Source: Dyella sp. OK004 (lineage in GTDB: Bacteria > Pseudomonadota > Gammaproteobacteria > Xanthomonadales > Rhodanobacteraceae). From it: 64,000 bases of DNA. Position numbers and translations under genes: made by a program. Location: the NCBI RefSeq assembly GCF_900114495.1, contig NZ_FOZI01000005.1:186001-250000 (forward strand). The letters are read 5' to 3'. The notes under the pieces are model-generated. The model saw nothing but the letters and a program-made list of their open reading frames with translations, had not been told where the DNA came from and searched no databases. Below, one piece after another: positions 1 through 64,000 of this stretch (positions are counted from its first letter, which is position 1; the number at the start of each line of letters is the position of its first letter).

Positions 1-767
1 GCATGCAGCGTTTCCTGCAAGCGCGCGTTGTAGCGCGTGGCGAAGGCATCGGCGATGTTGGACTGGCCGGCGGAGAGAATGTATGGCAGGCCTTTCAGAT
101 CGAACGACTCGGAGACCAGAAAGCGGCGTGCACCCAGTTTGGCGAGGCGGTGCACGGCCAGCGCGGTGTTTTCCGCGGCGCGGTCGGCCATGTCCTGAAT
201 GGTGGCCGGTGTCTGCGTGCCAACAAGCAGCGTGCCCGGCTGGGCGAAGTCGACGAACTTGAAATAGTCGTTGGCGGAAATCGCCACGACGTAGAGCGCA
301 TGCGGATCAGCGCGGAGGCCACCCAGGTCGTGCCGGAAACTGGCGACCTGGGCCTGGAGGCCGGTGGCGGTGTAGTCGTCCATCCAGGACTCGTAATTCT
401 GATCGCCAGACATGGCGCCGCCAACGGCATAGTCGGTCAACTTCACATGCAGCTTATCGGCAAGATCCTCGACAGCCACTGGGCCATTGGAATAGCGCCC
501 CTGGTAATACAGCTTGGGATTGGGCATCACCACCGCATTTGGAACACCCGCGGCCACCGCCTTGGCACTCAGATTCAGCTTGACGCCGTTGTCGGTATAG
601 CTGTCGCCAAACGCGAAAATCTGCGTGACGGTGTCGTGCGCTTTGCCGGCTTCACTCGTGCGCGGCGCTGCGCCTGACAAGGCGAGTGCGGCGAGGGCTA
701 GCAGGAAGAGCGAGTGCTGCCGGACTGGCCGGCGCAGGGAGAATGCCTTCCACATAGGGCTATGCAT
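1..767 (-). CDS. Secreted SGNH/GDSL esterase-lipase, 3' end beyond window
   Basis: Reading the minus strand from ATG 767 gives an open frame to the window edge (about 255 residues, C-terminus missing). Residues 1-40 hold a basic n-region and a hydrophobic stretch, a likely Sec signal. Block I of the SGNH family is present as FGDSYTDNG (nucleophile Ser), followed by a block II-like GGAMSGDQ and the block III SANDY motif with its Asn; the catalytic Asp-x-x-His would lie outside the window. A GGGAG Shine-Dalgarno sits 8 bases before ATG 767; a second in-frame ATG at 755 is possible. Family knowledge: such enzymes hydrolyse esters (lipids, acetylated glycans) outside the cytoplasm. The substrate cannot be read here. 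Confidence 0.85.
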   Translation of the reverse strand, partial: MHSPMWKAFSLRRPVRQHSLFLLALAALALSGAAPRTSEAGKAHDTVTQIFAFGDSYTDNGVKLNLSAKAVAAGVPNAVVMPNPKLYYQGRYSNGPVAVEDLADKLHVKLTDYAVGGAMSGDQNYESWMDDYTATGLQAQVASFRHDLGGLRADPHALYVVAISANDYFKFVDFAQPGTLLVGTQTPATIQDMADRAAENTALAVHRLAKLGARRFLVSESFDLKGLPYILSAGQSNIADAFATRYNARLQETLH

Positions 768-1019
768 GGCCAGCTCCCGATGGGCGCAAGAGTCGGCACG
801 CTAACGCGCGGTATGAATGTATTCCGTGAATGTGGTGTGTAGGCCTGAGGCGCACTCAAGCGTCCGCGCAAACGGCCGATAAATACCCCAGGTGCGCTTA
901 TTTTTCTTTCAATGGCATTCGACCCCCAGTAGGGGCACTATCGTGTCCGGCGGGGCGTCATGCTTTCGCTTGTCGCGAAACCAGGCGCCCGTTGTCTCCC
1001 CTGCAAGGTGTCTCGCCAC

Positions 1020-1394
1020 ATGACCTTTCACAAGTCGCACTCGAAATGGTCCGCCAACCGCGTCAACTGGAGCGATCCGGATCTGGAAGCGTTGCTGCGC
1101 CGGTCCGAGAACTGGAAACTCGACAACCGCGGCACCTTCTCGCCGCAAGACGTACAGGTCCATGTCGGCTGGGGCGCCAGCGGCGGCCGCCACGCCGTAC
1201 TGGTATGGGAGCGCGACCAGGCCCTGGTTCTCGAAACCAACTTCCTCATTCCACCCAACGAACACGTCCGCATCGACCGCCCCACGCCTACCGGCGTGCG
1301 CAGTGTGTGGGGCACTGTGGTGGAAGGGCGCGAAGGGTATCGCGAGGAAGACAAGGTGAACGGGATTCACGTGCATTGGGTGCATGTGAGGTGA
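1020..1394 (+). CDS. Hypothetical protein, possibly PilZ-like
   Basis: 124 residues from ATG 1020, which has an AAGGTG stretch about 10 bases upstream; an earlier in-frame ATG at 960 lacks a clear Shine-Dalgarno. The protein has no signal peptide or membrane segment. Its second half alternates beta-prone stretches (ALVLETNFLIPP, RSVWGTVVEG, NGIHVHWVHV), which superficially resembles a small PilZ beta-barrel, but the RxxxR and D/NxSxxG c-di-GMP signatures are not seen. It stands alone between the esterase and repeat copy A. I do not recognise the family. The antisense frame at this place reads into repeat sequence and is less credible. Confidence 0.5.
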   Translation: MTFHKSHSKWSANRVNWSDPDLEALLRRSENWKLDNRGTFSPQDVQVHVGWGASGGRHAVLVWERDQALVLETNFLIPPNEHVRIDRPTPTGVRSVWGTVVEGREGYREEDKVNGIHVHWVHVR

Positions 1395-1440
1395 TTCGCG
1401 GAAGTGGTGCGTTAAAAAAAGCGCGCCAAGTATAGAAGCG

Positions 1441-1767
1441 TCATCCCGAGCACCCACACCCCTCCCCATCCCTCCCCTGCGAGCAGGGGAGGGAGCAAGA
1501 GGTTGGCGCAGCGATGAGGGTTGGACGATCAGGCTGAGAAGAACGCCATCCCGACGTCTGACACTGGAAAAGGTGTAGCTACAAAGCACATCGCCTGCTC
1601 TCAGGCCATTTCTCTTTGGTTACTTTCTCTTTGGGCCAGCAAAGAGAAAGTGACTCGGACCGCGGCAGCGGTTCGAAAGCCCGCGGCAGGCGAGCCAGGG
1701 CACGCAGTCGCTAAAGCCGAGCGACAACGCCACTGGATTCCGGCCTTCGCCGGAATGACGAAGTAGG
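1441..1767 (+). repeat. Long composite intergenic repeat, copy A
   Basis: Fills most of the gene-free stretch 1395-1826. It starts with a palindromic block (1471-1493, CCTCCCCTGC/GCAGGGGAGG arms), runs through a GTTGGACGATCAGGC segment, then two direct copies of TTTCTCTTTG (1609-1618 and 1624-1633) that can each pair with the single CAAAGAGAAA at 1640-1649, and ends with a REP-like unit (CTGGATTCCGGC ... GCCGGAATGACG, about 1733-1760). The same order of blocks recurs at 16.4 kb, 29.2 kb and, inverted, at 62.2 kb. Short open frames inside it are repeat-derived and not called. Confidence 0.85.
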
Positions 1768-1826
1768 GAAGGGTGTCGCAAGGGACGGCCTCTCACCTCA
1801 GCCCCCGTGGGAAGAGAGTCAAAGCC

Positions 1827-2123
1827 TCAAGGCTTACTAAACCCCATATGCAACGTAATCTGATCCCCAGCCTTCAACTCCGCCATCGCCGGAGGCGGAA
1901 AATGCACCCGCAACGCCATTCCCCCCGCCGTGACATCCACCGTCCCCGACTTCGGATCAGTCGCCGTCACCGTCGCCGGCATCGTATGCAGGCCCTGCAC
2001 GTTGGTGCGCATGCCGCCCATCTTCTCCTGCGGCGGATAGTTCTGCGCCGCCGCACCGCCAACGGCCAATGCGAATCCCAGGGCGGCCAGCAGTGACAGG
2101 CGCCGCGTATATGAGCTGCTCAT
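1827..2123 (-). CDS. Small exported protein of unknown function
   Basis: 98 residues. Residues 1-26 form a clear Sec signal (basic MSSSYTRR, hydrophobic core, AAA-Q cleavage region). The mature part of about 70 residues has no cysteine and a beta-rich pattern ending in LKAGDQITLHMGF. That outline resembles small OB-fold periplasmic metallochaperones of the CusF type (which also end in a KxGDxVxF-like segment), but the Met/Trp/His copper site is not recognisable, so this is only a suggestion. GGGAGATCGCC precedes the ATG at 2123. It lies beside a metal-efflux pair and is transcribed in the same direction as the repressor, with an 85-base gap. Confidence 0.7.
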   Translation of the reverse strand: MSSSYTRRLSLLAALGFALAVGGAAAQNYPPQEKMGGMRTNVQGLHTMPATVTATDPKSGTVDVTAGGMALRVHFPPPAMAELKAGDQITLHMGFSKP

Positions 2124-2208
2124 GGCGATCTCCCTCGTGGATGACCCCGCTGTAATCGCAAAGCCTGCGCCCGGCGGCGTGTAGATCGCCTGATCGTGAA
2201 GTTAAGTC

Positions 2209-2472
2209 TCAGCGCAGATAAGCCCGCAGCACCGCGAGCACCGGTTCCAGCTCATCGCTGCGCGCATCCTGGGGAGCGACGTGTTCCTTCAGGTGGCCCT
2301 CCATCAACTGCAGCATCAATCCCTGCACGGCGCCGCGGATCGAGGCCACCTGCTGCAGGATCACGCCGCAGTCGTCGTCGGCTTCGATGGCGCGCTCCAG
2401 CGAAGCGACTTGGCCACTGATGCGGCGCACACGGGAAATCAGCGGTTTCTTGTTCTGCGCGATGTGGGCCAT
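2209..2472 (-). CDS. dmeR: RcnR/DmeR-type Ni/Co-responsive repressor (CsoR/RcnR family)
   Basis: 87 residues from ATG 2472, the usual length for the all-helical CsoR/RcnR/FrmR family. The first coordination residues fall at the RcnR numbering: His3, Cys35, His60 and His64 (MAH..., DDDCG, EGHLKEH). This His3-Cys-His-His set is known from RcnR and DmeR, which sense nickel and cobalt; Cu(I) sensors use C-H-C instead. The open frame extends upstream to 2541, but that extension runs through the operator and into dmeF. Divergently oriented to dmeF with a G-tract palindrome between them, the expected arrangement for apo-repressor binding and release by metal. Confidence 0.9.
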   Translation of the reverse strand: MAHIAQNKKPLISRVRRISGQVASLERAIEADDDCGVILQQVASIRGAVQGLMLQLMEGHLKEHVAPQDARSDELEPVLAVLRAYLR

Positions 2473-2495
2473 GGCCTGCTCCGGGCGTATCGATA

Positions 2496-2515
2496 TAGTA
2501 TGGGGGGGTATACTA
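2496..2515. promoter_or_regulatory. G-tract inverted repeat operator between dmeR and dmeF
   Basis: TAGTA (2496-2500) and TACTA (2511-2515) are perfect inverted arms flanking a spacer with seven consecutive G (2502-2508). RcnR/CsoR-family repressors are known to bind G/C tracts flanked by short AT-rich inverted repeats. The site lies 23 bases from the dmeR start and 13 bases from the dmeF start, so binding would block both genes. Confidence 0.85.
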
Positions 2516-2528
2516 AACCCTTGGCGCC

Positions 2529-3506
2529 ATGAGCACTGCACCCGATACCTCGTCCTACCTGCATTCCCATCAGTTCAACGATGGCAATCCGCTCGCGGAG
2601 AAGAACACGCTGCGTGCTGCGGTGATCACCGCGGTGATGATGGTGGTCGAGATCACCGGCGGCTACCTGCTGAACTCCATGGCCTTGCTGGCCGACGGCT
2701 GGCATATGAGTTCGCACGCGCTGGCGCTTGGATTGTCGTTGGGTGCGTACGCACTGGCGCGCAAACTAGCCCACGATGGCCGCTTCGCTTTCGGTACCTG
2801 GAAAATCGAAGTGCTTGGCGGCTACAGCAGCGCCTTACTGCTTGGCGTGGTAGCGGCGCTGATGTTGTTCCAGTCGGTGGAGCGGCTGTTTGCACCCAGC
2901 CCTATTCACTACAACGAAGCGATCGTGATCGCGACCATCGGCCTGGGCGTGAACCTGCTGTGCGCGTGGCTGCTGAAGGATGGGCATCACGGCCACGAAC
3001 ACGGTCATTCGCACGATCATGCCCATGGACATCATCATCACGACATCAATCTGCGCTCGGCCTATCTGCACGTGATCGCCGATGCGGCGACCTCGGTGCT
3101 GGCTATCGCGGCGTTGCTGGGCGGCAAGTATGTCGGCGCGAGTTGGCTGGATCCGGTAATGGGTATCGTCGGCGCATTCCTGGTCGCCAACTGGGCCATC
3201 AGCCTGCTCAAACAGTCCGGCAGGATCCTGTTGGATGCGGAGATGGATGCGCCGGTGGTACAGGAGATCCGCGAGGTCGTCGAAGAGCATTTCCCGTACG
3301 CCGCGGTGAGCGACCTGCACGTATGGCGGGTCGGCAAAGGGCGCTTCGCCTGTATTCTCGGGTTGGTCAGCGCGCAGCCGCTGACTGCCGCGGCGGTGCG
3401 CGGGCGCCTGGCGGTACATGAGGAGCTGGTTCACATCACCGTGGAAATCGCCGACGCTGGAAGTTTGCCCATGGCTTTCTTTCAGCGCGAAAGCGGCAAC
3501 CGATAA
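2529..3506 (+). CDS. dmeF: Cation diffusion facilitator, DmeF-type Co/Ni efflux protein
   Basis: 325 residues, six predicted membrane segments in the first two thirds and a cytoplasmic C-terminal ferredoxin-like domain. TM2 carries H59-M-S-S-H63 with D56 just before it, TM5 carries H181-V-I-A-D185; these are the paired HxxxH/D transport-site positions of the CDF family. A long histidine-rich loop (residues 153-171) lies between TM4 and TM5, as in DmeF and other Co/Ni/Zn CDF proteins. CDF pumps exchange cytoplasmic metal for protons across the inner membrane. The neighbouring RcnR-type regulator argues for Co/Ni over Zn. The start is ATG 2529, only 13 bases past the operator, so the leader is very short and the Shine-Dalgarno is weak. 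Confidence 0.92.
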   Translation: MSTAPDTSSYLHSHQFNDGNPLAEKNTLRAAVITAVMMVVEITGGYLLNSMALLADGWHMSSHALALGLSLGAYALARKLAHDGRFAFGTWKIEVLGGYSSALLLGVVAALMLFQSVERLFAPSPIHYNEAIVIATIGLGVNLLCAWLLKDGHHGHEHGHSHDHAHGHHHHDINLRSAYLHVIADAATSVLAIAALLGGKYVGASWLDPVMGIVGAFLVANWAISLLKQSGRILLDAEMDAPVVQEIREVVEEHFPYAAVSDLHVWRVGKGRFACILGLVSAQPLTAAAVRGRLAVHEELVHITVEIADAGSLPMAFFQRESGNR

Positions 3507-3845
3507 TCCTGCCTGCTTCTTAATCGGCGCATCGCGACGCGTTTTTCCCGACGTTCTTACTGCCGAAATCCTTGCTGCGCCGACGTTTGCGAGGTATCGG
3601 CGAGCCGATCCGGCGCGGGCGGGCGGCCCCCCGATGTGGCGAACGCAAATGAAGAAACATTACCCCCAACCCCTAATTTCGCAATTGTGCGCCACAGTCC
3701 CGCACCTCAGCATGCGCCCTGTCATAGGTCGGTCATGGCTGAAGGAGTCGTAGGACCCAGCCACCGGATCGGGGAGCCGGATCGGCCAGTGAAGCCGGTG
3801 GACGCCGTCCACCGCTCATAAAAATTTGCCGGGAGTGTATTGACC
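3507..3845. other. Gene-free leader upstream of the first TonB receptor
   Basis: No convincing coding sequence. It should hold the promoter and 5' leader of the receptor gene, but no clear -35/-10 pair stands out. A 7-bp hairpin GGTGGAC/GTCCACC (3797-3803 with 3807-3813) sits about 30 bases before the start. Confidence 0.4.
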
Positions 3846-6830
3846 ATGATCGAAAGAGTGCATGGCGGGGCTTCGTGTCACCCGTTCGGGGCGCAGCAGC
3901 AGTTTTCCGGCGCGCGCCTGGCCGTTGCGGTGGCGATGGGCCTGGCCTTGATGTACGGGCCGGCGGCGTATGCGCAGCAGACGGATGCAGGCAACGGCGG
4001 CGCCCATTCGGCTGCCCCGGCGGATAGCGCGGCCAAGACCAAGACCAAGAAGAAACAGGGCGAGGCTGAGAAGCCGGTGCAGAATCTCACCGGCGTCACC
4101 GTCACCGGCGTGCGCGCCAGCCTGCAGTCGGCCCAGCAGTTGAAGCAGAACGCCGACCAGATCATCGACTCGGTCACCGCCGTGGATATCGGCGCGCTGC
4201 CCGACCGCAGCGTCACCGAGACCCTGCAGCGCATCAGCGGCGTCACCATCGATCACTTCATGGCACGCAACGACCCGGATCATTTCTCCGCCGAAGGCAG
4301 CGGCGTGATGATCCGCGGCATGACCCAGGTGCGCAGCGAGCTGAATGGCCGCGACGTGTTCAGCGCCAACTCCGGCCGCGGCCTGAGCTTCGAGGATGTG
4401 CCGGCCGAGCTGATGGCTGGCGTGGACGTGTACAAGAATCCGTCGGCCGAAATCATTGAAGGCGGCGTCGGCGGCACGGTGAATCTGCGCACGCGCCTGC
4501 CGTTCGATGCACCGGGCCGCGTGATCGGCTTTACCGGCGGCGTCAACGAGGGCGACTTCGCCAAGAAGAGCAAGCCGTCGATGTCATTCCTCTACAGCAA
4601 TGTGTGGAAGACCGAGAACCACGGTGAGTTTGGCGCGCTGTTCGATGTGGCGTACTCCGAGCTGGCCACGCGCTCGGACGGCATCCAGATGGAGCCCTAC
4701 GTCAAGCGCAGCGATGCCGCCGTGCTGAAAGGAACCAACTTCAGCAGCGTCTACGTGCCGGGTGGTTCGGACTGGCGCTCGCTGGACTTCCAGCGCCGCC
4801 GTATCGGCCTGGCCGGTGCGCTGCAATGGCGCCCGACCAAGAACCTGGAGCTGACCAGCCAGGTGTTGCGCTCGGACTACCGCATGCACTGGGACGAGTT
4901 CGGCGGCCTTTTCGGCGACAGCAGCAACAACGTGGTGCCGGCCAACGGCGGCACGTTCAACTACGACAGCAACGGCGTGTTCCAAAGCGGCGCGCTGCAG
5001 ACCGGCACGAACAGCGCTGGACAGCCGACCGTGCGCTTCGGCGCTGACCGCCGCTACTCCACCCAGCGCACGATCACCACCGACTGGTCCAACAGCCTTA
5101 AGTACAACATCAGCGACCAGATGGTGTTGTACGCGGATGCGCAGTTCATCAAGTCCACCAGCCAGACGCTGGACTTCACCGCTTTCGACGCGACCTACCT
5201 GCCGGGCATCACGCTGAGCGCACCCAACGGCGCCAAGCCTGTCGTCACGGTCAACCCTTCGTCTTACGCGCTCAATCCGGCGAACTATTTCTGGAACGCG
5301 GCGATGGACCACCATGAGAAAAACAAGGGCATCGAGCGCGCCCTGCGGCTGGATCTCGAATACAACTTCGAGGACAACAAGTGGCTGCGCTACGTGAAAT
5401 TCGGCGCGCGCGCTACCAGCCGTAGCGAGCTGAACAAAAGCAACGGCTACAACTGGGGCGTGGTCACAGACACTTGGGCCCAGATCAATACGCCAAGCGG
5501 GTTCGCGGATCTGGCCAACTACCTGCCAAATCTTTCCACACTGTATGCATACTCAAACTTCTTCCGCGGCAACGCCAAGCTTCCCTCGCAGCTTTACTTT
5601 CCCAGCTATGCCCTGGTGAGCAACTACCACTACGCCTACCAGCAATTGCACTCGGTGGGCGTGCCGTGGGGCTGGAGTCCGCGTGACATGTATCGCAAGC
5701 AGGACATCAACGATCAGAGCGAGAAGACCAAGAGCGTCTATGGCGTGCTGTACTTCGGCAACGATGAGGCGCTTGGTGTGCCGGTGGACGGCAACATCGG
5801 TGTCCGCCTGGTGCGCACGGACGTGGATGCCAATGGTTTTGGCCAGTATCCCGACCTGACCACCAGCGGCGTGGCCGATAGCCTCAAGGCTATCTACAAC
5901 GGCGCGTACTTCCCGCTGACGGGCCGTGGCCATTACAAGAATGCCTTGCCCAGCTTCAACCTGCGCTTCAAATTTACCGACAACCTGCAGTGGCGCCTGG
6001 CCGCATCCAAGGCGATGAGCCGTCCCGACTTCACCCAGCTGCAGCCGTTCCTGAACATGAGCGCGACACTCAATGCGGACAACACCGCCGTCACCAAATG
6101 GAATGGTACGGCTGGCAATCCGTCGCTCAAGCCGATGCGCGCCAACCAGTACGACACCGCGCTGGAGTGGTATTTCGCGCCGGCCGGCCAGCTGTACACC
6201 ACGCTGTTCTACAAGGATGTGCGCGACTACATCTCCAGCCAGACGCGCACCGAGACATACAACGGCCAGCCGTTCGAGGTGACGCGTCCGTACAACATGG
6301 GCAAGGGCAGGATCCGCGGCGGCGAATTCGGCTACTCGCAGTTCTTCGACTTCCTGCCGGGCTGGCTGAAGGGTTTCGGCGCGCAGGCCAACTTCACCTA
6401 TGTCGACAGCAAGGGCGGCACCAACACGGCGACCGATCCCTACTTCAACACCACCGTCACCGGCGTCACCCTTCCGCTGGAAGGTTTGTCCAAGCGCAGC
6501 TACAACCTGGTCGGCATGTACGAACAGGGACCATGGTCGGTGCGGCTTGCCTGGAACTGGCGCTCGCGCTACCTGCTCACCACCAGCGATGCGGCCACGC
6601 ACCTGCCGACCTGGGCGGATGACTTTGGCCAGCTCGATGGCTCGGTGTTCTATCGCATCAACAAGAACGTGCAGATCGGCCTGCAGACCAACAACCTCAC
6701 CAACGCCACCACCAAGGTGTTGATGGGGCCGACCAGCTATGCCGACGGCACGGTCGATCACCGCCTGTATACCCGCGGCTGGTTCATCAACGATCGCCGC
6801 TACGAGCTGGTGATGCGTGCAACGTTCTGA
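3846..6830 (+). CDS. TonB-dependent outer-membrane receptor, probable xyloglucan oligosaccharide importer
   Basis: 994 residues from ATG 3846. A TTG at 3840 is closer to the GGGAG box (3831-3835), so the start may be six bases earlier. A long basic n-region and hydrophobic core end at AYA-QQ near residue 43. A lysine-rich linker (about 64-75) precedes the plug, which opens with VTVTGVRASLQSAQ and DIGALPDRSVTETLQRISG, typical of the TonB-Xanth-Caul receptor subfamily. The barrel ends in the canonical terminal aromatic (MRATF). These receptors take up glycans and other large substrates using TonB energy. It heads a block of GH74, GH35, GH3 and GH31 enzymes, so xyloglucan oligosaccharides are the likely cargo (inference). 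Confidence 0.92.
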   Translation: MIERVHGGASCHPFGAQQQFSGARLAVAVAMGLALMYGPAAYAQQTDAGNGGAHSAAPADSAAKTKTKKKQGEAEKPVQNLTGVTVTGVRASLQSAQQLKQNADQIIDSVTAVDIGALPDRSVTETLQRISGVTIDHFMARNDPDHFSAEGSGVMIRGMTQVRSELNGRDVFSANSGRGLSFEDVPAELMAGVDVYKNPSAEIIEGGVGGTVNLRTRLPFDAPGRVIGFTGGVNEGDFAKKSKPSMSFLYSNVWKTENHGEFGALFDVAYSELATRSDGIQMEPYVKRSDAAVLKGTNFSSVYVPGGSDWRSLDFQRRRIGLAGALQWRPTKNLELTSQVLRSDYRMHWDEFGGLFGDSSNNVVPANGGTFNYDSNGVFQSGALQTGTNSAGQPTVRFGADRRYSTQRTITTDWSNSLKYNISDQMVLYADAQFIKSTSQTLDFTAFDATYLPGITLSAPNGAKPVVTVNPSSYALNPANYFWNAAMDHHEKNKGIERALRLDLEYNFEDNKWLRYVKFGARATSRSELNKSNGYNWGVVTDTWAQINTPSGFADLANYLPNLSTLYAYSNFFRGNAKLPSQLYFPSYALVSNYHYAYQQLHSVGVPWGWSPRDMYRKQDINDQSEKTKSVYGVLYFGNDEALGVPVDGNIGVRLVRTDVDANGFGQYPDLTTSGVADSLKAIYNGAYFPLTGRGHYKNALPSFNLRFKFTDNLQWRLAASKAMSRPDFTQLQPFLNMSATLNADNTAVTKWNGTAGNPSLKPMRANQYDTALEWYFAPAGQLYTTLFYKDVRDYISSQTRTETYNGQPFEVTRPYNMGKGRIRGGEFGYSQFFDFLPGWLKGFGAQANFTYVDSKGGTNTATDPYFNTTVTGVTLPLEGLSKRSYNLVGMYEQGPWSVRLAWNWRSRYLLTTSDAATHLPTWADDFGQLDGSVFYRINKNVQIGLQTNNLTNATTKVLMGPTSYADGTVDHRLYTRGWFINDRRYELVMRATF

Positions 6831-6875
6831 TGGTGATAGCGCCGTCGTGAATGACGAAGGCCCCACAACAAATCC

Positions 6876-7034
6876 CTCTCCCTTCGGGAGAGGGTGCCGG
6901 TCCCACAGGGACTACTTTCGGGTCGCAGCGGGTGAGGGTTCGGGCGAAGTGCGATGGTGAAGACATTGAACATGTACTCACTACCGCGCTCCGCCCGAAC
7001 CCTCACCCCAACCCCTCTCCCGAAGGGAAAGGGG
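6876..7034. repeat. Inverted repeat pair between TonB receptor and GH74 gene
   Basis: Two inverted units: 6930-6946 (GGGTGAGGGTTCGGGCG) pairs perfectly with 6992-7008. Each is accompanied by a CTCTCCC-TTCGGGAGAG or CTCTCCCGAAGGG block. The right unit overlaps the 5' end of the GH74 reading frame. Sequences of the same type recur at 16.4, 55.7 and 62.0 kb. Confidence 0.8.
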
Positions 7035-9257
7035 CTCTGCGCATGGAGACTGGCACTCGCCGCGATGCTGCTATGCATCGCCGTTGCCGTCCACGCAAAC
7101 GACACCATCGCCTACCGCTATGCCAGCGTGCGCATCGGTGGTGGCGGTTTTGTCAGCGGACTTCTGTTCCATCCGCTGGAACGCGGCCTGTACTACGCGC
7201 GCACCGATGTTGGCGGGGCCTATCGCTGGGATCGTTCGTCGGCGCAATGGGTGTCGGTAACGGACTGGATCGAAGCGAAGGACGAGAACCTGCTGGGGAT
7301 CGACAGTTTCGCGGTCGATCCCGGCGATCCGGAGCGCGTCTATCTGGCCGGGGGCACCTACACCACGGAAATCGCCGGCAACGGCGCGATCCTGCGCTCT
7401 GTCGATCGCGGCAAACATTTCGAACGTGCGGACATGCCGTTCAAGCTGGGCGGCAATGAGCTGGGGCGCGGCAATGGCGAGCGGCTGGCCGTGGACCCCC
7501 ACGATGGCCGCGTGCTGTTCTTCGGTTCGCGCAGCGCTGGGTTGTGGCGCAGCGACGATCGCGGCGCGCACTGGGCCCGGATAGACAGCTTCCCCGCTGT
7601 GGCGACATCGCCCGCGGCGAGCGCGGAAAACAGCTGGCGGCGCCAGGCCATCGGCATCGTGTTCGTGGTGTTCGAGCCCGCCAGCGGTAAGCCGGGCAAG
7701 CCGACGCCGACGCTTTATGCGAGCGTGTCCACCCGCGAGACCAGCCTGTTCCGCTCCAATGATGGCGGGCGCAGCTGGAAAGCCGTGCCGGGCCAGCCGG
7801 CGGGCTTGCGTCCCAACCATATGGTGCGCGCCGGTGACGGCAGTTATTACCTGAGCTACGGCGACGAGCCCGGCCCCGATGCTATGCATGCCGGCTCGGT
7901 ATGGAAATATGAGCCTGCCGCACAGCGCTGGACCGACGTGACGCCGATGCCGCGCACAGCGCAGGACACTCAAGGCTTTGGCTGGGGCGCAGTAGCTGTC
8001 GATCCCCGCGATCCAAAGGTGGTGATGGCAGCCACTTTTTCGCGCTACACACCGCACGATGAACTGTTCCGCAGCACCGACGGCGGCGCTCACTGGCGTG
8101 CCGTGTTTCCGCACTCTGAATTCGATCACGGCACCACGGTATGGACGCGCGAGCACACGCCGCATTGGCTGGCCTCCATCGCCATCGATCCGTTCGATGC
8201 GGATCACGTGATGTTCGTCACCGGCTACGGCATCTGGTCGTCGCGCGATATGACTGCGTCCGATCGCGGCGGCACAGTGCACTGGACGTTCCAGGACCAG
8301 GGGCTGGAGGAAACAGTGGCGCTGGGTCTGATCAGTCCGCCGGAAGGTGCGCACCTGCTCAGCGCGCTCGGCGATCTGGATGGGTATCGCCACGACGATC
8401 TGGATACGGCCCAGTTGCAATTCGCCGCGCCGCCGCGTTACGCCAATAGCGAGAGCATCGACTATGCCGCAGCGAGGCCGGCGTTGATCGTGCGCAGCGG
8501 CTACCTGCGCAAGCCGTTCGGCGCCGCGGTCCGCGCCGCGTGGTCGCAGGATGGCGGCAAGCAGTGGAAAGCGTTCGCCAGCGAGCCGCCGGAGGGGCAG
8601 GGCGCGGGCAGCATCGCTATCGCGGCCGACGGCGGCACGGTGTTATGGGCGCCGAATCGAGCGCAGCATGTTTACCTCACCCGCGATATCGGCCAGCACT
8701 GGCAAGTGGCGGAAGGGCTGGGCGCGGGCATGCGCGTGCTGGCGGACCGAGTAGATCCGAAACGTTTCTATGCCTACGACCATAACTCCGGTGCCCTTGC
8801 CGCAAGCCGCGATGGTGGCGCACATTTCGCCGACATCGGCGGCGAGCTTGGCGCGGCGGCGAAGGGGCGGGGGCAGATGCGCGTGCAGGCCGCGCCGGAT
8901 AGGGCCAGTGAGTTGTATGTCGCCAGTCGCGAGGGCGAACTGCTGCGCGGTGACGACACCGGTCGTGTCATCAAGCGGTTGCCCGGGCTGACCGGTGTCG
9001 ATGCTTTCGGCTTCGGTAAAGCGACGCCGGGTCGAAGCGCACCCACTTTGTTCGTAGCCGGTCGCCTGCATGGTGCGCAGGGCATCTTCCGTTCCGCCGA
9101 CGATGGCGAGAGCTGGCAGCGTATCGACGATGCGGATCACCGCTATGGCCGCATCAGTCATCTCACTGGCGATCCGCGCGTGTTCGGCCGCTTTTACTTT
9201 GCTACCAGCGGGCGTGGGATTTTCTACGGCGAGCCGGCTGCAGAGGCGTCCCCATGA
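6954..9257 (+). CDS. GH74 endo-xyloglucanase
   Basis: 767 residues from the first ATG. Hallmarks of GH74 twin seven-bladed propellers are present: [75 protein letters not shown], and many BNR/Asp-box repeats (SxDxGxxW). GH74 enzymes cleave the beta-1,4-glucan backbone of xyloglucan at branched positions. The N-terminus is odd: residues 13-27 ([15 protein letters not shown]) are a translation of the intergenic repeat, yet the hydrophobic signal core ([16 protein letters not shown]) follows directly, so the repeat supplies the basic n-region. Starts at 6954 or 6972 are both possible (the latter has GGTGAAG about 8 bases upstream); Met38 alone would leave too short a signal. Its stop overlaps the GH35 start (ATGA). 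Confidence 0.9.
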
Positions 9258-10909
9258 AATCCATCAAACCTTTTTTCGGCCAGGGACTGTCCATGCGCTT
9301 ATCGTTTATCCGGCGCGCGCTGCTCGCGGCGTGCGCCTGTGTGTTCACGGGTTCCGTATTCGCGGCTGAGCTGCCGAAGGTCGTTAGCGATAACGGCCGC
9401 CATGCGCTATTCGTGGATGGCAAGCCGTATCTGATCCTCGGTGCGCAGGTGAACAACTCCAGCAACTGGCCGGACATGCTCGGCGAGGTGTGGCCGGCGA
9501 TCGAGCGGATGCAGGCCAATACGGTGCAGGTGCCGATCGCGTGGGAGCAGATCGAGTCGAAGGAAGGGCAGTTCGATTTCAGTTTTCTTGACACTTTGGT
9601 GGCGCAGGCGCGCGAGCATCGCGTGCGGCTGGTGTTGTTGTGGTTCGCCACCTGGAAGAACAACGGGCCGGCCTATGCGCCGTCGTGGGTGAAGCTGGAT
9701 AACCGCCGCTTTCCGCGCATGATCAGCCGCGAGGGCAAGCAGCTTGGTTCGCTGTCGCCGCATGCCGCGGCCACGCTGGAGGCGGATCGCAAGGCCTTCG
9801 TACAGCTAATGACGCATTTGCGTGCGCTCGATGGCGAGCAGCACACCGTCATCATGGTGCAGGTGGAGAACGAGTCCGGCACCTACGGCACCGACCGCGA
9901 TCACTCGCCCACTGCGGACGCGCTGTTCGCCGGCAAGGTGCCGGAGCCGCTGCTGCAGGCGAGCGGCAAGGCGGCAGGCAGCTGGAGCCAGGTGTTTGGC
10001 GTGGATGCGGCTGAGTATTTCCAGGCATGGTCGGTGGCGCACTACATCGGCCAGGTCGCCGCTGCAGGCAAGGCGGTGTATCCGCTGCCAATGTACGTCA
10101 ACGCGGCGCTGCGCGATCCGTTCAAGCCCGGCCTTCCCGGTGGCTATGCCAGCGGTGGGCCTACTGACAACGTGCTGCATGTTTGGAAAGCCGCGGCACC
10201 CGCGCTGGATCTGCTGGCGCCCGACATCTATCTGCGCGATTACCCGCGATACACCGCCGTGCTGGAGCGCTACGCGCGCAAGGACAATCCGCTGTTGGTC
10301 GCCGAGACCGGCAACGACAAGGTCTATGCGCGCTACCTGTACGCCGCGCTCGGCCATCGCGCCATCGGCTTCTCACCCTTCGGCATGGACTACAGCGGTT
10401 ACGCGAATTACCCGCTGGGCGCACGCAAGCTCGACGACGCCACGCTCGATGCATTCGCGGCCAACTATCGCGTGCTGGCGCCGATGGCCAGCGAGATCGC
10501 CGCCGCTGGTTACGCCAATCAGCTATGGGGCGCGGCCGAGCCGGAAGCCACGCACGAACAGACACTGGATCTCGGCGACTGGCAGGTGCATCTCGGCTAT
10601 GGCCAGTTGCAGTTCGGTGTGGAGCCGCCGCAAGGCAATGCGGAGCTCGACGGTGGCGTGCTGATCGCCCGCCTCGGTCCCGACGAATATCTGGTGACCG
10701 GCCGCAACGTGCGCGTGAATTTTTTTCCGGGCCGCGAACGCAAGGACATCCACTTTCTGCTCGATCGTGTCGAAGAGGGCCATTACGACCATGGCCGCTG
10801 GATCTTCCGTCGCCTGTGGAACGGCGACCAGACCGACTACGGTTTGAATTTCACCGGCCAGCCGCAGGTGCTGCGGGTGAAGCTGGCCACGTTGAGAACC
10901 GGTTCTTAA
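9254..10909 (+). CDS. GH35 beta-galactosidase with C-terminal DUF5597-type domain
   Basis: 551 residues. A signal peptide spans about residues 1-38; an internal ATG at 9293 would give a shorter, more conventional signal. The family motifs are clear: acid/base Glu207 in MVQVENES and probable nucleophile Glu351 in LLVAETGN on a TIM barrel, followed by a C-terminal domain resembling DUF5597. Proteins of this layout include Cellvibrio japonicus Bgl35A, which strips galactose from xyloglucan oligosaccharides. Starts with ATGA overlap to the GH74 stop and is followed after 8 bases by the GH3 gene, so it belongs to the same transcript. Periplasmic or outer-surface action is inferred from the signal peptide. 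Confidence 0.9.
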
Positions 10910-10917
10910 GGAACTTC

Positions 10918-13443
10918 ATGCGCAAGACCTTGCTCGCATGGGCGCTATTGGCGTCCGTATCCACCGTCACTCAAGCCGCCGATTTCGCGCTGCCGCCACC
11001 GAACGATGTCAGGGTGGAGCAACGCGTGGAAAGCCTGCTCGGCAAACTCACGCTGGAACAGAAGGTGGCGCTGTTGGGCGGCGTGGACAATTTTTCTACA
11101 CGGGACATTCCGGCGATTGGCCTGCCACGCATCGGCATGTCCGATGGCCCCATTGGCGTGCGTGCGCCAGGGCCCTCCAACGCCTACGCTGCCGGTATCG
11201 GCCTGGCCGCGAGCTGGGATCCGGCACTGGCCAAGCGCGTGGGTGATTCGATGGGGCGCGATGCGCGGGCGCGCGGCGTGGGTTTCCTGCTTGGCCCCGG
11301 CGTAAATATGTATCGCGCGCCACAGAACGGCCGCGGCATGGAGTACTACGGCGAAGATCCGTATCTCGCGGGCAAGATCGCGGTGGGGTTGATTCGCGGT
11401 GTGCAAGGGCAAGGTGTGGTCGCCACCGTCAAACACTTCGCGGCCAATAACTCGGAGTACGACCGCCGCCACCTCGACACGCTGATCGACGAACGCACCC
11501 TGCGCGAAATCTATTTGCCGGCGTTCGAGATGGCGGTGAAGGAAGGGCAGGTGGGCGCGGTGATGAGCAGCTACAACCTGGTCAATGGGGATTATCTCGC
11601 CGAGAACCGCGGCATCAGTCACGGCATCCTGAAACAGGAGTGGGGCTTCAACGGTCTCTTCATGTCCGACTGGGGCGCCACACACGACGGCATCAAGGCC
11701 TTCAAGGCCGGCCTGGATCTGGAAATGCCCGCGCCCGAAGCGATGAAGCCGGGGCTGATCCTGGATGGCCTGCGCAACGGCATGCTGTCGCGCGACGACC
11801 TCGACGACAAGACGCGGCGCCTGCTGCGTACAGCGGTGCGTTTCGGCTTCCTCGACCGTGCGTCGCGCGATTACGGCATGCCGCTGCTCGGCCGTGAGGC
11901 CCAACAGGTGGCGCTGGATTCCGCGCGCGAAGCGCTGGTGTTGTTGAAGAACGAGCACGACACCCTGCCGTTTGACGCCAACCGCATGAAGACCATCGCG
12001 GTGATCGGCCCGGCCGCGCATCCCGGTGCCGGCAGCGCGGGCGGCAGTTCACATATCGATGCGTTCCGCACCGCGAGCATTCTCACCGGCGTGGTGGATC
12101 AAGCCGGCGAAAAAGTGCGGGTGCTGTACAGCCGCGGCCTGCCGAGCACCGATGAGGTATTCAAGAAGGAAGGATTCACTACTGACGAGGGTCATGGCGG
12201 CCTGCTGCGCGAAACTTTCGGCAATCCGGATTTCGCCGGCAAGCCGATCGATCGCACGGTGAACGGCAAGGTCGATCAGTGGAAGCCGGAGCTGTGGACC
12301 ACACCGGCCATCGAGCGCCAGAGCATTCGCTGGAGCGGCCGCTATGTGCCGCGCACGACTGGCAAGTACCTGTTCCTCACCGCCGCGGCGAGCAATGACA
12401 CTTACACGCTGTACCTCGATGGCAAGCCAGCGATCGAGCAGCCGCTGCGCGAAGGCCAGGCACCGCACTACACCGAAGTGTCGCTGCAGGCCGGCAAGGC
12501 AGTGGAAGTGCGGCTCGACTACCGCCCCGACGTCAGCTACAGCCGCATGAGCTTGGGCGCCATCGCGGTGGACGAAATGATTCCGGAAGACGCGCGCAAG
12601 ATGGCGGCGATGGCTGATGCCGCCGTGGTCGCGGTGGGTTACGACGCTACCTCGGAGAGTGAAGCCTTCGATCGCAGCTTCGATCTGCCATGGGGGCAGG
12701 AAGCATTGATCGAAGCCGTGGCAGCGGCCAACAAACGCACCGTCGTCACCGTGACCTCCGGCGGCGCGTACGCCACCGATCGCTGGCTGGACAAAGTGCC
12801 GGCGCTGATTCAGAACTGGTATCCGGGCGACGAGGGCGGCGAGGCCATTGCCGAGGTGCTGTTCGGCAAGCGTTCGCCGGAAGGCAAGTTGCCGATCAGC
12901 TTCGAGCATCGCTGGCAGGACAACCCCACGCACGATTTCTATGATGCGACCAAAGGCGCGTCCGGGCAGCCAACGGTGCGTTATGGCGAAGGCGTGTTCC
13001 TGGGCTATCGCTGGTACACCAGCCATCCGCACCAGACGCAGCCGCTGTTCGCATTCGGCCATGGGCTTTCGTATACGCGCTTCGATTTCAGCAACCTCAC
13101 ACTGTCGCCGGCCAGGCCGACCACGGATGGACCGGTGACGGTGTCGTTCGACGTGCGCAACAGCGGCGCGCGTGAAGGCGCCGAAGTGGCGCAGGTCTAT
13201 GTGGGTGATCCGTCCGCCGCCGTGCCGCGCCCAGCGATGGAGCTGAAGGCCTTCAGCAAAGTGCGGCTGACGCCTGGCCAGACGCAGCACGTCACGCTCA
13301 CTCTGGATCGCCGCGCGTTCGCTTATTACGACGTGAAAGGCCACGGCTGGAAGGTCGACCCGGGCCGCTTCCGCATCTATGTCGGCAATGCCTCCGACCG
13401 TACCCCGCTTACCGCCGATTTCACGCTTGGGAAACAGCCATGA
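10918..13443 (+). CDS. GH3 beta-glucosidase with inserted PA14 domain
   Basis: 841 residues from ATG 10918, preceded by AAGGAA at 6 bases. A larger open frame runs back into the GH35 gene in another frame and is not used. A signal peptide ends near TQA-AD (residue 20). The GH3 barrel has KHFAANNSE and nucleophile Asp251 in FMSDWGATHD; the second domain contains the SEAFDRSFDLP acid/base region. A PA14-type segment (about residues 420-550, SGRYVPRTTGKYLF) interrupts the catalytic part and a fibronectin III-like domain closes the protein. It likely hydrolyses terminal beta-glucose from xyloglucan oligosaccharides after side-chain removal; beta-xylosidase activity is an alternative in GH3. Confidence 0.9.
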   Translation: MRKTLLAWALLASVSTVTQAADFALPPPNDVRVEQRVESLLGKLTLEQKVALLGGVDNFSTRDIPAIGLPRIGMSDGPIGVRAPGPSNAYAAGIGLAASWDPALAKRVGDSMGRDARARGVGFLLGPGVNMYRAPQNGRGMEYYGEDPYLAGKIAVGLIRGVQGQGVVATVKHFAANNSEYDRRHLDTLIDERTLREIYLPAFEMAVKEGQVGAVMSSYNLVNGDYLAENRGISHGILKQEWGFNGLFMSDWGATHDGIKAFKAGLDLEMPAPEAMKPGLILDGLRNGMLSRDDLDDKTRRLLRTAVRFGFLDRASRDYGMPLLGREAQQVALDSAREALVLLKNEHDTLPFDANRMKTIAVIGPAAHPGAGSAGGSSHIDAFRTASILTGVVDQAGEKVRVLYSRGLPSTDEVFKKEGFTTDEGHGGLLRETFGNPDFAGKPIDRTVNGKVDQWKPELWTTPAIERQSIRWSGRYVPRTTGKYLFLTAAASNDTYTLYLDGKPAIEQPLREGQAPHYTEVSLQAGKAVEVRLDYRPDVSYSRMSLGAIAVDEMIPEDARKMAAMADAAVVAVGYDATSESEAFDRSFDLPWGQEALIEAVAAANKRTVVTVTSGGAYATDRWLDKVPALIQNWYPGDEGGEAIAEVLFGKRSPEGKLPISFEHRWQDNPTHDFYDATKGASGQPTVRYGEGVFLGYRWYTSHPHQTQPLFAFGHGLSYTRFDFSNLTLSPARPTTDGPVTVSFDVRNSGAREGAEVAQVYVGDPSAAVPRPAMELKAFSKVRLTPGQTQHVTLTLDRRAFAYYDVKGHGWKVDPGRFRIYVGNASDRTPLTADFTLGKQP

Positions 13444-16307
13444 TCCATCCGACGCTGAAGTGCTTTCCGCTATGTGCCGTCGCGCTCGCCGTACTGGCGG
13501 GCTGTGGTAAGTCGCCTTCCACCGAAGGCGCGGCCGCCGGCAGTCATGCGCAGAAGCTGGATGACGGCGTGATCGTGCGCCTCGACGGTTCACCGCAGAA
13601 GGTGCGCCTGCAATTGGTGGACGAGCGCATCGTGCATGTCACCGCCACACCCGACGGCAACTTCGATCTGCCATTCAGCCTGATGGCGCTGAAGAGCGGT
13701 GGCGATACGCGCTTCACCTTCAGCGAAAGCGCAGACGCGGTGACGTTGAAGACCGCGAAGCTGTCCGCGCAGGTGTCGCTGCGCGACGGCGCGGTGCATT
13801 TCTTCGATGCCGCCGGCAAGCCGGTGCTGGCCGAGCGCGCGGGTGGACGCAGCTTCGAGCCGACCATGGTCGACGGCAAGCCGTTCTACGCGATCCGCCA
13901 GCGCTTCGACTCGCCGGATGACGAGGCGTTCTACGGTCTGGGCCAGCACCAGAATCGCCAGATGAACTACAAGGGCGAGGATGTGGAACTGGCCCAGCAC
14001 AACATCGACGTAGGTATTCCGTTCGTGGTGTCGTCGCGCAACTACGGCCTGCTGTGGGACAACAACTCGATCACCCGTTTCGGCGATCCGCGCGAGTACC
14101 AGCCGCTGAGTCAGTCGCTCAAGGTGTACGACGCCGAAGGGAAGCAGGGCGGCCTTACCGCGAGCTATTACGTGGGTGATGCGCTCAAGCTGAAGCGCGT
14201 CGAGACGCAGCCGGACTACCAGTACATCAAGGATCTCAAACAGTGGCCCGCCGAGTCGCCGGCCAAGACCACCAGCAAGGTGGTGTGGGAAGGCAGCATC
14301 GAACCGACGGTGTCGGGCGAGCACAAGTTCCGCTTGTATTCGAGCAGTTACGCCAAGGTCTTTCTCGACGGCAAGCCGGTGTACGACGACTGGCGGCAGA
14401 ACTGGAATCCTTGGTACCACAACCTGCGCCTACCGATGGAAGCAGGCAGCCGCCACAGTCTGCGCATCGAATGGGAGCCTGACAGCGGTTACCTCACCTT
14501 GCTGCATCTCGATCCGCTGACGGGCGGCGAGCAGAGCGAGCTGTCGCTGTTCTCCGAGCTGGGGCATGCGGTGGATTATTACTTTGTCGCGGGCGACAAC
14601 CTCGACCAGGTCATTGCCGGCTATCGCGCGATCACCGGCAAGGCCATCATGCTGCCGCGCTGGGCCTACGGTTTCTGGCAGAGCCGCGAACGCTACAAGA
14701 CGCAAGCCGAGATTCTCGATACCGCCAAGCGCTACCGCGAACTGGGCCTGCCCATCGACAACATCGTGGAAGACTGGAGCTACTGGCCCGAGGCCGCCTG
14801 GGGCTCGCACGACTTCGACGCCGCGCGTTTCCCCAACCCCAAGGGCATGCTCGACCAGCTGCACGCGATGCACATGCAGCTGATGATCTCGGTGTGGCCC
14901 AAGTTCTATCCCACCACCAAGAACTACCAGGAACTCGACGCCAAGGGCTACATCTACCGCCGCAACGTGGAGCAGGGTGAGCTGGACTGGATTGGCAAGG
15001 GCTATCTGAATTCGTTCTACGATCCGTATGCGAAGGAAGCGCGCCAGATCTACTGGAGGCAGATCCACGACAAACTCGGTGTGCTGGGTATGGACGGCTG
15101 GTGGCTCGACGCCTCCGAGCCTGATATCCATTCCAATGTCGACATCGCCGAGCGGAAGCTGCGCATGGGCCCGACCGCACTTGGCCCTGGCGCCGCGTTC
15201 TTCAACTCGTACCCGCTGATGCACACCACTGGCGTGTATGAGGGCTCGCGCGAAAACAATCCGGATCGCCGCGTGTTCATCCTGACCCGCTCAGCCTTCG
15301 CCGGCCAGCAGCGCAACGCCGCGGCGACATGGAGCGGCGACGTCGTCTCGCGCTGGAGCAATCTGCACGACCAGATTTCCGCCGGCATCAACTTCTCCAT
15401 GTCCGGCATTCCCAACTGGACCACCGACATCGGCGGCTTCGCCCTGGAGAAACGCTACGAGACCGCCACCCCCACCGCGGCCGATCTCGCCGAGTGGCGC
15501 GAACTCAACTTGCGCTGGTTCCAGTTCGGCACCTTCAGCCCGCTGTTCCGCTCGCACGGGCAATTGCCATACCGCGAGATCTACAACCTCGCGTCACCCG
15601 GCACGCCCCTGTACGAAGCGCTCGCCTACTACGACCGCCTGCGCTATCGCCTCATGCCGTACATCTACACCCTCGCCGGCGACACCTACTGGAAAGACGG
15701 CAGCATCATGCGCGGCCTGCCGATGGACTTCCCCGGCGACGCCAACGTGCACAACATCAACGACGAATACCTCTTCGGCCCCGCCTTCCTCGTCGCCCCC
15801 GTCACCGAATACCGCGCCACCTCCCGCCAGGTCTACCTGCCCGCAGGCACCGCCTGGTACGACTTCCACAGCGGCCACCGCTACGACGGCGGCACTACCA
15901 TCACCGCCGACGCACCACCGGAACGCATGCCCCTGTTCGTCCGCGCCGGCGCCATCGTACCGACCGGCCTCGCCATCCAATACACCGGCCAACAACCCGA
16001 CGCACCCATCACCCTGCTCATCTACAGCGGTGGCAATGGCCAGTTCTCCCTCTACGAAGACGAAGGCACCAACTACGGCTACGAGAAGGGGCACTACTCG
16101 CGCATACCGCTCAGCTATGACGAAAGCAGCAGCACGCTGACCTTGGGTAAGCGCGAAGGCGATGGGAGTGGGGCGCCGGCGAAGCGGAAGTTTGTGATTC
16201 GGTGGATCGAGGGTGGTAAGCCGAATGCCGATGGCAATGATGCGAGTGGCGATATCAACGTTGAGTACGACGGAGCAGAGCAGAAAGTGGCGTTGAAGAC
16301 CAAGTAG
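13440..16307 (+). CDS. GH31 alpha-xylosidase lipoprotein with PA14 domain
   Basis: 955 residues, overlapping the GH3 stop by ATGA. The N-terminus is a lipoprotein signal with lipobox LAGC, so it is probably anchored in a membrane leaflet facing the periplasm or surface. GH31 features: nucleophile Asp557 in DGWWLDASEPD, acid/base Asp634 in TWSGDVVSRW, and the SGIPNWTTDIGGF segment. A PA14 insert (about residues 235-360, SASYYV-like start and GEHKFRLYSSSYAKVFLDG) is shared with Cellvibrio japonicus Xyl31A, an alpha-xylosidase for large xyloglucan oligosaccharides. The product D-xylose is handled by the genes that follow. Last gene of the plus-strand xyloglucan block. Confidence 0.92.
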   Translation: MIHPTLKCFPLCAVALAVLAGCGKSPSTEGAAAGSHAQKLDDGVIVRLDGSPQKVRLQLVDERIVHVTATPDGNFDLPFSLMALKSGGDTRFTFSESADAVTLKTAKLSAQVSLRDGAVHFFDAAGKPVLAERAGGRSFEPTMVDGKPFYAIRQRFDSPDDEAFYGLGQHQNRQMNYKGEDVELAQHNIDVGIPFVVSSRNYGLLWDNNSITRFGDPREYQPLSQSLKVYDAEGKQGGLTASYYVGDALKLKRVETQPDYQYIKDLKQWPAESPAKTTSKVVWEGSIEPTVSGEHKFRLYSSSYAKVFLDGKPVYDDWRQNWNPWYHNLRLPMEAGSRHSLRIEWEPDSGYLTLLHLDPLTGGEQSELSLFSELGHAVDYYFVAGDNLDQVIAGYRAITGKAIMLPRWAYGFWQSRERYKTQAEILDTAKRYRELGLPIDNIVEDWSYWPEAAWGSHDFDAARFPNPKGMLDQLHAMHMQLMISVWPKFYPTTKNYQELDAKGYIYRRNVEQGELDWIGKGYLNSFYDPYAKEARQIYWRQIHDKLGVLGMDGWWLDASEPDIHSNVDIAERKLRMGPTALGPGAAFFNSYPLMHTTGVYEGSRENNPDRRVFILTRSAFAGQQRNAAATWSGDVVSRWSNLHDQISAGINFSMSGIPNWTTDIGGFALEKRYETATPTAADLAEWRELNLRWFQFGTFSPLFRSHGQLPYREIYNLASPGTPLYEALAYYDRLRYRLMPYIYTLAGDTYWKDGSIMRGLPMDFPGDANVHNINDEYLFGPAFLVAPVTEYRATSRQVYLPAGTAWYDFHSGHRYDGGTTITADAPPERMPLFVRAGAIVPTGLAIQYTGQQPDAPITLLIYSGGNGQFSLYEDEGTNYGYEKGHYSRIPLSYDESSSTLTLGKREGDGSGAPAKRKFVIRWIEGGKPNADGNDASGDINVEYDGAEQKVALKTK

Positions 16308-16317
16308 CAACGCTATT

Positions 16318-16918
16318 TGTAGGAACCCATCGCGGTTTCCGATCGCCCTGCCTGCGTGAATCGCGCACAGGGTGCGCTCCTACAGACGTTCCGTAGCGGC
16401 GCTGTTCCGAGCACCCGCCCCTCACCCCAACCCTCTCCCCGGAGGGGAGAGGGAGCACCGCTTTTCTGCTCTTGCTAGGCGATGCGTAAGCGAGCCCGTG
16501 ACGGGTCCCCTGTGGAGCGGTGAGGGTTGGACGATCAGGCCCCGAAGGGGGCATCGGCACGGATGCCGATGCCTTTTCGACAGGACATGGATGTCCTGTC
16601 GAAAAGCCCGGCCAAGCCTCACGGACCCGCAGGCGTAGCCGGAGGGTGCGTAAGAGGGGTGCCTTTTCTTTTGGTTACTTTTCTTGACTCCGGGCATCCA
16701 TGCCCTCCGCCCTTCGGGCCAGCTGCGCTGTTCGCACCCGCTCCTGCGGGTGCGTGGGCAAGCAAAGAAAAGTGACTCGGCCTCCGGCAGGAGGACGAAA
16801 GCCCGCCGCAGGCGAGCTAGAATACGCAGACGCGACAACCGACCGACAACGCCACTGGATGACCAGCTTCGCTGTTGAAGAGCTCCTCCGGCCTACGCCG
16901 GAATGACGGAGTAGGCAG
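16318..16918 (+). repeat. Long composite intergenic repeat, copy B with extra hairpins
   Basis: Occupies the gene-free stretch 16308-16967. Block order matches copy A, but it carries additional palindromes: GCATCGGCA/TGCCGATGC (16551-16559 with 16564-16572) and a 16-bp perfect stem 16573-16588 with 16591-16606 around a 2-base loop. The stem arms corresponding to copy A are altered but still pair (CTTTTCTTT 16663-16671 or ACTTTTCTT 16677-16685 against AAAGAAAAGT 16764-16773), with about 80 bases inserted in the loop. A flanking unit at 16318-16383 (TGTAGGAAC ... GCTCCTACA) is another inverted pair, and a REP-like unit ends it near 16911. Confidence 0.8.
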
Positions 16919-16967
16919 GAGAGTCGCAAGACCGAACCCCCTTCCCGAAGGGATAGGGAGCAAAGCG

Positions 16968-18134
16968 CTAAGCGCGGGCCATCCCCAAAAACTGCCGCGG
17001 CGTGCAATTAAACTCCCGCCGAAACACCGCATACATATACTGCAACGACGTAAACCCACACCGCACCGCGACATCAGCCAGAGGAATCGAACTGTCCTTC
17101 AGCATCGCGCGCGCCATCTCCAGTTTGTGCTCCAAAATCGTCTGATGCACCGTCTGCTTCAACTCGCGCTTGAAATGCTCCTCAAGCAACGTGCGCGAAA
17201 TCCCCACATAGTCCGCCACCTGCTCAGTCTTGATGCCCAGGCAGGCGTATTGCCGGATGTAATGCCGCGCACGCATCACATGCGGGCTGCGCATCGGCTG
17301 ATGCAGGCTGCTGGCCTGCACGTTGATACCCACCGGCGGCACCAGCACGCGCGTGTTGGTGCAATCGCCACCGTGCAGCATCTGGTGCAACACCTGCGCG
17401 GCCATGCGGCCCATCTCTTCGGCGCCCTGCGTGACTGACGTCAGCGGGATGCGGCTGAGCAGCTGAGCCATCGGGTCGTTGTCGATGCCGACCACGGCGA
17501 TCTGTTCGGGAACCGGCACATCGGCGACTACACAGGCCTGCAGCAATTGGCGTGCGCGGGCATCGGTAACGGCGATGACACCGATCGGCTTGGGCAGCGA
17601 TTTCACCCACGCCGCCATATCCTCCTGCGCGCGGCCCCAGCCACCCGCGCTGGTGGGCGAGCCGCGGTAGACCATGCCTTCCAGGCCGTCCGCATCGATC
17701 ATCTGCAGGAAGGCGGTTTCGCGTTCGTGCGCCCAGCGGTTGCCGGGTGAGGGCGGCAGGCCGTAGAAGGCGAAGCGCTGTAGACCCTGGGCGATCAGAT
17801 GGTCGTAGGCGAGGCGCACCAGCTTGGTGTTGTCGGTAGCGACATACGGTGTGTTGGGCGGGTACTGGCTGTCGTCGGCGTAAGAGCCGCCCACCGCGAC
17901 CACCGGCATGGGCAGATGGGTAAGCGTCTCAGCTACGGCGGGGTCGTCGAAGTCGGCGATGATGCCGTCGCCGCGCCAGTGCTGGATGCCCAGCGTGCGG
18001 CAGCGGAAATCCTCTTCCATGAAGAGGTCCCATTCGACGCGGGTAGATTTGAGGTATTGACCGATGCCGGAGATGACCTGGCGGTCATAGACCTTATTGG
18101 CGTTGAACAGCAGGGCGATGCGATGCGGCGACAT
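16968..18134 (-). CDS. xylR: Xylose-responsive activator XylR (AraC family)
   Basis: 388 residues from ATG 18134 (MSPHRIALLFNANKVYDRQ), which matches the start of E. coli XylR; a GTG four codons earlier is possible. Residues 1-270 form a LacI-like periplasmic-binding fold for the sugar (DGIIADFDDP, VVAVGGSY, VVGIDNDPMAQLLSRIPLTSV), and the last 100 residues are an AraC double helix-turn-helix (LADVAVRCGFTSLQYMYAVFRREF). XylR binds D-xylose and activates xylose catabolic and transport genes. It is divergent from xylA with a 179-base shared region. This AraC-type regulator differs from the LacI-type XylR used by Xanthomonas. Confidence 0.93.
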   Translation of the reverse strand: MSPHRIALLFNANKVYDRQVISGIGQYLKSTRVEWDLFMEEDFRCRTLGIQHWRGDGIIADFDDPAVAETLTHLPMPVVAVGGSYADDSQYPPNTPYVATDNTKLVRLAYDHLIAQGLQRFAFYGLPPSPGNRWAHERETAFLQMIDADGLEGMVYRGSPTSAGGWGRAQEDMAAWVKSLPKPIGVIAVTDARARQLLQACVVADVPVPEQIAVVGIDNDPMAQLLSRIPLTSVTQGAEEMGRMAAQVLHQMLHGGDCTNTRVLVPPVGINVQASSLHQPMRSPHVMRARHYIRQYACLGIKTEQVADYVGISRTLLEEHFKRELKQTVHQTILEHKLEMARAMLKDSSIPLADVAVRCGFTSLQYMYAVFRREFNCTPRQFLGMARA

Positions 18135-18313
18135 GGGGCGTACCACTGGCTGTAACTAACGGCGGTTGCCGTGAAGTTCCGACGCTACCAGTTACGCAGG
18201 CATCAGGCATGACGCATCGCGACAGGGAAAAATAACCAAGGCGATGGCGGATTTCGCAATTGCGCCCCGATAGGCCCGACTGCAGCATCCAGGGCATTCA
18301 GGAGGCTTGTTTG
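18135..18313. promoter_or_regulatory. xylR-xylA divergent regulatory region
   Basis: 179 bases between divergent starts. It contains an AT-richer block (GGAAAAATAACC, near 18227) and a perfect 10-base palindrome CGCAATTGCG (18255-18264), candidates for a XylR site. GGAGG at 18301-18305 lies 8 bases before ATG 18314 and fixes the xylA start. No -10/-35 pair is assigned. Confidence 0.5.
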
Positions 18314-19630
18314 ATGACCTACTTCGATCACGTGGCGCCGATCCGCTACGCCGGCGCCGACGCTGCCGATTCCCTCGCATTCCGCCATTACGACCCATCC
18401 CGCCTGGTGCTTGGCAAGCGCATGGACGAGCATCTGCGCCTGGCGGTGTGTTATTGGCACAGCTTTGTGTGGCCGGGTGCGGACATGTTCGGCAGCGGCA
18501 CCTTTCAGCGCCCCTGGCAAGAAGCTGGCGACCCCATGCGCCAGGCTCGGGTGAAGGCCGATGCGGCGTTTGATTTCTTTGCCCGCCTGGGTGCGCCTTT
18601 CTACACGTTCCACGACACCGACGTGGCACCGGAGGGCGACAACCTCGCCGATTACGCACGCAACTTCGCCACGATGGTGGATGTGCTGGAAGCCAAGCAA
18701 GCCGAGACCGGCATGAAGTTGCTGTGGGGTACGGCCAACCTGTTCAGCCATCCGCGCTACGCGGCTGGCGCGGCCAGCAACCCGCAACCGGAAGTATTTG
18801 CGTATGCGGCCAGCCAGGTGTTTCACGCGATGGGCGCGACCAAGCGGCTGGGCGGCGCCAACTATGTGTTGTGGGGCGGTCGCGAGGGTTACGACACCTT
18901 GCTCAATACCGATCTGAGCCGCGAACGCGCGCAGCTCGGCCGCTTCTTCCAGATGGTGGTGGAGCACAAACACCGCATCGGCTTCAACGGCACCTTGCTG
19001 ATCGAGCCAAAGCCACAGGAGCCGACCAAGCACCAGTACGACTACGACAGCGCCACGGTGTACAGCTTCCTCAAGGAGTTTGGCCTGGAGAACGAGGTCA
19101 AGGTCAACCTGGAGGCGAACCACGCCACGCTGGCCGGGCATTCGTTCCATCACGAAGTGGCTACCGCGATCTCGCTGGGCATCTTCGGCAGCATCGACGC
19201 CAACCGCGGCGATCCGCAGAACGGCTGGGACACCGATCAGTTCCCGAACAGCGTGGAAGAGCTGACCCTGGTGACGTACGAGATCTTGCGCCACGGTGGT
19301 TTCACCACCGGCGGTTTCAATTTCGACACCAAGGTGCGCCGCCAGAGCAGCGATGCGGCGGATCTGTTCCACGGCCATATCGGCGCGATGGATGCGTTGG
19401 CGCTGGCACTGGATCGCGCCGCGGGCATGATCGAGCGCGATCTGCTGGCGGAGTTCAAGGCCGCGCGCTATGCCGGCTGGGATGGCGCGTTCGGCAAACA
19501 GATCCTGGATGGCGGCTTCAATCTGCAGACGCTGACGGAAGAGGCGGCCCGGCGCGATCTACGTCCGTCGCACATCTCCGGCCGGCAGGAATGGCTGGAG
19601 AATCTGGTCAACCGCTTTATCTACGGTTGA
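18314..19630 (+). CDS. xylA: D-xylose isomerase
   Basis: 438 residues from ATG 18314; the open frame extends upstream but the strong GGAGG decides this start. Class II xylose isomerase motifs: [13 protein letters not shown] (catalytic His and Asp), [18 protein letters not shown] (metal-binding Glu and substrate Lys), [17 protein letters not shown] and GSIDANRGD (metal ligands). It converts D-xylose to D-xylulose in the cytoplasm with divalent metal. The stop at 19630 is 7 bases from xylB, so it is the first gene of xylABFG(H). Confidence 0.97.
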
Positions 19631-19637
19631 GCGGGTG

Positions 19638-21173
19638 ATGTTCCTCGGCCTGGATCTGGGCACGTCGGCCGTCAAAGCGGTTTTGATCGATGAGGCAGGG
19701 AAGGTGCGGGCGATGGCTTCGCACCATCTCTCGCTATCGCATCCGCAACTGCGCTGGTCGGAGCAGGATCCGGCCGCATGGTGGGCGGCCGCGCTGTCTA
19801 CCGTCGAGCAATTGCTCGCAGCCGCGGCGGCGGAAGGTATCTCGTCGCGACAAGTGGCGGCGATCGGTCTTAGCGGGCAGATGCACGGTGCGACCCTGCT
19901 GGACAGGAATGATCGAGTGCTGCGTCCGGCGATCCTGTGGAACGACGGGCGCAGCGATGCGCAGTGTCGCGAGCTGGAGCGCGTTCCCGGTTTCCGCGGC
20001 ATCACCGGCAACCTCGCCATGCCGGGTTTCACTGCGCCCAAGCTGGCCTGGGTGCGTGAGCACGAACCGCGCATTTTCGATCAGGTCGCCAAGGTGCTGC
20101 TGCCCAAGGATTACCTGCGTCTCTGGCTCACCGGCGACTACGCCACCGATATGTCGGACGCGGCGGGCACGCTATGGCTGGATGTGCCGCGGCGCCGCTG
20201 GAGCCAGCCGATGCTCGATGCCTGTGGTCTGTCGGTGGAAAACATGCCGCGCCTGCATGAAGGTACCGAAGCGACCGGCCGGCTGCTGCCCGAACTTGCG
20301 GCGCGCTGGAATATGGACCGCGTGCCGGTGGCCGCCGGTGGCGGCGACAACGCGGCGGGTGCGGTCGGCGTCGGCATCATCGGTCATGGTCAGGCGATGC
20401 TTTCGCTGGGCACTTCGGGTGTGTATTTCGCGGTGTCGGACGGGTTTCTCTCGCGGCCGGAACAGGCTGTGCACAGTTTCTGTCATGCCGTACCAGGCAC
20501 CTGGCATCTGATGTCGGTGATGCTCAATGCCGCCAGCTGTCTTGATTTCACCTCACGGTTGACCGGCCGCCCCAGTGTTGTCGCGATGCTGGCCGAAGCC
20601 GAGCGCAGTAGCGGTCGCGATGACGGCCCGGTGTTCCTGCCTTACCTCACCGGCGAGCGCACACCGCACAACGACGTGCATGCCTGCGGTGCATTCAGCG
20701 GACTGCGCGCGGATAGCAGCGCGGCCGATCTGGCGAACGCGACACTAGAAGGTGTGGGCCTTGGCCTGCTCGACGGTATTGAAGCGGTAGATGCCGCTGG
20801 CCTGCATGCGAATGACATCACGGTAATCGGTGGCGGTTCGCGCAGTGCGTACTGGACGCAGATGCTGGCCGACATCATCGGCCGGCCGCTGACCCTGCGC
20901 AGTGGCGGCGATGTGGGTGCTGCATTGGGCGCGGCACGGTCGGCGCGACTGGCGGCGGAACCGGGCGCGTCGCTCGCCGAAGTGTGCGCCATGCCACCGC
21001 TTGTTGCGGTGCGCGAGCCAAATCCCGCGCGGCATGCCTATTATCGCGAACGCCGCCAGCCGCTATTCCGCCAGCTGTACCGGCAACTGCAACCGCTGTA
21101 CTCGGGAGCGAGCGGCCGTGACGGATCACCGGCCGGGCGCTCTGCCGCCAGTCACAATGAGGGAAGCTCATGA
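19638..21173 (+). CDS. xylB: D-xylulokinase
   Basis: 511 residues from ATG 19638, with a GTG codon directly before it. FGGY-family kinase: LGLDLGTSAVKAVL at the N-terminus, GLSGQMHG, ILWNDGRSDAQC, GGGDNAAGAVGVG and the C-terminal ATP-site stretch VIGGGSRSAYWTQMLADIIG. It phosphorylates D-xylulose to xylulose 5-phosphate for the pentose phosphate pathway. Length is normal for XylB. The stop overlaps the xylF start (ATGA), so the two are translationally coupled. Confidence 0.96.
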   Translation: MFLGLDLGTSAVKAVLIDEAGKVRAMASHHLSLSHPQLRWSEQDPAAWWAAALSTVEQLLAAAAAEGISSRQVAAIGLSGQMHGATLLDRNDRVLRPAILWNDGRSDAQCRELERVPGFRGITGNLAMPGFTAPKLAWVREHEPRIFDQVAKVLLPKDYLRLWLTGDYATDMSDAAGTLWLDVPRRRWSQPMLDACGLSVENMPRLHEGTEATGRLLPELAARWNMDRVPVAAGGGDNAAGAVGVGIIGHGQAMLSLGTSGVYFAVSDGFLSRPEQAVHSFCHAVPGTWHLMSVMLNAASCLDFTSRLTGRPSVVAMLAEAERSSGRDDGPVFLPYLTGERTPHNDVHACGAFSGLRADSSAADLANATLEGVGLGLLDGIEAVDAAGLHANDITVIGGGSRSAYWTQMLADIIGRPLTLRSGGDVGAALGAARSARLAAEPGASLAEVCAMPPLVAVREPNPARHAYYRERRQPLFRQLYRQLQPLYSGASGRDGSPAGRSAASHNEGSS

Positions 21174-22177
21174 AGAATCTGTTCGCGCGGGCGCTGCTGC
21201 CGGCGCTGTTGCTGGCCGCGATGGTGCCGGCCGCACATGCCAGCAAGGACAAGCCGGTGATCGGCTTTTCGATCGACGACCTGCGCATTGAGCGCTGGGC
21301 GCGCGACCGCGACTACTTTGTCGCGGCCGCCGGCGCGCTGGGCGCCAAGGTCTATGTGCAGTCCGCCGATGCCAGCGAAGAACGGCAGGTGGCGCAGATC
21401 GAGAACCTGATCTCGCGCGGCGTCGACGTGCTGGTGATCGTGCCGTTCAACTCCAAGGTGCTGGGCAATGTGATCGCCGAGGCGAGGCGCAGCGGCATCA
21501 AGGTGGTGTCCTACGACCGCCTGATCCTGGGCGCCGATGTGGATGCGTATATCTCCTTCGACAACGAGAAGGTTGGCGAGCTGCAGGCGCAGGGTGTTTT
21601 GAACGCCGCGCCCAAGGGCAACTACTTTCTGCTTGGCGGCGCGCCCACCGATAACAACGCCAAGCTGATCCGCGAAGGCCAGATGAAGGTGCTGCAGCCG
21701 GTGATCGCCAACGGTGCGGTGAAGATCGTCGGCCAGCAGTGGACGCCGGAGTGGGATGCCTCCAAGGCGATGCGCATCGTGGAAGACGCGCTGACCGCCA
21801 ACGGCAACAACATTCAGGGCGTGGTCGCTTCCAATGACGGCATCGCTGGCGGCGCGATCCAGGCGCTGGCCGCGCAGAAGCTGGCGGGCAAGGTGCCGGT
21901 GTCGGGTCAGGATGCCGACCTTGCCGGCGTGAAGCGCGTGGTGGCCGGTACGCAGGCGATGACCGTGTACAAGCCGATCAAGCTGCTGGCGGGGCAGGCG
22001 GCGCAGTTGTCGGTGTCGCTGGTGCGTGGCGACAAAGCGGGCTTCACCGGCAAGATGAATAACGGCAAGAAGGACGTGGACACCATCCTGCTCACGCCGA
22101 CCCTGCTGACCAAGCAGAACGTCGATACCGTGATCACCGACGGTTTCTATACCCACGCCCAGATCTACGGCAAGTAA
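21170..22177 (+). CDS. xylF: D-xylose ABC transporter periplasmic binding protein
   Basis: 335 residues. Signal peptide cleaved near AHA-SK (residue 25). The mature part is a pentose-type periplasmic binding fold: KPVIGFSIDDLRIERW, QIENLISRGVDVLVIVP, VVSYDRLIL, YISFDNEKVGELQ, ASNDGIAGGAIQAL and VSGQDADLAGVKRVVAG, very close to XylF. It captures xylose and delivers it to XylGH. GAGGGAAGCTC precedes the ATG. Confidence 0.96.
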   Translation: MKNLFARALLPALLLAAMVPAAHASKDKPVIGFSIDDLRIERWARDRDYFVAAAGALGAKVYVQSADASEERQVAQIENLISRGVDVLVIVPFNSKVLGNVIAEARRSGIKVVSYDRLILGADVDAYISFDNEKVGELQAQGVLNAAPKGNYFLLGGAPTDNNAKLIREGQMKVLQPVIANGAVKIVGQQWTPEWDASKAMRIVEDALTANGNNIQGVVASNDGIAGGAIQALAAQKLAGKVPVSGQDADLAGVKRVVAGTQAMTVYKPIKLLAGQAAQLSVSLVRGDKAGFTGKMNNGKKDVDTILLTPTLLTKQNVDTVITDGFYTHAQIYGK

Positions 22178-22186
22178 GGGCAGGGC

Positions 22187-23734
22187 ATGGCGGCAGAGGG
22201 CGACTATCTGTTCGAGATGCGCGGCATCATCAAGGCATTTGCCGGCGTCAAAGCCCTGGATGGTATCGACCTGAAAGTGCGCGCTGGCGAGTGCGTGGGG
22301 CTGTGCGGCGAGAACGGCGCGGGCAAGTCCACCTTGATGAAGGTGCTTTCCGGCGTTTATCCGCACGGCAGCTGGGAAGGAGAGATTTTGTGGCGCGGCG
22401 AACCGCTGCGCGCACGCTCGGTGCGCGACAGCGAGCGCGCCGGCATCGTGATCATCCATCAGGAACTGATGCTGGTGCCCAAGCTCTCCGTGGCGGAGAA
22501 CATTTTTCTCGGCCATGAGCTGACCCGACCCGGCGGACGCATGGACTACGACGCCATGTACGCCAAAGCCAGCGCTTTGCTGCAAGAACTCAAGCTCGAC
22601 GATGTAAACGTGGCGCTGCCGGTGATGAATTACGGCGGCGGCCACCAGCAGCTGTTCGAGATTGCCAAGGCGCTGGCAAAGGACGCGAAGCTGCTGATCC
22701 TGGACGAGCCGACCTCGTCGCTGACCGCGCGCGAGACCGAGGTATTGCTCGGCATCGTGGAAGACCTCAAGCACCGCGGCGTGGCCTGCATCTACATCTC
22801 GCACAAGCTGGACGAGGTGGAGCGTGTCTGCGACACCGTGAGCGTGATCCGCGACGGCAAGCACATCGCCACACGGCCGATGGCCGAGCTGGACACCGAC
22901 GCCATCATTGCCCTGATGGTGGGGCGCAAGCTGGAAAGCCTGTTTCCGAAAGTTGAGCACGCTATCGGCGAAGTGATCTTTGAGGCACGCCATGTCAGCT
23001 GCCTCGATCCGGTCAATCCTCAGCGCAAGCGCGTGGACGATGTGTCGTTCGAGCTGCGGCGTGGAGAGATTCTCGGCATTGCCGGCCTGGTGGGCGCAGG
23101 GCGCACCGAACTGGTCAGTGCAATCTTCGGTGCTTATGTGGGTAGAAGTTCGGCGGAGCTGGTGCTGGAAGGCAAGCCGCTGAAAGTCCGCTCGCCGGGC
23201 GAGGCAATTCGCGCCGGTCTATGTATGGTGCCGGAGGATCGCAAGCGGCATGGCATCGTGCCGATGCTCGGCGTGGGCGACAACATCACGCTGGCGACTT
23301 TGCAGCACTACGCGCGCGCCGGGCATATCGATCGGCAGCGCGAATTGCAGACGGTGGAAGCGCAGATCGGGCAGCGCAAGGTCAAGACCGCGAGCCCGGC
23401 ACTGCCTATCGCCCGGTTGTCGGGCGGCAATCAGCAGAAGGCGGTGCTCGCCAAGATGCTGCTGGCGAATCCGAAGGTGCTGATTCTCGACGAGCCGACG
23501 CGCGGGGTAGATATCGGCGCCAAGGCGGAGATCTATCGCCTGATCTTCGAGCTGGCCGCGCAGGGCGTGTCGATCATCCTGGTGTCGTCCGAACTACCCG
23601 AAGTGCTGGGCCTGGCGGATCGCGTGCTGGTGATGGGCGAGGGGCGCCTTCGCGGCAACTTCCCCAACCAGGGCCTTACCCAAGAACAGGTGCTGGCTGC
23701 GGCGATCGACGCCGGCCCACGCGCCGCCGCCTGA
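22187..23734 (+). CDS. xylG: D-xylose ABC transporter ATPase, two fused ABC domains
   Basis: 515 residues with two nucleotide-binding domains. First: Walker [10 protein letters not shown], a degenerate signature [13 protein letters not shown] and Walker [12 protein letters not shown]. Second: GLVGAGRTE in place of a full Walker A, signature [13 protein letters not shown] and Walker [13 protein letters not shown]. This asymmetry is usual in sugar ABC ATPases (RbsA/XylG/MglA). It lies 9 bases after xylF. It couples ATP hydrolysis to xylose import at the inner membrane. Confidence 0.95.
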
Positions 23735-23768
23735 ATTCATGACACTCCGAATAATCGACCATCAAACT

Positions 23769-23855
23769 CGTCATCCCGGCGAAGGCCGGGATCCAGCGAC
23801 TCTAAGTCTTTGAGGCGCAAAGGCACTGGATTCTGGCCTTCGCCGGAATGACGAG
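23769..23855. repeat. Head-to-head REP-like pair between xylG and xylH
   Basis: Left unit 23769-23796 (TCATCCCGGCGAAGGCCGGGA) and right unit 23824-23855 (TGGCCTTCGCCGGAATGACG) are inverted relative to each other, separated by a 27-base spacer. Each is itself a hairpin. The same unit closes repeat copies A, B and C. The pair interrupts the xyl operon inside the 177-base xylG-xylH gap. Confidence 0.85.
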
Positions 23856-23911
23856 TAATGAGAGGTTATTCGAGGCTCCTTTCACTCGCTGAAAATAGTA
23901 CGGAATCCGCG

Positions 23912-25054
23912 ATGCAAGCCCAGCACATCCAACAACTGTTCGCGCGCTACAAGATCCTGGCCCTGTTGCTGGCAGTGGCGGCGATCTGGATCTTTTTCCA
24001 TATCGCTACCGAAGGTGCCTTTGTCACGCCGCGTAATGTGTCCAACCTGCTGCGCCAGATGGCGATCACCGGCATGTTGGCATGCGGCATGGTGTTCGTG
24101 ATCATCGCGGGCGAAATCGATCTGTCAGTCGGTTCGCTGCTCGGTCTGCTCGGTGGCGTGGTCGCGGTGCTCACCGTGAACCTGCAATGGTCCACACCAA
24201 TGGCCATCGCGGCGGTACTGGCGTTGGGCGTATTGATCGGCCTGTTCAACGGCGTGTGGGTGACGCGCATGCGCGTGCCTTCCTTCATCGTGGGTCTGGG
24301 CGGCATGCTGGCGTTCCGTGGTGCATTGCTCGGTGTGACGCATAGCTCCACCATCTCGCCGGTGCCGGACGATCTGGTGTACCTGGGGCAGGGCTATGTC
24401 GCGCCGATGCTATCCAGTCTGCTGGGTATGGTGATCTTCGCAGTGCTGATTGCACTCACGGTGCTGCGTCGCCGCCGTCGCGCGGCATTGCAACTGCGTC
24501 AATTGCCGTGGTGGACCGATGTGCTGAAGCTGGCCCTGATCGGCGCGGCGCTGGCTGGTTTCATCGTCACGCTCAACCGCTACGGCGGCGTGCCGCTGCC
24601 GGTGATGATCCTGGTCGCGCTGCTGGCGGTGTTCACTTACCTTGGTACGCAGACGGTACTTGGCCGGCATATCTATGCCGTGGGCGGCAATCTGGAAGCG
24701 ACACGCCTCTCTGGCGTGAACGTGGCGCGGGTGAAGTTGGTAGTGTTCGCCATCATGGGTCTGATGTGCGCCTTCGCCGGCATCATCAACACCGCGCGCC
24801 TCGCCGCCGGCTCGCCTTCCGCAGGCAGCAACGGCGAACTTGACGCCATCGCCGCCTGCTTTATCGGCGGTGCCTCTATGCGCGGTGGCGCGGGGACGGT
24901 GCATGGCGCGCTGATCGGCGCCCTAGTGATGGCTAGCCTCGACAACGGCATGTCGATGATGGATGTGGATACCTACTGGCAGTACATCGTGAAGGGCACG
25001 ATTCTGGTGCTGGCGGTGTGGGTGGATGTGCTGTCGGGGTCGCAGCGGGATTGA
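23912..25054 (+). CDS. xylH: D-xylose ABC transporter permease
   Basis: 380 residues from ATG 23912; the open frame starts at 23858 inside REP-flanking sequence, so the later ATG is preferred although its Shine-Dalgarno is weak (GGA). About ten membrane segments; the BPD_transp_2 sugar permease signature is clear (IIAGEIDLSVGSLLGL, VPSFIVGLGGMLAFRG, YAVGGNLEATRLSGVNV, LDAIAACFIGGASMRGG). It is the membrane part of XylFGH. The spacing to xylG (177 bases with a REP pair) is far larger than elsewhere in the operon. Confidence 0.95.
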   Translation: MQAQHIQQLFARYKILALLLAVAAIWIFFHIATEGAFVTPRNVSNLLRQMAITGMLACGMVFVIIAGEIDLSVGSLLGLLGGVVAVLTVNLQWSTPMAIAAVLALGVLIGLFNGVWVTRMRVPSFIVGLGGMLAFRGALLGVTHSSTISPVPDDLVYLGQGYVAPMLSSLLGMVIFAVLIALTVLRRRRRAALQLRQLPWWTDVLKLALIGAALAGFIVTLNRYGGVPLPVMILVALLAVFTYLGTQTVLGRHIYAVGGNLEATRLSGVNVARVKLVVFAIMGLMCAFAGIINTARLAAGSPSAGSNGELDAIAACFIGGASMRGGAGTVHGALIGALVMASLDNGMSMMDVDTYWQYIVKGTILVLAVWVDVLSGSQRD

Positions 25055-25084
25055 GGGCTCCCGCCGGCCTCCGTCGAGGAAAGG

Positions 25085-26449
25085 TTATGGAAGTCGGGTT
25101 TCGTGCCGGGCGGGTGGCATGCCATCGGCATAGAAATCGAGTGCGGTGACGGCACCTCGGGTATCGCGAATAACCTTGATGTGGTCGGTTTTGTCGGACG
25201 GGAAAAAGAGTACGTCGTCCTTGGCTACAGCCAAGGCTCGCTTGGGACCGCCGTCGCGTTGTATGACCAAGTTTCCGTGTTCGATGGAAAGGATGTGCTT
25301 TGCATTTTCGGCAATGCGATAGGCGCCGCTCAGTCCCTGCAAATAGGCAGTGCTCGCCATGGCAGCATCCAGTTCGGCATAGGGTTTTCCGATGGCTAGC
25401 GCTCCCAGCCGGTGAGCGAGTGAGCGTGGGCTCGGTGAGCCGGCATCGGTGTTGGCGAGTACCACCACCGTGACATGCTGTGTCGGGAAATAGGTCAACT
25501 GGGATGCGAAACCGTCAATGCCGCCGTTGTGCTCGATGATGGATTCCCCGCGCACGGTTCCCAGCATCAGACCATATCCATAAGGCACCGGATCGCCGCG
25601 AGCCGTGGACTTCGGACTCGACATGGTCTGGTAGAGCCCTGCGGGCAGCGCGCGGTCAGTAGCGAGCGCGCGCATCCATCGAAAGAGATCGTCCGTGGTG
25701 GATACGAGCGCGCCGGCTGCGCCAGGGCCGCTGATCGTGACGTAAGGTGCCTGCGTGACCTTGCCAGATTCATTCTGGCTATAGCCCGACACGAGCCCCG
25801 GCACGATGGCGTCATCGGCATAGAACGCGGTGTGGTCCAGCCCGATTCGCGCCGTCAGCTGATCGTGGATAGCTTCGGCCCAGGGCTTTCCGGTGACTTT
25901 CTCCAGGACCGCGCCGAGCAGGATGTAGCCCGAGTTGCTGTAGGACCAGGCGGCGCCCGGTTCAAAGTCGGGGGCTTTCGCAGCAATCAGTTTTACCAGC
26001 GAGGGCGTGTCCAACGGCTTGCCCGGATCGGCATCCCAGTTGTCGCTGACGCCTGAGGTATGGCTCAGTAGCTGAGCGAGGGTGATGTGCCCGCCGTTAG
26101 GAAAGTCCGGCAGGTACTTCGATAGTGGATCGTCCAACGACAGTTGACGGGTCGCACTCAGTCGAACCATCGCTGCCGCCGTAAACGTCTTGGTGATGCT
26201 GCCAATACGAAATACGTGCTGCGGAGTGAGCGCGACATTCAGATCGAGGTTTGCCTTGCCGTAGGCACCGCGATAGATGACCTTATCGTCTTGCGCTACG
26301 AGCACGCTGGCCCCGGGAGCATCATTCCCGACACTGCTGCGAAGCATGGCATCCAGCTGGTGCGCCAGATCGTTCTTGTCCGCGGGATAGGCAAGGGCTT
26401 GCAGAGACAACGTGCAAAGCATGATGCAGGCGATCCGTTTTCTGCGCAT
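25085..26449 (-). CDS. Exported serine hydrolase of the class C beta-lactamase fold
   Basis: 454 residues from ATG 26449, preceded by AGGAAAG. Signal peptide about residues 1-20 (ALA-YP). Penicillin-binding-protein fold motifs: S84-I-T-K87 nucleophile tetrad, Y170-S-N172, and HNGG in place of KTG near residue 320. Such proteins may be esterases, D-aminopeptidases or peptidoglycan-related hydrolases; true beta-lactamase activity is less likely with HNG. A C-terminal domain of about 90 residues follows the catalytic fold. It lies 64 bases downstream of the IclR gene and converges on xylH across a 30-base gap. Link to sugar metabolism is not evident. Confidence 0.88.
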   Translation of the reverse strand: MRRKRIACIMLCTLSLQALAYPADKNDLAHQLDAMLRSSVGNDAPGASVLVAQDDKVIYRGAYGKANLDLNVALTPQHVFRIGSITKTFTAAAMVRLSATRQLSLDDPLSKYLPDFPNGGHITLAQLLSHTSGVSDNWDADPGKPLDTPSLVKLIAAKAPDFEPGAAWSYSNSGYILLGAVLEKVTGKPWAEAIHDQLTARIGLDHTAFYADDAIVPGLVSGYSQNESGKVTQAPYVTISGPGAAGALVSTTDDLFRWMRALATDRALPAGLYQTMSSPKSTARGDPVPYGYGLMLGTVRGESIIEHNGGIDGFASQLTYFPTQHVTVVVLANTDAGSPSPRSLAHRLGALAIGKPYAELDAAMASTAYLQGLSGAYRIAENAKHILSIEHGNLVIQRDGGPKRALAVAKDDVLFFPSDKTDHIKVIRDTRGAVTALDFYADGMPPARHETRLP

Positions 26450-26513
26450 CGATCTTTCCTTGTTGGTATGCCGATCCATGAGACGGCCGTGTACGTGGGG
26501 GAAGGCGGTTTGC

Positions 26514-27290
26514 CTATTCCTTCCGCACCGGCGCGCCATATTGCAACGCATCCGAGATATCGCTCGCCGCCTGCCGCAACTGTGCCTGCGTGTGCAGCAT
26601 GGTGATCGACGAGGCGCGGCGCTCGATGAAGGGAATGGTGAGCGCACACACCGCATGGCCGTGCTCCATCACCGGGGCGGAGAGGTCGGTGACGCCGTCG
26701 ACGATATGGCTGGGCGCGCTGGCGTAGCCGCGGGCGCGCACCTGCGCCACCAGCTTGAGAAGCTTCTTGCGGTCGAGGTCGGGCTCGTGGGTGGCGATCA
26801 TGTCCAGCCACAGGTTGCGGATCTCGTCGCTCTGATAGGCCAGCAGCACATGGCCGGAGGTGGCCTGCGACATCGGGCGGCGATGGCCGACGCGCACCAC
26901 CAGGCCGATTTCGCCGGGCGGATCGATGCGGGCGATCACCACGATCTGTTCGCGCGAGGGCACCACCAGATGGCAGGACTGTTCCACCAGGTCGGCGAGG
27001 CGATGCATCACCGGTAGCGCGGCTTCGACCGCGGTCTTGAGCTGCGGCTGCTCCATGCCGAGGCGGAACAGGCGCGGCGTGATCGAGTAACCGGTGTCAC
27101 CTTCGCCGCGGGTGATGTAGTCGCGCTCTTCCAGCACCTGCAGCATGCGGAAGATCTCGCCGCGTGAGCGGCCCACGCCCTCGGACACTTCGGCAATCGT
27201 CAACGGTGTCGGCGAAGCGGCAAGGAGTTCGAGAATGTCCAGGCCTTTGTCCAGCGCCGGCGCGCGGTACTTGGGTGGTGTCTTGGGCAT
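26514..27290 (-). CDS. IclR-family regulator, probable fucose regulator
   Basis: 258 residues from ATG 27290; the frame is open a little further upstream. The N-terminal winged helix (about 8-70, LDILELLAASPTPLTIAEV and GRSRGEIFRMLQVLEERDYI) and a GAF-like IclR effector domain (about 85-250, SCHLVVPSREQIVVIARID, SGHVLLAY, SAPVMEHGHAVCALTIPF) give the family. IclR proteins sense small acids or sugars and bind palindromes in their own and target promoters. It is divergent from fucP with a 214-base shared region holding repeated motifs that recur upstream of the fucose operon, so control of fucose catabolism is a reasonable inference. Confidence 0.88.
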   Translation of the reverse strand: MPKTPPKYRAPALDKGLDILELLAASPTPLTIAEVSEGVGRSRGEIFRMLQVLEERDYITRGEGDTGYSITPRLFRLGMEQPQLKTAVEAALPVMHRLADLVEQSCHLVVPSREQIVVIARIDPPGEIGLVVRVGHRRPMSQATSGHVLLAYQSDEIRNLWLDMIATHEPDLDRKKLLKLVAQVRARGYASAPSHIVDGVTDLSAPVMEHGHAVCALTIPFIERRASSITMLHTQAQLRQAASDISDALQYGAPVRKE

Positions 27291-27400
27291 AACGCGATGG
27301 GATCCCCCGAGTGATGGTGAAGCTTGCCTCAACTGTGATGCACGTCGCCACGCAAAGGTTGCCGCGTGGATGGACGTCTGGACGTCGATGCTGCGATGCG

Positions 27401-27440
27401 ACTTGTGCTACAAGTGAATATATTGTTCATATTTGCACAT
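27401..27440 (+). promoter_or_regulatory. Candidate operator upstream of fucP
   Basis: ACTTGT-GCT-ACAAGT (27401-27415) is a perfect 6-bp inverted repeat. Directly after it, 27419-27440 carries TATATTGTTCATATTTGCAC(AT), which matches 35726-35745 read on the minus strand (TATATTTCATATGTGCACAC) with a two-base gap and few mismatches. ACAAGTGA also occurs next to the second site. Both are in the same orientation relative to the gene they precede. The IclR-type regulator encoded alongside is the natural candidate ligand. Confidence 0.55.
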
Positions 27441-27504
27441 CGAGTCGAGTCTTGTCATTGGCCCCGCATGACGGGCGCCGCCTAGCGGGAGCAGCGATTT
27501 GGAC

Positions 27505-28806
27505 ATGCAACACAACGGCTGGGGTACCGAGCACCGGCCGGCGGCGACCGCGCAGGCCGCCCAGGTTTCTCGCCGTTCCATGCTTCCCCTGGTGCTGATC
27601 GTCAGCCTGTTTTTCCTGTGGGGCGTCGCCAACAATCTCAATGACGTATTGATCGCCCAGTTCAAGAAGGCCTTCGTGCTCAACGATTTCCGCGCTGGCC
27701 TGGTGCAGAGCGCGTTTTATCTGGGTTATTTCCTGGTAGCGATGCCGGCCGGCATGTATATGCGGCGCTTCGGCTACAAGAGCGCGGTGGTGTTCGGGTT
27801 GGCGCTGTATGGCATCGGCGCGCTGCTGTTCTGGCCGGCGGCGGAGCTGCGCACGTATGGCTTCTTCCTGTTCGCGCTGTTCGTGATCGCCAGTGGGCTG
27901 GCTTTCCTGGAAACCTCAGCCAATCCCTTCGTGACCTTGCTGGGGCCGCGCGAATCGGCGGCGCAGCGGTTGAATCTGGCCCAGGCTTTCAATCCGCTCG
28001 GCTCGATCACCGGCATTCTGATCGGCCAGCACTTTATCTTCTCCGGCATCGAACGTTCCCCCGACGAACTGTCCGCGATGAGCGCGGCAAGCCGCGCGAC
28101 GTATCTCGCGCAGGAAACGGCCGCGGTGCAGTGGCCTTATCTGGTGATCGGGCTGGTGGTGCTGGGCTGGGGATTGCTGATCCTGCTCACGCGTTTCCCC
28201 GCCGTCCATGCAGTGGGCGAAGAGCCGGCGGCAGGCGAGGGTGCGTTGCGGAGACTGCTGCGCGACCGCCGCTTTACCTGGGCCATGCTGGCGCAGTTCT
28301 TCTATGTCGGCGCACAGGTCGGCGTGTGGAGCTACCTGATCCGCTATGTGCAGGCGAGCGTGCCGGGTACACCGGCCAAGGCCGCCGCGAACTTCCTTAC
28401 CGCATCGCTGGTGTGTTTCATGGCGGGACGTTTCGCGGGCGGCGCCCTGATGAAGTATCTGGCGCCGCGCCGCCTGCTGGCTCTGTTCGCGGCGATCAAT
28501 ATCGCACTGACCGTGTTTGCCATCCTGATGCCGGGCTACGCGGGTGCATGCGCCCTGGTCGCATGCAGCTTCTTCATGTCGGTGATGTACCCCACCATCT
28601 TCGCGCTGGGCGTGGAAGGCCGCGGCGACGACGAACGCAAGCTCGGTTCCGCATTGCTGGTAATGACCATCATTGGCGGCGCAGTGCTCACCGCAGCGAT
28701 GGGCGCGGTATCCGATGCGGGCGGCATTGCGAGAGCAATGGCGGTGCCGGCAGTGAGCTTTGTGGTGGTGCTGCTGTTCGCGCGCCGCCAGCAGGCGGGA
28801 GCCTGA
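27505..28806 (+). CDS. fucP: L-fucose:proton symporter
   Basis: 433 residues from ATG 27505. A TTG at 27499 has better spacing (7 bases) to the GGGAG at 27487-27491, so two extra residues are possible. Twelve membrane segments, MFS fold. Strong likeness to E. coli FucP: FLWGVANNLNDVLIAQF with the transport Asp, AGLVQSAFYLGYF, ALFWPAAELRTYGFFL and FLETSANPFVTLLGP with the proton-coupling Glu. It imports L-fucose across the inner membrane. One base separates it from the mutarotase, and it is divergent from the IclR gene. Confidence 0.93.
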   Translation: MQHNGWGTEHRPAATAQAAQVSRRSMLPLVLIVSLFFLWGVANNLNDVLIAQFKKAFVLNDFRAGLVQSAFYLGYFLVAMPAGMYMRRFGYKSAVVFGLALYGIGALLFWPAAELRTYGFFLFALFVIASGLAFLETSANPFVTLLGPRESAAQRLNLAQAFNPLGSITGILIGQHFIFSGIERSPDELSAMSAASRATYLAQETAAVQWPYLVIGLVVLGWGLLILLTRFPAVHAVGEEPAAGEGALRRLLRDRRFTWAMLAQFFYVGAQVGVWSYLIRYVQASVPGTPAKAAANFLTASLVCFMAGRFAGGALMKYLAPRRLLALFAAINIALTVFAILMPGYAGACALVACSFFMSVMYPTIFALGVEGRGDDERKLGSALLVMTIIGGAVLTAAMGAVSDAGGIARAMAVPAVSFVVVLLFARRQQAGA

Positions 28807-28807
28807 T

Positions 28808-29161
28808 ATGCCGCGCCAGTATTTCGCCCTCGACCTGCGCGATGACGCGCTCGCCATAGCTGAATACGAACGCTGGCATCAGCCCAGTCAGATCTGGCCG
28901 GAGATCGTCGCCTCGATCCGCGCCGCCGGCATAAGCGATCTGGAAATCTTCCGTACCGGTAATCGCCTGGTGTTGGTGATGGATGTGCCCGACGGTTTCG
29001 ATGGCGCGGCCAAACAGGCCGCCGATGCTGCCGATCCGCGTGTGCAAGCGTGGGAGGCGTTGATGAATACGTTTCAGCAGCGGCTGCCGTGGGCGAAGGC
29101 GGGGCAGAAGTGGGTGCCGATGGAGAGGGTTTTCTCTCTTGCCGAGTGCATTAGAGAGTAG
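28808..29161 (+). CDS. L-fucose/L-rhamnose mutarotase (RhaM/DUF718 family)
   Basis: 117 residues from ATG 28808, directly after the fucP stop. The ferredoxin-like RhaM family is recognised by the N-terminal FALDLRDD, YERWHQPSQIWPEI with its conserved His and Trp, GISDLEIFRTGNRLVLVMD, and the C-terminal WVPMERVFSL. Members interconvert anomers of 6-deoxy-hexoses; related proteins in the Xanthomonas fucose cluster act on L-fucose. Placement behind FucP suggests it supplies the correct fucose anomer to the dehydrogenase encoded at 35.6 kb. Confidence 0.87.
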   Translation: MPRQYFALDLRDDALAIAEYERWHQPSQIWPEIVASIRAAGISDLEIFRTGNRLVLVMDVPDGFDGAAKQAADAADPRVQAWEALMNTFQQRLPWAKAGQKWVPMERVFSLAECIRE

Positions 29162-29206
29162 CTGATAGGCGTCTTCGCTTTTGCTATGGCCTTGGCGCTG
29201 CTCTTG

Positions 29207-29484
29207 ATCCCCAACGCCCCTATGTAGTGATGGGGGCTGGACGATTGGGCCCTGAAGAAACCCATCCCGACGCCTGACACTGGAAAAGGCGCAGCTACAG
29301 AGCACACCGCCTGCTCTCAGGCCATTTCTCTTTGGTTACTTTCTCTTTGGGCCAGCAAAGAGAAAGTGACTCGGACCGCGGCAGCGGTTCGAAAGCCCGC
29401 GGCAGGCGAGCCCGGTCGCGACAGCGCGACAATCGAAGCGACAACGCCACTGGATTCCGGCCTACGCCGGAATGACGAAGTAGG
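29207..29484 (+). repeat. Long composite intergenic repeat, copy C
   Basis: Fills most of the 392-base stretch between the mutarotase and the LldD-like gene. Nearly identical to the second half of copy A: left arms TTTCTCTTTG at 29325-29334 and ACTTTCTCTTTG at 29338-29349, right arm CAAAGAGAAAGT at 29356-29367, then a shared GACTCGGACCGCGGCAGCGG tail and a REP-like unit (about 29448-29476). Only the CTCCCCTGC palindrome of copies A and D is missing. Confidence 0.85.
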
Positions 29485-29553
29485 AGGGATTGGCGCGAGA
29501 CCACCCCAAGATTCGACCTAAATCAGGCCGCGGCAAGAAAGCGCAAAGCGAGA

Positions 29554-30696
29554 TCAGCGTCGCCAGATCACCTCAGGCGAAATCGCCCGCACGTCCGTCT
29601 GCCCCGTCAACGCCATACTCACACTCAACTCGCGCCGAATCATCTCGATCGCCTTCGTCACCCCAGCTTCCCCCATCGCCCCAAGCCCATAAAGAAACGC
29701 CTTGCCAATCAACCCGGCACGTGCGCCGCTGGCCAGCGCCTTGAGCAGATCCTGTCCACTGAGAATGCCGCCATCAAACAGCACCTCAAGGCGGTTGCCG
29801 ACTTCCTGCACGATGGCGGGCAGCACATCGATGGTGGCGGGAGCGCCATCGAGCTGGCGACCGCCGTGGTTGGAGACGACGATGGCGTCGACACCGTGAT
29901 CCGCGGCAAGGCGTGCGTCGCGCGGGTCCATGATGCCTTTGAGGACCAGCTTGCCGGGCCATAGCTCGCGGATCCAATCCAGATCTTTCCAGGTGATGGT
30001 GGGGTCGAACTGGCTGGCGATCCATTGGGCGAGCGTGGTGAGGCTGTCGGTGCCGCCGATGCGGCCTTGCAGGTTGCCGAACGAACGGCTCGGTGCGCGC
30101 AACACGCTCCACGCCCAGCGTGGTTTGCTGGCGATATCGAGCAGGTTGTGCAGAGTGAGTTTGGGCGGCACCGACAGACCGTTCTTGATCTCGCGGTGGC
30201 GTTGGCCCTGCACGGTGAGGTCGGCAGTAAGCATCAGCGCCGAGCATTCGGCCGCTTTGGCGCGGCCGATCAGTTCACGTGCGAAGCCGCGGTCTCGCAT
30301 CACGTAGAGCTGGAACCAGAACGGTTTGTCGACGGCGGCGCGCACCTGCTCGATGGAGCAGATCGACACCGTGCTCAGGCAGAACGGAATACCGGCTGCC
30401 TCCGCCGCGCGTGCGCCGAGGATTTCACCGCTGCCGTGCTGCAATCCGGTAAGCCCGGTCGGTGCGATGGCGAGTGGCATCGACACCGGCTGGCCGACGA
30501 TCTCCGTGGCGAGCGAACGCTGGTCGACGTCGATCATCACGCGCTGGCGCAGCTGGATGCGCTCGAAGGCGTGGCGGTTCTCGCGCAAGGTTACTTCGTC
30601 ATAGGCGCCGCGGTCGGCGTATTCGAAGAACGCCCGCGGCACGCGGCGGCGGGCGAGTTCGCGCAGATCCAGCACGTTGGTGATCGGCGTGGCCAT
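29554..30696 (-). CDS. lldD: FMN-dependent L-lactate dehydrogenase (alpha-hydroxyacid oxidase family)
   Basis: 380 residues, usual for LldD. FMN barrel motifs: ADRGAYDEVTLREN at the N-terminus, PLAIAPTGLTGLQH, ADLTVQGQRHREIKNG, catalytic His and Arg in VVSNHGGRQLDGAP, and FDGGILSGQDLLKALASGA. It oxidises L-lactate to pyruvate at the inner membrane, passing electrons to quinone. It is the last gene of the fucose operon, 14 bases after the dehydratase. The hydrolytic fucose pathway releases L-lactate, so this gene completes its conversion to two pyruvates. Confidence 0.93.
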   Translation of the reverse strand: MATPITNVLDLRELARRRVPRAFFEYADRGAYDEVTLRENRHAFERIQLRQRVMIDVDQRSLATEIVGQPVSMPLAIAPTGLTGLQHGSGEILGARAAEAAGIPFCLSTVSICSIEQVRAAVDKPFWFQLYVMRDRGFARELIGRAKAAECSALMLTADLTVQGQRHREIKNGLSVPPKLTLHNLLDIASKPRWAWSVLRAPSRSFGNLQGRIGGTDSLTTLAQWIASQFDPTITWKDLDWIRELWPGKLVLKGIMDPRDARLAADHGVDAIVVSNHGGRQLDGAPATIDVLPAIVQEVGNRLEVLFDGGILSGQDLLKALASGARAGLIGKAFLYGLGAMGEAGVTKAIEMIRRELSVSMALTGQTDVRAISPEVIWRR

Positions 30697-30710
30697 GGTG
30701 GTTCCTCAGC

Positions 30711-32030
30711 TCAGGCGCTCAGGGCTTGGGTGGGTTCCTGCCAGGCGGGGCCGTCCGGAAAGCGGAACTCGGCAATCGAGGCTTCGAACATCTGCGCCGA
30801 GAAGCCCGGTGTGGTCGGCGCCAGATAGCGGCCGTTGCGGATGGTCACCGGGTCAACGAAGTGCTCATGCAGGTGATCGACGAATTCGATGGCGCGGTCC
30901 TCTTTCTTTCCGGTGATCGCCACGAAGTCGGCCATCGCCAAGTGCTGCACCAGTTCGCACAGGCCTACGCCGCCAGCGTGCGGGAATACGCGCACGCCAA
31001 ACTTCGCCGCCAGCAGCAGGATCGCCAGGTTCTCGTTGACGCCGCCGACACGCGCGGCGTCGATCTGCACCAGGTCGACAGCGCCGGCCTGGAACAGCTG
31101 TTTGAACATCACGCGGTTGTGCGTGTGCTCACCGGTGGAGACTGGCGTGGGCGCGATGGCGCGGCGGATGGCGGCATGGCCCAGCACGTCGTCGGGGCTG
31201 GTCGGTTCTTCGATCCAGGCCAGCTGCACGTCGGCCAGCCGGCGCAGCCATTCAATGGCGCGATGCACATCCCAGCGCTGGTTGGCATCCACGGCGATGG
31301 AAATATCAGGCCCCACTTCGGCGCGCGCCAGACGGCAGCGGCGCACATCGTCCTCGACGTTGTGGCCGACCTTGAGCTTGATGGTGCGGAAGCCGCTGGC
31401 CACCGCTTCGCGTGCGAGGCGCAGCATCTTTTCGTCCGAATAGCCGAGCCAGCCAGGCGAGGTGGTGTAGGCGGGATAGCCTTCGGCCAGCAGCTGTTCG
31501 ATGCGCTGCGCCTTGCCGCGTTCGGCAGTGCGCAGCAGTTGCAGGGCTTCGTCGGGCGAGAGCGCGTCGGCGAGGTAGCGGAAGTCGATCACGCTCACCA
31601 GCTGTTCCGGCGTCATGTCGGCGATAAAGCGCCACAGCGGCTTGCCGGCATGACGCGCGGCCATGTCCCACGCCGCGTTGACCACCGCGCCGATGGCCAT
31701 GTGCATCACACCCTTCTCGGGGCCGAGCCAGCGCAGCTGCGAGTCGCCGATCATGCGCGCGGCGAAGCCGCCGAGGTCGCCGATCACTTGGTCGAGACTC
31801 AACCCGACGACGTAGGGGCGCAACGCATCGAGCGCGGCCTTCTGCACGTCATTGCCGCGGCCAATGGTGAAGACCAGCCCATAGCCGGCGAGGCCGTGCG
31901 GATCGTCGGTGCGCAGTACGGCGTAGGCGGCTGAGTAGTCCGGATCCGGATTCATCGCGTCGGAGCCATCGAGCTCGCGCGAAGTCGGAAAGCGTACGTC
32001 GTAGGTATCCAGTGCGGTGATTTTCACCAT
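30711..32030 (-). CDS. L-fuconate dehydratase (enolase superfamily)
   Basis: 439 residues from ATG 32030, with AAGGAGG 7 bases upstream. Enolase-superfamily markers: catalytic Lys in TIKLKVGHN, metal ligands in [10 protein letters not shown] and [10 protein letters not shown], then [19 protein letters not shown] and the catalytic His in [11 protein letters not shown]. The whole sequence, with the N-terminal [26 protein letters not shown] split here as [14 protein letters not shown] and [11 protein letters not shown], matches FucD of Xanthomonas campestris. It dehydrates L-fuconate to 2-keto-3-deoxy-L-fuconate. Fifth gene of the operon, 49 bases after the hydrolase. Confidence 0.94.
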
Positions 32031-32079
32031 GCGTCCGGCCTCCTTGTGCCGGAGAGAAGCAATGTCGTGACGGGACGGC

Positions 32080-32946
32080 TCATCGTGCGTTGCCTTGGTC
32101 GGCGGGATGCGCATGCACTTGCTGGCGCTGTCGGCCGAGCCCGTCGATACCGAGTTCGATGACGTCGCCGGGGCGCAGATAGGTGGGTGGCTTCAGACCC
32201 AGGCCGACGCCGGCAGGCGTGCCCGTGCTGATGACATCGCCGGGCATCAGCGTCATGTAGCGGCTGATGTAGCTGACTAGCTTGGCGACGCCGAACACCA
32301 TGTCGCTGGTGTTGCTGTCCTGGTAGCGATGGCCGTTCACTTCCAGCCACAGGCGTAGGCTCTGTGGACCGGGCACTTCGTCGGCGGTAACCAGCCAGGG
32401 GCCGATCGGGCCGAAGGTGTCGCAACTCTTGCCCTTCACCCACTGGCCGCCGTGCTCGAACTGGAATTCGCGCTCCGACAAGTCGTTGACCACCACGTAG
32501 CCGGCGACGTGCGACAGCGCGGCATCCACCGGTACGTCGCGCGCGGTCTCGCCGATCACCACGCCCAGCTCCACTTCCCAGTCGGTACGCGTCGAGCCGC
32601 GCGGGATTACCACATCGTCGTTGGGTCCCATGATCGCGCTGGTGGCCTTCATGAACAGCACCGGCTGTTCGGGCACGGCCGCGCCGGTTTCGGCGGCGTG
32701 CTTGGCGTAGTTCATGCCCACGCAGATCATCTTGCCCACGGGTGACACCGGCGCGCCAAAGCGCGGTCTGCCTTTGACTTCAGGCAGGGTGGCCGGATCG
32801 ATGCTGGCGAGGCGCTTGATGTTCTCGCGACTGAGTGCGGAGGGATCGATATCGGCGACGGCGTCGGACAGATCGCGCAGCACGCCGTTGGCGTCGATGA
32901 GGCCGGGTTTCTCGGTGCCGTGCGCACCGTAGCGGACCAGTTTCAT
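32080..32946 (-). CDS. 2,4-diketo-3-deoxy-L-fuconate hydrolase (FAH family)
   Basis: 288 residues from ATG 32946 (AAGGAACG upstream). An N-terminal domain of about 70 residues precedes the fumarylacetoacetate hydrolase fold: [23 protein letters not shown] with two metal-binding Glu, [11 protein letters not shown] with the Asp, GPIGPWLVT, and [15 protein letters not shown]. In the hydrolytic fucose pathway an FAH protein cleaves the diketo acid to pyruvate and L-lactate. Gene order and the adjacent LldD support that role over homoprotocatechuate or fumarylacetoacetate cleavage. Confidence 0.9.
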
Positions 32947-32959
32947 CTTGTTCGTTCCT

Positions 32960-33706
32960 TCAGTTGGACCAGCCGCCGTCCACCACGTGGATCGTGCCGG
33001 TAGTGAATGCGGATTCGTCAGAGGCGAGGTACAGCGCGAGCGCGGCGATTTCTTCCGGCGTGCCGAGGCGGCCCATCGGCTGGCGCTCGATAAAGCTGCG
33101 CCACACGGCGTCTTCATTGCCGCCCAGCGCGCGCACGCGCTCGCCCAGCGAGGGGGTTTTCACTGTGCCGGGGCAGATCGCATTGCAGCGCACCCCGCGT
33201 GCGACAAAGTCGGCGGCGATCGAGCGGGTGAGGCCGATCACCGCGGCCTTGGTGGTGCTGTAAGCGAAGCGGTTGGGTACACCTTTGATGCTGGACGCCA
33301 CCGATGACATGTTGACGATGCTGCCGCGTCCGCGTTCGAGCATGCCGGGCAGCACGCGCTTGCACAGGTGGAACATGCTGTCGACGTTGATGCCGAAGGA
33401 ACGCTTCCAGGCCTGCTCGTCGGTGTCCAGGATAGTGCCGGCATGCACGTAGCCGGCGCAGTTGAACAGTACGTCGAAAGCGTCGTTGGCAGCCACCAAT
33501 GTGTCGATCTCGTCGGGGCGGGTCACGTCCAGGCGCTGCGTGCGGATCGACGGATTCACCGCGGCGAGACTCTCTAGCGCGGCGGTGTCAATATCGGTCG
33601 CCAGCACCTGCGCGCCGGCTTCGGCGAAGGCGAGGGCGGTGGCGCGGCCGATGCCGGCGCCAGCGGCAGTGACCAGGGCGTGTTTGCCGGCCAGGCGTGA
33701 GTTCAT
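32960..33706 (-). CDS. 2-keto-3-deoxy-L-fuconate dehydrogenase (SDR)
   Basis: 248 residues. Classical short-chain dehydrogenase: cofactor loop TAAGAGIGRATAL, acidic ATDID after beta2 suggesting NAD(+), NCAGYVHAG, catalytic Ser in NMSSVAS and Tyr-Lys in YSTTK, and the closing HVVDGGW. It oxidises the C4 hydroxyl of 2-keto-3-deoxyfuconate. It overlaps the lactonase stop by ATGA and lies 13 bases before the FAH gene. Confidence 0.9.
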   Translation of the reverse strand: MNSRLAGKHALVTAAGAGIGRATALAFAEAGAQVLATDIDTAALESLAAVNPSIRTQRLDVTRPDEIDTLVAANDAFDVLFNCAGYVHAGTILDTDEQAWKRSFGINVDSMFHLCKRVLPGMLERGRGSIVNMSSVASSIKGVPNRFAYSTTKAAVIGLTRSIAADFVARGVRCNAICPGTVKTPSLGERVRALGGNEDAVWRSFIERQPMGRLGTPEEIAALALYLASDESAFTTGTIHVVDGGWSN

Positions 33707-34578
33707 GGCTGGGATTCCTTGTCAGACGAAGAAGGTGCGGCGAGATCGATGCCGTAGAACGCGGCGGCGTTGCCGCCGAAGATGTCCGCTTCGCGTCCGG
33801 GCGCGAAGCGATGGGTCAGTGCGCGGGCCAGTGCCAGCCAATGCGCGTAATCGCCGCGCAGGGTCAGCACCGGCCAATCGCTGCCCCACAGCAGGCGCTC
33901 CGCACCGAAACAGTCGAAGACGTGTTCGACGTAAGGCGCGATGGCGTCGTCGGGCAGGCCCGGCGCGAGCTGGGTCAGCAGGCCGGAGAACTTGCAGTAC
34001 AGCGCGGTGCGCTCAGCGAGGCTGGTGATATGCGCGGCCCAGTCGTGGGAGTCGCTGCCGTCGATGGCCGGCTTGCCCGCATGGTCGAGTACGGCGCGCA
34101 AGCCGGGTTCGCGTGTCAGCAGCTTGAGCAGCGAGGGCAGTTGGTCGGGACGCACCAGCGCGTCGAAAGCCAAGTCGTGCTGCTGCAGGCTGGCGAAGGC
34201 TTTGTCCAGCGCTGGGCGCGCGAGCCAGTCGGGATCGGCGATGTCCTGCGCCATTGGGCGCAGGCCGAGCAGCAGGCCGCGGCCATCGCGCACCAGGCGA
34301 TCGATGCGTGCATCCACATCGTTCGCTTCAAAATCCACCCAGCCAACCACGCCGGCGATGTTCCGGTTGCTGCGCGCCAGTTCAAACAGGAAACGGGTTT
34401 CCGCTTCGGTGGGAGCGGCCTGCACCAGTACGGTGTGCTGCACCTGTGCGGCAGCGCATAACGGGGCGAGCTCGTGCGGCAGGAAATCCCGTTGCAAGGA
34501 TGCGGGTGCATCCGCCAGCCAGCCATAGTCGCCGCGGCTGACCTGCCAGTAGTGCTGATGCGCGTCGATCAGGGTCAT
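33703..34578 (-). CDS. L-fucono-1,5-lactonase (amidohydrolase superfamily)
   Basis: 291 residues from ATG 34578. Amidohydrolase_2 fold: metal ligands in DAHQHYW at residues 5-11, GWVDFEANDV, VLDHAGKPAI and the barrel-end Asp in LLWGSDWPVL. Such proteins open sugar lactones; in Xanthomonas the fucose cluster member hydrolyses L-fuconolactone to L-fuconate. Coupled on both sides by ATGA overlaps, to the dehydrogenase before and the SDR after. Confidence 0.9.
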   Translation of the reverse strand: MTLIDAHQHYWQVSRGDYGWLADAPASLQRDFLPHELAPLCAAAQVQHTVLVQAAPTEAETRFLFELARSNRNIAGVVGWVDFEANDVDARIDRLVRDGRGLLLGLRPMAQDIADPDWLARPALDKAFASLQQHDLAFDALVRPDQLPSLLKLLTREPGLRAVLDHAGKPAIDGSDSHDWAAHITSLAERTALYCKFSGLLTQLAPGLPDDAIAPYVEHVFDCFGAERLLWGSDWPVLTLRGDYAHWLALARALTHRFAPGREADIFGGNAAAFYGIDLAAPSSSDKESQP

Positions 34579-35606
34579 GGTGTGACCGCGCTCGGCGCGA
34601 GCAGGCCGGCGGCGCGCAGTTGCGCCCACAGTTCGGGTGGCAGCGCGGTGTCCAGTCGTGAGACCGCGCTGTGCACTTCGCTGGCCGAGCGCATGCCACA
34701 GACCACGGTGGCGACGGCCGGATGGAGTAGCGGGAATTGCAGCGCGGCGGCGCCGACGCTGGCGCCGGTCTGCGCCGCGATATCGTAGAAACGCTGCGCA
34801 CGCGCACGCGTCGGCGCGTCGGCCGGCGCGTAGTTATAGGTATCACCCGGGCCATCGGCGGCGCCAAGGAGGCCGGAGTTGTAGGGCGCGGCGGCGAGGA
34901 TGGCGACGTCGCGGCGCAGCGCTTCGTCCATGACGCGCGCGCTGTCTTGCTGCTCGAACAAAGTGTAGCGGCCGGCCAGCATGATGGCGTCGAGCGCGAA
35001 GCGCGGCATCACCTCCAGGCAGATGGCTTCTTCGTTGACGCCGAGGCCGATGGCGGTACAGATGCCTTGCGCGCGCAGCTCCGCCATCGCGGGCAGGGCT
35101 TCGTCCAGCGCCTGGCGCAGGATCTGCGGATGCTGCGCACCGTGCGTGAGCGCGCCGATGTCGTGCAGCAGCAACAGATCGATGCGGTTGGTACGCAGGC
35201 GGCGCAGGCTGCTTTCGACCGAACGCAGCACGCCGCCTCGGCTGTAGTCGAAGATCGCCTGGCGGTTATTTACGGCGAAACCGTCGGCGAGCGGCTCGCG
35301 GCCTTCGGCGCTTTCGATCAGGCGGCCGACCTTGGTGGAAAGGGTGTAGCTCTCGCGCGGTTTGGCCGCCAGCACGGCGCCAAGGCGTTCTTCGCTGAGG
35401 CCGTAGCCGTAATAGGGCGCGGTGTCGAAATGACGGATACCGCGGCGCCATGCATGTTCGATGGCCTGCGCGGCGTCACTCTCGTCCACGCCGGCATACA
35501 GGTTGCCGATAGGGGCGCCACCGAAGGAAAGCGGTGTCAGCCCCAGCCGTCTACCGGTGTCAGGGGTGCTCCCGCCTTGCTGCTTGTGGAGGCCAGGTTC
35601 CGCCAT
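34575..35606 (-). CDS. L-fucose dehydrogenase (aldo/keto reductase)
   Basis: 343 residues from ATG 35606 (GGAG 8 bases upstream); the open frame extends further but without a ribosome site. Aldo/keto reductase tetrad: Asp and Tyr in HFDTAPYYGYGLSEERLG, Lys in LSTKVGRL and His in LLLLHDIG. Related to D-threo-aldose 1-dehydrogenases. It oxidises L-fucose to L-fucono-lactone, the committing step. First gene of the six-gene minus-strand operon, so gene order partly follows the pathway. Confidence 0.9.
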   Translation of the reverse strand: MAEPGLHKQQGGSTPDTGRRLGLTPLSFGGAPIGNLYAGVDESDAAQAIEHAWRRGIRHFDTAPYYGYGLSEERLGAVLAAKPRESYTLSTKVGRLIESAEGREPLADGFAVNNRQAIFDYSRGGVLRSVESSLRRLRTNRIDLLLLHDIGALTHGAQHPQILRQALDEALPAMAELRAQGICTAIGLGVNEEAICLEVMPRFALDAIMLAGRYTLFEQQDSARVMDEALRRDVAILAAAPYNSGLLGAADGPGDTYNYAPADAPTRARAQRFYDIAAQTGASVGAAALQFPLLHPAVATVVCGMRSASEVHSAVSRLDTALPPELWAQLRAAGLLAPSAVTP

Positions 35607-35725
35607 GCCAGAGCTCCGCGAACTGGAATACCGATAGCGACTTGCACCCCGCCCAGGCCCGCTGATGCGCGGACTCTGGCGGATGCCGGGCGCCTGCTCA
35701 ACCGCCACGTGCCCGGTCCGAGCAA

Positions 35726-35745
35726 GTGTGCACATATGAAATATA
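35726..35745 (-). promoter_or_regulatory. Candidate operator of the fucose operon
   Basis: Read on the minus strand this is TATATTTCATATGTGCACAC, matching the site at 27419-27440 upstream of fucP. It lies 120 bases before the AKR start. ACAAGTGA (35751-35758) adjoins it, as at fucP. The whole 376-base stretch 35607-35982 has no supported gene and separates the minus-strand operon from the plus-strand N-glycan block. Confidence 0.5.
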
Positions 35746-35793
35746 GTTTTACAAGTGATCTTTGCGTGAGACTGTCGATCGCGAGAATTTCCT

Positions 35794-35806
35794 GTTGCAC
35801 TGCAAC
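35794..35806. promoter_or_regulatory. 13-base palindrome in the fucose/glucokinase divergent region
   Basis: GTTGCA-C-TGCAAC is a perfect palindrome with one central base, between the divergent operons. A third, weaker relative of the fucose motif lies just after it (35822-35836, minus strand GATGTTTCATATTTA). Either could serve the plus-strand gene. The binding protein is unknown. Confidence 0.4.
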
Positions 35807-35982
35807 TTGCATCGATCTATATAAATATGAAACATCAATTCGCCCATGAAATGTGCGGCGAGTCGCTGTACAACCCATCGGGTCTTGGGGCGGGGAGCCT
35901 TGAACGTGTATCTACACGAAATGATTTTTGCGTCCGCTCGCGCCTTCCCGGCGCCGGAAAGGCGTGTATCGGGAAGCCAGTC

Positions 35983-37098
35983 GTGAATGGCCGTGCGGCA
36001 GCGATCGGCGGCGGTGTTGTCGATGTGCGCGAACTGCCATGGGTGCGGTCGTCCGGTACGCCGGATGTGATCGCACCCAACACTTGTCCGCCGTTCCTCG
36101 CCGCCGATGTGGGTGGCACCCATGCGCGCATGGCGCTGATGACGCCCGGCACCCGCGCCAGTGGTCCTGTGGTGCTGGCGTACAAGGTTTATCGCTGCGC
36201 CGACTACGCCGATATGGCCGCGATCGCGCGCGCGTTCTGCGCCGAACTGCCTGAGGCGCCGCGGCAACTGGTGCTGGCCTGCACCGGCTGCGCACTCAAC
36301 GGCGTGGTCATCAACGAAAGCCTGCCCTGGCCGATCGTGCCGGCCGCGCTCGCCAGCGCACTGCAACTCGACGACGTGCTGGTACTCAACGATTTCGAAG
36401 CGCTGGCGCACGCCACGGCTTACATCGATATCGCCCGTTCGCCGTTGGTGAATACGCCGGCTCATTCGGACATTCAGGTGGCCGGACCGATGGTGATCGT
36501 CGGGCCCGGCACCGGGCTGGGCGCTGCGGTGCGTCTGCCCGGTACACCGCCGACCGTGCTGGCGAGCGAAGCGGGGCAGATCCAGCTGGCCGCTCGCGTC
36601 GGTCGCGAGCTAGAGGTGCTGAGTCTGCTGGCCGCGCCCGATACGCACGTGTCGTATGAGCACGTGTTGTCCGGCCCCGGTCTGCTGCGTCTCTATCGCG
36701 CGCTATGTGCCGAAGTCGGGCAGGCGCCAACCTGCGCCGAGCCAGCCGATGTCAGCGCAGCTGCTATCGACGGCAGCGATGCGCGAGCCGTGGAGACCTT
36801 GCAGTTGTTCTGCGGCTGGCTGGGTTCCTTCGCTGGCGATCTCGCCATGCTTTATCAGGCCACCGGCGGCATCTGGCTTGCCGGCGGTTTCCTGTCGCGG
36901 ATCGTGGCGTTCATGCGCCACAGCAGCTTTGCCGAACGCTTCCTCGACAAGGGCGTGATGCGCCCCTTTATGGAAAAAGTCCCGGTGCGCGTCGTAGACC
37001 ACGGCCAGCTCGGCGTGATCGGCGCGGCCAGCTGGTTCCTCGATCGCCAGGCGCGCGCCAAGGGAGATCGGGCTACAGGAGATCGCGAGTTTCGCTAG
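35983..37098 (+). CDS. glk: Glucokinase-family sugar kinase
   Basis: 371 residues from GTG 35983, which has GGGAAG about 6 bases upstream; the frame is open back to ATG 35827 but that extension covers the palindromes and lacks family similarity. Glk family (not ROK): phosphate loop FLAADVGGTHARMAL, LNDFEALAHA with the catalytic Asp, GPGTGLGAAV, SEAGQIQLA and HVLSGPGLLRLYRAL. E. coli Glk has SEGGH where this has SEAGQ, so substrate preference may differ. It phosphorylates glucose, or perhaps GlcNAc or mannose released by the neighbouring glycosidases (inference). It opens the plus-strand N-glycan block, 118 bases before the first fucosidase. Confidence 0.85.
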   Translation: MNGRAAAIGGGVVDVRELPWVRSSGTPDVIAPNTCPPFLAADVGGTHARMALMTPGTRASGPVVLAYKVYRCADYADMAAIARAFCAELPEAPRQLVLACTGCALNGVVINESLPWPIVPAALASALQLDDVLVLNDFEALAHATAYIDIARSPLVNTPAHSDIQVAGPMVIVGPGTGLGAAVRLPGTPPTVLASEAGQIQLAARVGRELEVLSLLAAPDTHVSYEHVLSGPGLLRLYRALCAEVGQAPTCAEPADVSAAAIDGSDARAVETLQLFCGWLGSFAGDLAMLYQATGGIWLAGGFLSRIVAFMRHSSFAERFLDKGVMRPFMEKVPVRVVDHGQLGVIGAASWFLDRQARAKGDRATGDREFR

Positions 37099-37216
37099 TC
37101 CGGGCGCGGCATTCCGGCCGCGTGTCTTGCCACCACCACTGTTGCCCGAGGTTTTGTCATGTGTCGATCCGTTGCCTGCTGTCGAACTTGCCTTGGTCAG
37201 GTGGAGCACTGAGCGG

Positions 37217-38821
37217 ATGAGCAAGAGTCCGCTGCATCGCTTGGCTATGACGTCCACGTGGATGCTGATGGCTGCGTCGCTCGCGGCGACGGCCGGCACG
37301 CCGGACGCGCGCACCATCGAGCAGCAGTGGCGACAGGCCAACAGCAAGTATGACGGCGCGCGGCAGGCGGTGCTCAAGCAGGTCGATACGCAGGCATGGG
37401 CCGGGCCATTCCAGCCGGACTGGTCCTCGCTCGCCGAGTACAAGACACCCGATTGGTACCGCGACGCCAAGTTCGGCATCTTCATCCACTGGGGCGTGTA
37501 CTCGGTGGTGGCGTACAAGGGCGAGTGGTATCCGCGCCACATGTACGAACGCGAAGGGCAGTACGCGAATTACTACCAGCATCAGATCGACACTTACGGG
37601 CCGATGCCGCAGGTGGGTTACAAGGATCTGATCCCGAAGTTCAAGGCCGAGCACTTCGATCCGGCCGCGTGGGCAAAGCTGTTCCACGAGGCCGGTGCGC
37701 GCTACGTGGTGCCGGTGGCGGAACATCACGACGGCTTCGCCATGTACGACTCGAAGCTGAGCGACTGGACCGCGGTGAAGATGGGTCCCAAGCGCGACGT
37801 GATCGGCCAGCTCGCCAAGGCGATCCGCGCGGAGGGCATGAAGCTCGGTCTGTCCTCGCATCGCGCCGAGCACGATTGGTTCTTCGAATACGGCCGCCGC
37901 TTCGATTCCGACGTGAACGATCCGCGCTATGCGGCGCTGTACGGTCCGGCGCATCCGCTGCAAGGCGCCAAGGGCGAGGACGGCAAGGAGGTCGACTGGA
38001 CCTTTGTCTCCGATGCGTATCTGGATGATTGGCTGGCGCGCTCCGCCGAGATCGTGCAGGACTATCACCCGGACCTGATGTATTTCGACTGGTGGATCGG
38101 GCAGCCACGTTTCCGCGGCGCACTCGCGCGCTTCGCTTCGTTCTACTACAACCAGGCCGCCACGCGCGGACAGGGCGCGATACTCAATTACAAACTCGAC
38201 TCGATGCGCACGGGCAGCGGCACGCTCAACATCGAGCGCGGGCAAGCGGCGGACATCCGGCCGCAGCCATGGCAGACCGAGACCTCGGTCAGTCAGGATT
38301 CGTGGGGCTATGCCGAGGGCGATACCTACAAGAATCCCGACGAGATCGTGCATCTACTCGCGGACGTAGTGAGCAAGAACGGCAACCTGCTGCTCAACAT
38401 CGGCCCTAAGGGCGACGGTAGCATTCCCGGCGAAGCGAAGACCATCCTGCAGGCCATCGGCCAGTGGTTGCACGCCAACGGCGAAGCGATCTACGGCACG
38501 CGGCCATGGAAGCAGTTCGGCGAAGGTCCGACCAAGGTCGCCGCCGGCACCATGCAGGACAGCAAGACCGCGCCCTACACCGCGCAGGATTTCCGCTTCA
38601 CCAGCAAGGATGGCCGGCTCTACGCCATCGAGCTGGGCTGGCCCGCCGATGGAAAGGCGGTGATCCATGCCATCGGCGCCGACCTGAAAGTGCGCCGCAT
38701 TACCTTGCTCGCCACTGGCGCCGAGATTCCCTTCCAGCAGCAGGCGGATGGTTTGCATCTGCGCCTGCCCACGTCACCGAAAGGATTGCATGCTTATGCG
38801 TATCGCATTGAACTGCTCTAA
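37217..38821 (+). CDS. GH29 alpha-L-fucosidase, first of tandem pair
   Basis: 534 residues from ATG 37217. A signal peptide covers about residues 1-27. GH29 features: KFGIFIHWGVYSV, YVVPVAEHHDGFAMYDS, LSSHRAEHDWF, nucleophile Asp291 in LMYFDWWIG, and NGNLLLNIGPKGDGSIP. A small C-terminal beta domain follows. It removes alpha-linked L-fucose by a retaining mechanism, periplasmic by inference. It overlaps the next gene by 32 bases and is clearly paralogous to it. Confidence 0.93.
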   Translation: MSKSPLHRLAMTSTWMLMAASLAATAGTPDARTIEQQWRQANSKYDGARQAVLKQVDTQAWAGPFQPDWSSLAEYKTPDWYRDAKFGIFIHWGVYSVVAYKGEWYPRHMYEREGQYANYYQHQIDTYGPMPQVGYKDLIPKFKAEHFDPAAWAKLFHEAGARYVVPVAEHHDGFAMYDSKLSDWTAVKMGPKRDVIGQLAKAIRAEGMKLGLSSHRAEHDWFFEYGRRFDSDVNDPRYAALYGPAHPLQGAKGEDGKEVDWTFVSDAYLDDWLARSAEIVQDYHPDLMYFDWWIGQPRFRGALARFASFYYNQAATRGQGAILNYKLDSMRTGSGTLNIERGQAADIRPQPWQTETSVSQDSWGYAEGDTYKNPDEIVHLLADVVSKNGNLLLNIGPKGDGSIPGEAKTILQAIGQWLHANGEAIYGTRPWKQFGEGPTKVAAGTMQDSKTAPYTAQDFRFTSKDGRLYAIELGWPADGKAVIHAIGADLKVRRITLLATGAEIPFQQQADGLHLRLPTSPKGLHAYAYRIELL

Positions 38822-40469
38822 GCCCCGCCACACAGCCATACGTCGCGCCTTGAGCGTTGCGTTGCTGCTTGCGGCCGGCAGCGTTCTCGCCGCCGATCCG
38901 GCCAGTGCGCCCACCGCGAAAACGCAGAGCCCGCAGCAGAACGATCTGATATGGCAGAAGGCGAGCGCCAAGTTCGAACCGCAGCGCCGCGCCTTGCTGG
39001 CGGAAGTGGAGAAGGGCGATGGCGCCGGCCCGTTCCGCGCCGACTGGGCGTCGTTGCAGGCGTATCGCTCGCCGACGTGGTACGACGACGCCAAGTTCGG
39101 CATCTTCATCCACTGGGGTGTGTACTCGGTGCCAGCGTTCGGCAGTGAGTGGTATTCGCGCAACATGTACGTGGAGGGTTCCAAAGAATTCGCCCATCAC
39201 GTTGCCACTTACGGACCGCAAAGCGAATTCGGCTATAAGGATTTCATCCCCAAGTTTAAGGCCGAGCATTTCGACCCGGCCGTGTGGGCCAAATTGTTCC
39301 GCGAGGCTGGCGCGCGATACGTGGTACCGGTGGCCGAGCATCACGACGGCTTCGCCATGTACGACTCCAAGCTGAGCGACTGGACCGCGGTGAAGATGGG
39401 TCCCAAGCGTGACGTGATCGGCCAGCTGTCCAAGGCGATCCGCGCGGAAGGGCTGCACTTTGGCCTGTCTTCGCATCGCGCAGAACACGACTGGTTCATG
39501 GGCAACGGGCGGAAGTTCGCTTCGGACGTGAACGATCCGAAGTACGCCGAGTTCTATGGTCCCGCGCAGGTGCGCATGGCCGGCTCGGACAGCGACGTGC
39601 TGTCCACGGACTTCACCTTCGTTTCGCAGGCGTGGCTGGACGACTGGCTGGCGCGCACCACAGAACTGATCGATGACTATCAGCCGGACCTGATCTATTT
39701 CGACTGGTGGATCGGCCATCCCACCTTCCGCAACTCGTTGCCGAAGATGCTGGCCTACTACTACAACCAAGATGCAAGGCGCGGCCAGGGCGCGGCACAC
39801 GGCGTGGTGGTGAACTACAAGCTTGGCGAATTCGCTGATGGCGCGGGCGTGCTGGACGTGGAGCGCGGCCAGCTCACGGGTATCCATCCAACGCATTGGC
39901 AGACCGATACCTCGATCAGCAACGATTCCTGGGGCTATATCGAGCATGACACTTACAAGTCACCGCAGGTGCTGATCCATCTGCTCGCCGATGTGGTGAG
40001 CAAAAACGGCAATCTGCTGCTCAACATCGGCCCTCGTGCCGATGGTGTGATCCCGCAGGGGGCACAGGACACGCTGCTTAAGATCGGCGGCTGGCTCAAG
40101 GTCAACGGCGAGGCGATCTACGGCAGCAAGCCGTGGCGGCAGTTTGGCGAAGGCCCGACCCAAGTGGCGGACGGTCCGTTCCAGGACACCAAGACCAAGC
40201 CGTATACCGCTCAGGACTTCCGCTTCACCACCCACAACGGCACGTTGTACGCAATCGAGTTGGATTGGCCGGCGGATGGCAAGGCGGTGATCCGTTCGCT
40301 CAAGCCGAGCGACGGCGTGCGCTCGGTGCGGCTGCTCGCCAATGGCAAGGCCGTGGCGTGGAAGCAGCAGGATGATGGCTTGCATGTGACGCTGCCGGCC
40401 AAGCCGGTAGGCGAGTACGCCTATGTGCTGCGCATCGAACTCGCCGCTGCGCCGGGGGTGACTCCGTGA
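38790..40469 (+). CDS. GH29 alpha-L-fucosidase, second of tandem pair
   Basis: 559 residues from ATG 38790 (AAGGA four bases upstream); ATG 38796 has longer spacing and is equally possible. Signal peptide ends near VLA-AD (about residue 37). Same architecture as the preceding enzyme, with nucleophile Asp305 in LIYFDWWIG and LLLNIGPRADGVIP. A 71-base stretch (39339-39409) is identical to 37724-37794 except for one base, well above the general similarity. The stop overlaps the GH18 start (GTGA). Confidence 0.93.
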   Translation: MLMRIALNCSKPRHTAIRRALSVALLLAAGSVLAADPASAPTAKTQSPQQNDLIWQKASAKFEPQRRALLAEVEKGDGAGPFRADWASLQAYRSPTWYDDAKFGIFIHWGVYSVPAFGSEWYSRNMYVEGSKEFAHHVATYGPQSEFGYKDFIPKFKAEHFDPAVWAKLFREAGARYVVPVAEHHDGFAMYDSKLSDWTAVKMGPKRDVIGQLSKAIRAEGLHFGLSSHRAEHDWFMGNGRKFASDVNDPKYAEFYGPAQVRMAGSDSDVLSTDFTFVSQAWLDDWLARTTELIDDYQPDLIYFDWWIGHPTFRNSLPKMLAYYYNQDARRGQGAAHGVVVNYKLGEFADGAGVLDVERGQLTGIHPTHWQTDTSISNDSWGYIEHDTYKSPQVLIHLLADVVSKNGNLLLNIGPRADGVIPQGAQDTLLKIGGWLKVNGEAIYGSKPWRQFGEGPTQVADGPFQDTKTKPYTAQDFRFTTHNGTLYAIELDWPADGKAVIRSLKPSDGVRSVRLLANGKAVAWKQQDDGLHVTLPAKPVGEYAYVLRIELAAAPGVTP

Positions 40470-41509
40470 AGCGTCTGCTGCTGTTGTTGCTGCTCGTGCC
40501 GGCGCTGGCGTTCGCCAAGGCGCCGAGCGCGATGTTCTACATGATGGGGTCGCAGAAATCGATCGACTCCTTCGTCGCGCATGCCGACAAGATCGATGTG
40601 CTGGTGCCCACCTGGTATGGCGTGGACGAGAACGGCCTGGTCTCGGGGCAGCCTAACGATTACGTGATGAAAATCGCTAAGGAACATCGCGTGCCGGTGA
40701 TGCCGATCCTGTCGGCCAATGGCGAGCGCGAGAAGTTTCATAAGCTGCTTGGTAACGTTACCGCGAAGAAGGCGATGATCGCGTCGCTGATCGAACAGGC
40801 GAAGCTGCACGGGTTCACCGGCTTCCAGTTCGACTTCGAAAACATCGCCTGGACCGACCGCGATGCGCTGACCTTGATGACCAAGGAAACCGCCGACGCG
40901 CTGCACAAGCACGGGCTGAAGCTTTCCATGGCGATCGTGCCGAATGCGCCGGGCTATGCCGGCGGCGGCGCGTTCTCCAAATGGATGTGGGAGTACTGGC
41001 GCGGCGCATATGACCTGAAGGCGCTGGCGCAGTCGCTGGATCTGGTCTGCCTGATGACCTATGACCAGCACACACGCTGGACCACACCCGGCCCGGTGGC
41101 CGGCATGCCGTGGACGATGGAGCACCTGGAGTACGCGCTGAAAGTGGTGCCCAAGGAAAAGCTTTCGCTCGGCATTGCGCTCTACGGCTATCACTGGTTC
41201 GCGGGCAACCCGGTGAAGGACGACGGCAAGGAGTCGTCGAACATCTCGGCGAGCTACATCGATGCGGACGAATCGTTTCCGCTGGCCAAGCAGTTCGGCG
41301 TGACGATGCAGTGGGACCCGGTGGAGCACGAATCCTGGTTCTACTTCTATCGCGACGGCATGCGCGAATGGGTGTTCCTGCCGGATGCGCAGGCGTTCCG
41401 CGACCGCTACGAGGTAGTGAAGAAATACGGCCTGCAGGGCTTCTGCTCGTGGGTGCTCGGGTCCGAAGACCCGAAGGTATGGGACGAGCTGCCGGAGGCA
41501 CAGCGATGA
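40466..41509 (+). CDS. GH18-like exported glycosidase with reduced catalytic motif
   Basis: 347 residues starting at GTG 40466 (GTGA overlap, GGGGGTG upstream). Short signal peptide ending AFA-KA (about residue 17). Chitinase-like barrel of the YaaH/chitobiase type: VLVPTWYGVDENG, GFTGFQFDFENI, LSMAIVPNAPG, DLVCLMTYDQHTRW, LSLGIALYGYHWF. The GH18 DxxDxDxE motif is reduced to D123-F-E125, with Thr and Gln at the first two Asp positions; both residues needed for substrate-assisted catalysis remain. Possible roles are cleavage of the GlcNAc-GlcNAc core of N-glycans or chitobiose hydrolysis. Its place between fucosidases and GH20 supports core processing. Confidence 0.82.
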   Translation: MKRLLLLLLLVPALAFAKAPSAMFYMMGSQKSIDSFVAHADKIDVLVPTWYGVDENGLVSGQPNDYVMKIAKEHRVPVMPILSANGEREKFHKLLGNVTAKKAMIASLIEQAKLHGFTGFQFDFENIAWTDRDALTLMTKETADALHKHGLKLSMAIVPNAPGYAGGGAFSKWMWEYWRGAYDLKALAQSLDLVCLMTYDQHTRWTTPGPVAGMPWTMEHLEYALKVVPKEKLSLGIALYGYHWFAGNPVKDDGKESSNISASYIDADESFPLAKQFGVTMQWDPVEHESWFYFYRDGMREWVFLPDAQAFRDRYEVVKKYGLQGFCSWVLGSEDPKVWDELPEAQR

Positions 41510-43722
41510 GCCGTCGTATCGCGATGGTGGGATTTGTAGTGGTCGCATCGGTCTGGGCCACGCTGGCGCAGGCGGCACTGCCGCTGGTGCCCTATCCGAG
41601 CCATGTCGAAGAAGGCAAGGGCAGCTTCGTGCTGGACAAGCAGGTGAGCATCGACGCGCCGACGGATGCGCGCTCGAAAGAGATTGCCGCGTTCCTGCAT
41701 GACGCCATCGCGGAGCAGGCCGGTATCGACTTGCCGGAGCACGCGACGCGCAAGGGTCGTCATATCGTGCTCAAGCTCGATCCCGCTGTCGCCGGCGATG
41801 AGGCTTACCGTCTCGACGTGACGCCGCGTGGCATCGCCATCAGCGCGGCTACCGGCAAGGGCTTGTTCTGGGGTGTGCAGACGTTGCGCCAGCTACTGCC
41901 GGTGGCGCCTGCGCAGGCGACCAAGGTATCGATCCCCGCGGTGAAGATCGAAGACGAACCCGCCTTCGTCTATCGCGGCCACATGCTCGACGTGGGCCGG
42001 CATTTCTACCCGGTCGCCTTCATCAAGAAACAGCTCGACCTGATGAGCTACTACAAGCTCAACACCTTCCGCTGGCATCTCACCGAAGACCAGGGCTGGC
42101 GCATCGAGATCAAGCAATACCCCAAGCTCACCGAAGTCGGGGCCTGGCGCACCGAGCCGGACGGCAGCCGCCACGGCGGCTTCTACACGCAAGAGCAAGT
42201 GCGTGAGATCGTGGAGTACGCGCGCCAGCGCAACATCATGGTGATTCCAGAGATCGAGATGCCAGGGCATAGCTCGGCGGCGATCGCGGCGTACCCGGAA
42301 CTCTCCTGCGCCAAGAAGCCGATCAAGGTGCCGTCGGGCTGGGGCGTGTTTAGCGACGTGTTTTGCCCGGCCGACGAGAACGTCTACACCTTCCTGCAGA
42401 ACGTGCTGGATGAAGTGCTGCCGCTGTTCCCCTCGCCCTATGTGCATATCGGCGGCGACGAAGTGCCGGCCGGTGCGTGGGCGCATTGCGAGGCCTGCGA
42501 CAAGCTGATCCGCGAGCAGGACCTGGGCGATGAGAAGGGGCTGCAGAGCTACTTCGTGCGCCGCATGCAGGTGTACCTTGCCGGCAAGGGCAAGACCATG
42601 ATCGGCTGGGACGAGATCCTGGAAGGCGGCGTCGATCCGTCGGTAGTCGTGGAGGTGTGGCGCGGCGACGAAGGTGCTAACAAGGCGCTCGCCAATGGCA
42701 ACCGCATCGTCAACGCCAGCCCGTATTACCTCGATACGCCGCTGTCGCGTCTCACAGTGGAAAAACTCTATCTCACCGACCCGCTGGGTGAGTCGGGCCA
42801 GGGCCGGCGTGACCGGGTACTGGGCGCCGAAGCACCGCTGTGGAGCGAGCGTGCCGACCCGTTGAATGCGGAGATACGGCTGTATCCACGCTTGATCGCC
42901 TTCGCTGAGCGCCTGTGGCGCGGCGGCACGGCCGACGCCGCGAGCTATGCGGATTTCCATCAGCGTCTGCAGGCGCAGTATCCGCGGCTCGATGCGTGGC
43001 ACGTCGGCTACGGCCCGGAAGACCGCAACGTGGCGGAGTATTCGCTATCGCTCAATGCCGCGCATAACGGCTGGCAGCTGCAAGCACAGCGCGGTTTTGC
43101 CGACGTGGAGAATCACTACACGCTCGATGGCAGCGAGCCGACAGCATCATCGCCTGCGTTCACTGACACGTTGGACCTGTCCACGCCCGGCACGTTGCGC
43201 GTTGCGCCGTTCCGCAAAGGCCAGGCCTACGACCATCCGCACAGTTTCCAGCTGGAGCGTAGCCAGGCCTTCGGTGCGGCGGCGAGTTATGACCCGGCAC
43301 CCAGCCCGACCTACAGCCAGCACGGTGCCGCCGCACTCACCGACGGCGTGCTCGGCGGCGAGAACTTCAAGGACGGCACCTGGCTGGGTTGGGAAGAGGC
43401 CGATCCGCGCCTCACCGTCGACTTGGGCAACGCCACCGACGTCCATGAGATCAGCGTCGGTGTGCTGCAGCAGGCTGACTCCTGGATCTGGTGGCCGCGC
43501 AAGGTGCGCTTCTCGGTCTCCGACGACCAGCAGCACTGGAGGACCTTGCGCGAGGTGAAGGTCACGACTGTCGCCACTGACAGTCTGAGCCATGTGCAGC
43601 GCGTGGCGTTCACCGCCACCAAGCCGATCCATACCCGTTACGTCCGCGCGGAAATCACCCGCCATCCCACGCAGGACGATCGTCATACCTGGACCTTTGT
43701 GGACGAGCTGATCGTGCGCTGA
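41506..43722 (+). CDS. GH20 beta-N-acetylhexosaminidase with C-terminal discoidin-like domain
   Basis: 738 residues from ATG 41506 (ATGA overlap). Signal ends AQA-AL near residue 23. An N-terminal GH20b-type domain precedes the barrel, which has MLDVGRHFYPV, NTFRWHLTEDQGWRIEI, PEIEMPGHSSAAI, and the catalytic Asp318-Glu319 in HIGGDEVPAG, then GAEAPLWSE. About 130 C-terminal residues (TDGVLGGENFKDGTWLGW, VDLGNATDV, YVRAEI) look like an F5/8 type C carbohydrate-binding domain. It releases terminal GlcNAc from glycan antennae or from the chitobiose core. Confidence 0.94.
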   Translation: MSRRIAMVGFVVVASVWATLAQAALPLVPYPSHVEEGKGSFVLDKQVSIDAPTDARSKEIAAFLHDAIAEQAGIDLPEHATRKGRHIVLKLDPAVAGDEAYRLDVTPRGIAISAATGKGLFWGVQTLRQLLPVAPAQATKVSIPAVKIEDEPAFVYRGHMLDVGRHFYPVAFIKKQLDLMSYYKLNTFRWHLTEDQGWRIEIKQYPKLTEVGAWRTEPDGSRHGGFYTQEQVREIVEYARQRNIMVIPEIEMPGHSSAAIAAYPELSCAKKPIKVPSGWGVFSDVFCPADENVYTFLQNVLDEVLPLFPSPYVHIGGDEVPAGAWAHCEACDKLIREQDLGDEKGLQSYFVRRMQVYLAGKGKTMIGWDEILEGGVDPSVVVEVWRGDEGANKALANGNRIVNASPYYLDTPLSRLTVEKLYLTDPLGESGQGRRDRVLGAEAPLWSERADPLNAEIRLYPRLIAFAERLWRGGTADAASYADFHQRLQAQYPRLDAWHVGYGPEDRNVAEYSLSLNAAHNGWQLQAQRGFADVENHYTLDGSEPTASSPAFTDTLDLSTPGTLRVAPFRKGQAYDHPHSFQLERSQAFGAAASYDPAPSPTYSQHGAAALTDGVLGGENFKDGTWLGWEEADPRLTVDLGNATDVHEISVGVLQQADSWIWWPRKVRFSVSDDQQHWRTLREVKVTTVATDSLSHVQRVAFTATKPIHTRYVRAEITRHPTQDDRHTWTFVDELIVR

Positions 43723-43818
43723 GGTACCGGTTGTTTTTAGGAGTGGTGGTTTTTAAACAGACGCGGTTCCGTTCGTTACATCCCTCAGGGGAGGGCCAAC
43801 ATCATGGGGAGGATAGTC

Positions 43819-46734
43819 ATGTCACAGGTTGCATTTCGCCGAAGAGCGCTAGCCAATGCCTTGGCAGTCGCTTTGTTCACGCCGTTTGTCGCGCACGCGC
43901 AATCGGCTTCCGCGCCGCAGGATGCATCCGCGCAAACACCACCTGCAGAGGCGAGCAAGAAAGCCGCCACGCTGGAAAAAGTCGTGGTGACTGGTTCGCG
44001 CATTGCGCGCGCGGAGGTGGAAGGGCCTGCGCCGGTGACGATGATTACCGGTGAGGAGATCAAGAAACAGGGCTTTACCACCGTCTATGAGCTGATGAAT
44101 TCCATCACTCAGGCGGGTATCGCCGAAACGGCGCCGAGCTGGGGCAGCACCTCTGTCAACGCGCGTCAGTTGAACCTGCGCAACATGGGTTCGAACCGCA
44201 GTCTGCTGCTGATCGACGGCCATCGCGTGACCGATTACCCGATGCCGGCCAACGGCAAGACCAATTTCCAGAACTACAACAACATCCCGACCGGCATGAT
44301 CGATCGCGTCGAGATTCTGGCGACTGGCGCTTCGGCGATCTACGGTTCCGATGCCATCGCCGGTGTGATCAACATCATCCTGAAGAAGAACTATCAGGGC
44401 GACGACATCAAGGTGCAGGTCGGCACCTCCAAGCGCGGTGGGCGCGACTTCGCCGACTTCAACTTTGTCGGCGGCAAGTCAGGCCAGAACTGGAACATCG
44501 TATACAACTTGCAGCGCAGTCATCGCACGCCGCTGTGGGGCAGTGACCGTCCCTACACGGATTCCGATGCCGATGCTGGCTACGGTGCATGGGACCAGAA
44601 TGCGCGCATGTTCGGTTATCCGCGCTATACCGGCCTGTCGATGAACGACGCCAACGGCAAATACATCACGCCGCCGGCGGGTGCCTGTTCGCAGGCAGGT
44701 TTCAAGAACAATTTCAGCCAGTACCACCAGCAGTCAGTAGCGACTAACGGCCACACGGTCGATCCCACCAACATCACGGATGGCGGCTCCTACTGTGCGC
44801 AGAACGCGCTGTTTGGCAACTGGGTGCTGACCCCGGGGCGCGACGACAAAGATGCCTACATCGCTGGTAACTATGATTTCGGCAATGGCCTGCAGGCCTA
44901 TGGTTCGGTCGGCTTCTGGGACACCAAGGGTGTGTCCAACACGCAGCTGCCGTTCCTGTATCCATACGCAGGCAGTCCGCCGGGGCCGCTGGGTTCGTTC
45001 TATGACCAGACTTCAGGACAGGTCATCAGCAACTATTTCAGACAGCTGACGCCGGGTGAGATGGGGACCTACGGCAATACGCACGATAACGAGCAGAACT
45101 GGGATCTGCATGCCGGCCTGCGTGGGACGATCCTGGATGGACGCTTCAACTGGGATGCCAACCTGGGCCATGCGAAGTACATCGTTCATGAGAGCTATAC
45201 CGGTCTGAACGAGCAGGGCATGTTCGACTATTTCTTTGGCAAGCAGCTCGGCACTACCACGGTCGGTGGCACGGTTTATCCCGTCTATGCGGTCAATCAG
45301 AATCGGTTCTGGAACCCGATCTCCCCGGCGGACTACCGCACGTTTGGCGTGGGCGGCGAGAACACCGCGGTATCGTGGATGGATCAGGCCTCACTGAACC
45401 TCACCGGCGACCTGTTCAATACCTGGGCCGGCCCGGTCGGCTTCGCTGGCGTACTGGAAGCGAATCACGAGGGTTACAAGCTTAGCCCGGATGCGCGTGG
45501 TAATAACGCCAACTTCAGTGATCCGTTCCAGGACTACAACGCCGGTGGTGGTACTCGCACGCGCTTCTCGGTGGGTACGGAGTTCCGCATCCCGCTGGCC
45601 TCGACGTTGACCGCGACACTTTCCGGCCGCATCGACAAGTACCGCGATGCAAGCAGCACGGATTTGGCGAAGACCTGGGGTGCGGCCGTCGAGTGGCGAC
45701 CGCTGGACGGTGTGTTGTTGCGCGGCACCTACGGCACCAACTTCCACGCGCCGGACATGCAGTACATCTACAAGCAGGATTCGCAGTCCACGGTCGGCAT
45801 CTACTCCGACTACTACCAATGTATCGCCAACCATCAGTCCACTTGCGAAGCTGTCCAGCATCCGTCCTATTACACGTTGCATGCGGCAGGCGGTAGAAAC
45901 TTGTTGCCTGAAACGGGCCATTCCTGGAGCTACGGCTTCGTATGGGATGTGAACTGGGTGGAAGGCTTGGCCATATCCGCCGACTACTGGCACATGGGCA
46001 TCGACAATGCGATCGACAATGTCGACAAAGACACCGTGCTGAAAGACGAAGCGGGTTGCCGTACCGGCTTGCAGGTGGGCGGCGCGCCGTACACCACGCA
46101 TACGCAGGGTTCGGAGTACTGCAAACAGGTGGAGGCGAACGTTATTCGCGATGCCAACGGCAACGTCACCGCCGTCTACACCGGTCCGATCAACCAGAAC
46201 AAGCTCTACGTCAGCGGTGTGGATGCCAATATCACTTACCGGCTGAAGACGCAGGACTGGGGCAACTTCAACTTTGCACTCGACTGGACGGACAACCTCT
46301 CGTACAAGCTGCGCAAGTACGCCAACGATCCGCTGCTGAACACCCGCTACGACCGCGTCGCGACCAGGACGCGCGCTACGGTGAATTGGCGGAACGGCCC
46401 GTGGGACGTGACGCTTTATGGCGATCGCCAGGGCGGTGTGCGCGCACCGCACTATGGTGGTTGCGAAGTGCTGGCCAACGGCATCACGCCGGGCCTAGGC
46501 GACGCGGATTGCGTGGTCTACCAGGGCCATACCCCGTCGTGGATCACCTATAGCACCACCATCGGGTATCGCTTCAACGAGCGCATCAAGCTTGGCTTCA
46601 CCGTATCCAACATCTTCGACAAGGTGGGCTATATCCCGTACTACGCGGGTGGCTTCGAGTTCATTCCGACCTTGAATGGGGCGAATTACAACGGACGTGA
46701 GCTTTCGTTGCAGCTTGAGTACAAGCTTGATTGA
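43819..46734 (+). CDS. TonB-dependent outer-membrane receptor of the N-glycan block
   Basis: 971 residues from ATG 43819, with GGAGG 7 bases upstream; the earlier ATG 43804 lies before that site. Signal peptide ends AHA-QS near residue 29. Plug: LEKVVVTGSRIARAEVEGP, LNLRNMGSNRSLLLIDGHR, VEILATGASAIYGSDAIAGVIN. This is a different receptor subfamily from the one at 3.8 kb. The barrel ends QLEYKLD, lacking the usual terminal aromatic of outer-membrane proteins, which is unusual. By position it should carry N-glycan-derived oligosaccharides. Confidence 0.92.
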   Translation: MSQVAFRRRALANALAVALFTPFVAHAQSASAPQDASAQTPPAEASKKAATLEKVVVTGSRIARAEVEGPAPVTMITGEEIKKQGFTTVYELMNSITQAGIAETAPSWGSTSVNARQLNLRNMGSNRSLLLIDGHRVTDYPMPANGKTNFQNYNNIPTGMIDRVEILATGASAIYGSDAIAGVINIILKKNYQGDDIKVQVGTSKRGGRDFADFNFVGGKSGQNWNIVYNLQRSHRTPLWGSDRPYTDSDADAGYGAWDQNARMFGYPRYTGLSMNDANGKYITPPAGACSQAGFKNNFSQYHQQSVATNGHTVDPTNITDGGSYCAQNALFGNWVLTPGRDDKDAYIAGNYDFGNGLQAYGSVGFWDTKGVSNTQLPFLYPYAGSPPGPLGSFYDQTSGQVISNYFRQLTPGEMGTYGNTHDNEQNWDLHAGLRGTILDGRFNWDANLGHAKYIVHESYTGLNEQGMFDYFFGKQLGTTTVGGTVYPVYAVNQNRFWNPISPADYRTFGVGGENTAVSWMDQASLNLTGDLFNTWAGPVGFAGVLEANHEGYKLSPDARGNNANFSDPFQDYNAGGGTRTRFSVGTEFRIPLASTLTATLSGRIDKYRDASSTDLAKTWGAAVEWRPLDGVLLRGTYGTNFHAPDMQYIYKQDSQSTVGIYSDYYQCIANHQSTCEAVQHPSYYTLHAAGGRNLLPETGHSWSYGFVWDVNWVEGLAISADYWHMGIDNAIDNVDKDTVLKDEAGCRTGLQVGGAPYTTHTQGSEYCKQVEANVIRDANGNVTAVYTGPINQNKLYVSGVDANITYRLKTQDWGNFNFALDWTDNLSYKLRKYANDPLLNTRYDRVATRTRATVNWRNGPWDVTLYGDRQGGVRAPHYGGCEVLANGITPGLGDADCVVYQGHTPSWITYSTTIGYRFNERIKLGFTVSNIFDKVGYIPYYAGGFEFIPTLNGANYNGRELSLQLEYKLD

Positions 46735-46743
46735 CCGAAGTAG

Positions 46744-46786
46744 CCTAGATGCCGTCTCTCGCTGTGAGCGGGAGACGGCATCTAGG
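46744..46786 (+). terminator. Perfect 15-bp hairpin after the TonB receptor gene
   Basis: CCTAGATGCCGTCTC (46744-46758) pairs with GAGACGGCATCTAGG (46772-46786), and the inner CGCT/AGCG can extend the stem. It begins 10 bases after the receptor stop. There is no T-run behind it, so it may act as an RNA stabiliser or Rho-independent stop of atypical form. Confidence 0.65.
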
Positions 46787-46947
46787 TATAGATCACGAAG
46801 CGAGTGCGCAGTTCACAGGCTGCCGAGTTCTTCAAAGGTTTTTGTTGGCTCTTCTATTGGATGAAGGCCTGGAAAGGAGGCAGGTGTAGAGCGTTGGTGA
46901 TTTGGTTGTGGTGATCTCAACACATGATGGTTATCTAGGAGAAAAGC

Positions 46948-47565
46948 ATGAAAATGGCAAAAGCTTTTATGGTTTCGATCCTGGTGGCTGCTGGAGTTCT
47001 AAACATCACACCCGCTTCGGCGGCGCACTTCACGGTAGGTGGAAGCCTTGATGGCAATTTCCAGATCGCTGGCACGGTGAGCTTCTGGGCATCATCGGGG
47101 CCTGGTTCACCGCAGACCTTCTTTCCTGATCAAAGCGATGTTGACACCCCTGCGGACAACGGCATGCCCATCACTGTGCTTCCGAATCCAGACTCTGCAG
47201 CTAATTTCTACAACTGCAACATAACCATGCAAGGAAACGTAACGAATGGGGCCGCTTACATCACCTCGATGAGAGTTATTGGGACCACGCCGGTGTGCAA
47301 TCGCATAGAGCAGTCCTTGTCTTCGCAAGGTCACTTTCCGTGGAAAATGCATGCGCTTTCTCAGCCTGGCGCTGCCACGGCGATGATAAAGGGCTGGGTC
47401 TTCTACTCGGCTGGTTTATTCAGCTGCTCAAATGCGACCGTTATGATCAATCTGGGTGGGGGCTACGCTTCTTTTGACCAAGTTGCCGGAACGGGGGGCT
47501 GTCATGTGACGACTTTCGGAGATGCCTCCGTGGTATCTCCCTCGGTAGATGTCGTCTACCCATAG
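46948..47565 (+). CDS. Secreted hypothetical protein of atypical composition
   Basis: 205 residues; AGGAG 7 bases before ATG 46948. Signal peptide about 1-25 (ASA-AH). The mature protein is Gly/Ser/Thr/Asn-rich with four cysteines (FYNCNI, PVCNRI, FSCSN, GGCHV) that could form two disulfides. The pattern Cys...G...C...LPW-like (HFPWKM) faintly recalls PraB-type secreted proteins, but I do not claim that family. Its base composition (about 50-53% GC by eye) is clearly lower than its neighbours, suggesting recent acquisition. It sits between the receptor and the third fucosidase, behind the hairpin, so it is likely its own transcription unit. Confidence 0.75.
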   Translation: MKMAKAFMVSILVAAGVLNITPASAAHFTVGGSLDGNFQIAGTVSFWASSGPGSPQTFFPDQSDVDTPADNGMPITVLPNPDSAANFYNCNITMQGNVTNGAAYITSMRVIGTTPVCNRIEQSLSSQGHFPWKMHALSQPGAATAMIKGWVFYSAGLFSCSNATVMINLGGGYASFDQVAGTGGCHVTTFGDASVVSPSVDVVYP

Positions 47566-47655
47566 CCTGAATTTGTGTGTGACCTGCGTGGTAGCGGATG
47601 GCCGTGTTCCAAGTAAAAGGCGCGCGGTCATCCCATCGGTAAATAAGGTGGATTA

Positions 47656-49017
47656 ATGCTATTTCGTCATCTTTCTCGACTCACGTTTGTGTGTGTGTTC
47701 ACTTTGGTGCTAGGTGGTCGTGTGCTTGCACAGACGGCTGGCGAATTGCGACCCTCGCCGCAGCAATCGCACTGGCAGGATCTGGAATTCGGCGTGATCG
47801 TGCATTTCGGCACCAACACCTTCCTCGACCGCGAGTGGGGCGATGGCAAGGCCGACCCCAAAGTGTTCAACCCTGATCGCGTCGATGCCGCTCAATGGGC
47901 GCGCGCCAGCCGTGCGGCGGGTGCGAAGTACATGGTGATGGTCGCTAAGCATCACGACGGCTTCGCGCTGTACCCGACTGAGCAAAGCAACTATTCGGTG
48001 AAAAGCAGCCCGTGGCAGAACGGCAAAGGCGATCTGGTGCGCATGGCTTCCGATGCCGCGCGTGCGGAAGGGCTGGAATTCGGCATCTATCTGTCGCCGT
48101 GGGATCGCCACGAGCCACGCTATGCGAACAGTAAGGCCTATGACGCCTATTACCTCGCGCAGATGGACGAGCTGGTGCAGCACTATGGTCCGCTGACCGA
48201 GTGGTGGCTGGATGGCGCTGGCAGCGGCGGTCATGTCTACGACTTCAGCAAATATCTGGAAGAGCTGCGCACCTACCAGCCGAACGCGATGGTGTTCGCC
48301 GATATGGCGCTGTTCGAGTACGGCGACATCCGCTGGGTGGGTACCGAGGACGGGCACATCCGTGGCGAGAACTGGAATGTGATCGACCGTCACGGCTATT
48401 TGCGCTGGCGGCCGGTGGAAGTGGATACGCCGCTGCACAAGCTGCACTGGTTCTGGCACCCGGACGACGAAGCGACGCTGAAGAGCGTCGCCGAGCTGAT
48501 GGATATCTGGGAGAACAGCATAGGGCGCGGCGGCCAGCTGATGCTGGGCATCGCGCCGGATCGCCACGGCCTACTGCCCGACGCCGACGTGAAGCGGTTG
48601 GAAGAATTCGGCAAGGCGGTGCAAACGCGCTATGGGGACGCCGCCAATCTGGCACGCAAGCACGTCAAAGCCGATCCCGAAGCGGAGCGCGCGCTTGATG
48701 GCGACCGCGATACGTTCTGGTCAGCGCCGGAAGGTTCGCATCACGCGGTGCTCGAAATGGATCTTGGCCGCCCGGTGACCTTCGACCGCACGCTGAGCAT
48801 GGAATGGCTCGACGCCGGCCAGCAGGTCCGCAACTATGCGGTGGAGATCTGGGACGGACACGCCTGGAAAGCGGTGGCGCATGCCGAGGCGATCGGGCAT
48901 ATGAAGGTCGATACCTTTGCCCCGGTCACAGCACAGAAAGTGCGCTTGCATATTCTGTCCAGTGTGGGCACGGCGCGCATCCGCGAATTCCAGGTGTTCG
49001 ACGGCCGCGCCCGCTGA
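47656..49017 (+). CDS. GH29 alpha-L-fucosidase, GH29-B-like, with discoidin-like domain
   Basis: 453 residues; AAGGTGG 5 bases before ATG. Signal ends VLA-QT near residue 26. The barrel is of the shorter GH29-B kind: FGVIVHFGTNTFLDREWG, MVAKHHDGFALYPTEQSNYSV, IYLSPWDRHEP, nucleophile Asp186 in EWWLDGAGSGG, and MLGIAPDRHGLLP. The last 120 residues (RALDGDRDTFWS, MDLGRPVTFDRT) resemble an F5/8 type C domain. GH29-B enzymes favour alpha-1,3/1,4 fucose, the linkages of Lewis a and plant core fucose, which fits an N-glycan block. Only 30 bases separate it from the beta-mannosidase. Confidence 0.9.
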   Translation: MLFRHLSRLTFVCVFTLVLGGRVLAQTAGELRPSPQQSHWQDLEFGVIVHFGTNTFLDREWGDGKADPKVFNPDRVDAAQWARASRAAGAKYMVMVAKHHDGFALYPTEQSNYSVKSSPWQNGKGDLVRMASDAARAEGLEFGIYLSPWDRHEPRYANSKAYDAYYLAQMDELVQHYGPLTEWWLDGAGSGGHVYDFSKYLEELRTYQPNAMVFADMALFEYGDIRWVGTEDGHIRGENWNVIDRHGYLRWRPVEVDTPLHKLHWFWHPDDEATLKSVAELMDIWENSIGRGGQLMLGIAPDRHGLLPDADVKRLEEFGKAVQTRYGDAANLARKHVKADPEAERALDGDRDTFWSAPEGSHHAVLEMDLGRPVTFDRTLSMEWLDAGQQVRNYAVEIWDGHAWKAVAHAEAIGHMKVDTFAPVTAQKVRLHILSSVGTARIREFQVFDGRAR

Positions 49018-49047
49018 GTATCGATCGTGACGACAAGGAACATGTTC

Positions 49048-51711
49048 ATGCAGCGAAGCCATCCGATCACGCGCCTGCAATACCTGCTGGCGGTCACTCT
49101 TCTGTTGGCCGGTGGCCACGCAACGGCCGCGCCGCTCGCCACCCAGGTGCTGCAAAGCGGCTGGCAGTTCCATCTGGCAACGGGATCGGCTGCGGCCAAG
49201 GGCCACCCGGAGGCCGCCGAATGGCAAGCGGCTACGGTGCCCGGCAGTGTGCAGACCGACTTGCTCGCAGCCGGGGTGATCGGCGATCCGTTCTATCGCG
49301 ACAACGAGGCGCGGCTGCAATGGATTGGCCTGGCGGACTGGGACTATCGCCTGAGCTTCAAGGTGGATGCGGCCACGCTCAAGCATGAGCATGTGGAGCT
49401 GGTGTTCGACGGTCTGGATACCTTCGCCGACATGTCGCTCAACGGCCGCAAACTGCTTGCCGCGGACAATATGTTCCGGCGCTGGCGGGTGCCGGTGAAG
49501 GGCGTGCTGCGTGCGGGCGACAACCGGCTGGAAGTGCGCCTGCATTCGCCCATCGCGCGCCTGCTGCCGTGGCTGCTCAAGCAGCCTTATGCACTGCCGG
49601 GTGAATTTGATTCGGCCTTCGGCGACGAGCCCAAGGGCAAGCAGACCGCCAATTACCTTCGCAAGGCTAACTACCAGTACGGCTGGGACTGGGGCCCGCG
49701 CTACGTCACCCTTGGCATCTGGCAGCCGGTAAAGCTGGAGAGCTGGGATCGCGCACGCCTCGCCGATTTCCATATCGCGCAACAGCACGTTGACGCTGAA
49801 ACGGCGGAGCTGCGTGCGGAGACGACGGTGCAGGCCGATCAGGCCGGCAAGGCTGAGCTGGCGGTGAGCTGGATCGCACCGGACGGCAGCCGCCACGATG
49901 CAACGCAGGAGGTCGAGCTGCGCAAGGGCGACAACACGCTCAACCTGCCGATCCGCATCGAGCAGCCGCAACGCTGGTGGCCAGTGGGCTATGGCCCGCA
50001 GAACATGTATCGCTTCGAGGCTACGCTCAGTAGTAACGGCGAGACCTTGGCCAGCGCGGAACGCAGCACGGGCCTGCGCAGCGTGGAGCTGCGTCGCGAC
50101 AAGGATGCCTGGGGTCGCGGCTTCGCGTTCGTGGTGAACGGCGTGCCGATCTTCGCCAAGGGCGCCAACCTGATTCCGTTCGACAGCTTCCCGACCCGTG
50201 TTACGCAGGACGGTATGGCGCAGATCCTGCGTTCGGCGCGCGACGCCAACATGAACATGCTGCGCATGTGGGGCGGCGGCCATTATCAGAGCGACGCTTT
50301 TTACGAGGAGGCCGACAAGCTCGGCCTGATGATCTGGCAGGACTTTATGTTCGGCGGTGCGATTCCGCCGTATGACGAGGCCTATCGCGAGAACACCCGC
50401 ATCGAGGCGGTGGAGCAGGTCACGCGGCTGCGCGACCATCCCAGCATCGTGCTCTGGTGCGGCAACAACGAAGTGCAGACCGGCTGGGAGGCCTGGCCGG
50501 ATCGCGAGAAGTTCCGCCAGTCGATTTCCGCCGAAGAGCGCGCAAAGGTGGAGCAGGGCATGAAGACCCTGTTTGGTGAAACTCTGCGCAACGTGGTGCA
50601 CCAGTACACGCCCGATGTGCCGTACTGGGCCAGCTCGCCCAGCACCGATTACGAGGGGCCGGCCAACCAGCTCACCGACGGCGACTACCACTCGTGGAGC
50701 GTCTGGTCCGGGTCGAAGCCGATCGAGGACTACCTCATGAGCACGCCACGCTTCCAGTCCGAGTACGGCCTGCAGTCGTTTCCGGTGCTGGCGACGGTCA
50801 AAGCCTTCGCCGCCGATGAAGACATGTCGCCGAATTCGCCGGTGATGCGCGCGCACCAGAAGTTCGCCAATGGCGACGGCAACGACCGCCTGCTGTTGTA
50901 TATCCGCAAGTACTACGGCGAGCCGAAGGACTTCGCTTCCTTCGTCTACCTCAGCCAGGTGATGCAGGCCGAAGGCATCGAGCTGGCGGCGGAGCACCTG
51001 CGCAGCACGCGGCCGCAGGCGATGGGTTCGCTGTACTGGCAGTTGAACGATGTGTGGCCGGGCGCCTCGTGGTCGAGCGTGGATTACTTTGGACGCTGGA
51101 AGGCGCTGCAGTTCCATGCGCGCCGCTTCTATGCGCCGGTGCGCGTGGCGGCGATCCATCGCGAAGGGCATAGCGACGTGTTCGTGCTGTCCGACCGCAC
51201 CGAGCCGTTCCAGGCCACGTTGCGCAGTCGCGTGATGAATATGGAAGGCAAGGTGCTGCGTGAGCGCAAGCAGTCGATCAAGGTAGCCCCGCTGGCCAGC
51301 ACCAAGCTTGCCAGTCCCACCGACGCCGAACTGCTGCATGGCGCTGACCCGCGCAAGACCTTCGCGGTCTACGAACTGCTCGACAGCAAGGGCACGTTGT
51401 TGTCGCGGCATCTGCTGTTTGTGCAGCCGCCGATTGCGCTGCAACTGCCCGATCCCGAGCTGAAGGCGGAACTGCGCGACAACGGGCAGGGCATGGTGCT
51501 GGAAGTCAGCGCCGGGCGCCTTGCGCGCGAAGTGTGGGTGGACTTCGGCGGGCTCGATGCCACCGTGGAAGACAACGCTTTCGATCTGCTGCCCGGCGAG
51601 AAGCGGGAACTGCGCGTGGACAGCCGCGAAAACCTCGATGCCCTGCGCGGCGCGTTGCGTGTACGTTCGCTGGCGGGCGCGACGCAACCGGTGACGGAGA
51701 AAAAACCATGA
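49048..51711 (+). CDS. GH2 beta-mannosidase
   Basis: 887 residues from ATG 49048, which has AAGGA 8 bases upstream; ATG 49042 and GTG 49027 are earlier in-frame options. Signal peptide ends ATA-AP (about residue 27). GH2 layout: jelly roll, immunoglobulin-like domain, barrel with acid/base Glu475 in CGNNEVQTGWE and nucleophile Glu572 in FQSEYGLQS, then C-terminal domains. LQWIGLADWDY, GWDWGPRYVT and MWGGGHYQSDAFYEEAD are beta-mannosidase hallmarks. It removes the beta-1,4-mannose of the N-glycan trimannosyl core. The stop overlaps the GH125 start. Confidence 0.93.
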   Translation: MQRSHPITRLQYLLAVTLLLAGGHATAAPLATQVLQSGWQFHLATGSAAAKGHPEAAEWQAATVPGSVQTDLLAAGVIGDPFYRDNEARLQWIGLADWDYRLSFKVDAATLKHEHVELVFDGLDTFADMSLNGRKLLAADNMFRRWRVPVKGVLRAGDNRLEVRLHSPIARLLPWLLKQPYALPGEFDSAFGDEPKGKQTANYLRKANYQYGWDWGPRYVTLGIWQPVKLESWDRARLADFHIAQQHVDAETAELRAETTVQADQAGKAELAVSWIAPDGSRHDATQEVELRKGDNTLNLPIRIEQPQRWWPVGYGPQNMYRFEATLSSNGETLASAERSTGLRSVELRRDKDAWGRGFAFVVNGVPIFAKGANLIPFDSFPTRVTQDGMAQILRSARDANMNMLRMWGGGHYQSDAFYEEADKLGLMIWQDFMFGGAIPPYDEAYRENTRIEAVEQVTRLRDHPSIVLWCGNNEVQTGWEAWPDREKFRQSISAEERAKVEQGMKTLFGETLRNVVHQYTPDVPYWASSPSTDYEGPANQLTDGDYHSWSVWSGSKPIEDYLMSTPRFQSEYGLQSFPVLATVKAFAADEDMSPNSPVMRAHQKFANGDGNDRLLLYIRKYYGEPKDFASFVYLSQVMQAEGIELAAEHLRSTRPQAMGSLYWQLNDVWPGASWSSVDYFGRWKALQFHARRFYAPVRVAAIHREGHSDVFVLSDRTEPFQATLRSRVMNMEGKVLRERKQSIKVAPLASTKLASPTDAELLHGADPRKTFAVYELLDSKGTLLSRHLLFVQPPIALQLPDPELKAELRDNGQGMVLEVSAGRLAREVWVDFGGLDATVEDNAFDLLPGEKRELRVDSRENLDALRGALRVRSLAGATQPVTEKKP

Positions 51712-53150
51712 GTACCTCGCGCCGCGACATGCTGAAGCTGATGTCCTTCGCGTTCGGCGCTGCGGCGCTTGGTCGTGCGCGACCCGGCTGGGCCGCATCG
51801 GGCGCGCGCTTCGTGAGCAAGCGTCCGCCGGTGGGTAAGCGCAAGTTCACCAGTGCGGCGGTGGAGCAGTTGATCGCGCGCACCAAGGCGCGCATCGCTG
51901 ATCCCGAACTGGCCTGGCTGTTCGAGAACTGCTTTCCGAACACGCTCGACACCACGGTGGAGCTGGGCACTCTGCGCGGCAAGCCGGATACCTTCGTGGT
52001 CACTGGCGATATCGACGCGATGTGGCTGCGGGATTCCTCCGCACAGGTCTGGCCCTACGTGCCGCTTGCGGCCCAGGACGAAGACCTGCGCCGCCTGTTC
52101 CGCGGGCTGATCCGCCGTCAGGCGGTATGCATTGCCATCGATCCTTACGCCAATGCCTTTCTGCCCGATCCGACGGCGAAAACCAATCTGGACTGGGCCC
52201 AGCACGACGCGACCGACATGCGCCCCGGTGTGGCCGAGCGCAAATGGGAGATCGATTCGCTGTGCTATCCGGTGCGGCTGGCCGCGGCCTATTGGAAGGC
52301 CACCGGCGATCGCACGCCGTTCGACGACGACTGGCGCGCCGCGATGCGTCTGGTGGTGGCGACGTTCCGCGAGCAGCAGCGCAAGCACGGGCCGGGGCCG
52401 TATCACTTCCAGCGGCGGTCGGAGATCCCGACGGAAAGCCAGTTCCTTGGCGGCTATGGCAATCCGACGCAGCCGGTGGGGCTGATCCATTCGATGTTCC
52501 GTCCCTCCGACGACGCCTGCCTGTATCCCTTGTTCATTCCTGGCAACCTGTTCGCCGTGTACGCACTACGCGAACTGGGGCCAATGACGCTCGCACTGTT
52601 CGACGACAAACCCTTCGCTGAGGAATGCAAGGCGCTGGCCGATGAGGTGGAACATGCCGCCGAGACGCACGGCGTGATGCGCGACGAACACGGCGATGAG
52701 GTCTGGGCCTATGAGGTCGACGGTTATGGCAATCAGTTGTTCATGGACGATGCCAATGCACCGGGTCTGCTGAGCCTGGCGTATCTGGGCTGCTGTCCGC
52801 TGGACGACGCGCGCTATCGCCGCACGCGGGCGCGGGTATGGAGTACACACAATCCGTACTTCTTCGCCGGCAAGGCGGCTGAAGGTATCGGCGGCCCACA
52901 CGAGGGCCTGCGCATGATCTGGCCAATGTCGATCATGATGCGCGCCTTCACCAGCCGCGACGATGCCGAGATCCGGCAGTGCCTGCATTGGCTGAAGACC
53001 ACGCATGCCGGCACCGGTTTCATGCACGAGGCTTTCGATCAAGACGATCCGGCGCATTTCACCCGCGTGTGGTTCGCCTGGGCCAATACCTTGTTCGGCG
53101 AGCTGATCGCCGGACTGGCAGAGCGCAAGCCAGCGCTGCTGCACGGCTGA
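51708..53150 (+). CDS. GH125 exo-alpha-1,6-mannosidase, Tat-exported
   Basis: 480 residues from ATG 51708 (ATGA overlap, GGAG about 9 bases upstream). The N-terminus has a twin-arginine motif SRRDMLK and hydrophobic core ending near WA-AS (residue 30), suggesting folded export. GH125 features: TGDIDAMWLRDSSAQVWPY, KWEIDSLCYPVRLA, RSEIPTESQFLGGYGNP, HSMFRPSDDACLYPLFIPGN and the acidic GFMHEAFDQDD near the end. Family members cleave non-reducing alpha-1,6-mannose. It works with GH92 and GH2 to dismantle the mannose core. Confidence 0.92.
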   Translation: MSTSRRDMLKLMSFAFGAAALGRARPGWAASGARFVSKRPPVGKRKFTSAAVEQLIARTKARIADPELAWLFENCFPNTLDTTVELGTLRGKPDTFVVTGDIDAMWLRDSSAQVWPYVPLAAQDEDLRRLFRGLIRRQAVCIAIDPYANAFLPDPTAKTNLDWAQHDATDMRPGVAERKWEIDSLCYPVRLAAAYWKATGDRTPFDDDWRAAMRLVVATFREQQRKHGPGPYHFQRRSEIPTESQFLGGYGNPTQPVGLIHSMFRPSDDACLYPLFIPGNLFAVYALRELGPMTLALFDDKPFAEECKALADEVEHAAETHGVMRDEHGDEVWAYEVDGYGNQLFMDDANAPGLLSLAYLGCCPLDDARYRRTRARVWSTHNPYFFAGKAAEGIGGPHEGLRMIWPMSIMMRAFTSRDDAEIRQCLHWLKTTHAGTGFMHEAFDQDDPAHFTRVWFAWANTLFGELIAGLAERKPALLHG

Positions 53151-53196
53151 GGTTCTGGCCGACGTTTATTTTTGTTTCGCTACCGGAGTGCAATCC

Positions 53197-55632
53197 ATGG
53201 TGACACGCAGGCGTTTCCTGCAAGGCGCAGTGGCCGCGGCCCTGCTGGGCAACGGGCTCAATCCTTTCACCGGTATCCCGGCCGCGCGGGCCGCAGGCGC
53301 ATCGCCCGCCGGTGGCGCGGCGGATGCGGTGACGGGTGTGTCGCGCTACGTAGATGTGTTCGTCGGCACCGGCGGTCATGGCCATACCTATCCGGGCGCC
53401 ACGATGCCCTTCGGCATGGTGCAGCTCAGTCCCGATACCTATAACGCGCAGTGGGATGCGTGCTCGGGCTATCACGAGGGCGACGGTTCGATCATGGGTT
53501 TCTCGCATACCCATCTGAGCGGCACCGGCGCGAGCGACATGCTCGATGTACTGGTGATGCCAGGTACCGGACCGGTGCAGCTGAAGCCCGGCGATCGCGA
53601 ATACAAAGGCGTGAATTACCGCTCGCGCTACGACGGCGTGCCGCCGACTAATGACGCACCGACCGCGAGCAACCCGATCGAACGTGGCTACCGTTCGCGC
53701 TACGACCGCGCGGACGAACATGCGGTGCCGGGCTATTACCGAGTGCTGCTAAAGGACTACGGCGTGCTCGCTGAGCTCACCGCGACCCAGCGCGCCGGCA
53801 TACATCGCTACACCTTCCACAACAAGGGCGAAGGTCATCTGCTAATCGATTTCGCCCATGGCTATCGTGACGAGCCAGGCAAGCCGACCAAGGTCAGCGA
53901 CGCGACCCTGCGGCTGGTCGGGAAGGACACCCTGGTGGGCGGCCGTCGCGTGCATCAGTGGGCGAATGGACGCTACCTCTATTTCGCGATGAAGCTGTCG
54001 CGGCCGTTCGATCAAGCCACGCTTTATAGCGGCGACGCACCGCTGGCGACGGGCGAGGCCAAGGGCAACGACCTCAAGGCCGTGCTGCATTTCAAGGATG
54101 CGCACAAGGCGCCCTTGCTGGTGAAGGTGGGCATTTCCGCGGTGGATGTCGAGGGTGCTCTGCGCAATCTCGACGCCGAGATTGCGGAGTGGGACTTCGA
54201 TGGCGTGCGCCATGCCGCGGCGGAAAGCTGGGAGCACGAGCTGAGCCGTATCCAGATTGAAACGCCGTCGGATGATGTGCGGCGGATTTTCTATTCGTCG
54301 CTGTATCACACCATGATGGCGCCGACCTTGTTCAGCGACGTGGACGGCCGCTATCGCGGCATGGATCTGGCTGTCCATCAGCTTTCCGAGGGTGCGCACA
54401 ACTACAGCACCTATTCGCTGTGGGATACCTACCGCGCGCTGCATCCGCTGTACACGTTGTACCAGCCGGAACGCGTGCCCGATCTGGTCAACGGCCTGCT
54501 GCGCATGGCGGCGGAAAGCCCCGATGGCCCGCCGGTATGGCCGCTGCAAGGGGTGGAGACCGGCTGCATGATCGGCTATCACTCGGCGGTGGTGGTCAGC
54601 GAAGCGGTTGCCAAAGGCTTTCCCGGCATCGATGCCAAGCAGGCCTGGCCTCTGTTCCGCAAGCGTGCGTTTGAAGACGACTACCGCGGCCTGCCGTTCT
54701 ATCGGAAGCAGGGCTATATCCCCAGCGACAAGGAAGGCGAGGCGGTCAGCAAGACACTTGAATACGCCTACGACGACTGGGCGCTCTCGCATCTTGCAGA
54801 TGCTGCCGGAGCTACCGAGGACGCGAAGAAACTGCGTGAGCGCTCGCGCAACTACCGCAACGTATTCGACAAGAAGTTGACCTTCGTTCGCCCGCGCGGC
54901 AGTGATGGAAAGTGGCTGGAACCGTTCGATCCGCGCGGCATGGGGCATTCCAAGCAGTGGCGCGATTTCACCGAATCCAACGCTTGGCAGGCCACCTTCC
55001 TCAACCAGCACGACGTGTATCACTACGCGGAACTGTTTGGTGGCGAGCCGGCGTTCGAGCACAAGTTGGATGAGCTGTTCCACACCAGCTCCGCACTGCC
55101 GGCCGATGCGCCGCCGGATATCGCCGGTATGGTTGGCCAGTACGCGCACGGCAACGAACCCAGCCATCACGTCGCCTACCTGTATGCCTACACCGGTGCG
55201 CACCACAAGACACAGGCGCGCGTGCGCTCCTTGCTCACCACCATGTACAAAGCCGAACCCGACGGCCTCGCCGGCAACGAAGACTGCGGACAGATAAGCG
55301 CGTGGTATGTGATGAGCGCACTGGGTCTGTATGCGGTGGACCCGGTGAGTACGCACTACGTGTTCGGCAGCCCGCTGCTCGATCGTGCGGAGATTCGGAT
55401 GGACGACAAGCGGCTGGTGGTGGAGACGCATGGCAATGGGCCTGATGCGCCGTACATCCAGTCGGTGAGTTGGAATGGCCAGCCGTGGAGCAAGAGCTGG
55501 ATCAGCCATGCAGAGCTGGCCAAGGGCGGCACGCTCAGTTTTCAAATGAGCAGCACGCCGAATAAAGCGTTCGGTGCGGCGCCGGCGGATCGGCCGCCGT
55601 CATTTGGGAACGTGGCGGGGAAGATTGCGTAA
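53197..55632 (+). CDS. GH92 exo-alpha-mannosidase, Tat-exported
   Basis: 811 residues from ATG 53197, with GGAG 8 bases upstream; a GTG at 53188 is inside that box. N-terminal TRRRFLQG is a strong twin-arginine motif. GH92 signatures: FVGTGGHGHTYPGATMPFGM, CSGYHEGDGSIMGFSHTHLSG, FYSSLYHTMMAPTL, SLWDTYRALHPLYTL, GNEPSHHVAYLYAY, and the catalytic Glu in GNEDCGQISAWYVMSALG. GH92 enzymes are calcium-dependent inverting exo-mannosidases acting on N-glycan alpha-1,2/1,3 linkages. Last gene of the N-glycan block; repeats follow. Confidence 0.95.
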   Translation: MVTRRRFLQGAVAAALLGNGLNPFTGIPAARAAGASPAGGAADAVTGVSRYVDVFVGTGGHGHTYPGATMPFGMVQLSPDTYNAQWDACSGYHEGDGSIMGFSHTHLSGTGASDMLDVLVMPGTGPVQLKPGDREYKGVNYRSRYDGVPPTNDAPTASNPIERGYRSRYDRADEHAVPGYYRVLLKDYGVLAELTATQRAGIHRYTFHNKGEGHLLIDFAHGYRDEPGKPTKVSDATLRLVGKDTLVGGRRVHQWANGRYLYFAMKLSRPFDQATLYSGDAPLATGEAKGNDLKAVLHFKDAHKAPLLVKVGISAVDVEGALRNLDAEIAEWDFDGVRHAAAESWEHELSRIQIETPSDDVRRIFYSSLYHTMMAPTLFSDVDGRYRGMDLAVHQLSEGAHNYSTYSLWDTYRALHPLYTLYQPERVPDLVNGLLRMAAESPDGPPVWPLQGVETGCMIGYHSAVVVSEAVAKGFPGIDAKQAWPLFRKRAFEDDYRGLPFYRKQGYIPSDKEGEAVSKTLEYAYDDWALSHLADAAGATEDAKKLRERSRNYRNVFDKKLTFVRPRGSDGKWLEPFDPRGMGHSKQWRDFTESNAWQATFLNQHDVYHYAELFGGEPAFEHKLDELFHTSSALPADAPPDIAGMVGQYAHGNEPSHHVAYLYAYTGAHHKTQARVRSLLTTMYKAEPDGLAGNEDCGQISAWYVMSALGLYAVDPVSTHYVFGSPLLDRAEIRMDDKRLVVETHGNGPDAPYIQSVSWNGQPWSKSWISHAELAKGGTLSFQMSSTPNKAFGAAPADRPPSFGNVAGKIA

Positions 55633-55659
55633 CGTCGGTTATTCAATCTTTCTGCCTTC

Positions 55660-55905
55660 GGTCGCAACGGATGAGGGTTCGGCGAAGTGATAGCGATGGG
55701 CGCTATCACAAGCCCCTAACCTCCACTCCAACCCCTTTCCCGAGGGCCTGATTAGCGCCGTGTTTCAGCTATGCGCGGCGTTCTCATCCCCCTGCTCGCA
55801 GGGGGATGTTGGGAGGGGGTGAACCCTTGAGACAAACTCCCCAGTAGCGCTTTCTCAAGTACCTACCCCTCCCCAACCCTCCCCTGCGAGCAGGGGAGGG
55901 AGCTA
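55660..55905. repeat. Cluster of palindromic intergenic repeats
   Basis: Most of the gene-free stretch 55633-55980. It contains a GGATGAGGGTTCGGCGAAGT unit with a later inverted counterpart (CCTAACCTCCACTCCAACCCC), and two CTGCTCGCAGGGG-type palindromes, one as CCCCTGCTCGCAGGGGG (about 55791-55807) and one as CCTCCCCTGCGAGCAGGGGAGG (about 55878-55899), the same block as in copies A and D. No gene seen. Confidence 0.7.
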
Positions 55906-55980
55906 ACAGCGCACAGCCGAGATTCGACGCTAATTAGGTCCCGAGGAGAGAGGACTAGGTTAGTGAGTGTTGGCAGGTTC

Positions 55981-56478
55981 TCAAGCCGCCGCCTTCTGCA
56001 ACACATTCAAATCAATCTTCTTCATCTGCATCAGCGCCGCCATGGCCTTCTGTGCCTTGGCCTGATCCGGCTGGCTCAGCAGTTCGATCATCTGGTCCGG
56101 CACGATTTGCCAGGACAGGCCGTAGCGGTCTTTCAGCCAGCCGCATTGCTGCGCCTTTTCGTCGCCACCGGCGGAGAGCAGCTTCCAGAAATGATCCACT
56201 TCGTCCTGCGAACGGCAGTGCACGACCAGCGACACGGCCTCGTTGAACTTGAAGTGCGGGCCGCCGTTGAGTGCGGTGAAGTCCTGTCCGTCGAGCTGGA
56301 AGCCCACCGTCATAGCTGTGCCTTCAGGCTGGCCTGAAGCCTGGGCGGCCTCTTTGCTGTAACGCGTGGTAGCGGTGATCTTGGAGTTCTCAAATACAGA
56401 GACGTAGAACTTCGCGGCTTCCTCGGCCTGGCCGTTGAACCACAGGAAGGGGGTAATGCGCTGGAATCGGGTGCTCAT
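55981..56478 (-). CDS. VOC-superfamily protein, PhnB-like
   Basis: 165 residues; GAGGAAAC precedes ATG 56478. PhnB/glyoxalase-fold markers: ITPFLWFNGQAEEAAKFYVSVF, VGFQLDGQDFTALNGGPHFKF, SLVVHCRSQDEVDHFW and CGWLKDRYGLSWQIVP. The family (often annotated as 3-demethylubiquinone methyltransferase-like) has no settled reaction. It is not part of the glycan island and has its own Shine-Dalgarno. Confidence 0.88.
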   Translation of the reverse strand: MSTRFQRITPFLWFNGQAEEAAKFYVSVFENSKITATTRYSKEAAQASGQPEGTAMTVGFQLDGQDFTALNGGPHFKFNEAVSLVVHCRSQDEVDHFWKLLSAGGDEKAQQCGWLKDRYGLSWQIVPDQMIELLSQPDQAKAQKAMAALMQMKKIDLNVLQKAAA

Positions 56479-56654
56479 CGGTGTTTCCTCGCTGTGTCAG
56501 GAATCTAGGGACAGAGCGTCGGGCCGATGCGATGGCAGGGCGAACGGCGCTCTTGTCGATGCGACGAATGGGGTTGGCCGGTTTCGACAAGGTACGAAGC
56601 GGCAAGGTCCGAGCTTGTCAGGGCCATTGCCCTGAGGGTGTGAAGGGCGGGTGG

Positions 56655-56683
56655 AAGGGCGATGCCGTCACGGCATCGCCCTT
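56655..56683 (-). terminator. Hairpin downstream of exbD
   Basis: AAGGGCGATGCCG (56655-56667) and CGGCATCGCCCTT (56671-56683) form a 13-bp perfect stem with a 3-base loop. It lies 5 bases beyond the exbD stop on the minus strand. Only a very short T stretch follows, so strength is uncertain. Confidence 0.65.
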
Positions 56684-56688
56684 GGAGC

Positions 56689-57090
56689 TCAATGGCTTGC
56701 GGCGAAATCGATACGCGACAGGCCCTGCGCCTTGGCTTCGCTCAGCACGTGGGCCACCGCCTGATAGGCGGCGCCGTCGGCGGCATCGATGCTCAGGCGC
56801 GGCTGCAAGTTTTGTTGCGCCGCGATAGCCAGCTGGGTTTTCAGCTGCGGCTCGTCCACCGGGATGTCGTTCCAGTACAGCGCGCCATCTGCGTGGATGG
56901 TGAGGCGAACGGTGTCGGCCTGATCCACGATGGTCTTGTGGCTGCCCTGAGGCAGGTCGATCCGGGTCTTATGCGTGATTACCGGCGCCGTGATCATGAA
57001 GATGATCAACAGCACCAGCAGTACATCCACCAGCGGGGTGACATTGATATTCGAGATGGCACTGCTTTCGACACGTGCAGAGAAAGCCAT
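56689..57090 (-). CDS. exbD: ExbD/TolR-family proton-channel protein, orphan
   Basis: 133 residues; AGGAGG upstream of ATG 57090. One membrane segment (about 21-41, VDVLLVLLIIFMITAPV) starting with the conserved Asp22 that carries protons, then a periplasmic domain ending in LSEAKAQGLSRIDF. ExbD pairs with ExbB and TonB to energise outer-membrane receptors. No exbB, tonB or tolQ is in the window, so its partner is elsewhere. It could support the two receptors here but is not linked by operon. Confidence 0.88.
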   Translation of the reverse strand: MAFSARVESSAISNINVTPLVDVLLVLLIIFMITAPVITHKTRIDLPQGSHKTIVDQADTVRLTIHADGALYWNDIPVDEPQLKTQLAIAAQQNLQPRLSIDAADGAAYQAVAHVLSEAKAQGLSRIDFAASH

Positions 57091-57266
57091 GGTTCTTCCT
57101 CCTGGGCGAACGCAACGATGTGGACAACGGGGAATGCCGCGGCCATAGGGGGATGCAGCGGCGGCTTCAGCTTACTCCCGGATTTGCGGGATTTGCCACG
57201 ACGGCTTGAACCATCGGGACATTGGCCAGTCAGAACCCGGATAGGCAAGTTGATGAGGGCAGTGCA

Positions 57267-58091
57267 GTGAAAAATCGGCAATCTTCGTTTGGCATGTGGG
57301 TAGTGGCGGTGATCGTGCTAGCGGCGGCGATCGCGGCGGGTGTGTTTATCTGGCGCAAAGGCCTGCAAGGTACGGATCAGGCAGCGGCGCCTGCAGCGAG
57401 TACGACAGCGGCTGCTCCCGCCGCAGCTTCGTCAGCGCCGGTAGTCCGGCATCCGATAGACGAAGCCGCGCCCGCATCGCCATCTACGGCGCCGCTGCCC
57501 GCGCTGGAAGGCAGTGATGACACCGTCGCGAACGCACTCGCTCAACTAGGCGGCGATGGACTGGCCGGGTTGCTGCTGCGCGAGCAGATCATCCCGCGCA
57601 TCGTGGCAACGGTGGATGCCCTGCCGCGCCAGGGTGTGGCGACACGCATCCTGCCGTTGCATACGCCGCAGGGTGCGTTCGCAGTGAATCAGGAAGACGG
57701 GCGCTTCACGTTGGCGCAGCGCAATGCGGAGCGCTACGCGCCGTATATGCATGTGGTCGAGCAGGTGGATGCGAGCAAGGCGGTGGCCTGGTACGTGCGC
57801 TATTACCCGCTGTTTCAGCAGGCGTATCGCGACCTCGGTTATCCGCGTGGGTACTTCAATGACCGACTGGTCGCGGCCATCGACAACATGTTGATGGCGC
57901 CGCAGGTGAGCGGACCGATCGAGCTGGTGCGCCCCGACGTCTACTACCGCTATGCCGATCCTTCGCTGCAATCGCTGTCGGCCGGGCAGAAGCTGCTGCT
58001 GCGCATGGGGCCGGAAAACGCCGCGAAGCTGAAGGCCAAGTTGCGCGAGATCCGCGCGGCGCTGGTCAGTCACGCACCTGCGCATGGCTGA
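57267..58091 (+). CDS. DUF3014 inner-membrane protein
   Basis: 274 residues from GTG 57267, with GAGGGC about 5 bases upstream; a TTG at 57222 lies further up without such a site. One membrane segment (about 8-28), then an Ala/Pro/Ser-rich linker to about residue 80 and the DUF3014 domain (LLREQIIPRIVATVDALPR, YAPYMHVVEQVDASKAVAWYVRYYPLFQQAYRDLG split as recognisable YAPYMHVVEQVD and VRYYPLFQQAYRDLGYP, then LLLRMGPENAAKLKAKL). The family is widespread in proteobacteria with no assigned function. Confidence 0.85.
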   Translation: MKNRQSSFGMWVVAVIVLAAAIAAGVFIWRKGLQGTDQAAAPAASTTAAAPAAASSAPVVRHPIDEAAPASPSTAPLPALEGSDDTVANALAQLGGDGLAGLLLREQIIPRIVATVDALPRQGVATRILPLHTPQGAFAVNQEDGRFTLAQRNAERYAPYMHVVEQVDASKAVAWYVRYYPLFQQAYRDLGYPRGYFNDRLVAAIDNMLMAPQVSGPIELVRPDVYYRYADPSLQSLSAGQKLLLRMGPENAAKLKAKLREIRAALVSHAPAHG

Positions 58092-58111
58092 ACCATCATG
58101 GATGATTTGCC

Positions 58112-58158
58112 TTGACTCTGCCATATATGAAGGTAAACTTTGTAGTTAGACTTCATAT
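58112..58158 (+). promoter_or_regulatory. Promoter and palindromic operator of the MarR gene
   Basis: TTGACT (58112-58117) and TAAACT (58134-58139) have a 16-base spacer and could be -35 and -10. ATATGAAG (58125-58132) and CTTCATAT (58151-58158) are perfect 8-bp inverted arms overlapping that promoter and ending 12 bases before the start. Autorepression by the encoded MarR protein is likely. Confidence 0.65.
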
Positions 58159-58170
58159 TTGGCGAGGCTC

Positions 58171-58626
58171 ATGGCGAGCAGACAACCAGCGGGAATCGGG
58201 ACAGCGCGCTTGTCTGTCGCAGCGGCGGACTTGCGTATAGCGATCGGCAAGCTGAGACGGCGGCTGCGCGATGAGGTGAGCCTGGGCGACCTGACCTGGT
58301 CGCAGGTCGCCGTGCTCGGCCATCTGGAGCGCGACGGACCTGCGACGGTGACCGCGCTCGCACAGGTCGAAGGCGTGCGACCGCAATCGATGGGCGCCAC
58401 GATCGGCGCGCTGGAGGCGGCCGGTATGGTGAGCGGCGCGTCGCATCCTACCGACGGACGACAGACCCTGTGGTCGCTCACGCAGCGTTGCCGCGATCTG
58501 GTCAAGGTCAGCCGTGCGGCGCGCGAGGACTGGCTGCTGCGCACCATCCGCGCGCAACTGACGCCGGAGGAACAGGATGTGCTGGCGAAGGCTGCGCCTT
58601 TGCTCAAGCGTATCGCCGAGGCCTAA
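58171..58626 (+). CDS. MarR-family transcriptional regulator
   Basis: 151 residues from ATG 58171 (GAGG 6 bases upstream); TTG 58159 falls on the operator and is less likely. Winged-helix features: LTWSQVAVLGHLERDGPATVTALAQ, GVRPQSMGATIGALEAAGMV as recognition helix, and SHPTDGRQTLWSLT as wing, with helical dimer ends. MarR proteins are released from DNA by small aromatic or oxidising ligands. The two genes downstream (isochorismatase fold and an exporter) may be its targets. Confidence 0.9.
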   Translation: MASRQPAGIGTARLSVAAADLRIAIGKLRRRLRDEVSLGDLTWSQVAVLGHLERDGPATVTALAQVEGVRPQSMGATIGALEAAGMVSGASHPTDGRQTLWSLTQRCRDLVKVSRAAREDWLLRTIRAQLTPEEQDVLAKAAPLLKRIAEA

Positions 58627-58721
58627 CCGGATTTATCGAACCATCAAGCATCCATTGCTGTTCGGAGCATCGTGCCGCGCAGCCGGATGTCACTCATCCA
58701 TTTCTACAGAGAACCCACATC

Positions 58722-59285
58722 GTGGCTATCACTACGCTAGACCCGAAAACTGCCCTGATCGTCATCGATCTGCAGAAAGGCATCGTCGCTGTTCCCACCA
58801 TGCATCCGGCCAGCGACGTGGTAAAACACGCCAGCGAACTGGCCGCCAGTTTTCGCCAGCATGGTTTGCCGGTGGTATTAGTCAATGTCACCGGCGGGGC
58901 GCCGGGTCGTGTGGAACAGCGTGGCATGAGTGGTGAACTGCCCGCCGATTGGGCCGAGCTTGTGCCCGAATTGAATCGGCAGCCGCAGGACCACACGGTG
59001 ACCAAGCGCACCTGGGGTGCTTTCAGCCACACCGACCTCGACGCCTATCTGAAGGCACAAGGCATCACGCAAGTGGTGATTGCCGGCATTTCCACCAGCA
59101 TCGGTGTCGAGTCGACTGCGCGACAGGCGCATGAGCATGGCTTCCATGTCACGCTCGCTCTCGATGCCATCACCGACAGACATGTGGATGCCCATCTCAA
59201 CAGCGTAACGCGCATCTTCCCGCGGCTGGGTGAAACTGGCACGACGAAGGAAATTCTCGATTGCCTCGACGGCACCCGCGCGTGA
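58722..59285 (+). CDS. Isochorismatase-family protein lacking the catalytic cysteine
   Basis: 187 residues from GTG 58722; the long open frame running back into the MarR gene is not used. Fold markers: ALIVIDLQKGI with Asp16, VTKRTWGAF with Lys95, and GISTSIGVESTARQA, where the position normally held by the nucleophilic Cys is Gly128. Amidase-type members (nicotinamidase, N-carbamoylsarcosine amidase) need that Cys, whereas isochorismatase proper hydrolyses an enol ether and can work without it. The substrate is unknown. It lies 95 bases behind the MarR gene and 40 bases before an MFS exporter. Confidence 0.85.
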   Translation: MAITTLDPKTALIVIDLQKGIVAVPTMHPASDVVKHASELAASFRQHGLPVVLVNVTGGAPGRVEQRGMSGELPADWAELVPELNRQPQDHTVTKRTWGAFSHTDLDAYLKAQGITQVVIAGISTSIGVESTARQAHEHGFHVTLALDAITDRHVDAHLNSVTRIFPRLGETGTTKEILDCLDGTRA

Positions 59286-59325
59286 ATACGGTAATGATGA
59301 AGCGCGGAGATGGGCAGGCAATGCG

Positions 59326-60624
59326 ATGAGCGGCATGTTCCGCTCGCTGCGCAATTACAACTACCGCGTATGGGCGAGCGGGGCGATCGTGTCCAATGTG
59401 GGTACGTGGATGCAGCGCACCGCGCAGGACTGGCTGGTGCTGACCCAGCTCACGCGCCATAACGCGACCGCGGTGGGCGTGGTGATGGCGCTGCAGTTCG
59501 GCCCGCAGGTGCTGTTGCTGCCGCTGACCGGTTTCGCGGCCGATCATTTCGACCGGCGCAAGTTGCTGTTCGCCACGCAGGCGACCATGGGTGTGCTGGC
59601 TCTGGGCCTGGGCGCGCTCACCATCGCCGGCGTGGTGCAGCTGTGGCATGTGTACGTGTTTGCGCTGCTGCTCGGCTGCGTGGCCGCGTTTGATGCGCCC
59701 GCGCGACAGACGTTCGTGGCGGAGCTGGTGGACGAAGCTGACCTGTCGAATGCGGTCGCGCTGAATTCCACCTCGTTCAATGCCGGGCGGATGATCGGCC
59801 CGGCCATCGCTGGTGTGCTGATCGCCGCGATAGGCACCGGCTGGGTATTCCTGATCAATGCGGTGTCGTTCGCGGCGGTGATCGCGTCGCTATGCCTGCT
59901 GCGTCGTGACGCCCTGCACGCTGGACTGCGGGGATTGCAAGCGCGCGGAAGCCTGCTCGAAGGTTTCCGTTATGTGTGGCAACGGCCGGATCTGAAAGCG
60001 CTGCTTTTCATGCTGTTCCTGATTGGCACCTTCGGGCTCAACTTCCCGATCTTCATTTCCACTATGTCGGTCAGCGTGTTTCATGCAGGAGCGGATCAAT
60101 ACGGCCTGCTGAGCTCGATCATGGCGCTGGGATCGGTAGCTGGTGCGCTGCTCGCCGCCGGGCGCGCGCGGCCCAGCATCGCGGTGTTGCTGGCCGGGGC
60201 AGGGGCCTTTGGCGTTGGTGTGGCATTGGCTGCAGTGATGCCGAGCTTTTTACCCTTTGGCATCGCGCTCATTCTTGTCGGCGCCTGTGCACAAACCTTC
60301 ACCACCAGCACGAACAGCCTGGTGCAGTTATCCACCGCGCCTGCGATGCGCGGCCGGGTGGTCGCCATCCTGCTCGCCGTCGCACTGGGCGGCACGCCGA
60401 TCGGGGCGCCGCTGGTGGGCTGGGTGGCCGATACATTCGGGCCGCGCTGGGCGCTGGGTGTCGGTGCGGCATCCGGTTTTGCCGCCATGCTGGTCGGGGT
60501 GCGTTATCTGGTCAGGTACCATGGCCTGCGCGTCGGTATCGGTAGCGGACATCTGCGTGTCGACTTCGATCGTCGGATGCCTGCGCCGGAGGTGCCTATC
60601 GATGCACCTCGTCAGCAGGCTTGA
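59326..60624 (+). CDS. MFS exporter, EntS/MFS_3 type
   Basis: 432 residues from ATG 59326, with GGCAGG about 7 bases upstream; the open frame starts earlier inside the previous gene. Around twelve membrane segments. Motifs of the EntS-like group: FRSLRNYNYRVWASGAIVSNVGTWMQ taken as RNYNYRVWASG and SNVGTWMQRTAQDWLVL, FAADHFDRRKLL, DAPARQTFVAELV and NSTSFNAGRMIGPAIAG. Members export siderophores or drugs. Probably co-transcribed with the isochorismatase-fold gene. Confidence 0.88.
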   Translation: MSGMFRSLRNYNYRVWASGAIVSNVGTWMQRTAQDWLVLTQLTRHNATAVGVVMALQFGPQVLLLPLTGFAADHFDRRKLLFATQATMGVLALGLGALTIAGVVQLWHVYVFALLLGCVAAFDAPARQTFVAELVDEADLSNAVALNSTSFNAGRMIGPAIAGVLIAAIGTGWVFLINAVSFAAVIASLCLLRRDALHAGLRGLQARGSLLEGFRYVWQRPDLKALLFMLFLIGTFGLNFPIFISTMSVSVFHAGADQYGLLSSIMALGSVAGALLAAGRARPSIAVLLAGAGAFGVGVALAAVMPSFLPFGIALILVGACAQTFTTSTNSLVQLSTAPAMRGRVVAILLAVALGGTPIGAPLVGWVADTFGPRWALGVGAASGFAAMLVGVRYLVRYHGLRVGIGSGHLRVDFDRRMPAPEVPIDAPRQQA

Positions 60625-60757
60625 ATTGTCATACTCATTAGTTTAATAATTAACCTCTCCCGCTGAAGCCCCGATGCCCCCGGCATCCGACGGATGCTTC
60701 GGCCGAGCCGGGCGCAAGGCCCGCGTTTCGTATTCCGCGATTTAAGGACATTCACTC

Positions 60758-61969
60758 ATGACATCCCGGCTTCTAGGGGCGGCGTTGATTCTTGGTCTGC
60801 TGTCGGCGATCGGGCCGTTCGCGATCGACATGTATCTGCCCGCACTGCCCACCATCAAAGAAAGCCTGCACACCGACGTGGACACGGTGCAGATGAGCCT
60901 GATGGTGTTCTTTATCTCGCTTGGCATCGGCCAGCTGATCTACGGCCCGCTGTCCGACATGGTGGGGCGCAAGCCGCCAATCTATTTCGGCCTGGTGATC
61001 TTCGCGCTGGGCAGCGTGGGCTGCGCGATGGCGCCGGACATCCACACCCTGATCGTGTTCCGTTTCATCCAGGGTCTGGGCGCGTGTGCCGGCATGGTGG
61101 TGCCGCGTGCGATCGTGCGCGACATGCATACCGGTCATGACGCCGCGCGCCTGATGTCGCTGCTGATGCTGGTGTTCAGCGTGTCGCCGATCCTTGCGCC
61201 GCTCACTGGCAGTCTGGTGATTCGCCTGGCGAGCTGGCGCGGGATTTTCTGGACGGTGACGGGTGCGGCGGTATTGGGCCTGATCCTGGCGTTTACGGCG
61301 TTGAAGGAAACGCGCCCGCGCGAGCAGCGCGTGGACAGCAATCTGCGCTCGGCGGTGCAGGCCTACATCACTTTGCTCAAGGATCGTCATTACCTGGGAC
61401 TGGTGCTGATCTGTTCGTTCGGCGTGGCGAGCTTCTTCGCGTATCTGGCCAACTCGTCCTTCGTGTTGATCAACCACTACGGTTTGACGCCGACGCTTTA
61501 CAGCTTCGCGTTCTCCATCAATGCGGTGGCCTTTATCGGCGCGGCGCAATTCACCGGCAAGCTGGGTGCGCGCTTTGGCCTGGCGCGTCTGGTGCGTACG
61601 GCGGTGGTGGGCTATGCGGTCGTGATGTTGGTGTTGCTGGGGCTGAATCTGGCTGGCGTGGACAATCTTGGCGTGCTGATGGCCTTGTTGTTTGTTGGCT
61701 ACGGTTTTCTCGGCTTGGTGATTCCGAGTTCGGCGGTGTTGGCGCTGGAGGATCACGGCAAGATTGCCGGTACGGCGTCGGCGCTGTTGGGCACGATGCA
61801 GTTTGTTACCGGGGCTTGTGTGGTCGGTGTGATCGGCCGCTTTCTCAATGGGACGGCGTTGCCGATGGTGGCGGGGATTGCCGGGTGTTCGGTGGTGGCG
61901 TTGGGGTTGGCTCAGGTGACGTTGCGGCATCGGCGGTATGTGGTGGTGGAGTCGGCGGCGGCCGACTGA
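60758..61969 (+). CDS. MFS drug exporter, Bcr/CflA family
   Basis: 403 residues; AAGGA 9 bases before ATG. Twelve membrane segments. Bcr/CflA signatures: GPFAIDMYLPALPTI in TM1, FFISLGIGQLIYGPLSDMVGRKP, FRFIQGLGACAGMVVPRAIVRD and SPILAPLTGSLV. The family pumps bicyclomycin, chloramphenicol or related compounds with proton antiport. A 133-base gap with GC-rich inverted segments separates it from the previous exporter. Confidence 0.92.
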   Translation: MTSRLLGAALILGLLSAIGPFAIDMYLPALPTIKESLHTDVDTVQMSLMVFFISLGIGQLIYGPLSDMVGRKPPIYFGLVIFALGSVGCAMAPDIHTLIVFRFIQGLGACAGMVVPRAIVRDMHTGHDAARLMSLLMLVFSVSPILAPLTGSLVIRLASWRGIFWTVTGAAVLGLILAFTALKETRPREQRVDSNLRSAVQAYITLLKDRHYLGLVLICSFGVASFFAYLANSSFVLINHYGLTPTLYSFAFSINAVAFIGAAQFTGKLGARFGLARLVRTAVVGYAVVMLVLLGLNLAGVDNLGVLMALLFVGYGFLGLVIPSSAVLALEDHGKIAGTASALLGTMQFVTGACVVGVIGRFLNGTALPMVAGIAGCSVVALGLAQVTLRHRRYVVVESAAAD

Positions 61970-61977
61970 CGTCTTGT

Positions 61978-62336
61978 CTCCCTCTCCCTCCGGGAGAGGG
62001 AGGGTGAGGGTTCGGCCCTTGCAATATCCCTTCCTACTTCGTCATCCCTGCGTAGGCAGGGATCCAGTAGTGGTGCGCTTCGGTTGTCGCGTCTGCGTGC
62101 TCTGGCTCGCCTGCCGCGGGCTTCCGAACCGCTGCCGCGGTCCGAGTCACTTTCTCTTTGCTGGCCCAAAGAGAAATGGCCTGAGAGCAGGCGGTGTGCT
62201 CTGTAGCTGCGCTTTTTCCAGTGTCAGACGTCGGGATAGTTTTCTTCGGGGCTGGATCGTCTGGCCTTTACCGCTCCGAGCTTTTGCTCCCTCCCCTGCA
62301 AGCAGGGGAGGGTTGGGGAGGGGTGTGGGTGCTCGG
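61978..62336 (-). repeat. Long composite intergenic repeat, copy D (inverted)
   Basis: Fills most of the 426-base stretch 61970-62395. In reverse orientation it matches copy A from the CTCCCCTGC palindrome (about 62287-62309) to the REP-like unit (about 62040-62068). One TTTCTCTTTG arm has been lost: only 62167-62176 pairs with 62151-62160 around a 6-base loop, as if 15 bases between the direct copies had been deleted. A CTCTCCC-TCCGGGAGAGGG unit is attached at 61983-62010. Confidence 0.85.
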
Positions 62337-62395
62337 TTCAACCTGGCTAATTCACGCGTTTTGATTCGTCCACGCGAGCGGCAATCCACGCCGTC

Positions 62396-62893
62396 TCACG
62401 TCAACACCGTCCGCGCATGAAACGGCAGCATCGTCGCTCCGGTGCCGGCAACGGCTGGTTCGGCGCGTTCGAGTTTGTCTCTGTTGGCGTCGATGACGAC
62501 GAGGATGTGGCCGGCGTCGAGTTCGCTTTTGAATTTGCGGTGGATGACGTCGGGGACTTCGGTTCCGATGAGGGCGCCGGTCCAGCAGCCGACGGCGGCG
62601 CCGGCGAGGGTGATGGCGCCGGCGCCGGCGAGTGTTACGCCCAGCGGCGGTATGGCGGCGGCGACGAGACCGAGCAGCAGGCCACTGCCGCCACCGCAGG
62701 CGACACCGCGGAGGGCGGAGGGGGCGAAGTCGGTGCGGCCGGTGAGGAGGTGGTCGGGGATGCGTTCGAGTTCGATGTCGTCGCGCGCGACCAGCGAGAT
62801 GTCGTAGTCGTCAACGCCTGCATCGCGTGCCGCCTGCATGGCGGCGCGTGCGCCGTCGAGATCGTTGGTGCTGAAGATGCAACGGGTTTTCAT
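62396..62893 (-). CDS. Hypothetical protein with glycine-rich hydrophobic hairpin
   Basis: 165 residues; GGGAG 7 bases before ATG 62893. Residues 1-50 look like a small alpha/beta domain (CIFSTNDLDGARAAMQAAR, DISLVAR), a central Gly/Ala-rich stretch (about 62-115) could form two close membrane or membrane-associated helices, and the end returns to a beta-strand HILVVIDAN. Similar layouts occur in stress-associated DUF1269-like proteins. Function unknown. The plus-strand frame across it codes a very acidic, low-complexity product and is rejected. Confidence 0.75.
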   Translation of the reverse strand: MKTRCIFSTNDLDGARAAMQAARDAGVDDYDISLVARDDIELERIPDHLLTGRTDFAPSALRGVACGGGSGLLLGLVAAAIPPLGVTLAGAGAITLAGAAVGCWTGALIGTEVPDVIHRKFKSELDAGHILVVIDANRDKLERAEPAVAGTGATMLPFHARTVLT

Positions 62894-63119
62894 GGCGGAC
62901 TCCCACCGTTTCCGGCGTGGCGCGCCTCGCGTGTGACCGCGCCGTTCGGTGCGGCCGGCGGGCGGGGGTTACGGGAATATCATTTTCCTGTGGTTGTAAC
63001 GGGTGTGTGACCTACTTGTTAATGCTGGATACCTTCTCAAAGGTTCATTCGGCATGACGGTGTTGTGGTCAGGAAGGTAGTCTTTGCAGGGCAGACCGCC
63101 ACAAGCTATTCACTCGATC

Positions 63120-63728
63120 ATGCCCTCAAGACCCACCTTTGACGCTCAGCAACTCGACCTCCTCGGCGGCGCGCAGTCGGCGCCGGCCGAAGTCCATCGC
63201 CTGTTCTTCGCTCTGATGCCTGACGAAGTAACCCGCAACAGCCTGTCGCGCACGGCGGATGCCTTGAAGGCAGGTCACGCGGCGCTGCGCACGCGCTGGA
63301 TCGCACCGGAGCGCTATCACGCCACGGTGCATTTTCTCGGTGACCATCCGATGCTGCGCCAGGATGTGATCCAGGGGGCCAAGGCCGCCGGGGATGCGCT
63401 GGTCGCGTCGTCGTTCGACTGGTCCCTGGATCTTGCCTCGACATTTCGCGGCCGTGAACCGCCGCTCATCTTGCGCGGCTCCATCGTTCCCGACGCGCTG
63501 CAACAGCTATGGCAGAATCTGCGCGAAAAGCTGATCCGCGCCGGCCAGGGCGCGCAGATGGAGCGCACGTTTACGCCACATGTCACGCTCGGCTACAGCC
63601 GCGGCGGCATGCTGGAGCCGACGCCGATCGAGCCGGTGCCCTGGCGGGTGGAGCGGCTGGCGCTGATTCATAGCGTGGTGGGGCAAAAGGACTATGAGGT
63701 GCTGCAACGCTGGGAGTTGGCCAGATAA
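63120..63728 (+). CDS. thpR: RNA 2',3'-cyclic phosphodiesterase
   Basis: 202 residues from ATG 63120. A TTG at 63084 has a much better ribosome site (AGGAAGG at 63071-63077), so a 12-residue longer form is possible. Two HxTx motifs of the 2H phosphoesterase family: H67-A-T-V in YHATVHFLGDH and H154-V-T-L in FTPHVTLGYSRG. RLFFALMPDEV is the usual first strand. ThpR (LigT) opens 2',3'-cyclic phosphates and can reversibly join RNA ends in vitro. Confidence 0.9.
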   Translation: MPSRPTFDAQQLDLLGGAQSAPAEVHRLFFALMPDEVTRNSLSRTADALKAGHAALRTRWIAPERYHATVHFLGDHPMLRQDVIQGAKAAGDALVASSFDWSLDLASTFRGREPPLILRGSIVPDALQQLWQNLREKLIRAGQGAQMERTFTPHVTLGYSRGGMLEPTPIEPVPWRVERLALIHSVVGQKDYEVLQRWELAR

Positions 63729-63808
63729 TTGGGATGCCAAAAGTCATGCCACGCGTTGATGGGTTTGGGCGCACAATGCCGCTCCCATCACCCCCAACGG
63801 AGTCCGTC

Positions 63809-64000
63809 ATGCGTACGACCGTTCTTGCTGCGTTGATCGCCCTTGCGTTTCCCGTAGCCGTGCTGGCCCAGTCTGCCGCGCCGAGTGCGCCTTCGTCCTA
63901 CGTCACCGCCGCGGTCAGCGATCCCGCGCGCAAGGACGATGTTGCCAACGATGCGCGGCGCAAGATTGCCGATCTGATGACCTTCGCCGAAGTGAAGCCC
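63809..64000 (+). CDS. Exported methyltransferase-like protein, 5' part only
   Basis: 64 residues from ATG 63809 (CGGAG 6 bases upstream), open to the window end. Signal peptide of about 20 residues ending VLA-QS. The mature start (YVTAAVSDPARKDD, ANDARRKIADLMTFAEVKP) resembles the predicted exported SAM-dependent methyltransferases of COG4798, in which the SAM-binding motif would follow just outside the window. Function is not established. Confidence 0.65.
   Translation, partial: MRTTVLAALIALAFPVAVLAQSAAPSAPSSYVTAAVSDPARKDDVANDARRKIADLMTFAEVKP

Follow-up and report, generated by a model that had tools for sequence, protein, structure and literature searches.

We consider it likely that positions 3846-55632 of the window (the whole 64,000-nucleotide stretch that was analyzed from Dyella sp. 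OK004, a soil-type bacterium) hold a pair of adjoining nutrient loci under independent control, one for plant N-glycans controlled by fucose (26514-55632) and one for xyloglucan controlled by xylose (3846-25054). A comparison across the family (167 genomes) points to one old, co-controlled unit of fucose and N-glycan genes, with the xyloglucan genes as a separately controlled neighbor. The adjacency of all three modules is particular to Dyella sp. OK004 within this sample and probably arose by rearrangement.

Gene content was observed directly, and the content and order given by the initial annotation were borne out by Pfam and NCBIfam family matches (Table 1), which are strong enough that chance is no concern for gene identities. 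Absent from its list were the IclR regulator, a serine hydrolase, a mutarotase, a glucokinase-family kinase and a small secreted-looking ORF. Its complete fucose pathway stood for the non-phosphorylating route, of which the full set was present, several members being assigned by family and neighborhood; NCBIfam equivalog matches of the hydrolase, lactonase, SDR, aldo/keto reductase and dehydratase were all below cut-off. The real start of the aldo/keto reductase is probably downstream of the annotated one. CjXyl31A and CjBgl35A were among the nearest solved structures of GH31 and GH35, respectively. For GH92 the nearest was 7zgm, a plant-N-glycan alpha-1,3-mannosidase, a resemblance that may serve as a lead only to action on xylose- or core-fucose-bearing N-glycan.

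Table 1. Genes and predicted DNA elements of the analyzed window
Feature	Position	Strand	Basis
Candidate XylR-type element ATTTCGCAATTGTGC, upstream of xyloglucan TonB receptor	3676..3690	+	conserved pattern
TonB-dependent receptor, xyloglucan module	3846..6830	+	Pfam; TIGR01782, 655 bits
GH74 xyloglucanase	6954..9257	+	Pfam; nearest solved structures include xyloglucan hydrolases
GH35-type beta-galactosidase, DUF5597 domain	9254..10909	+	Pfam; CjBgl35A among nearest solved
GH3 with PA14	10906..13443	+	family match
GH31 alpha-xylosidase	13440..16307	+	Pfam; nearest solved 7kmp, 2xvg
XylR, periplasmic-binding-like domain and AraC-type HTH	16968..18146	-	Pfam
Candidate XylR element ATTTCGCAATTGCGC, between xylR and xylA	18251..18265	+	conserved pattern
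XylA xylose isomerase	18314..19630	+	NCBIfam, above cut-off
XylB-type FGGY kinase	19635..21173	+	Pfam
XylF, XylG, XylH sugar ABC importer	21170..25054	+	family matches
Serine hydrolase, beta-lactamase family	25085..26656	-	family match
IclR-family regulator, proposed fucose regulator	26514..27332	-	family match
Predicted IclR operator, iclR-fucP gap	27410..27434	+	score 23.6
FucP L-fucose:H+ symporter	27499..28806	+	NCBIfam, above cut-off
L-fucose/L-rhamnose mutarotase-type (FucM)	28808..29161	+	PF05336
FMN-dependent L-lactate dehydrogenase (lldD)	29554..30696	-	NCBIfam
L-fuconate dehydratase	30711..32114	-	nearest solved 1yey, E 4e-232
Diketo-deoxyfuconate hydrolase type, FAA hydrolase family	32080..33117	-	family match, NCBIfam below cut-off
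SDR, 2-keto-3-deoxyfuconate 4-dehydrogenase type	32960..33706	-	activity from family and neighborhood
L-fuconolactonase type, amidohydrolase	33703..34629	-	family match, NCBIfam below cut-off
Aldo/keto reductase, L-fucose dehydrogenase type	34575..35735	-	family match
Predicted IclR operator 1, divergent promoter	35732..35756	+	score 24.9
Predicted IclR operator 2, divergent promoter	35823..35847	+	score 17.6
Glucokinase-family sugar kinase, N-glycan operon gene 1	36097..37098	+	family match
GH29a fucosidase	37127..38821	+	family match; nearest solved structures
GH29b fucosidase, tandem duplicate of GH29a	38748..40469	+	family match; nearest solved structures
GH18, YaaH-like kind	40466..41509	+	family match
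GH20 hexosaminidase	41506..43722	+	family match
TonB-dependent receptor, N-glycan module	43804..46734	+	family match
Small secreted-looking ORF	46948-47565		
GH29c with F5/8 type C domain, alpha-1,3/4-fucosidase type	47656..49017	+	family match
GH2, beta-mannosidase type domains	49027..51711	+	family match
GH125 alpha-mannosidase	51708..53150	+	family match
GH92 alpha-mannosidase	53188..55632	+	family match

Footprinting yielded a dyad, ATATGAA-N7-TTCATAT, both in the iclR-fucP gap and in the promoter between the fucose and N-glycan operons; it is probably the operator of the IclR-type protein. The iclR-fucP and dehydrogenase promoter sets were trained separately, and a spacer of 7 gave the top score among spacers of 3-12 in each. 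The elements and their conservation were directly visible: sites scoring at least 14 occurred in 50 of 52 iclR-fucP gaps and 46 of 54 dehydrogenase promoters, and in at least one place in every one of the 12 genera having fucose genes, while no site reaching 14 was found in the dehydrogenase promoter of six g24 genomes. A model built from iclR-fucP gaps only recovered sites of at least 12 in 46 of 54 dehydrogenase promoters, versus 0.5% of Markov controls. Sites outside the training sets were found upstream of a further kinase unit (15 genomes) and of the N-glycan receptor (3 genomes), and the iclR-fucP operator was also present in all four genomes from f2, another family of the order (probably Xanthomonadaceae).

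When models were built without genera g1 and g3, the top matches in the window were the iclR-fucP gap, the divergent promoter and a MarR-type promoter. The last corresponds to a strong operator-like site at 58123 (score 21.7) that precedes a MarR-type gene; it was set aside as a probable MarR operator, and given this site the motif may extend beyond IclR. Across the whole genome, the loose operator pattern (at most 2 mismatches) occurred in 19 places versus 20 in a reversed control, and the six places beyond the window that were scored by the model reached 13.1 at best. As the loose pattern was not enriched, we make no claim of a genome-wide regulon.

In the proposed mechanism, the IclR-type regulator would bind the dyads at the iclR-fucP gap and at the divergent promoter shared by the fucose-catabolic genes and the kinase-GH29-GH29-GH18-GH20-TonB receptor operon. 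N-glycan would enter through the TonB receptor and be trimmed in the periplasm; freed L-fucose would be imported by FucP and converted by the non-phosphorylating route to pyruvate and L-lactate. Fucose, or an acid derived from it, would relieve the IclR protein, and fucose-freeing and fucose-burning enzymes would thereby rise together. We infer here the pairing of protein and element, the ligands, repression as the mode of control, periplasmic trimming and enzyme specificities. The GH29-GH2-GH125-GH92 genes stand behind the kinase-GH29-GH29-GH18-GH20-TonB receptor operon, and their place in the fucose regulon would depend on read-through, since no predicted operator was found upstream of GH29c-GH92. 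Scanning 36000-55999 for sigma-70 promoters and terminators gave no signal exceeding shuffles.

Conservation of gene neighborhoods supports the association of fucose catabolism with the N-glycan module that the initial annotation had proposed, as does the common predicted operator. Of the 55 fucose-positive genomes (defined by fuconate dehydratase), 48 had a GH29, GH18 or GH20 relative no more than 25 kb from the fucose genes, and 34 (8 of 12 genera) had relatives of all three, most of the stretches extending just 20 kb per side; GH74 was this close in one. The IclR protein was above cut-off in 54 of the 55 and in one further genome, and 15 of 55 had GH29c behind iclR in the same orientation. 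With a linkage distance of at most 50 kb between marker genes (including fuconate dehydratase, GH74, GH125 and XylH), the dehydratase was linked to GH125 in 14 of 52 genomes, to GH74 in 3 of the 21 having both and to XylH in 1 of 18; GH74 and XylH were linked in 11 of 15. The fucose and N-glycan operons were syntenic in five of the six genomes of the genus in the sample, the sixth being without any marker. The xyloglucan-xylose block was intact and sited elsewhere in all three other congeners carrying it (G052, G067 and G080). Separation in close relatives, named in advance as what would count against a single unit, was thus seen for the xyloglucan module and not for the N-glycan module.

The same data bear on the original proposal of a single island for three substrates, in which L-fucose would be both the shared product and the shared inducer; we now regard this as very unlikely. 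The three modules are contiguous in Dyella sp. OK004, and both xyloglucan and plant N-glycans carry fucose, as far as the accessible parts of the reports describe (PMC10154615, PMC8245568). In addition, G079 and G128 (genus g18) have GH74 at a distance of 30-35 kb from the fucose genes, on the opposite side compared to Dyella sp. OK004; the xyloglucan-fucose neighborhood therefore seems to have originated two or more times, a hint that this adjacency is not pure accident. However, co-conservation of the three modules failed: all three markers were present in 20 of the 167 genomes and lay within 50 kb of one another in only one, Dyella sp. OK004. Moreover, in none of seven genomes did the xyloglucan module show an IclR-type site of at least 12, even in the three where the fucose genes adjoin it, and its receptor has a xylA-type element instead.

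Within 1-27000 of the window the best IclR-model score was 6.4; it was 11.3 at best beside the block in G079 and G128 and across the separate blocks of G080, G067, G052 and G120. A 3-mismatch dyad match at 3416-3436, inside a cation-efflux gene about 0.4 kb upstream of the xyloglucan receptor, scored 3.2 at most with the full model. Fucose as an inducer of the xyloglucan block was rejected on the grounds that no good predicted IclR-type site was present, and sequence prediction in the seven genomes revealed no regulatory element common to all three modules. The exact pattern ATTTCGYAATTGYGC occurred twice in the window and in none of 100 shuffles, and the core ATTTCG(C/T)AATTG was found upstream of the xyloglucan TonB receptor in all seven genomes examined. 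In a cross-test the second site scored 15.3-18.9, overlapping Markov maxima of 18.3-19.0, so the case for this candidate XylR element rests on its exact conservation. Its predicted occurrence in both the receptor promoter and the xylR-xylA gap is as expected under xylose control, in which XylR would act through the common element.

Recombination between dispersed intergenic repeats may have placed the xyloglucan block here, leaving an adjacency without function; we give this about an even chance, and it is compatible with two separately controlled loci. Repeat copies are present at 1446-1797, 16755-16930, 29226-29499 and 62003-62336, and the 29.2 kb copy lies between fucM and lldD, a gap that in G052, G067 and G080 is occupied by about 40-50 kb of other genes; in G052 a copy also lies beside lldD. 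The extra genes at these places are found in Dyella sp. OK004 only: GH3 is absent between GH35 and GH31 of the three congeners, and the serine hydrolase is not in their corresponding place. However, the repeat also occurs in flanks (L088, L089), and border copies are expected regardless; the repeats were therefore rejected as proof of specific block borders. In addition, xyloglucan-fucose adjacency occurred in two lineages of the 21-genome set, compared to about 0.3 expected by a rough estimate (80 kb of 5 Mb).

A functional reason for the adjacency, also compatible with separate regulation of the two loci, would be that GH29a and GH29b act on xyloglucan oligosaccharides as well as on N-glycans, and that the neighborhood is kept for that; we regard this as unlikely. 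Their nearest solved structures are 7ljj/7snk and then 4ni3, which we take to be BpGH29 and FgFCO1, respectively. In the accessible part of one report, the network cluster of BpGH29, FgFCO1 and NixE, whose enzymes GH29a and GH29b resemble, includes some reported to free xyloglucan fucose (PMC11189522). In Dyella sp. OK004, GH95 was represented by one partial match of 39.8 bits on another contig. Among the 21 genomes with GH74 and fucose genes, GH95 scored at least 171 bits in 10 and at most 55 bits in 11, a split set after the scores were seen; xyloglucan and fucose genes were linked in 3 of the 11 without strong GH95 versus none of the 10 with it. This association was not significant (one-sided, 0.124), and loss of GH95 was dropped as a correlate of linkage; G080, G067, G101 and five more have weak GH95 only, yet are unlinked. 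The 39.8-bit match also exceeds the Pfam cut-off of 27 bits, and a distant GH95-like enzyme may thus exist. That GH95 loss repeatedly drew the xyloglucan block beside the fucose-N-glycan island, with the duplicated GH29s defucosylating xyloglucan, is a doubtful scenario. If such a shared-fucosidase hub were true, one fucose-controlled fucosidase pair would serve two plant polymers under two separate inducers.

Both locus types are known, and our comparisons refer to the accessible portions of the cited reports. The Nix-type set is present (TonB receptor, GH29, GH18-type hydrolase, hexosaminidase and mannosidases), and COG3858, the group of NixF, is presumably the YaaH-like GH18 kind. NixF is listed as COG3858 for the Nix cluster of Xanthomonas campestris and X. 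citri, which degrades plant N-glycans (PMC5700972, PMC10154615) and shares with the module here a TonB receptor, GH29, GH18-type hydrolase, GH92 and further hydrolases for sequential trimming. Unlike Nix as described there, the N-glycan module here is divergent from, and predicted to be co-controlled with, L-fucose catabolism, and no NixL-type (GH35/COG1874) beta-galactosidase was found among its genes. In the four f2 genomes, none of these glycosidases was found near the fucose genes within the 18 kb examined.

The xyloglucan module resembles the X. citri XyGUL in its linked TonB receptor, GH74, GH31 and GH35 and adjoining xylose isomerase and kinase; it differs in having GH3, no GH95 (the genome has the weak partial match) and an ABC importer instead of an MFS transporter for xylose (PMC8245568). 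A xylose-type control has been proposed for the X. citri locus (PMC13282271), and XylR is of the AraC kind here versus the LacI kind in Xanthomonas. GH31, GH35 and a TonB receptor are also shared with the Cellvibrio japonicus XyGUL (PMC4285296), described as having GH95 and no linked endo-xyloglucanase (PMC4285296, PMC8245568), whereas the locus here has a linked GH74 and no linked GH95. The fucose genes match non-phosphorylating route 3 (FucM, dehydrogenase, lactonase, fuconate dehydratase, KDF dehydrogenase and hydrolase), which ends in pyruvate and L-lactate; unlike that route as reported, they are joined to glycosidases and a predicted IclR operator (PMC11199699). FUR1 of Trichoderma reesei, a regulator that responds to fucose, has been reported to govern fucosidases and other hydrolases as well as fucose catabolism (PMC12370193), but it is fungal, and its likeness to the fucose locus is analogy only. 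The titles and abstracts searched showed no case in Rhodanobacteraceae of an N-glycan locus coupled to a fucose regulator.

Through the predicted operator, present in all 12 genera having fucose genes, the freeing of fucose from plant N-glycans would be tied to its breakdown; close GH29, GH18 and GH20 relatives occur in 8 of these 12 operator-bearing genera. The same map also names a neighbor predicted to be outside fucose control, the xyloglucan block. If true, regulation of an N-glycan locus by its own terminal sugar would provide plant-associated bacteria with a simple logic for sensing glycoproteins.

The genome is 4.96 Mb in size, and the window covers 64 kb of its contig 2. The gene list of the initial annotation was borne out by Pfam, NCBIfam and PDB searches of the window genes. 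The serine hydrolase in the xylH/iclR gap was under the cut-off for all 25 NCBIfam families listed, of 48 matched, and the small secreted-looking ORF had no Pfam match.

Features of the window, from left to right, with the dispersed repeat last
Feature	Position	Strand	Remark
TonB receptor, GH74, GH35, GH3, GH31 (in order)		+	xyloglucan group; Pfam, NCBIfam, PDB searches
XylR	right of GH31	-	
XylA, XylB, XylF, XylG, XylH (in order)	right of XylR	+	
Serine hydrolase	25085-26656	-	beta-lactamase family; xylH/iclR gap
IclR	right of serine hydrolase	-	
FucP, mutarotase	right of IclR	+	
Lactate dehydrogenase, fuconate dehydratase, hydrolase, SDR, lactonase, aldo/keto reductase		-	
Glucokinase-family kinase, GH29, GH29, GH18, GH20, TonB receptor, small ORF, GH29, GH2, GH125, GH92		+	divergent from fucose operon
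Small secreted-looking ORF	46948-47565		between N-glycan receptor and third GH29 (GH29c)
Dispersed intergenic repeat, ~180-350 bp	1446-1797, 16755-16930, 29226-29499, 62003-62336	both	REP-like core

Six markers were searched in 167 genomes of the family (designated G plus a number), evenly drawn from a larger group. Fuconate dehydratase was found in 55 genomes, GH74 in 38 (51 places, some being ~40% paralogs), GH125 in 98, IclR in 55 and XylH in 35, and FucP reached at least 480 bits in 55 of the 87 genomes with any cut-off match. Elsewhere in the Dyella genome itself there is also a further GH74 (G000:C3:496464-498680), a divergent one that shares 40% identity with the window copy. Linkage within 50 kb was seen for GH74 and XylH in 11 of 15 genomes having both, for dehydratase and GH125 in 14 of 52, for dehydratase and GH74 in 3 of 21, for dehydratase and XylH in 1 of 18, and for GH74 and GH125 in 1 of 32; the GH74 counts take in 50 of the 51 places, and draft fragmentation can only reduce such counts. 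The initial annotation had read the three modules as one unit with fucose as common product and perhaps common inducer. This unit did not hold across the family: dehydratase, GH74 and GH125 were all present in 20 genomes, and lay together (within 50 kb) only in the Dyella genome. In assemblies of no more than three contigs, the dehydratase and the nearest GH74 were 31 kb apart in G128, 93 kb in G122, 332 kb in G161 and 2.4 Mb in G081. In G080, the nearest GH74, at 427 kb, was a paralog, the ortholog being 2.9 Mb off.

Six genomes of the genus were compared, own included. None of the six markers was found in G019. In the other five, the fucose operon was syntenic, as was the operon from the kinase to GH92; G067 showed no second GH29 copy, and the small ORF, for which no counterpart was mapped in the blocks of the congeners, was present only in the genome of the window. 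The xyloglucan-xylose block (receptor, GH74, GH35, GH31, XylR, XylABFGH) was intact yet at another place in G052, G067 and G080, in which the GH3 and the serine hydrolase at the window positions had no counterpart; neither GH74 nor XylH was found in G039. The distance from iclR-fucP-fucM to the fucose operon was ~40-50 kb in G052, G067 and G080, and in G039 iclR-fucP was on a different contig from the operon. Ten ORFs examined in the G080 gap included genes for a further GH31, a TonB receptor, an aldose epimerase and a sugar transporter, as well as a weak match to GH5.

Outside the genus comparison, G079 and G128 carried a xyloglucan block 30-35 kb from the fucose genes (with XylR, XylA and XylB in G128), GH125 being distant or on a different contig. 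As this block was on the opposite side, past GH20, the xyloglucan-fucose adjacency probably arose at least twice. Copies of the dispersed repeat were present at several borders, the fucM-lldD gap among them, and G052 has a copy next to lldD (fetched stretch L060); since the flanks (L088, L089) have copies too, the repeat is at most a plausible means of rearrangement.

For each of the 54 further genomes, DNA surrounding the dehydratase was fetched, for the most part 20 kb per side as contigs allowed, and window proteins were mapped, a relative being defined by identity of at least 35% across more than 35% of the query. In 45 of 55 genomes, FucP lay no more than 7 kb from the dehydratase. A GH29, GH18 or GH20 relative was present within 25 kb of the fucose genes in 48/55, and all three in 34/55 (8 of 12 genera), many GH20 matches being just 37-40% identical and possibly other hexosaminidases. 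Of the seven remaining genomes, two (G131 and G151) have this region on short contigs, and for G028 just 5 kb was fetched on that side; in G011, G008, G032 and G060, no such relative was found near the fucose genes within this range. In 15/55 genomes, GH29c immediately followed iclR in the same orientation. In another family of the order, four genomes (of 18 non-family hits) retained the fucose genes and regulator, and none of these glycosidases was found in the 18 kb fetched around them.

Footprinting was done separately for the iclR|fucP gap, in 52 genomes, and for the DNA upstream of the aldo/keto reductase (the predicted L-fucose dehydrogenase), in 54. When palindromes with spacers of 3 to 12 were tried, 7 was best in both sets (means 21.75 and 22.55; next best 18.37 and 18.67), giving the joint model AcATATGAA-N7-TTCATATgT as predicted IclR operator. 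Sites scoring at least 14 occurred in 50/52 iclR|fucP gaps (all except G008 and G060) and in the first 400 bases of 46/54 dehydrogenase promoters; the misses were six genomes of genus g24, G144 and G010, and a whole-block scan found a site in the latter two. In the window, such sites were at 27410, 35732, 35823, 58123 and 58136, compared with 0.03 expected per 64 kb of Markov sequence (30 simulations). Circularity was assessed with models trained on each promoter set alone without genus g1 and the close genus g3: either model ranked 27410, 35732 and 58123 as the top three in the window and 35823 fourth. Moreover, the iclR|fucP model (all 52 genomes) found a site of at least 12 in 46/54 dehydrogenase promoters versus 0.5% of Markov controls. 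In 15 genomes a strong site outside training preceded another kinase unit, and in 3 one preceded the N-glycan receptor; the other-family genomes had an iclR|fucP site in 4/4 and a dehydrogenase-side site in 3/4. Across the entire Dyella genome, a loose operator pattern showed no excess over the reversed control. Two extra sites of score 17 were present in G032 between fucP and the fucose operon, one preceding a TonB receptor weakly like the xyloglucan one; GH74 was not found in this genome. In addition, overlapping dyads (58123-58160; 21.7 and 14.3) immediately preceded a MarR-type ORF (58159-58626), and may represent either an additional target or an operator for MarR autoregulation that resembles the IclR motif.

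No IclR-type site of at least 12 was detected in the fetched xyloglucan blocks of the Dyella genome, G079, G128, G080, G067, G052 and G120; a 3-mismatch dyad match at 3416-3436 scored 3.2 at most with the full model. Instead, ATTTCG(C/T)AATTG was present upstream of the xyloglucan receptor in all seven genomes and upstream of xylA in the six whose fetched stretch included this gene. ATTTCGYAATTGYGC occurred exactly only twice in the window (3676 and 18251) and in none of 100 shuffles; with 2 mismatches allowed, two matches were seen in 6 of 100. In a cross-test using models from one promoter set without the Dyella genome, the other promoter ranked second (18.9 and 15.3). These scores lie within the spread of the Markov maxima, which reach 19.0 and 18.3, and the exact conserved element is therefore the stronger argument. 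From its place at xylR|xylA, we infer that XylR would bind this element, and one account of the X. citri xyloglucan locus proposes xylose-type control there (PMC13282271).

GH74, GH35 and GH31 were similar to xyloglucan enzymes of solved structure in the PDB search. GH29c was closest to alpha-1,3/4-fucosidases, a predicted type fitting antennary fucose on plant N-glycans. The other two GH29 genes (GH29a and GH29b, 37127-40469) are tandem duplicates, 84% identical in one 300-base stretch and 69% in another, and their products were nearest to an exo-alpha-L-galactosidase/fucosidase and next to 4ni3, the structure of FgFCO1. In a network study, BpGH29 and FgFCO1 fall into the same cluster as the N-glycan enzyme NixE, and clusters 2 and 3 are described as containing enzymes reported to release fucose from xyloglucan (PMC11189522). 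Given that the sole GH95 match in the Dyella genome was weak and partial (39.8 bits), GH29a and GH29b are good candidates if this organism defucosylates xyloglucan. Such an activity, if true, would be a metabolic bridge, not a regulatory one.

Thus, the earlier interpretation was half right. As an arrangement, the fucose-coupled plant N-glycan locus is both real and conserved, and its control is a well-supported prediction; the neighbouring xyloglucan block is predicted to be under different control.
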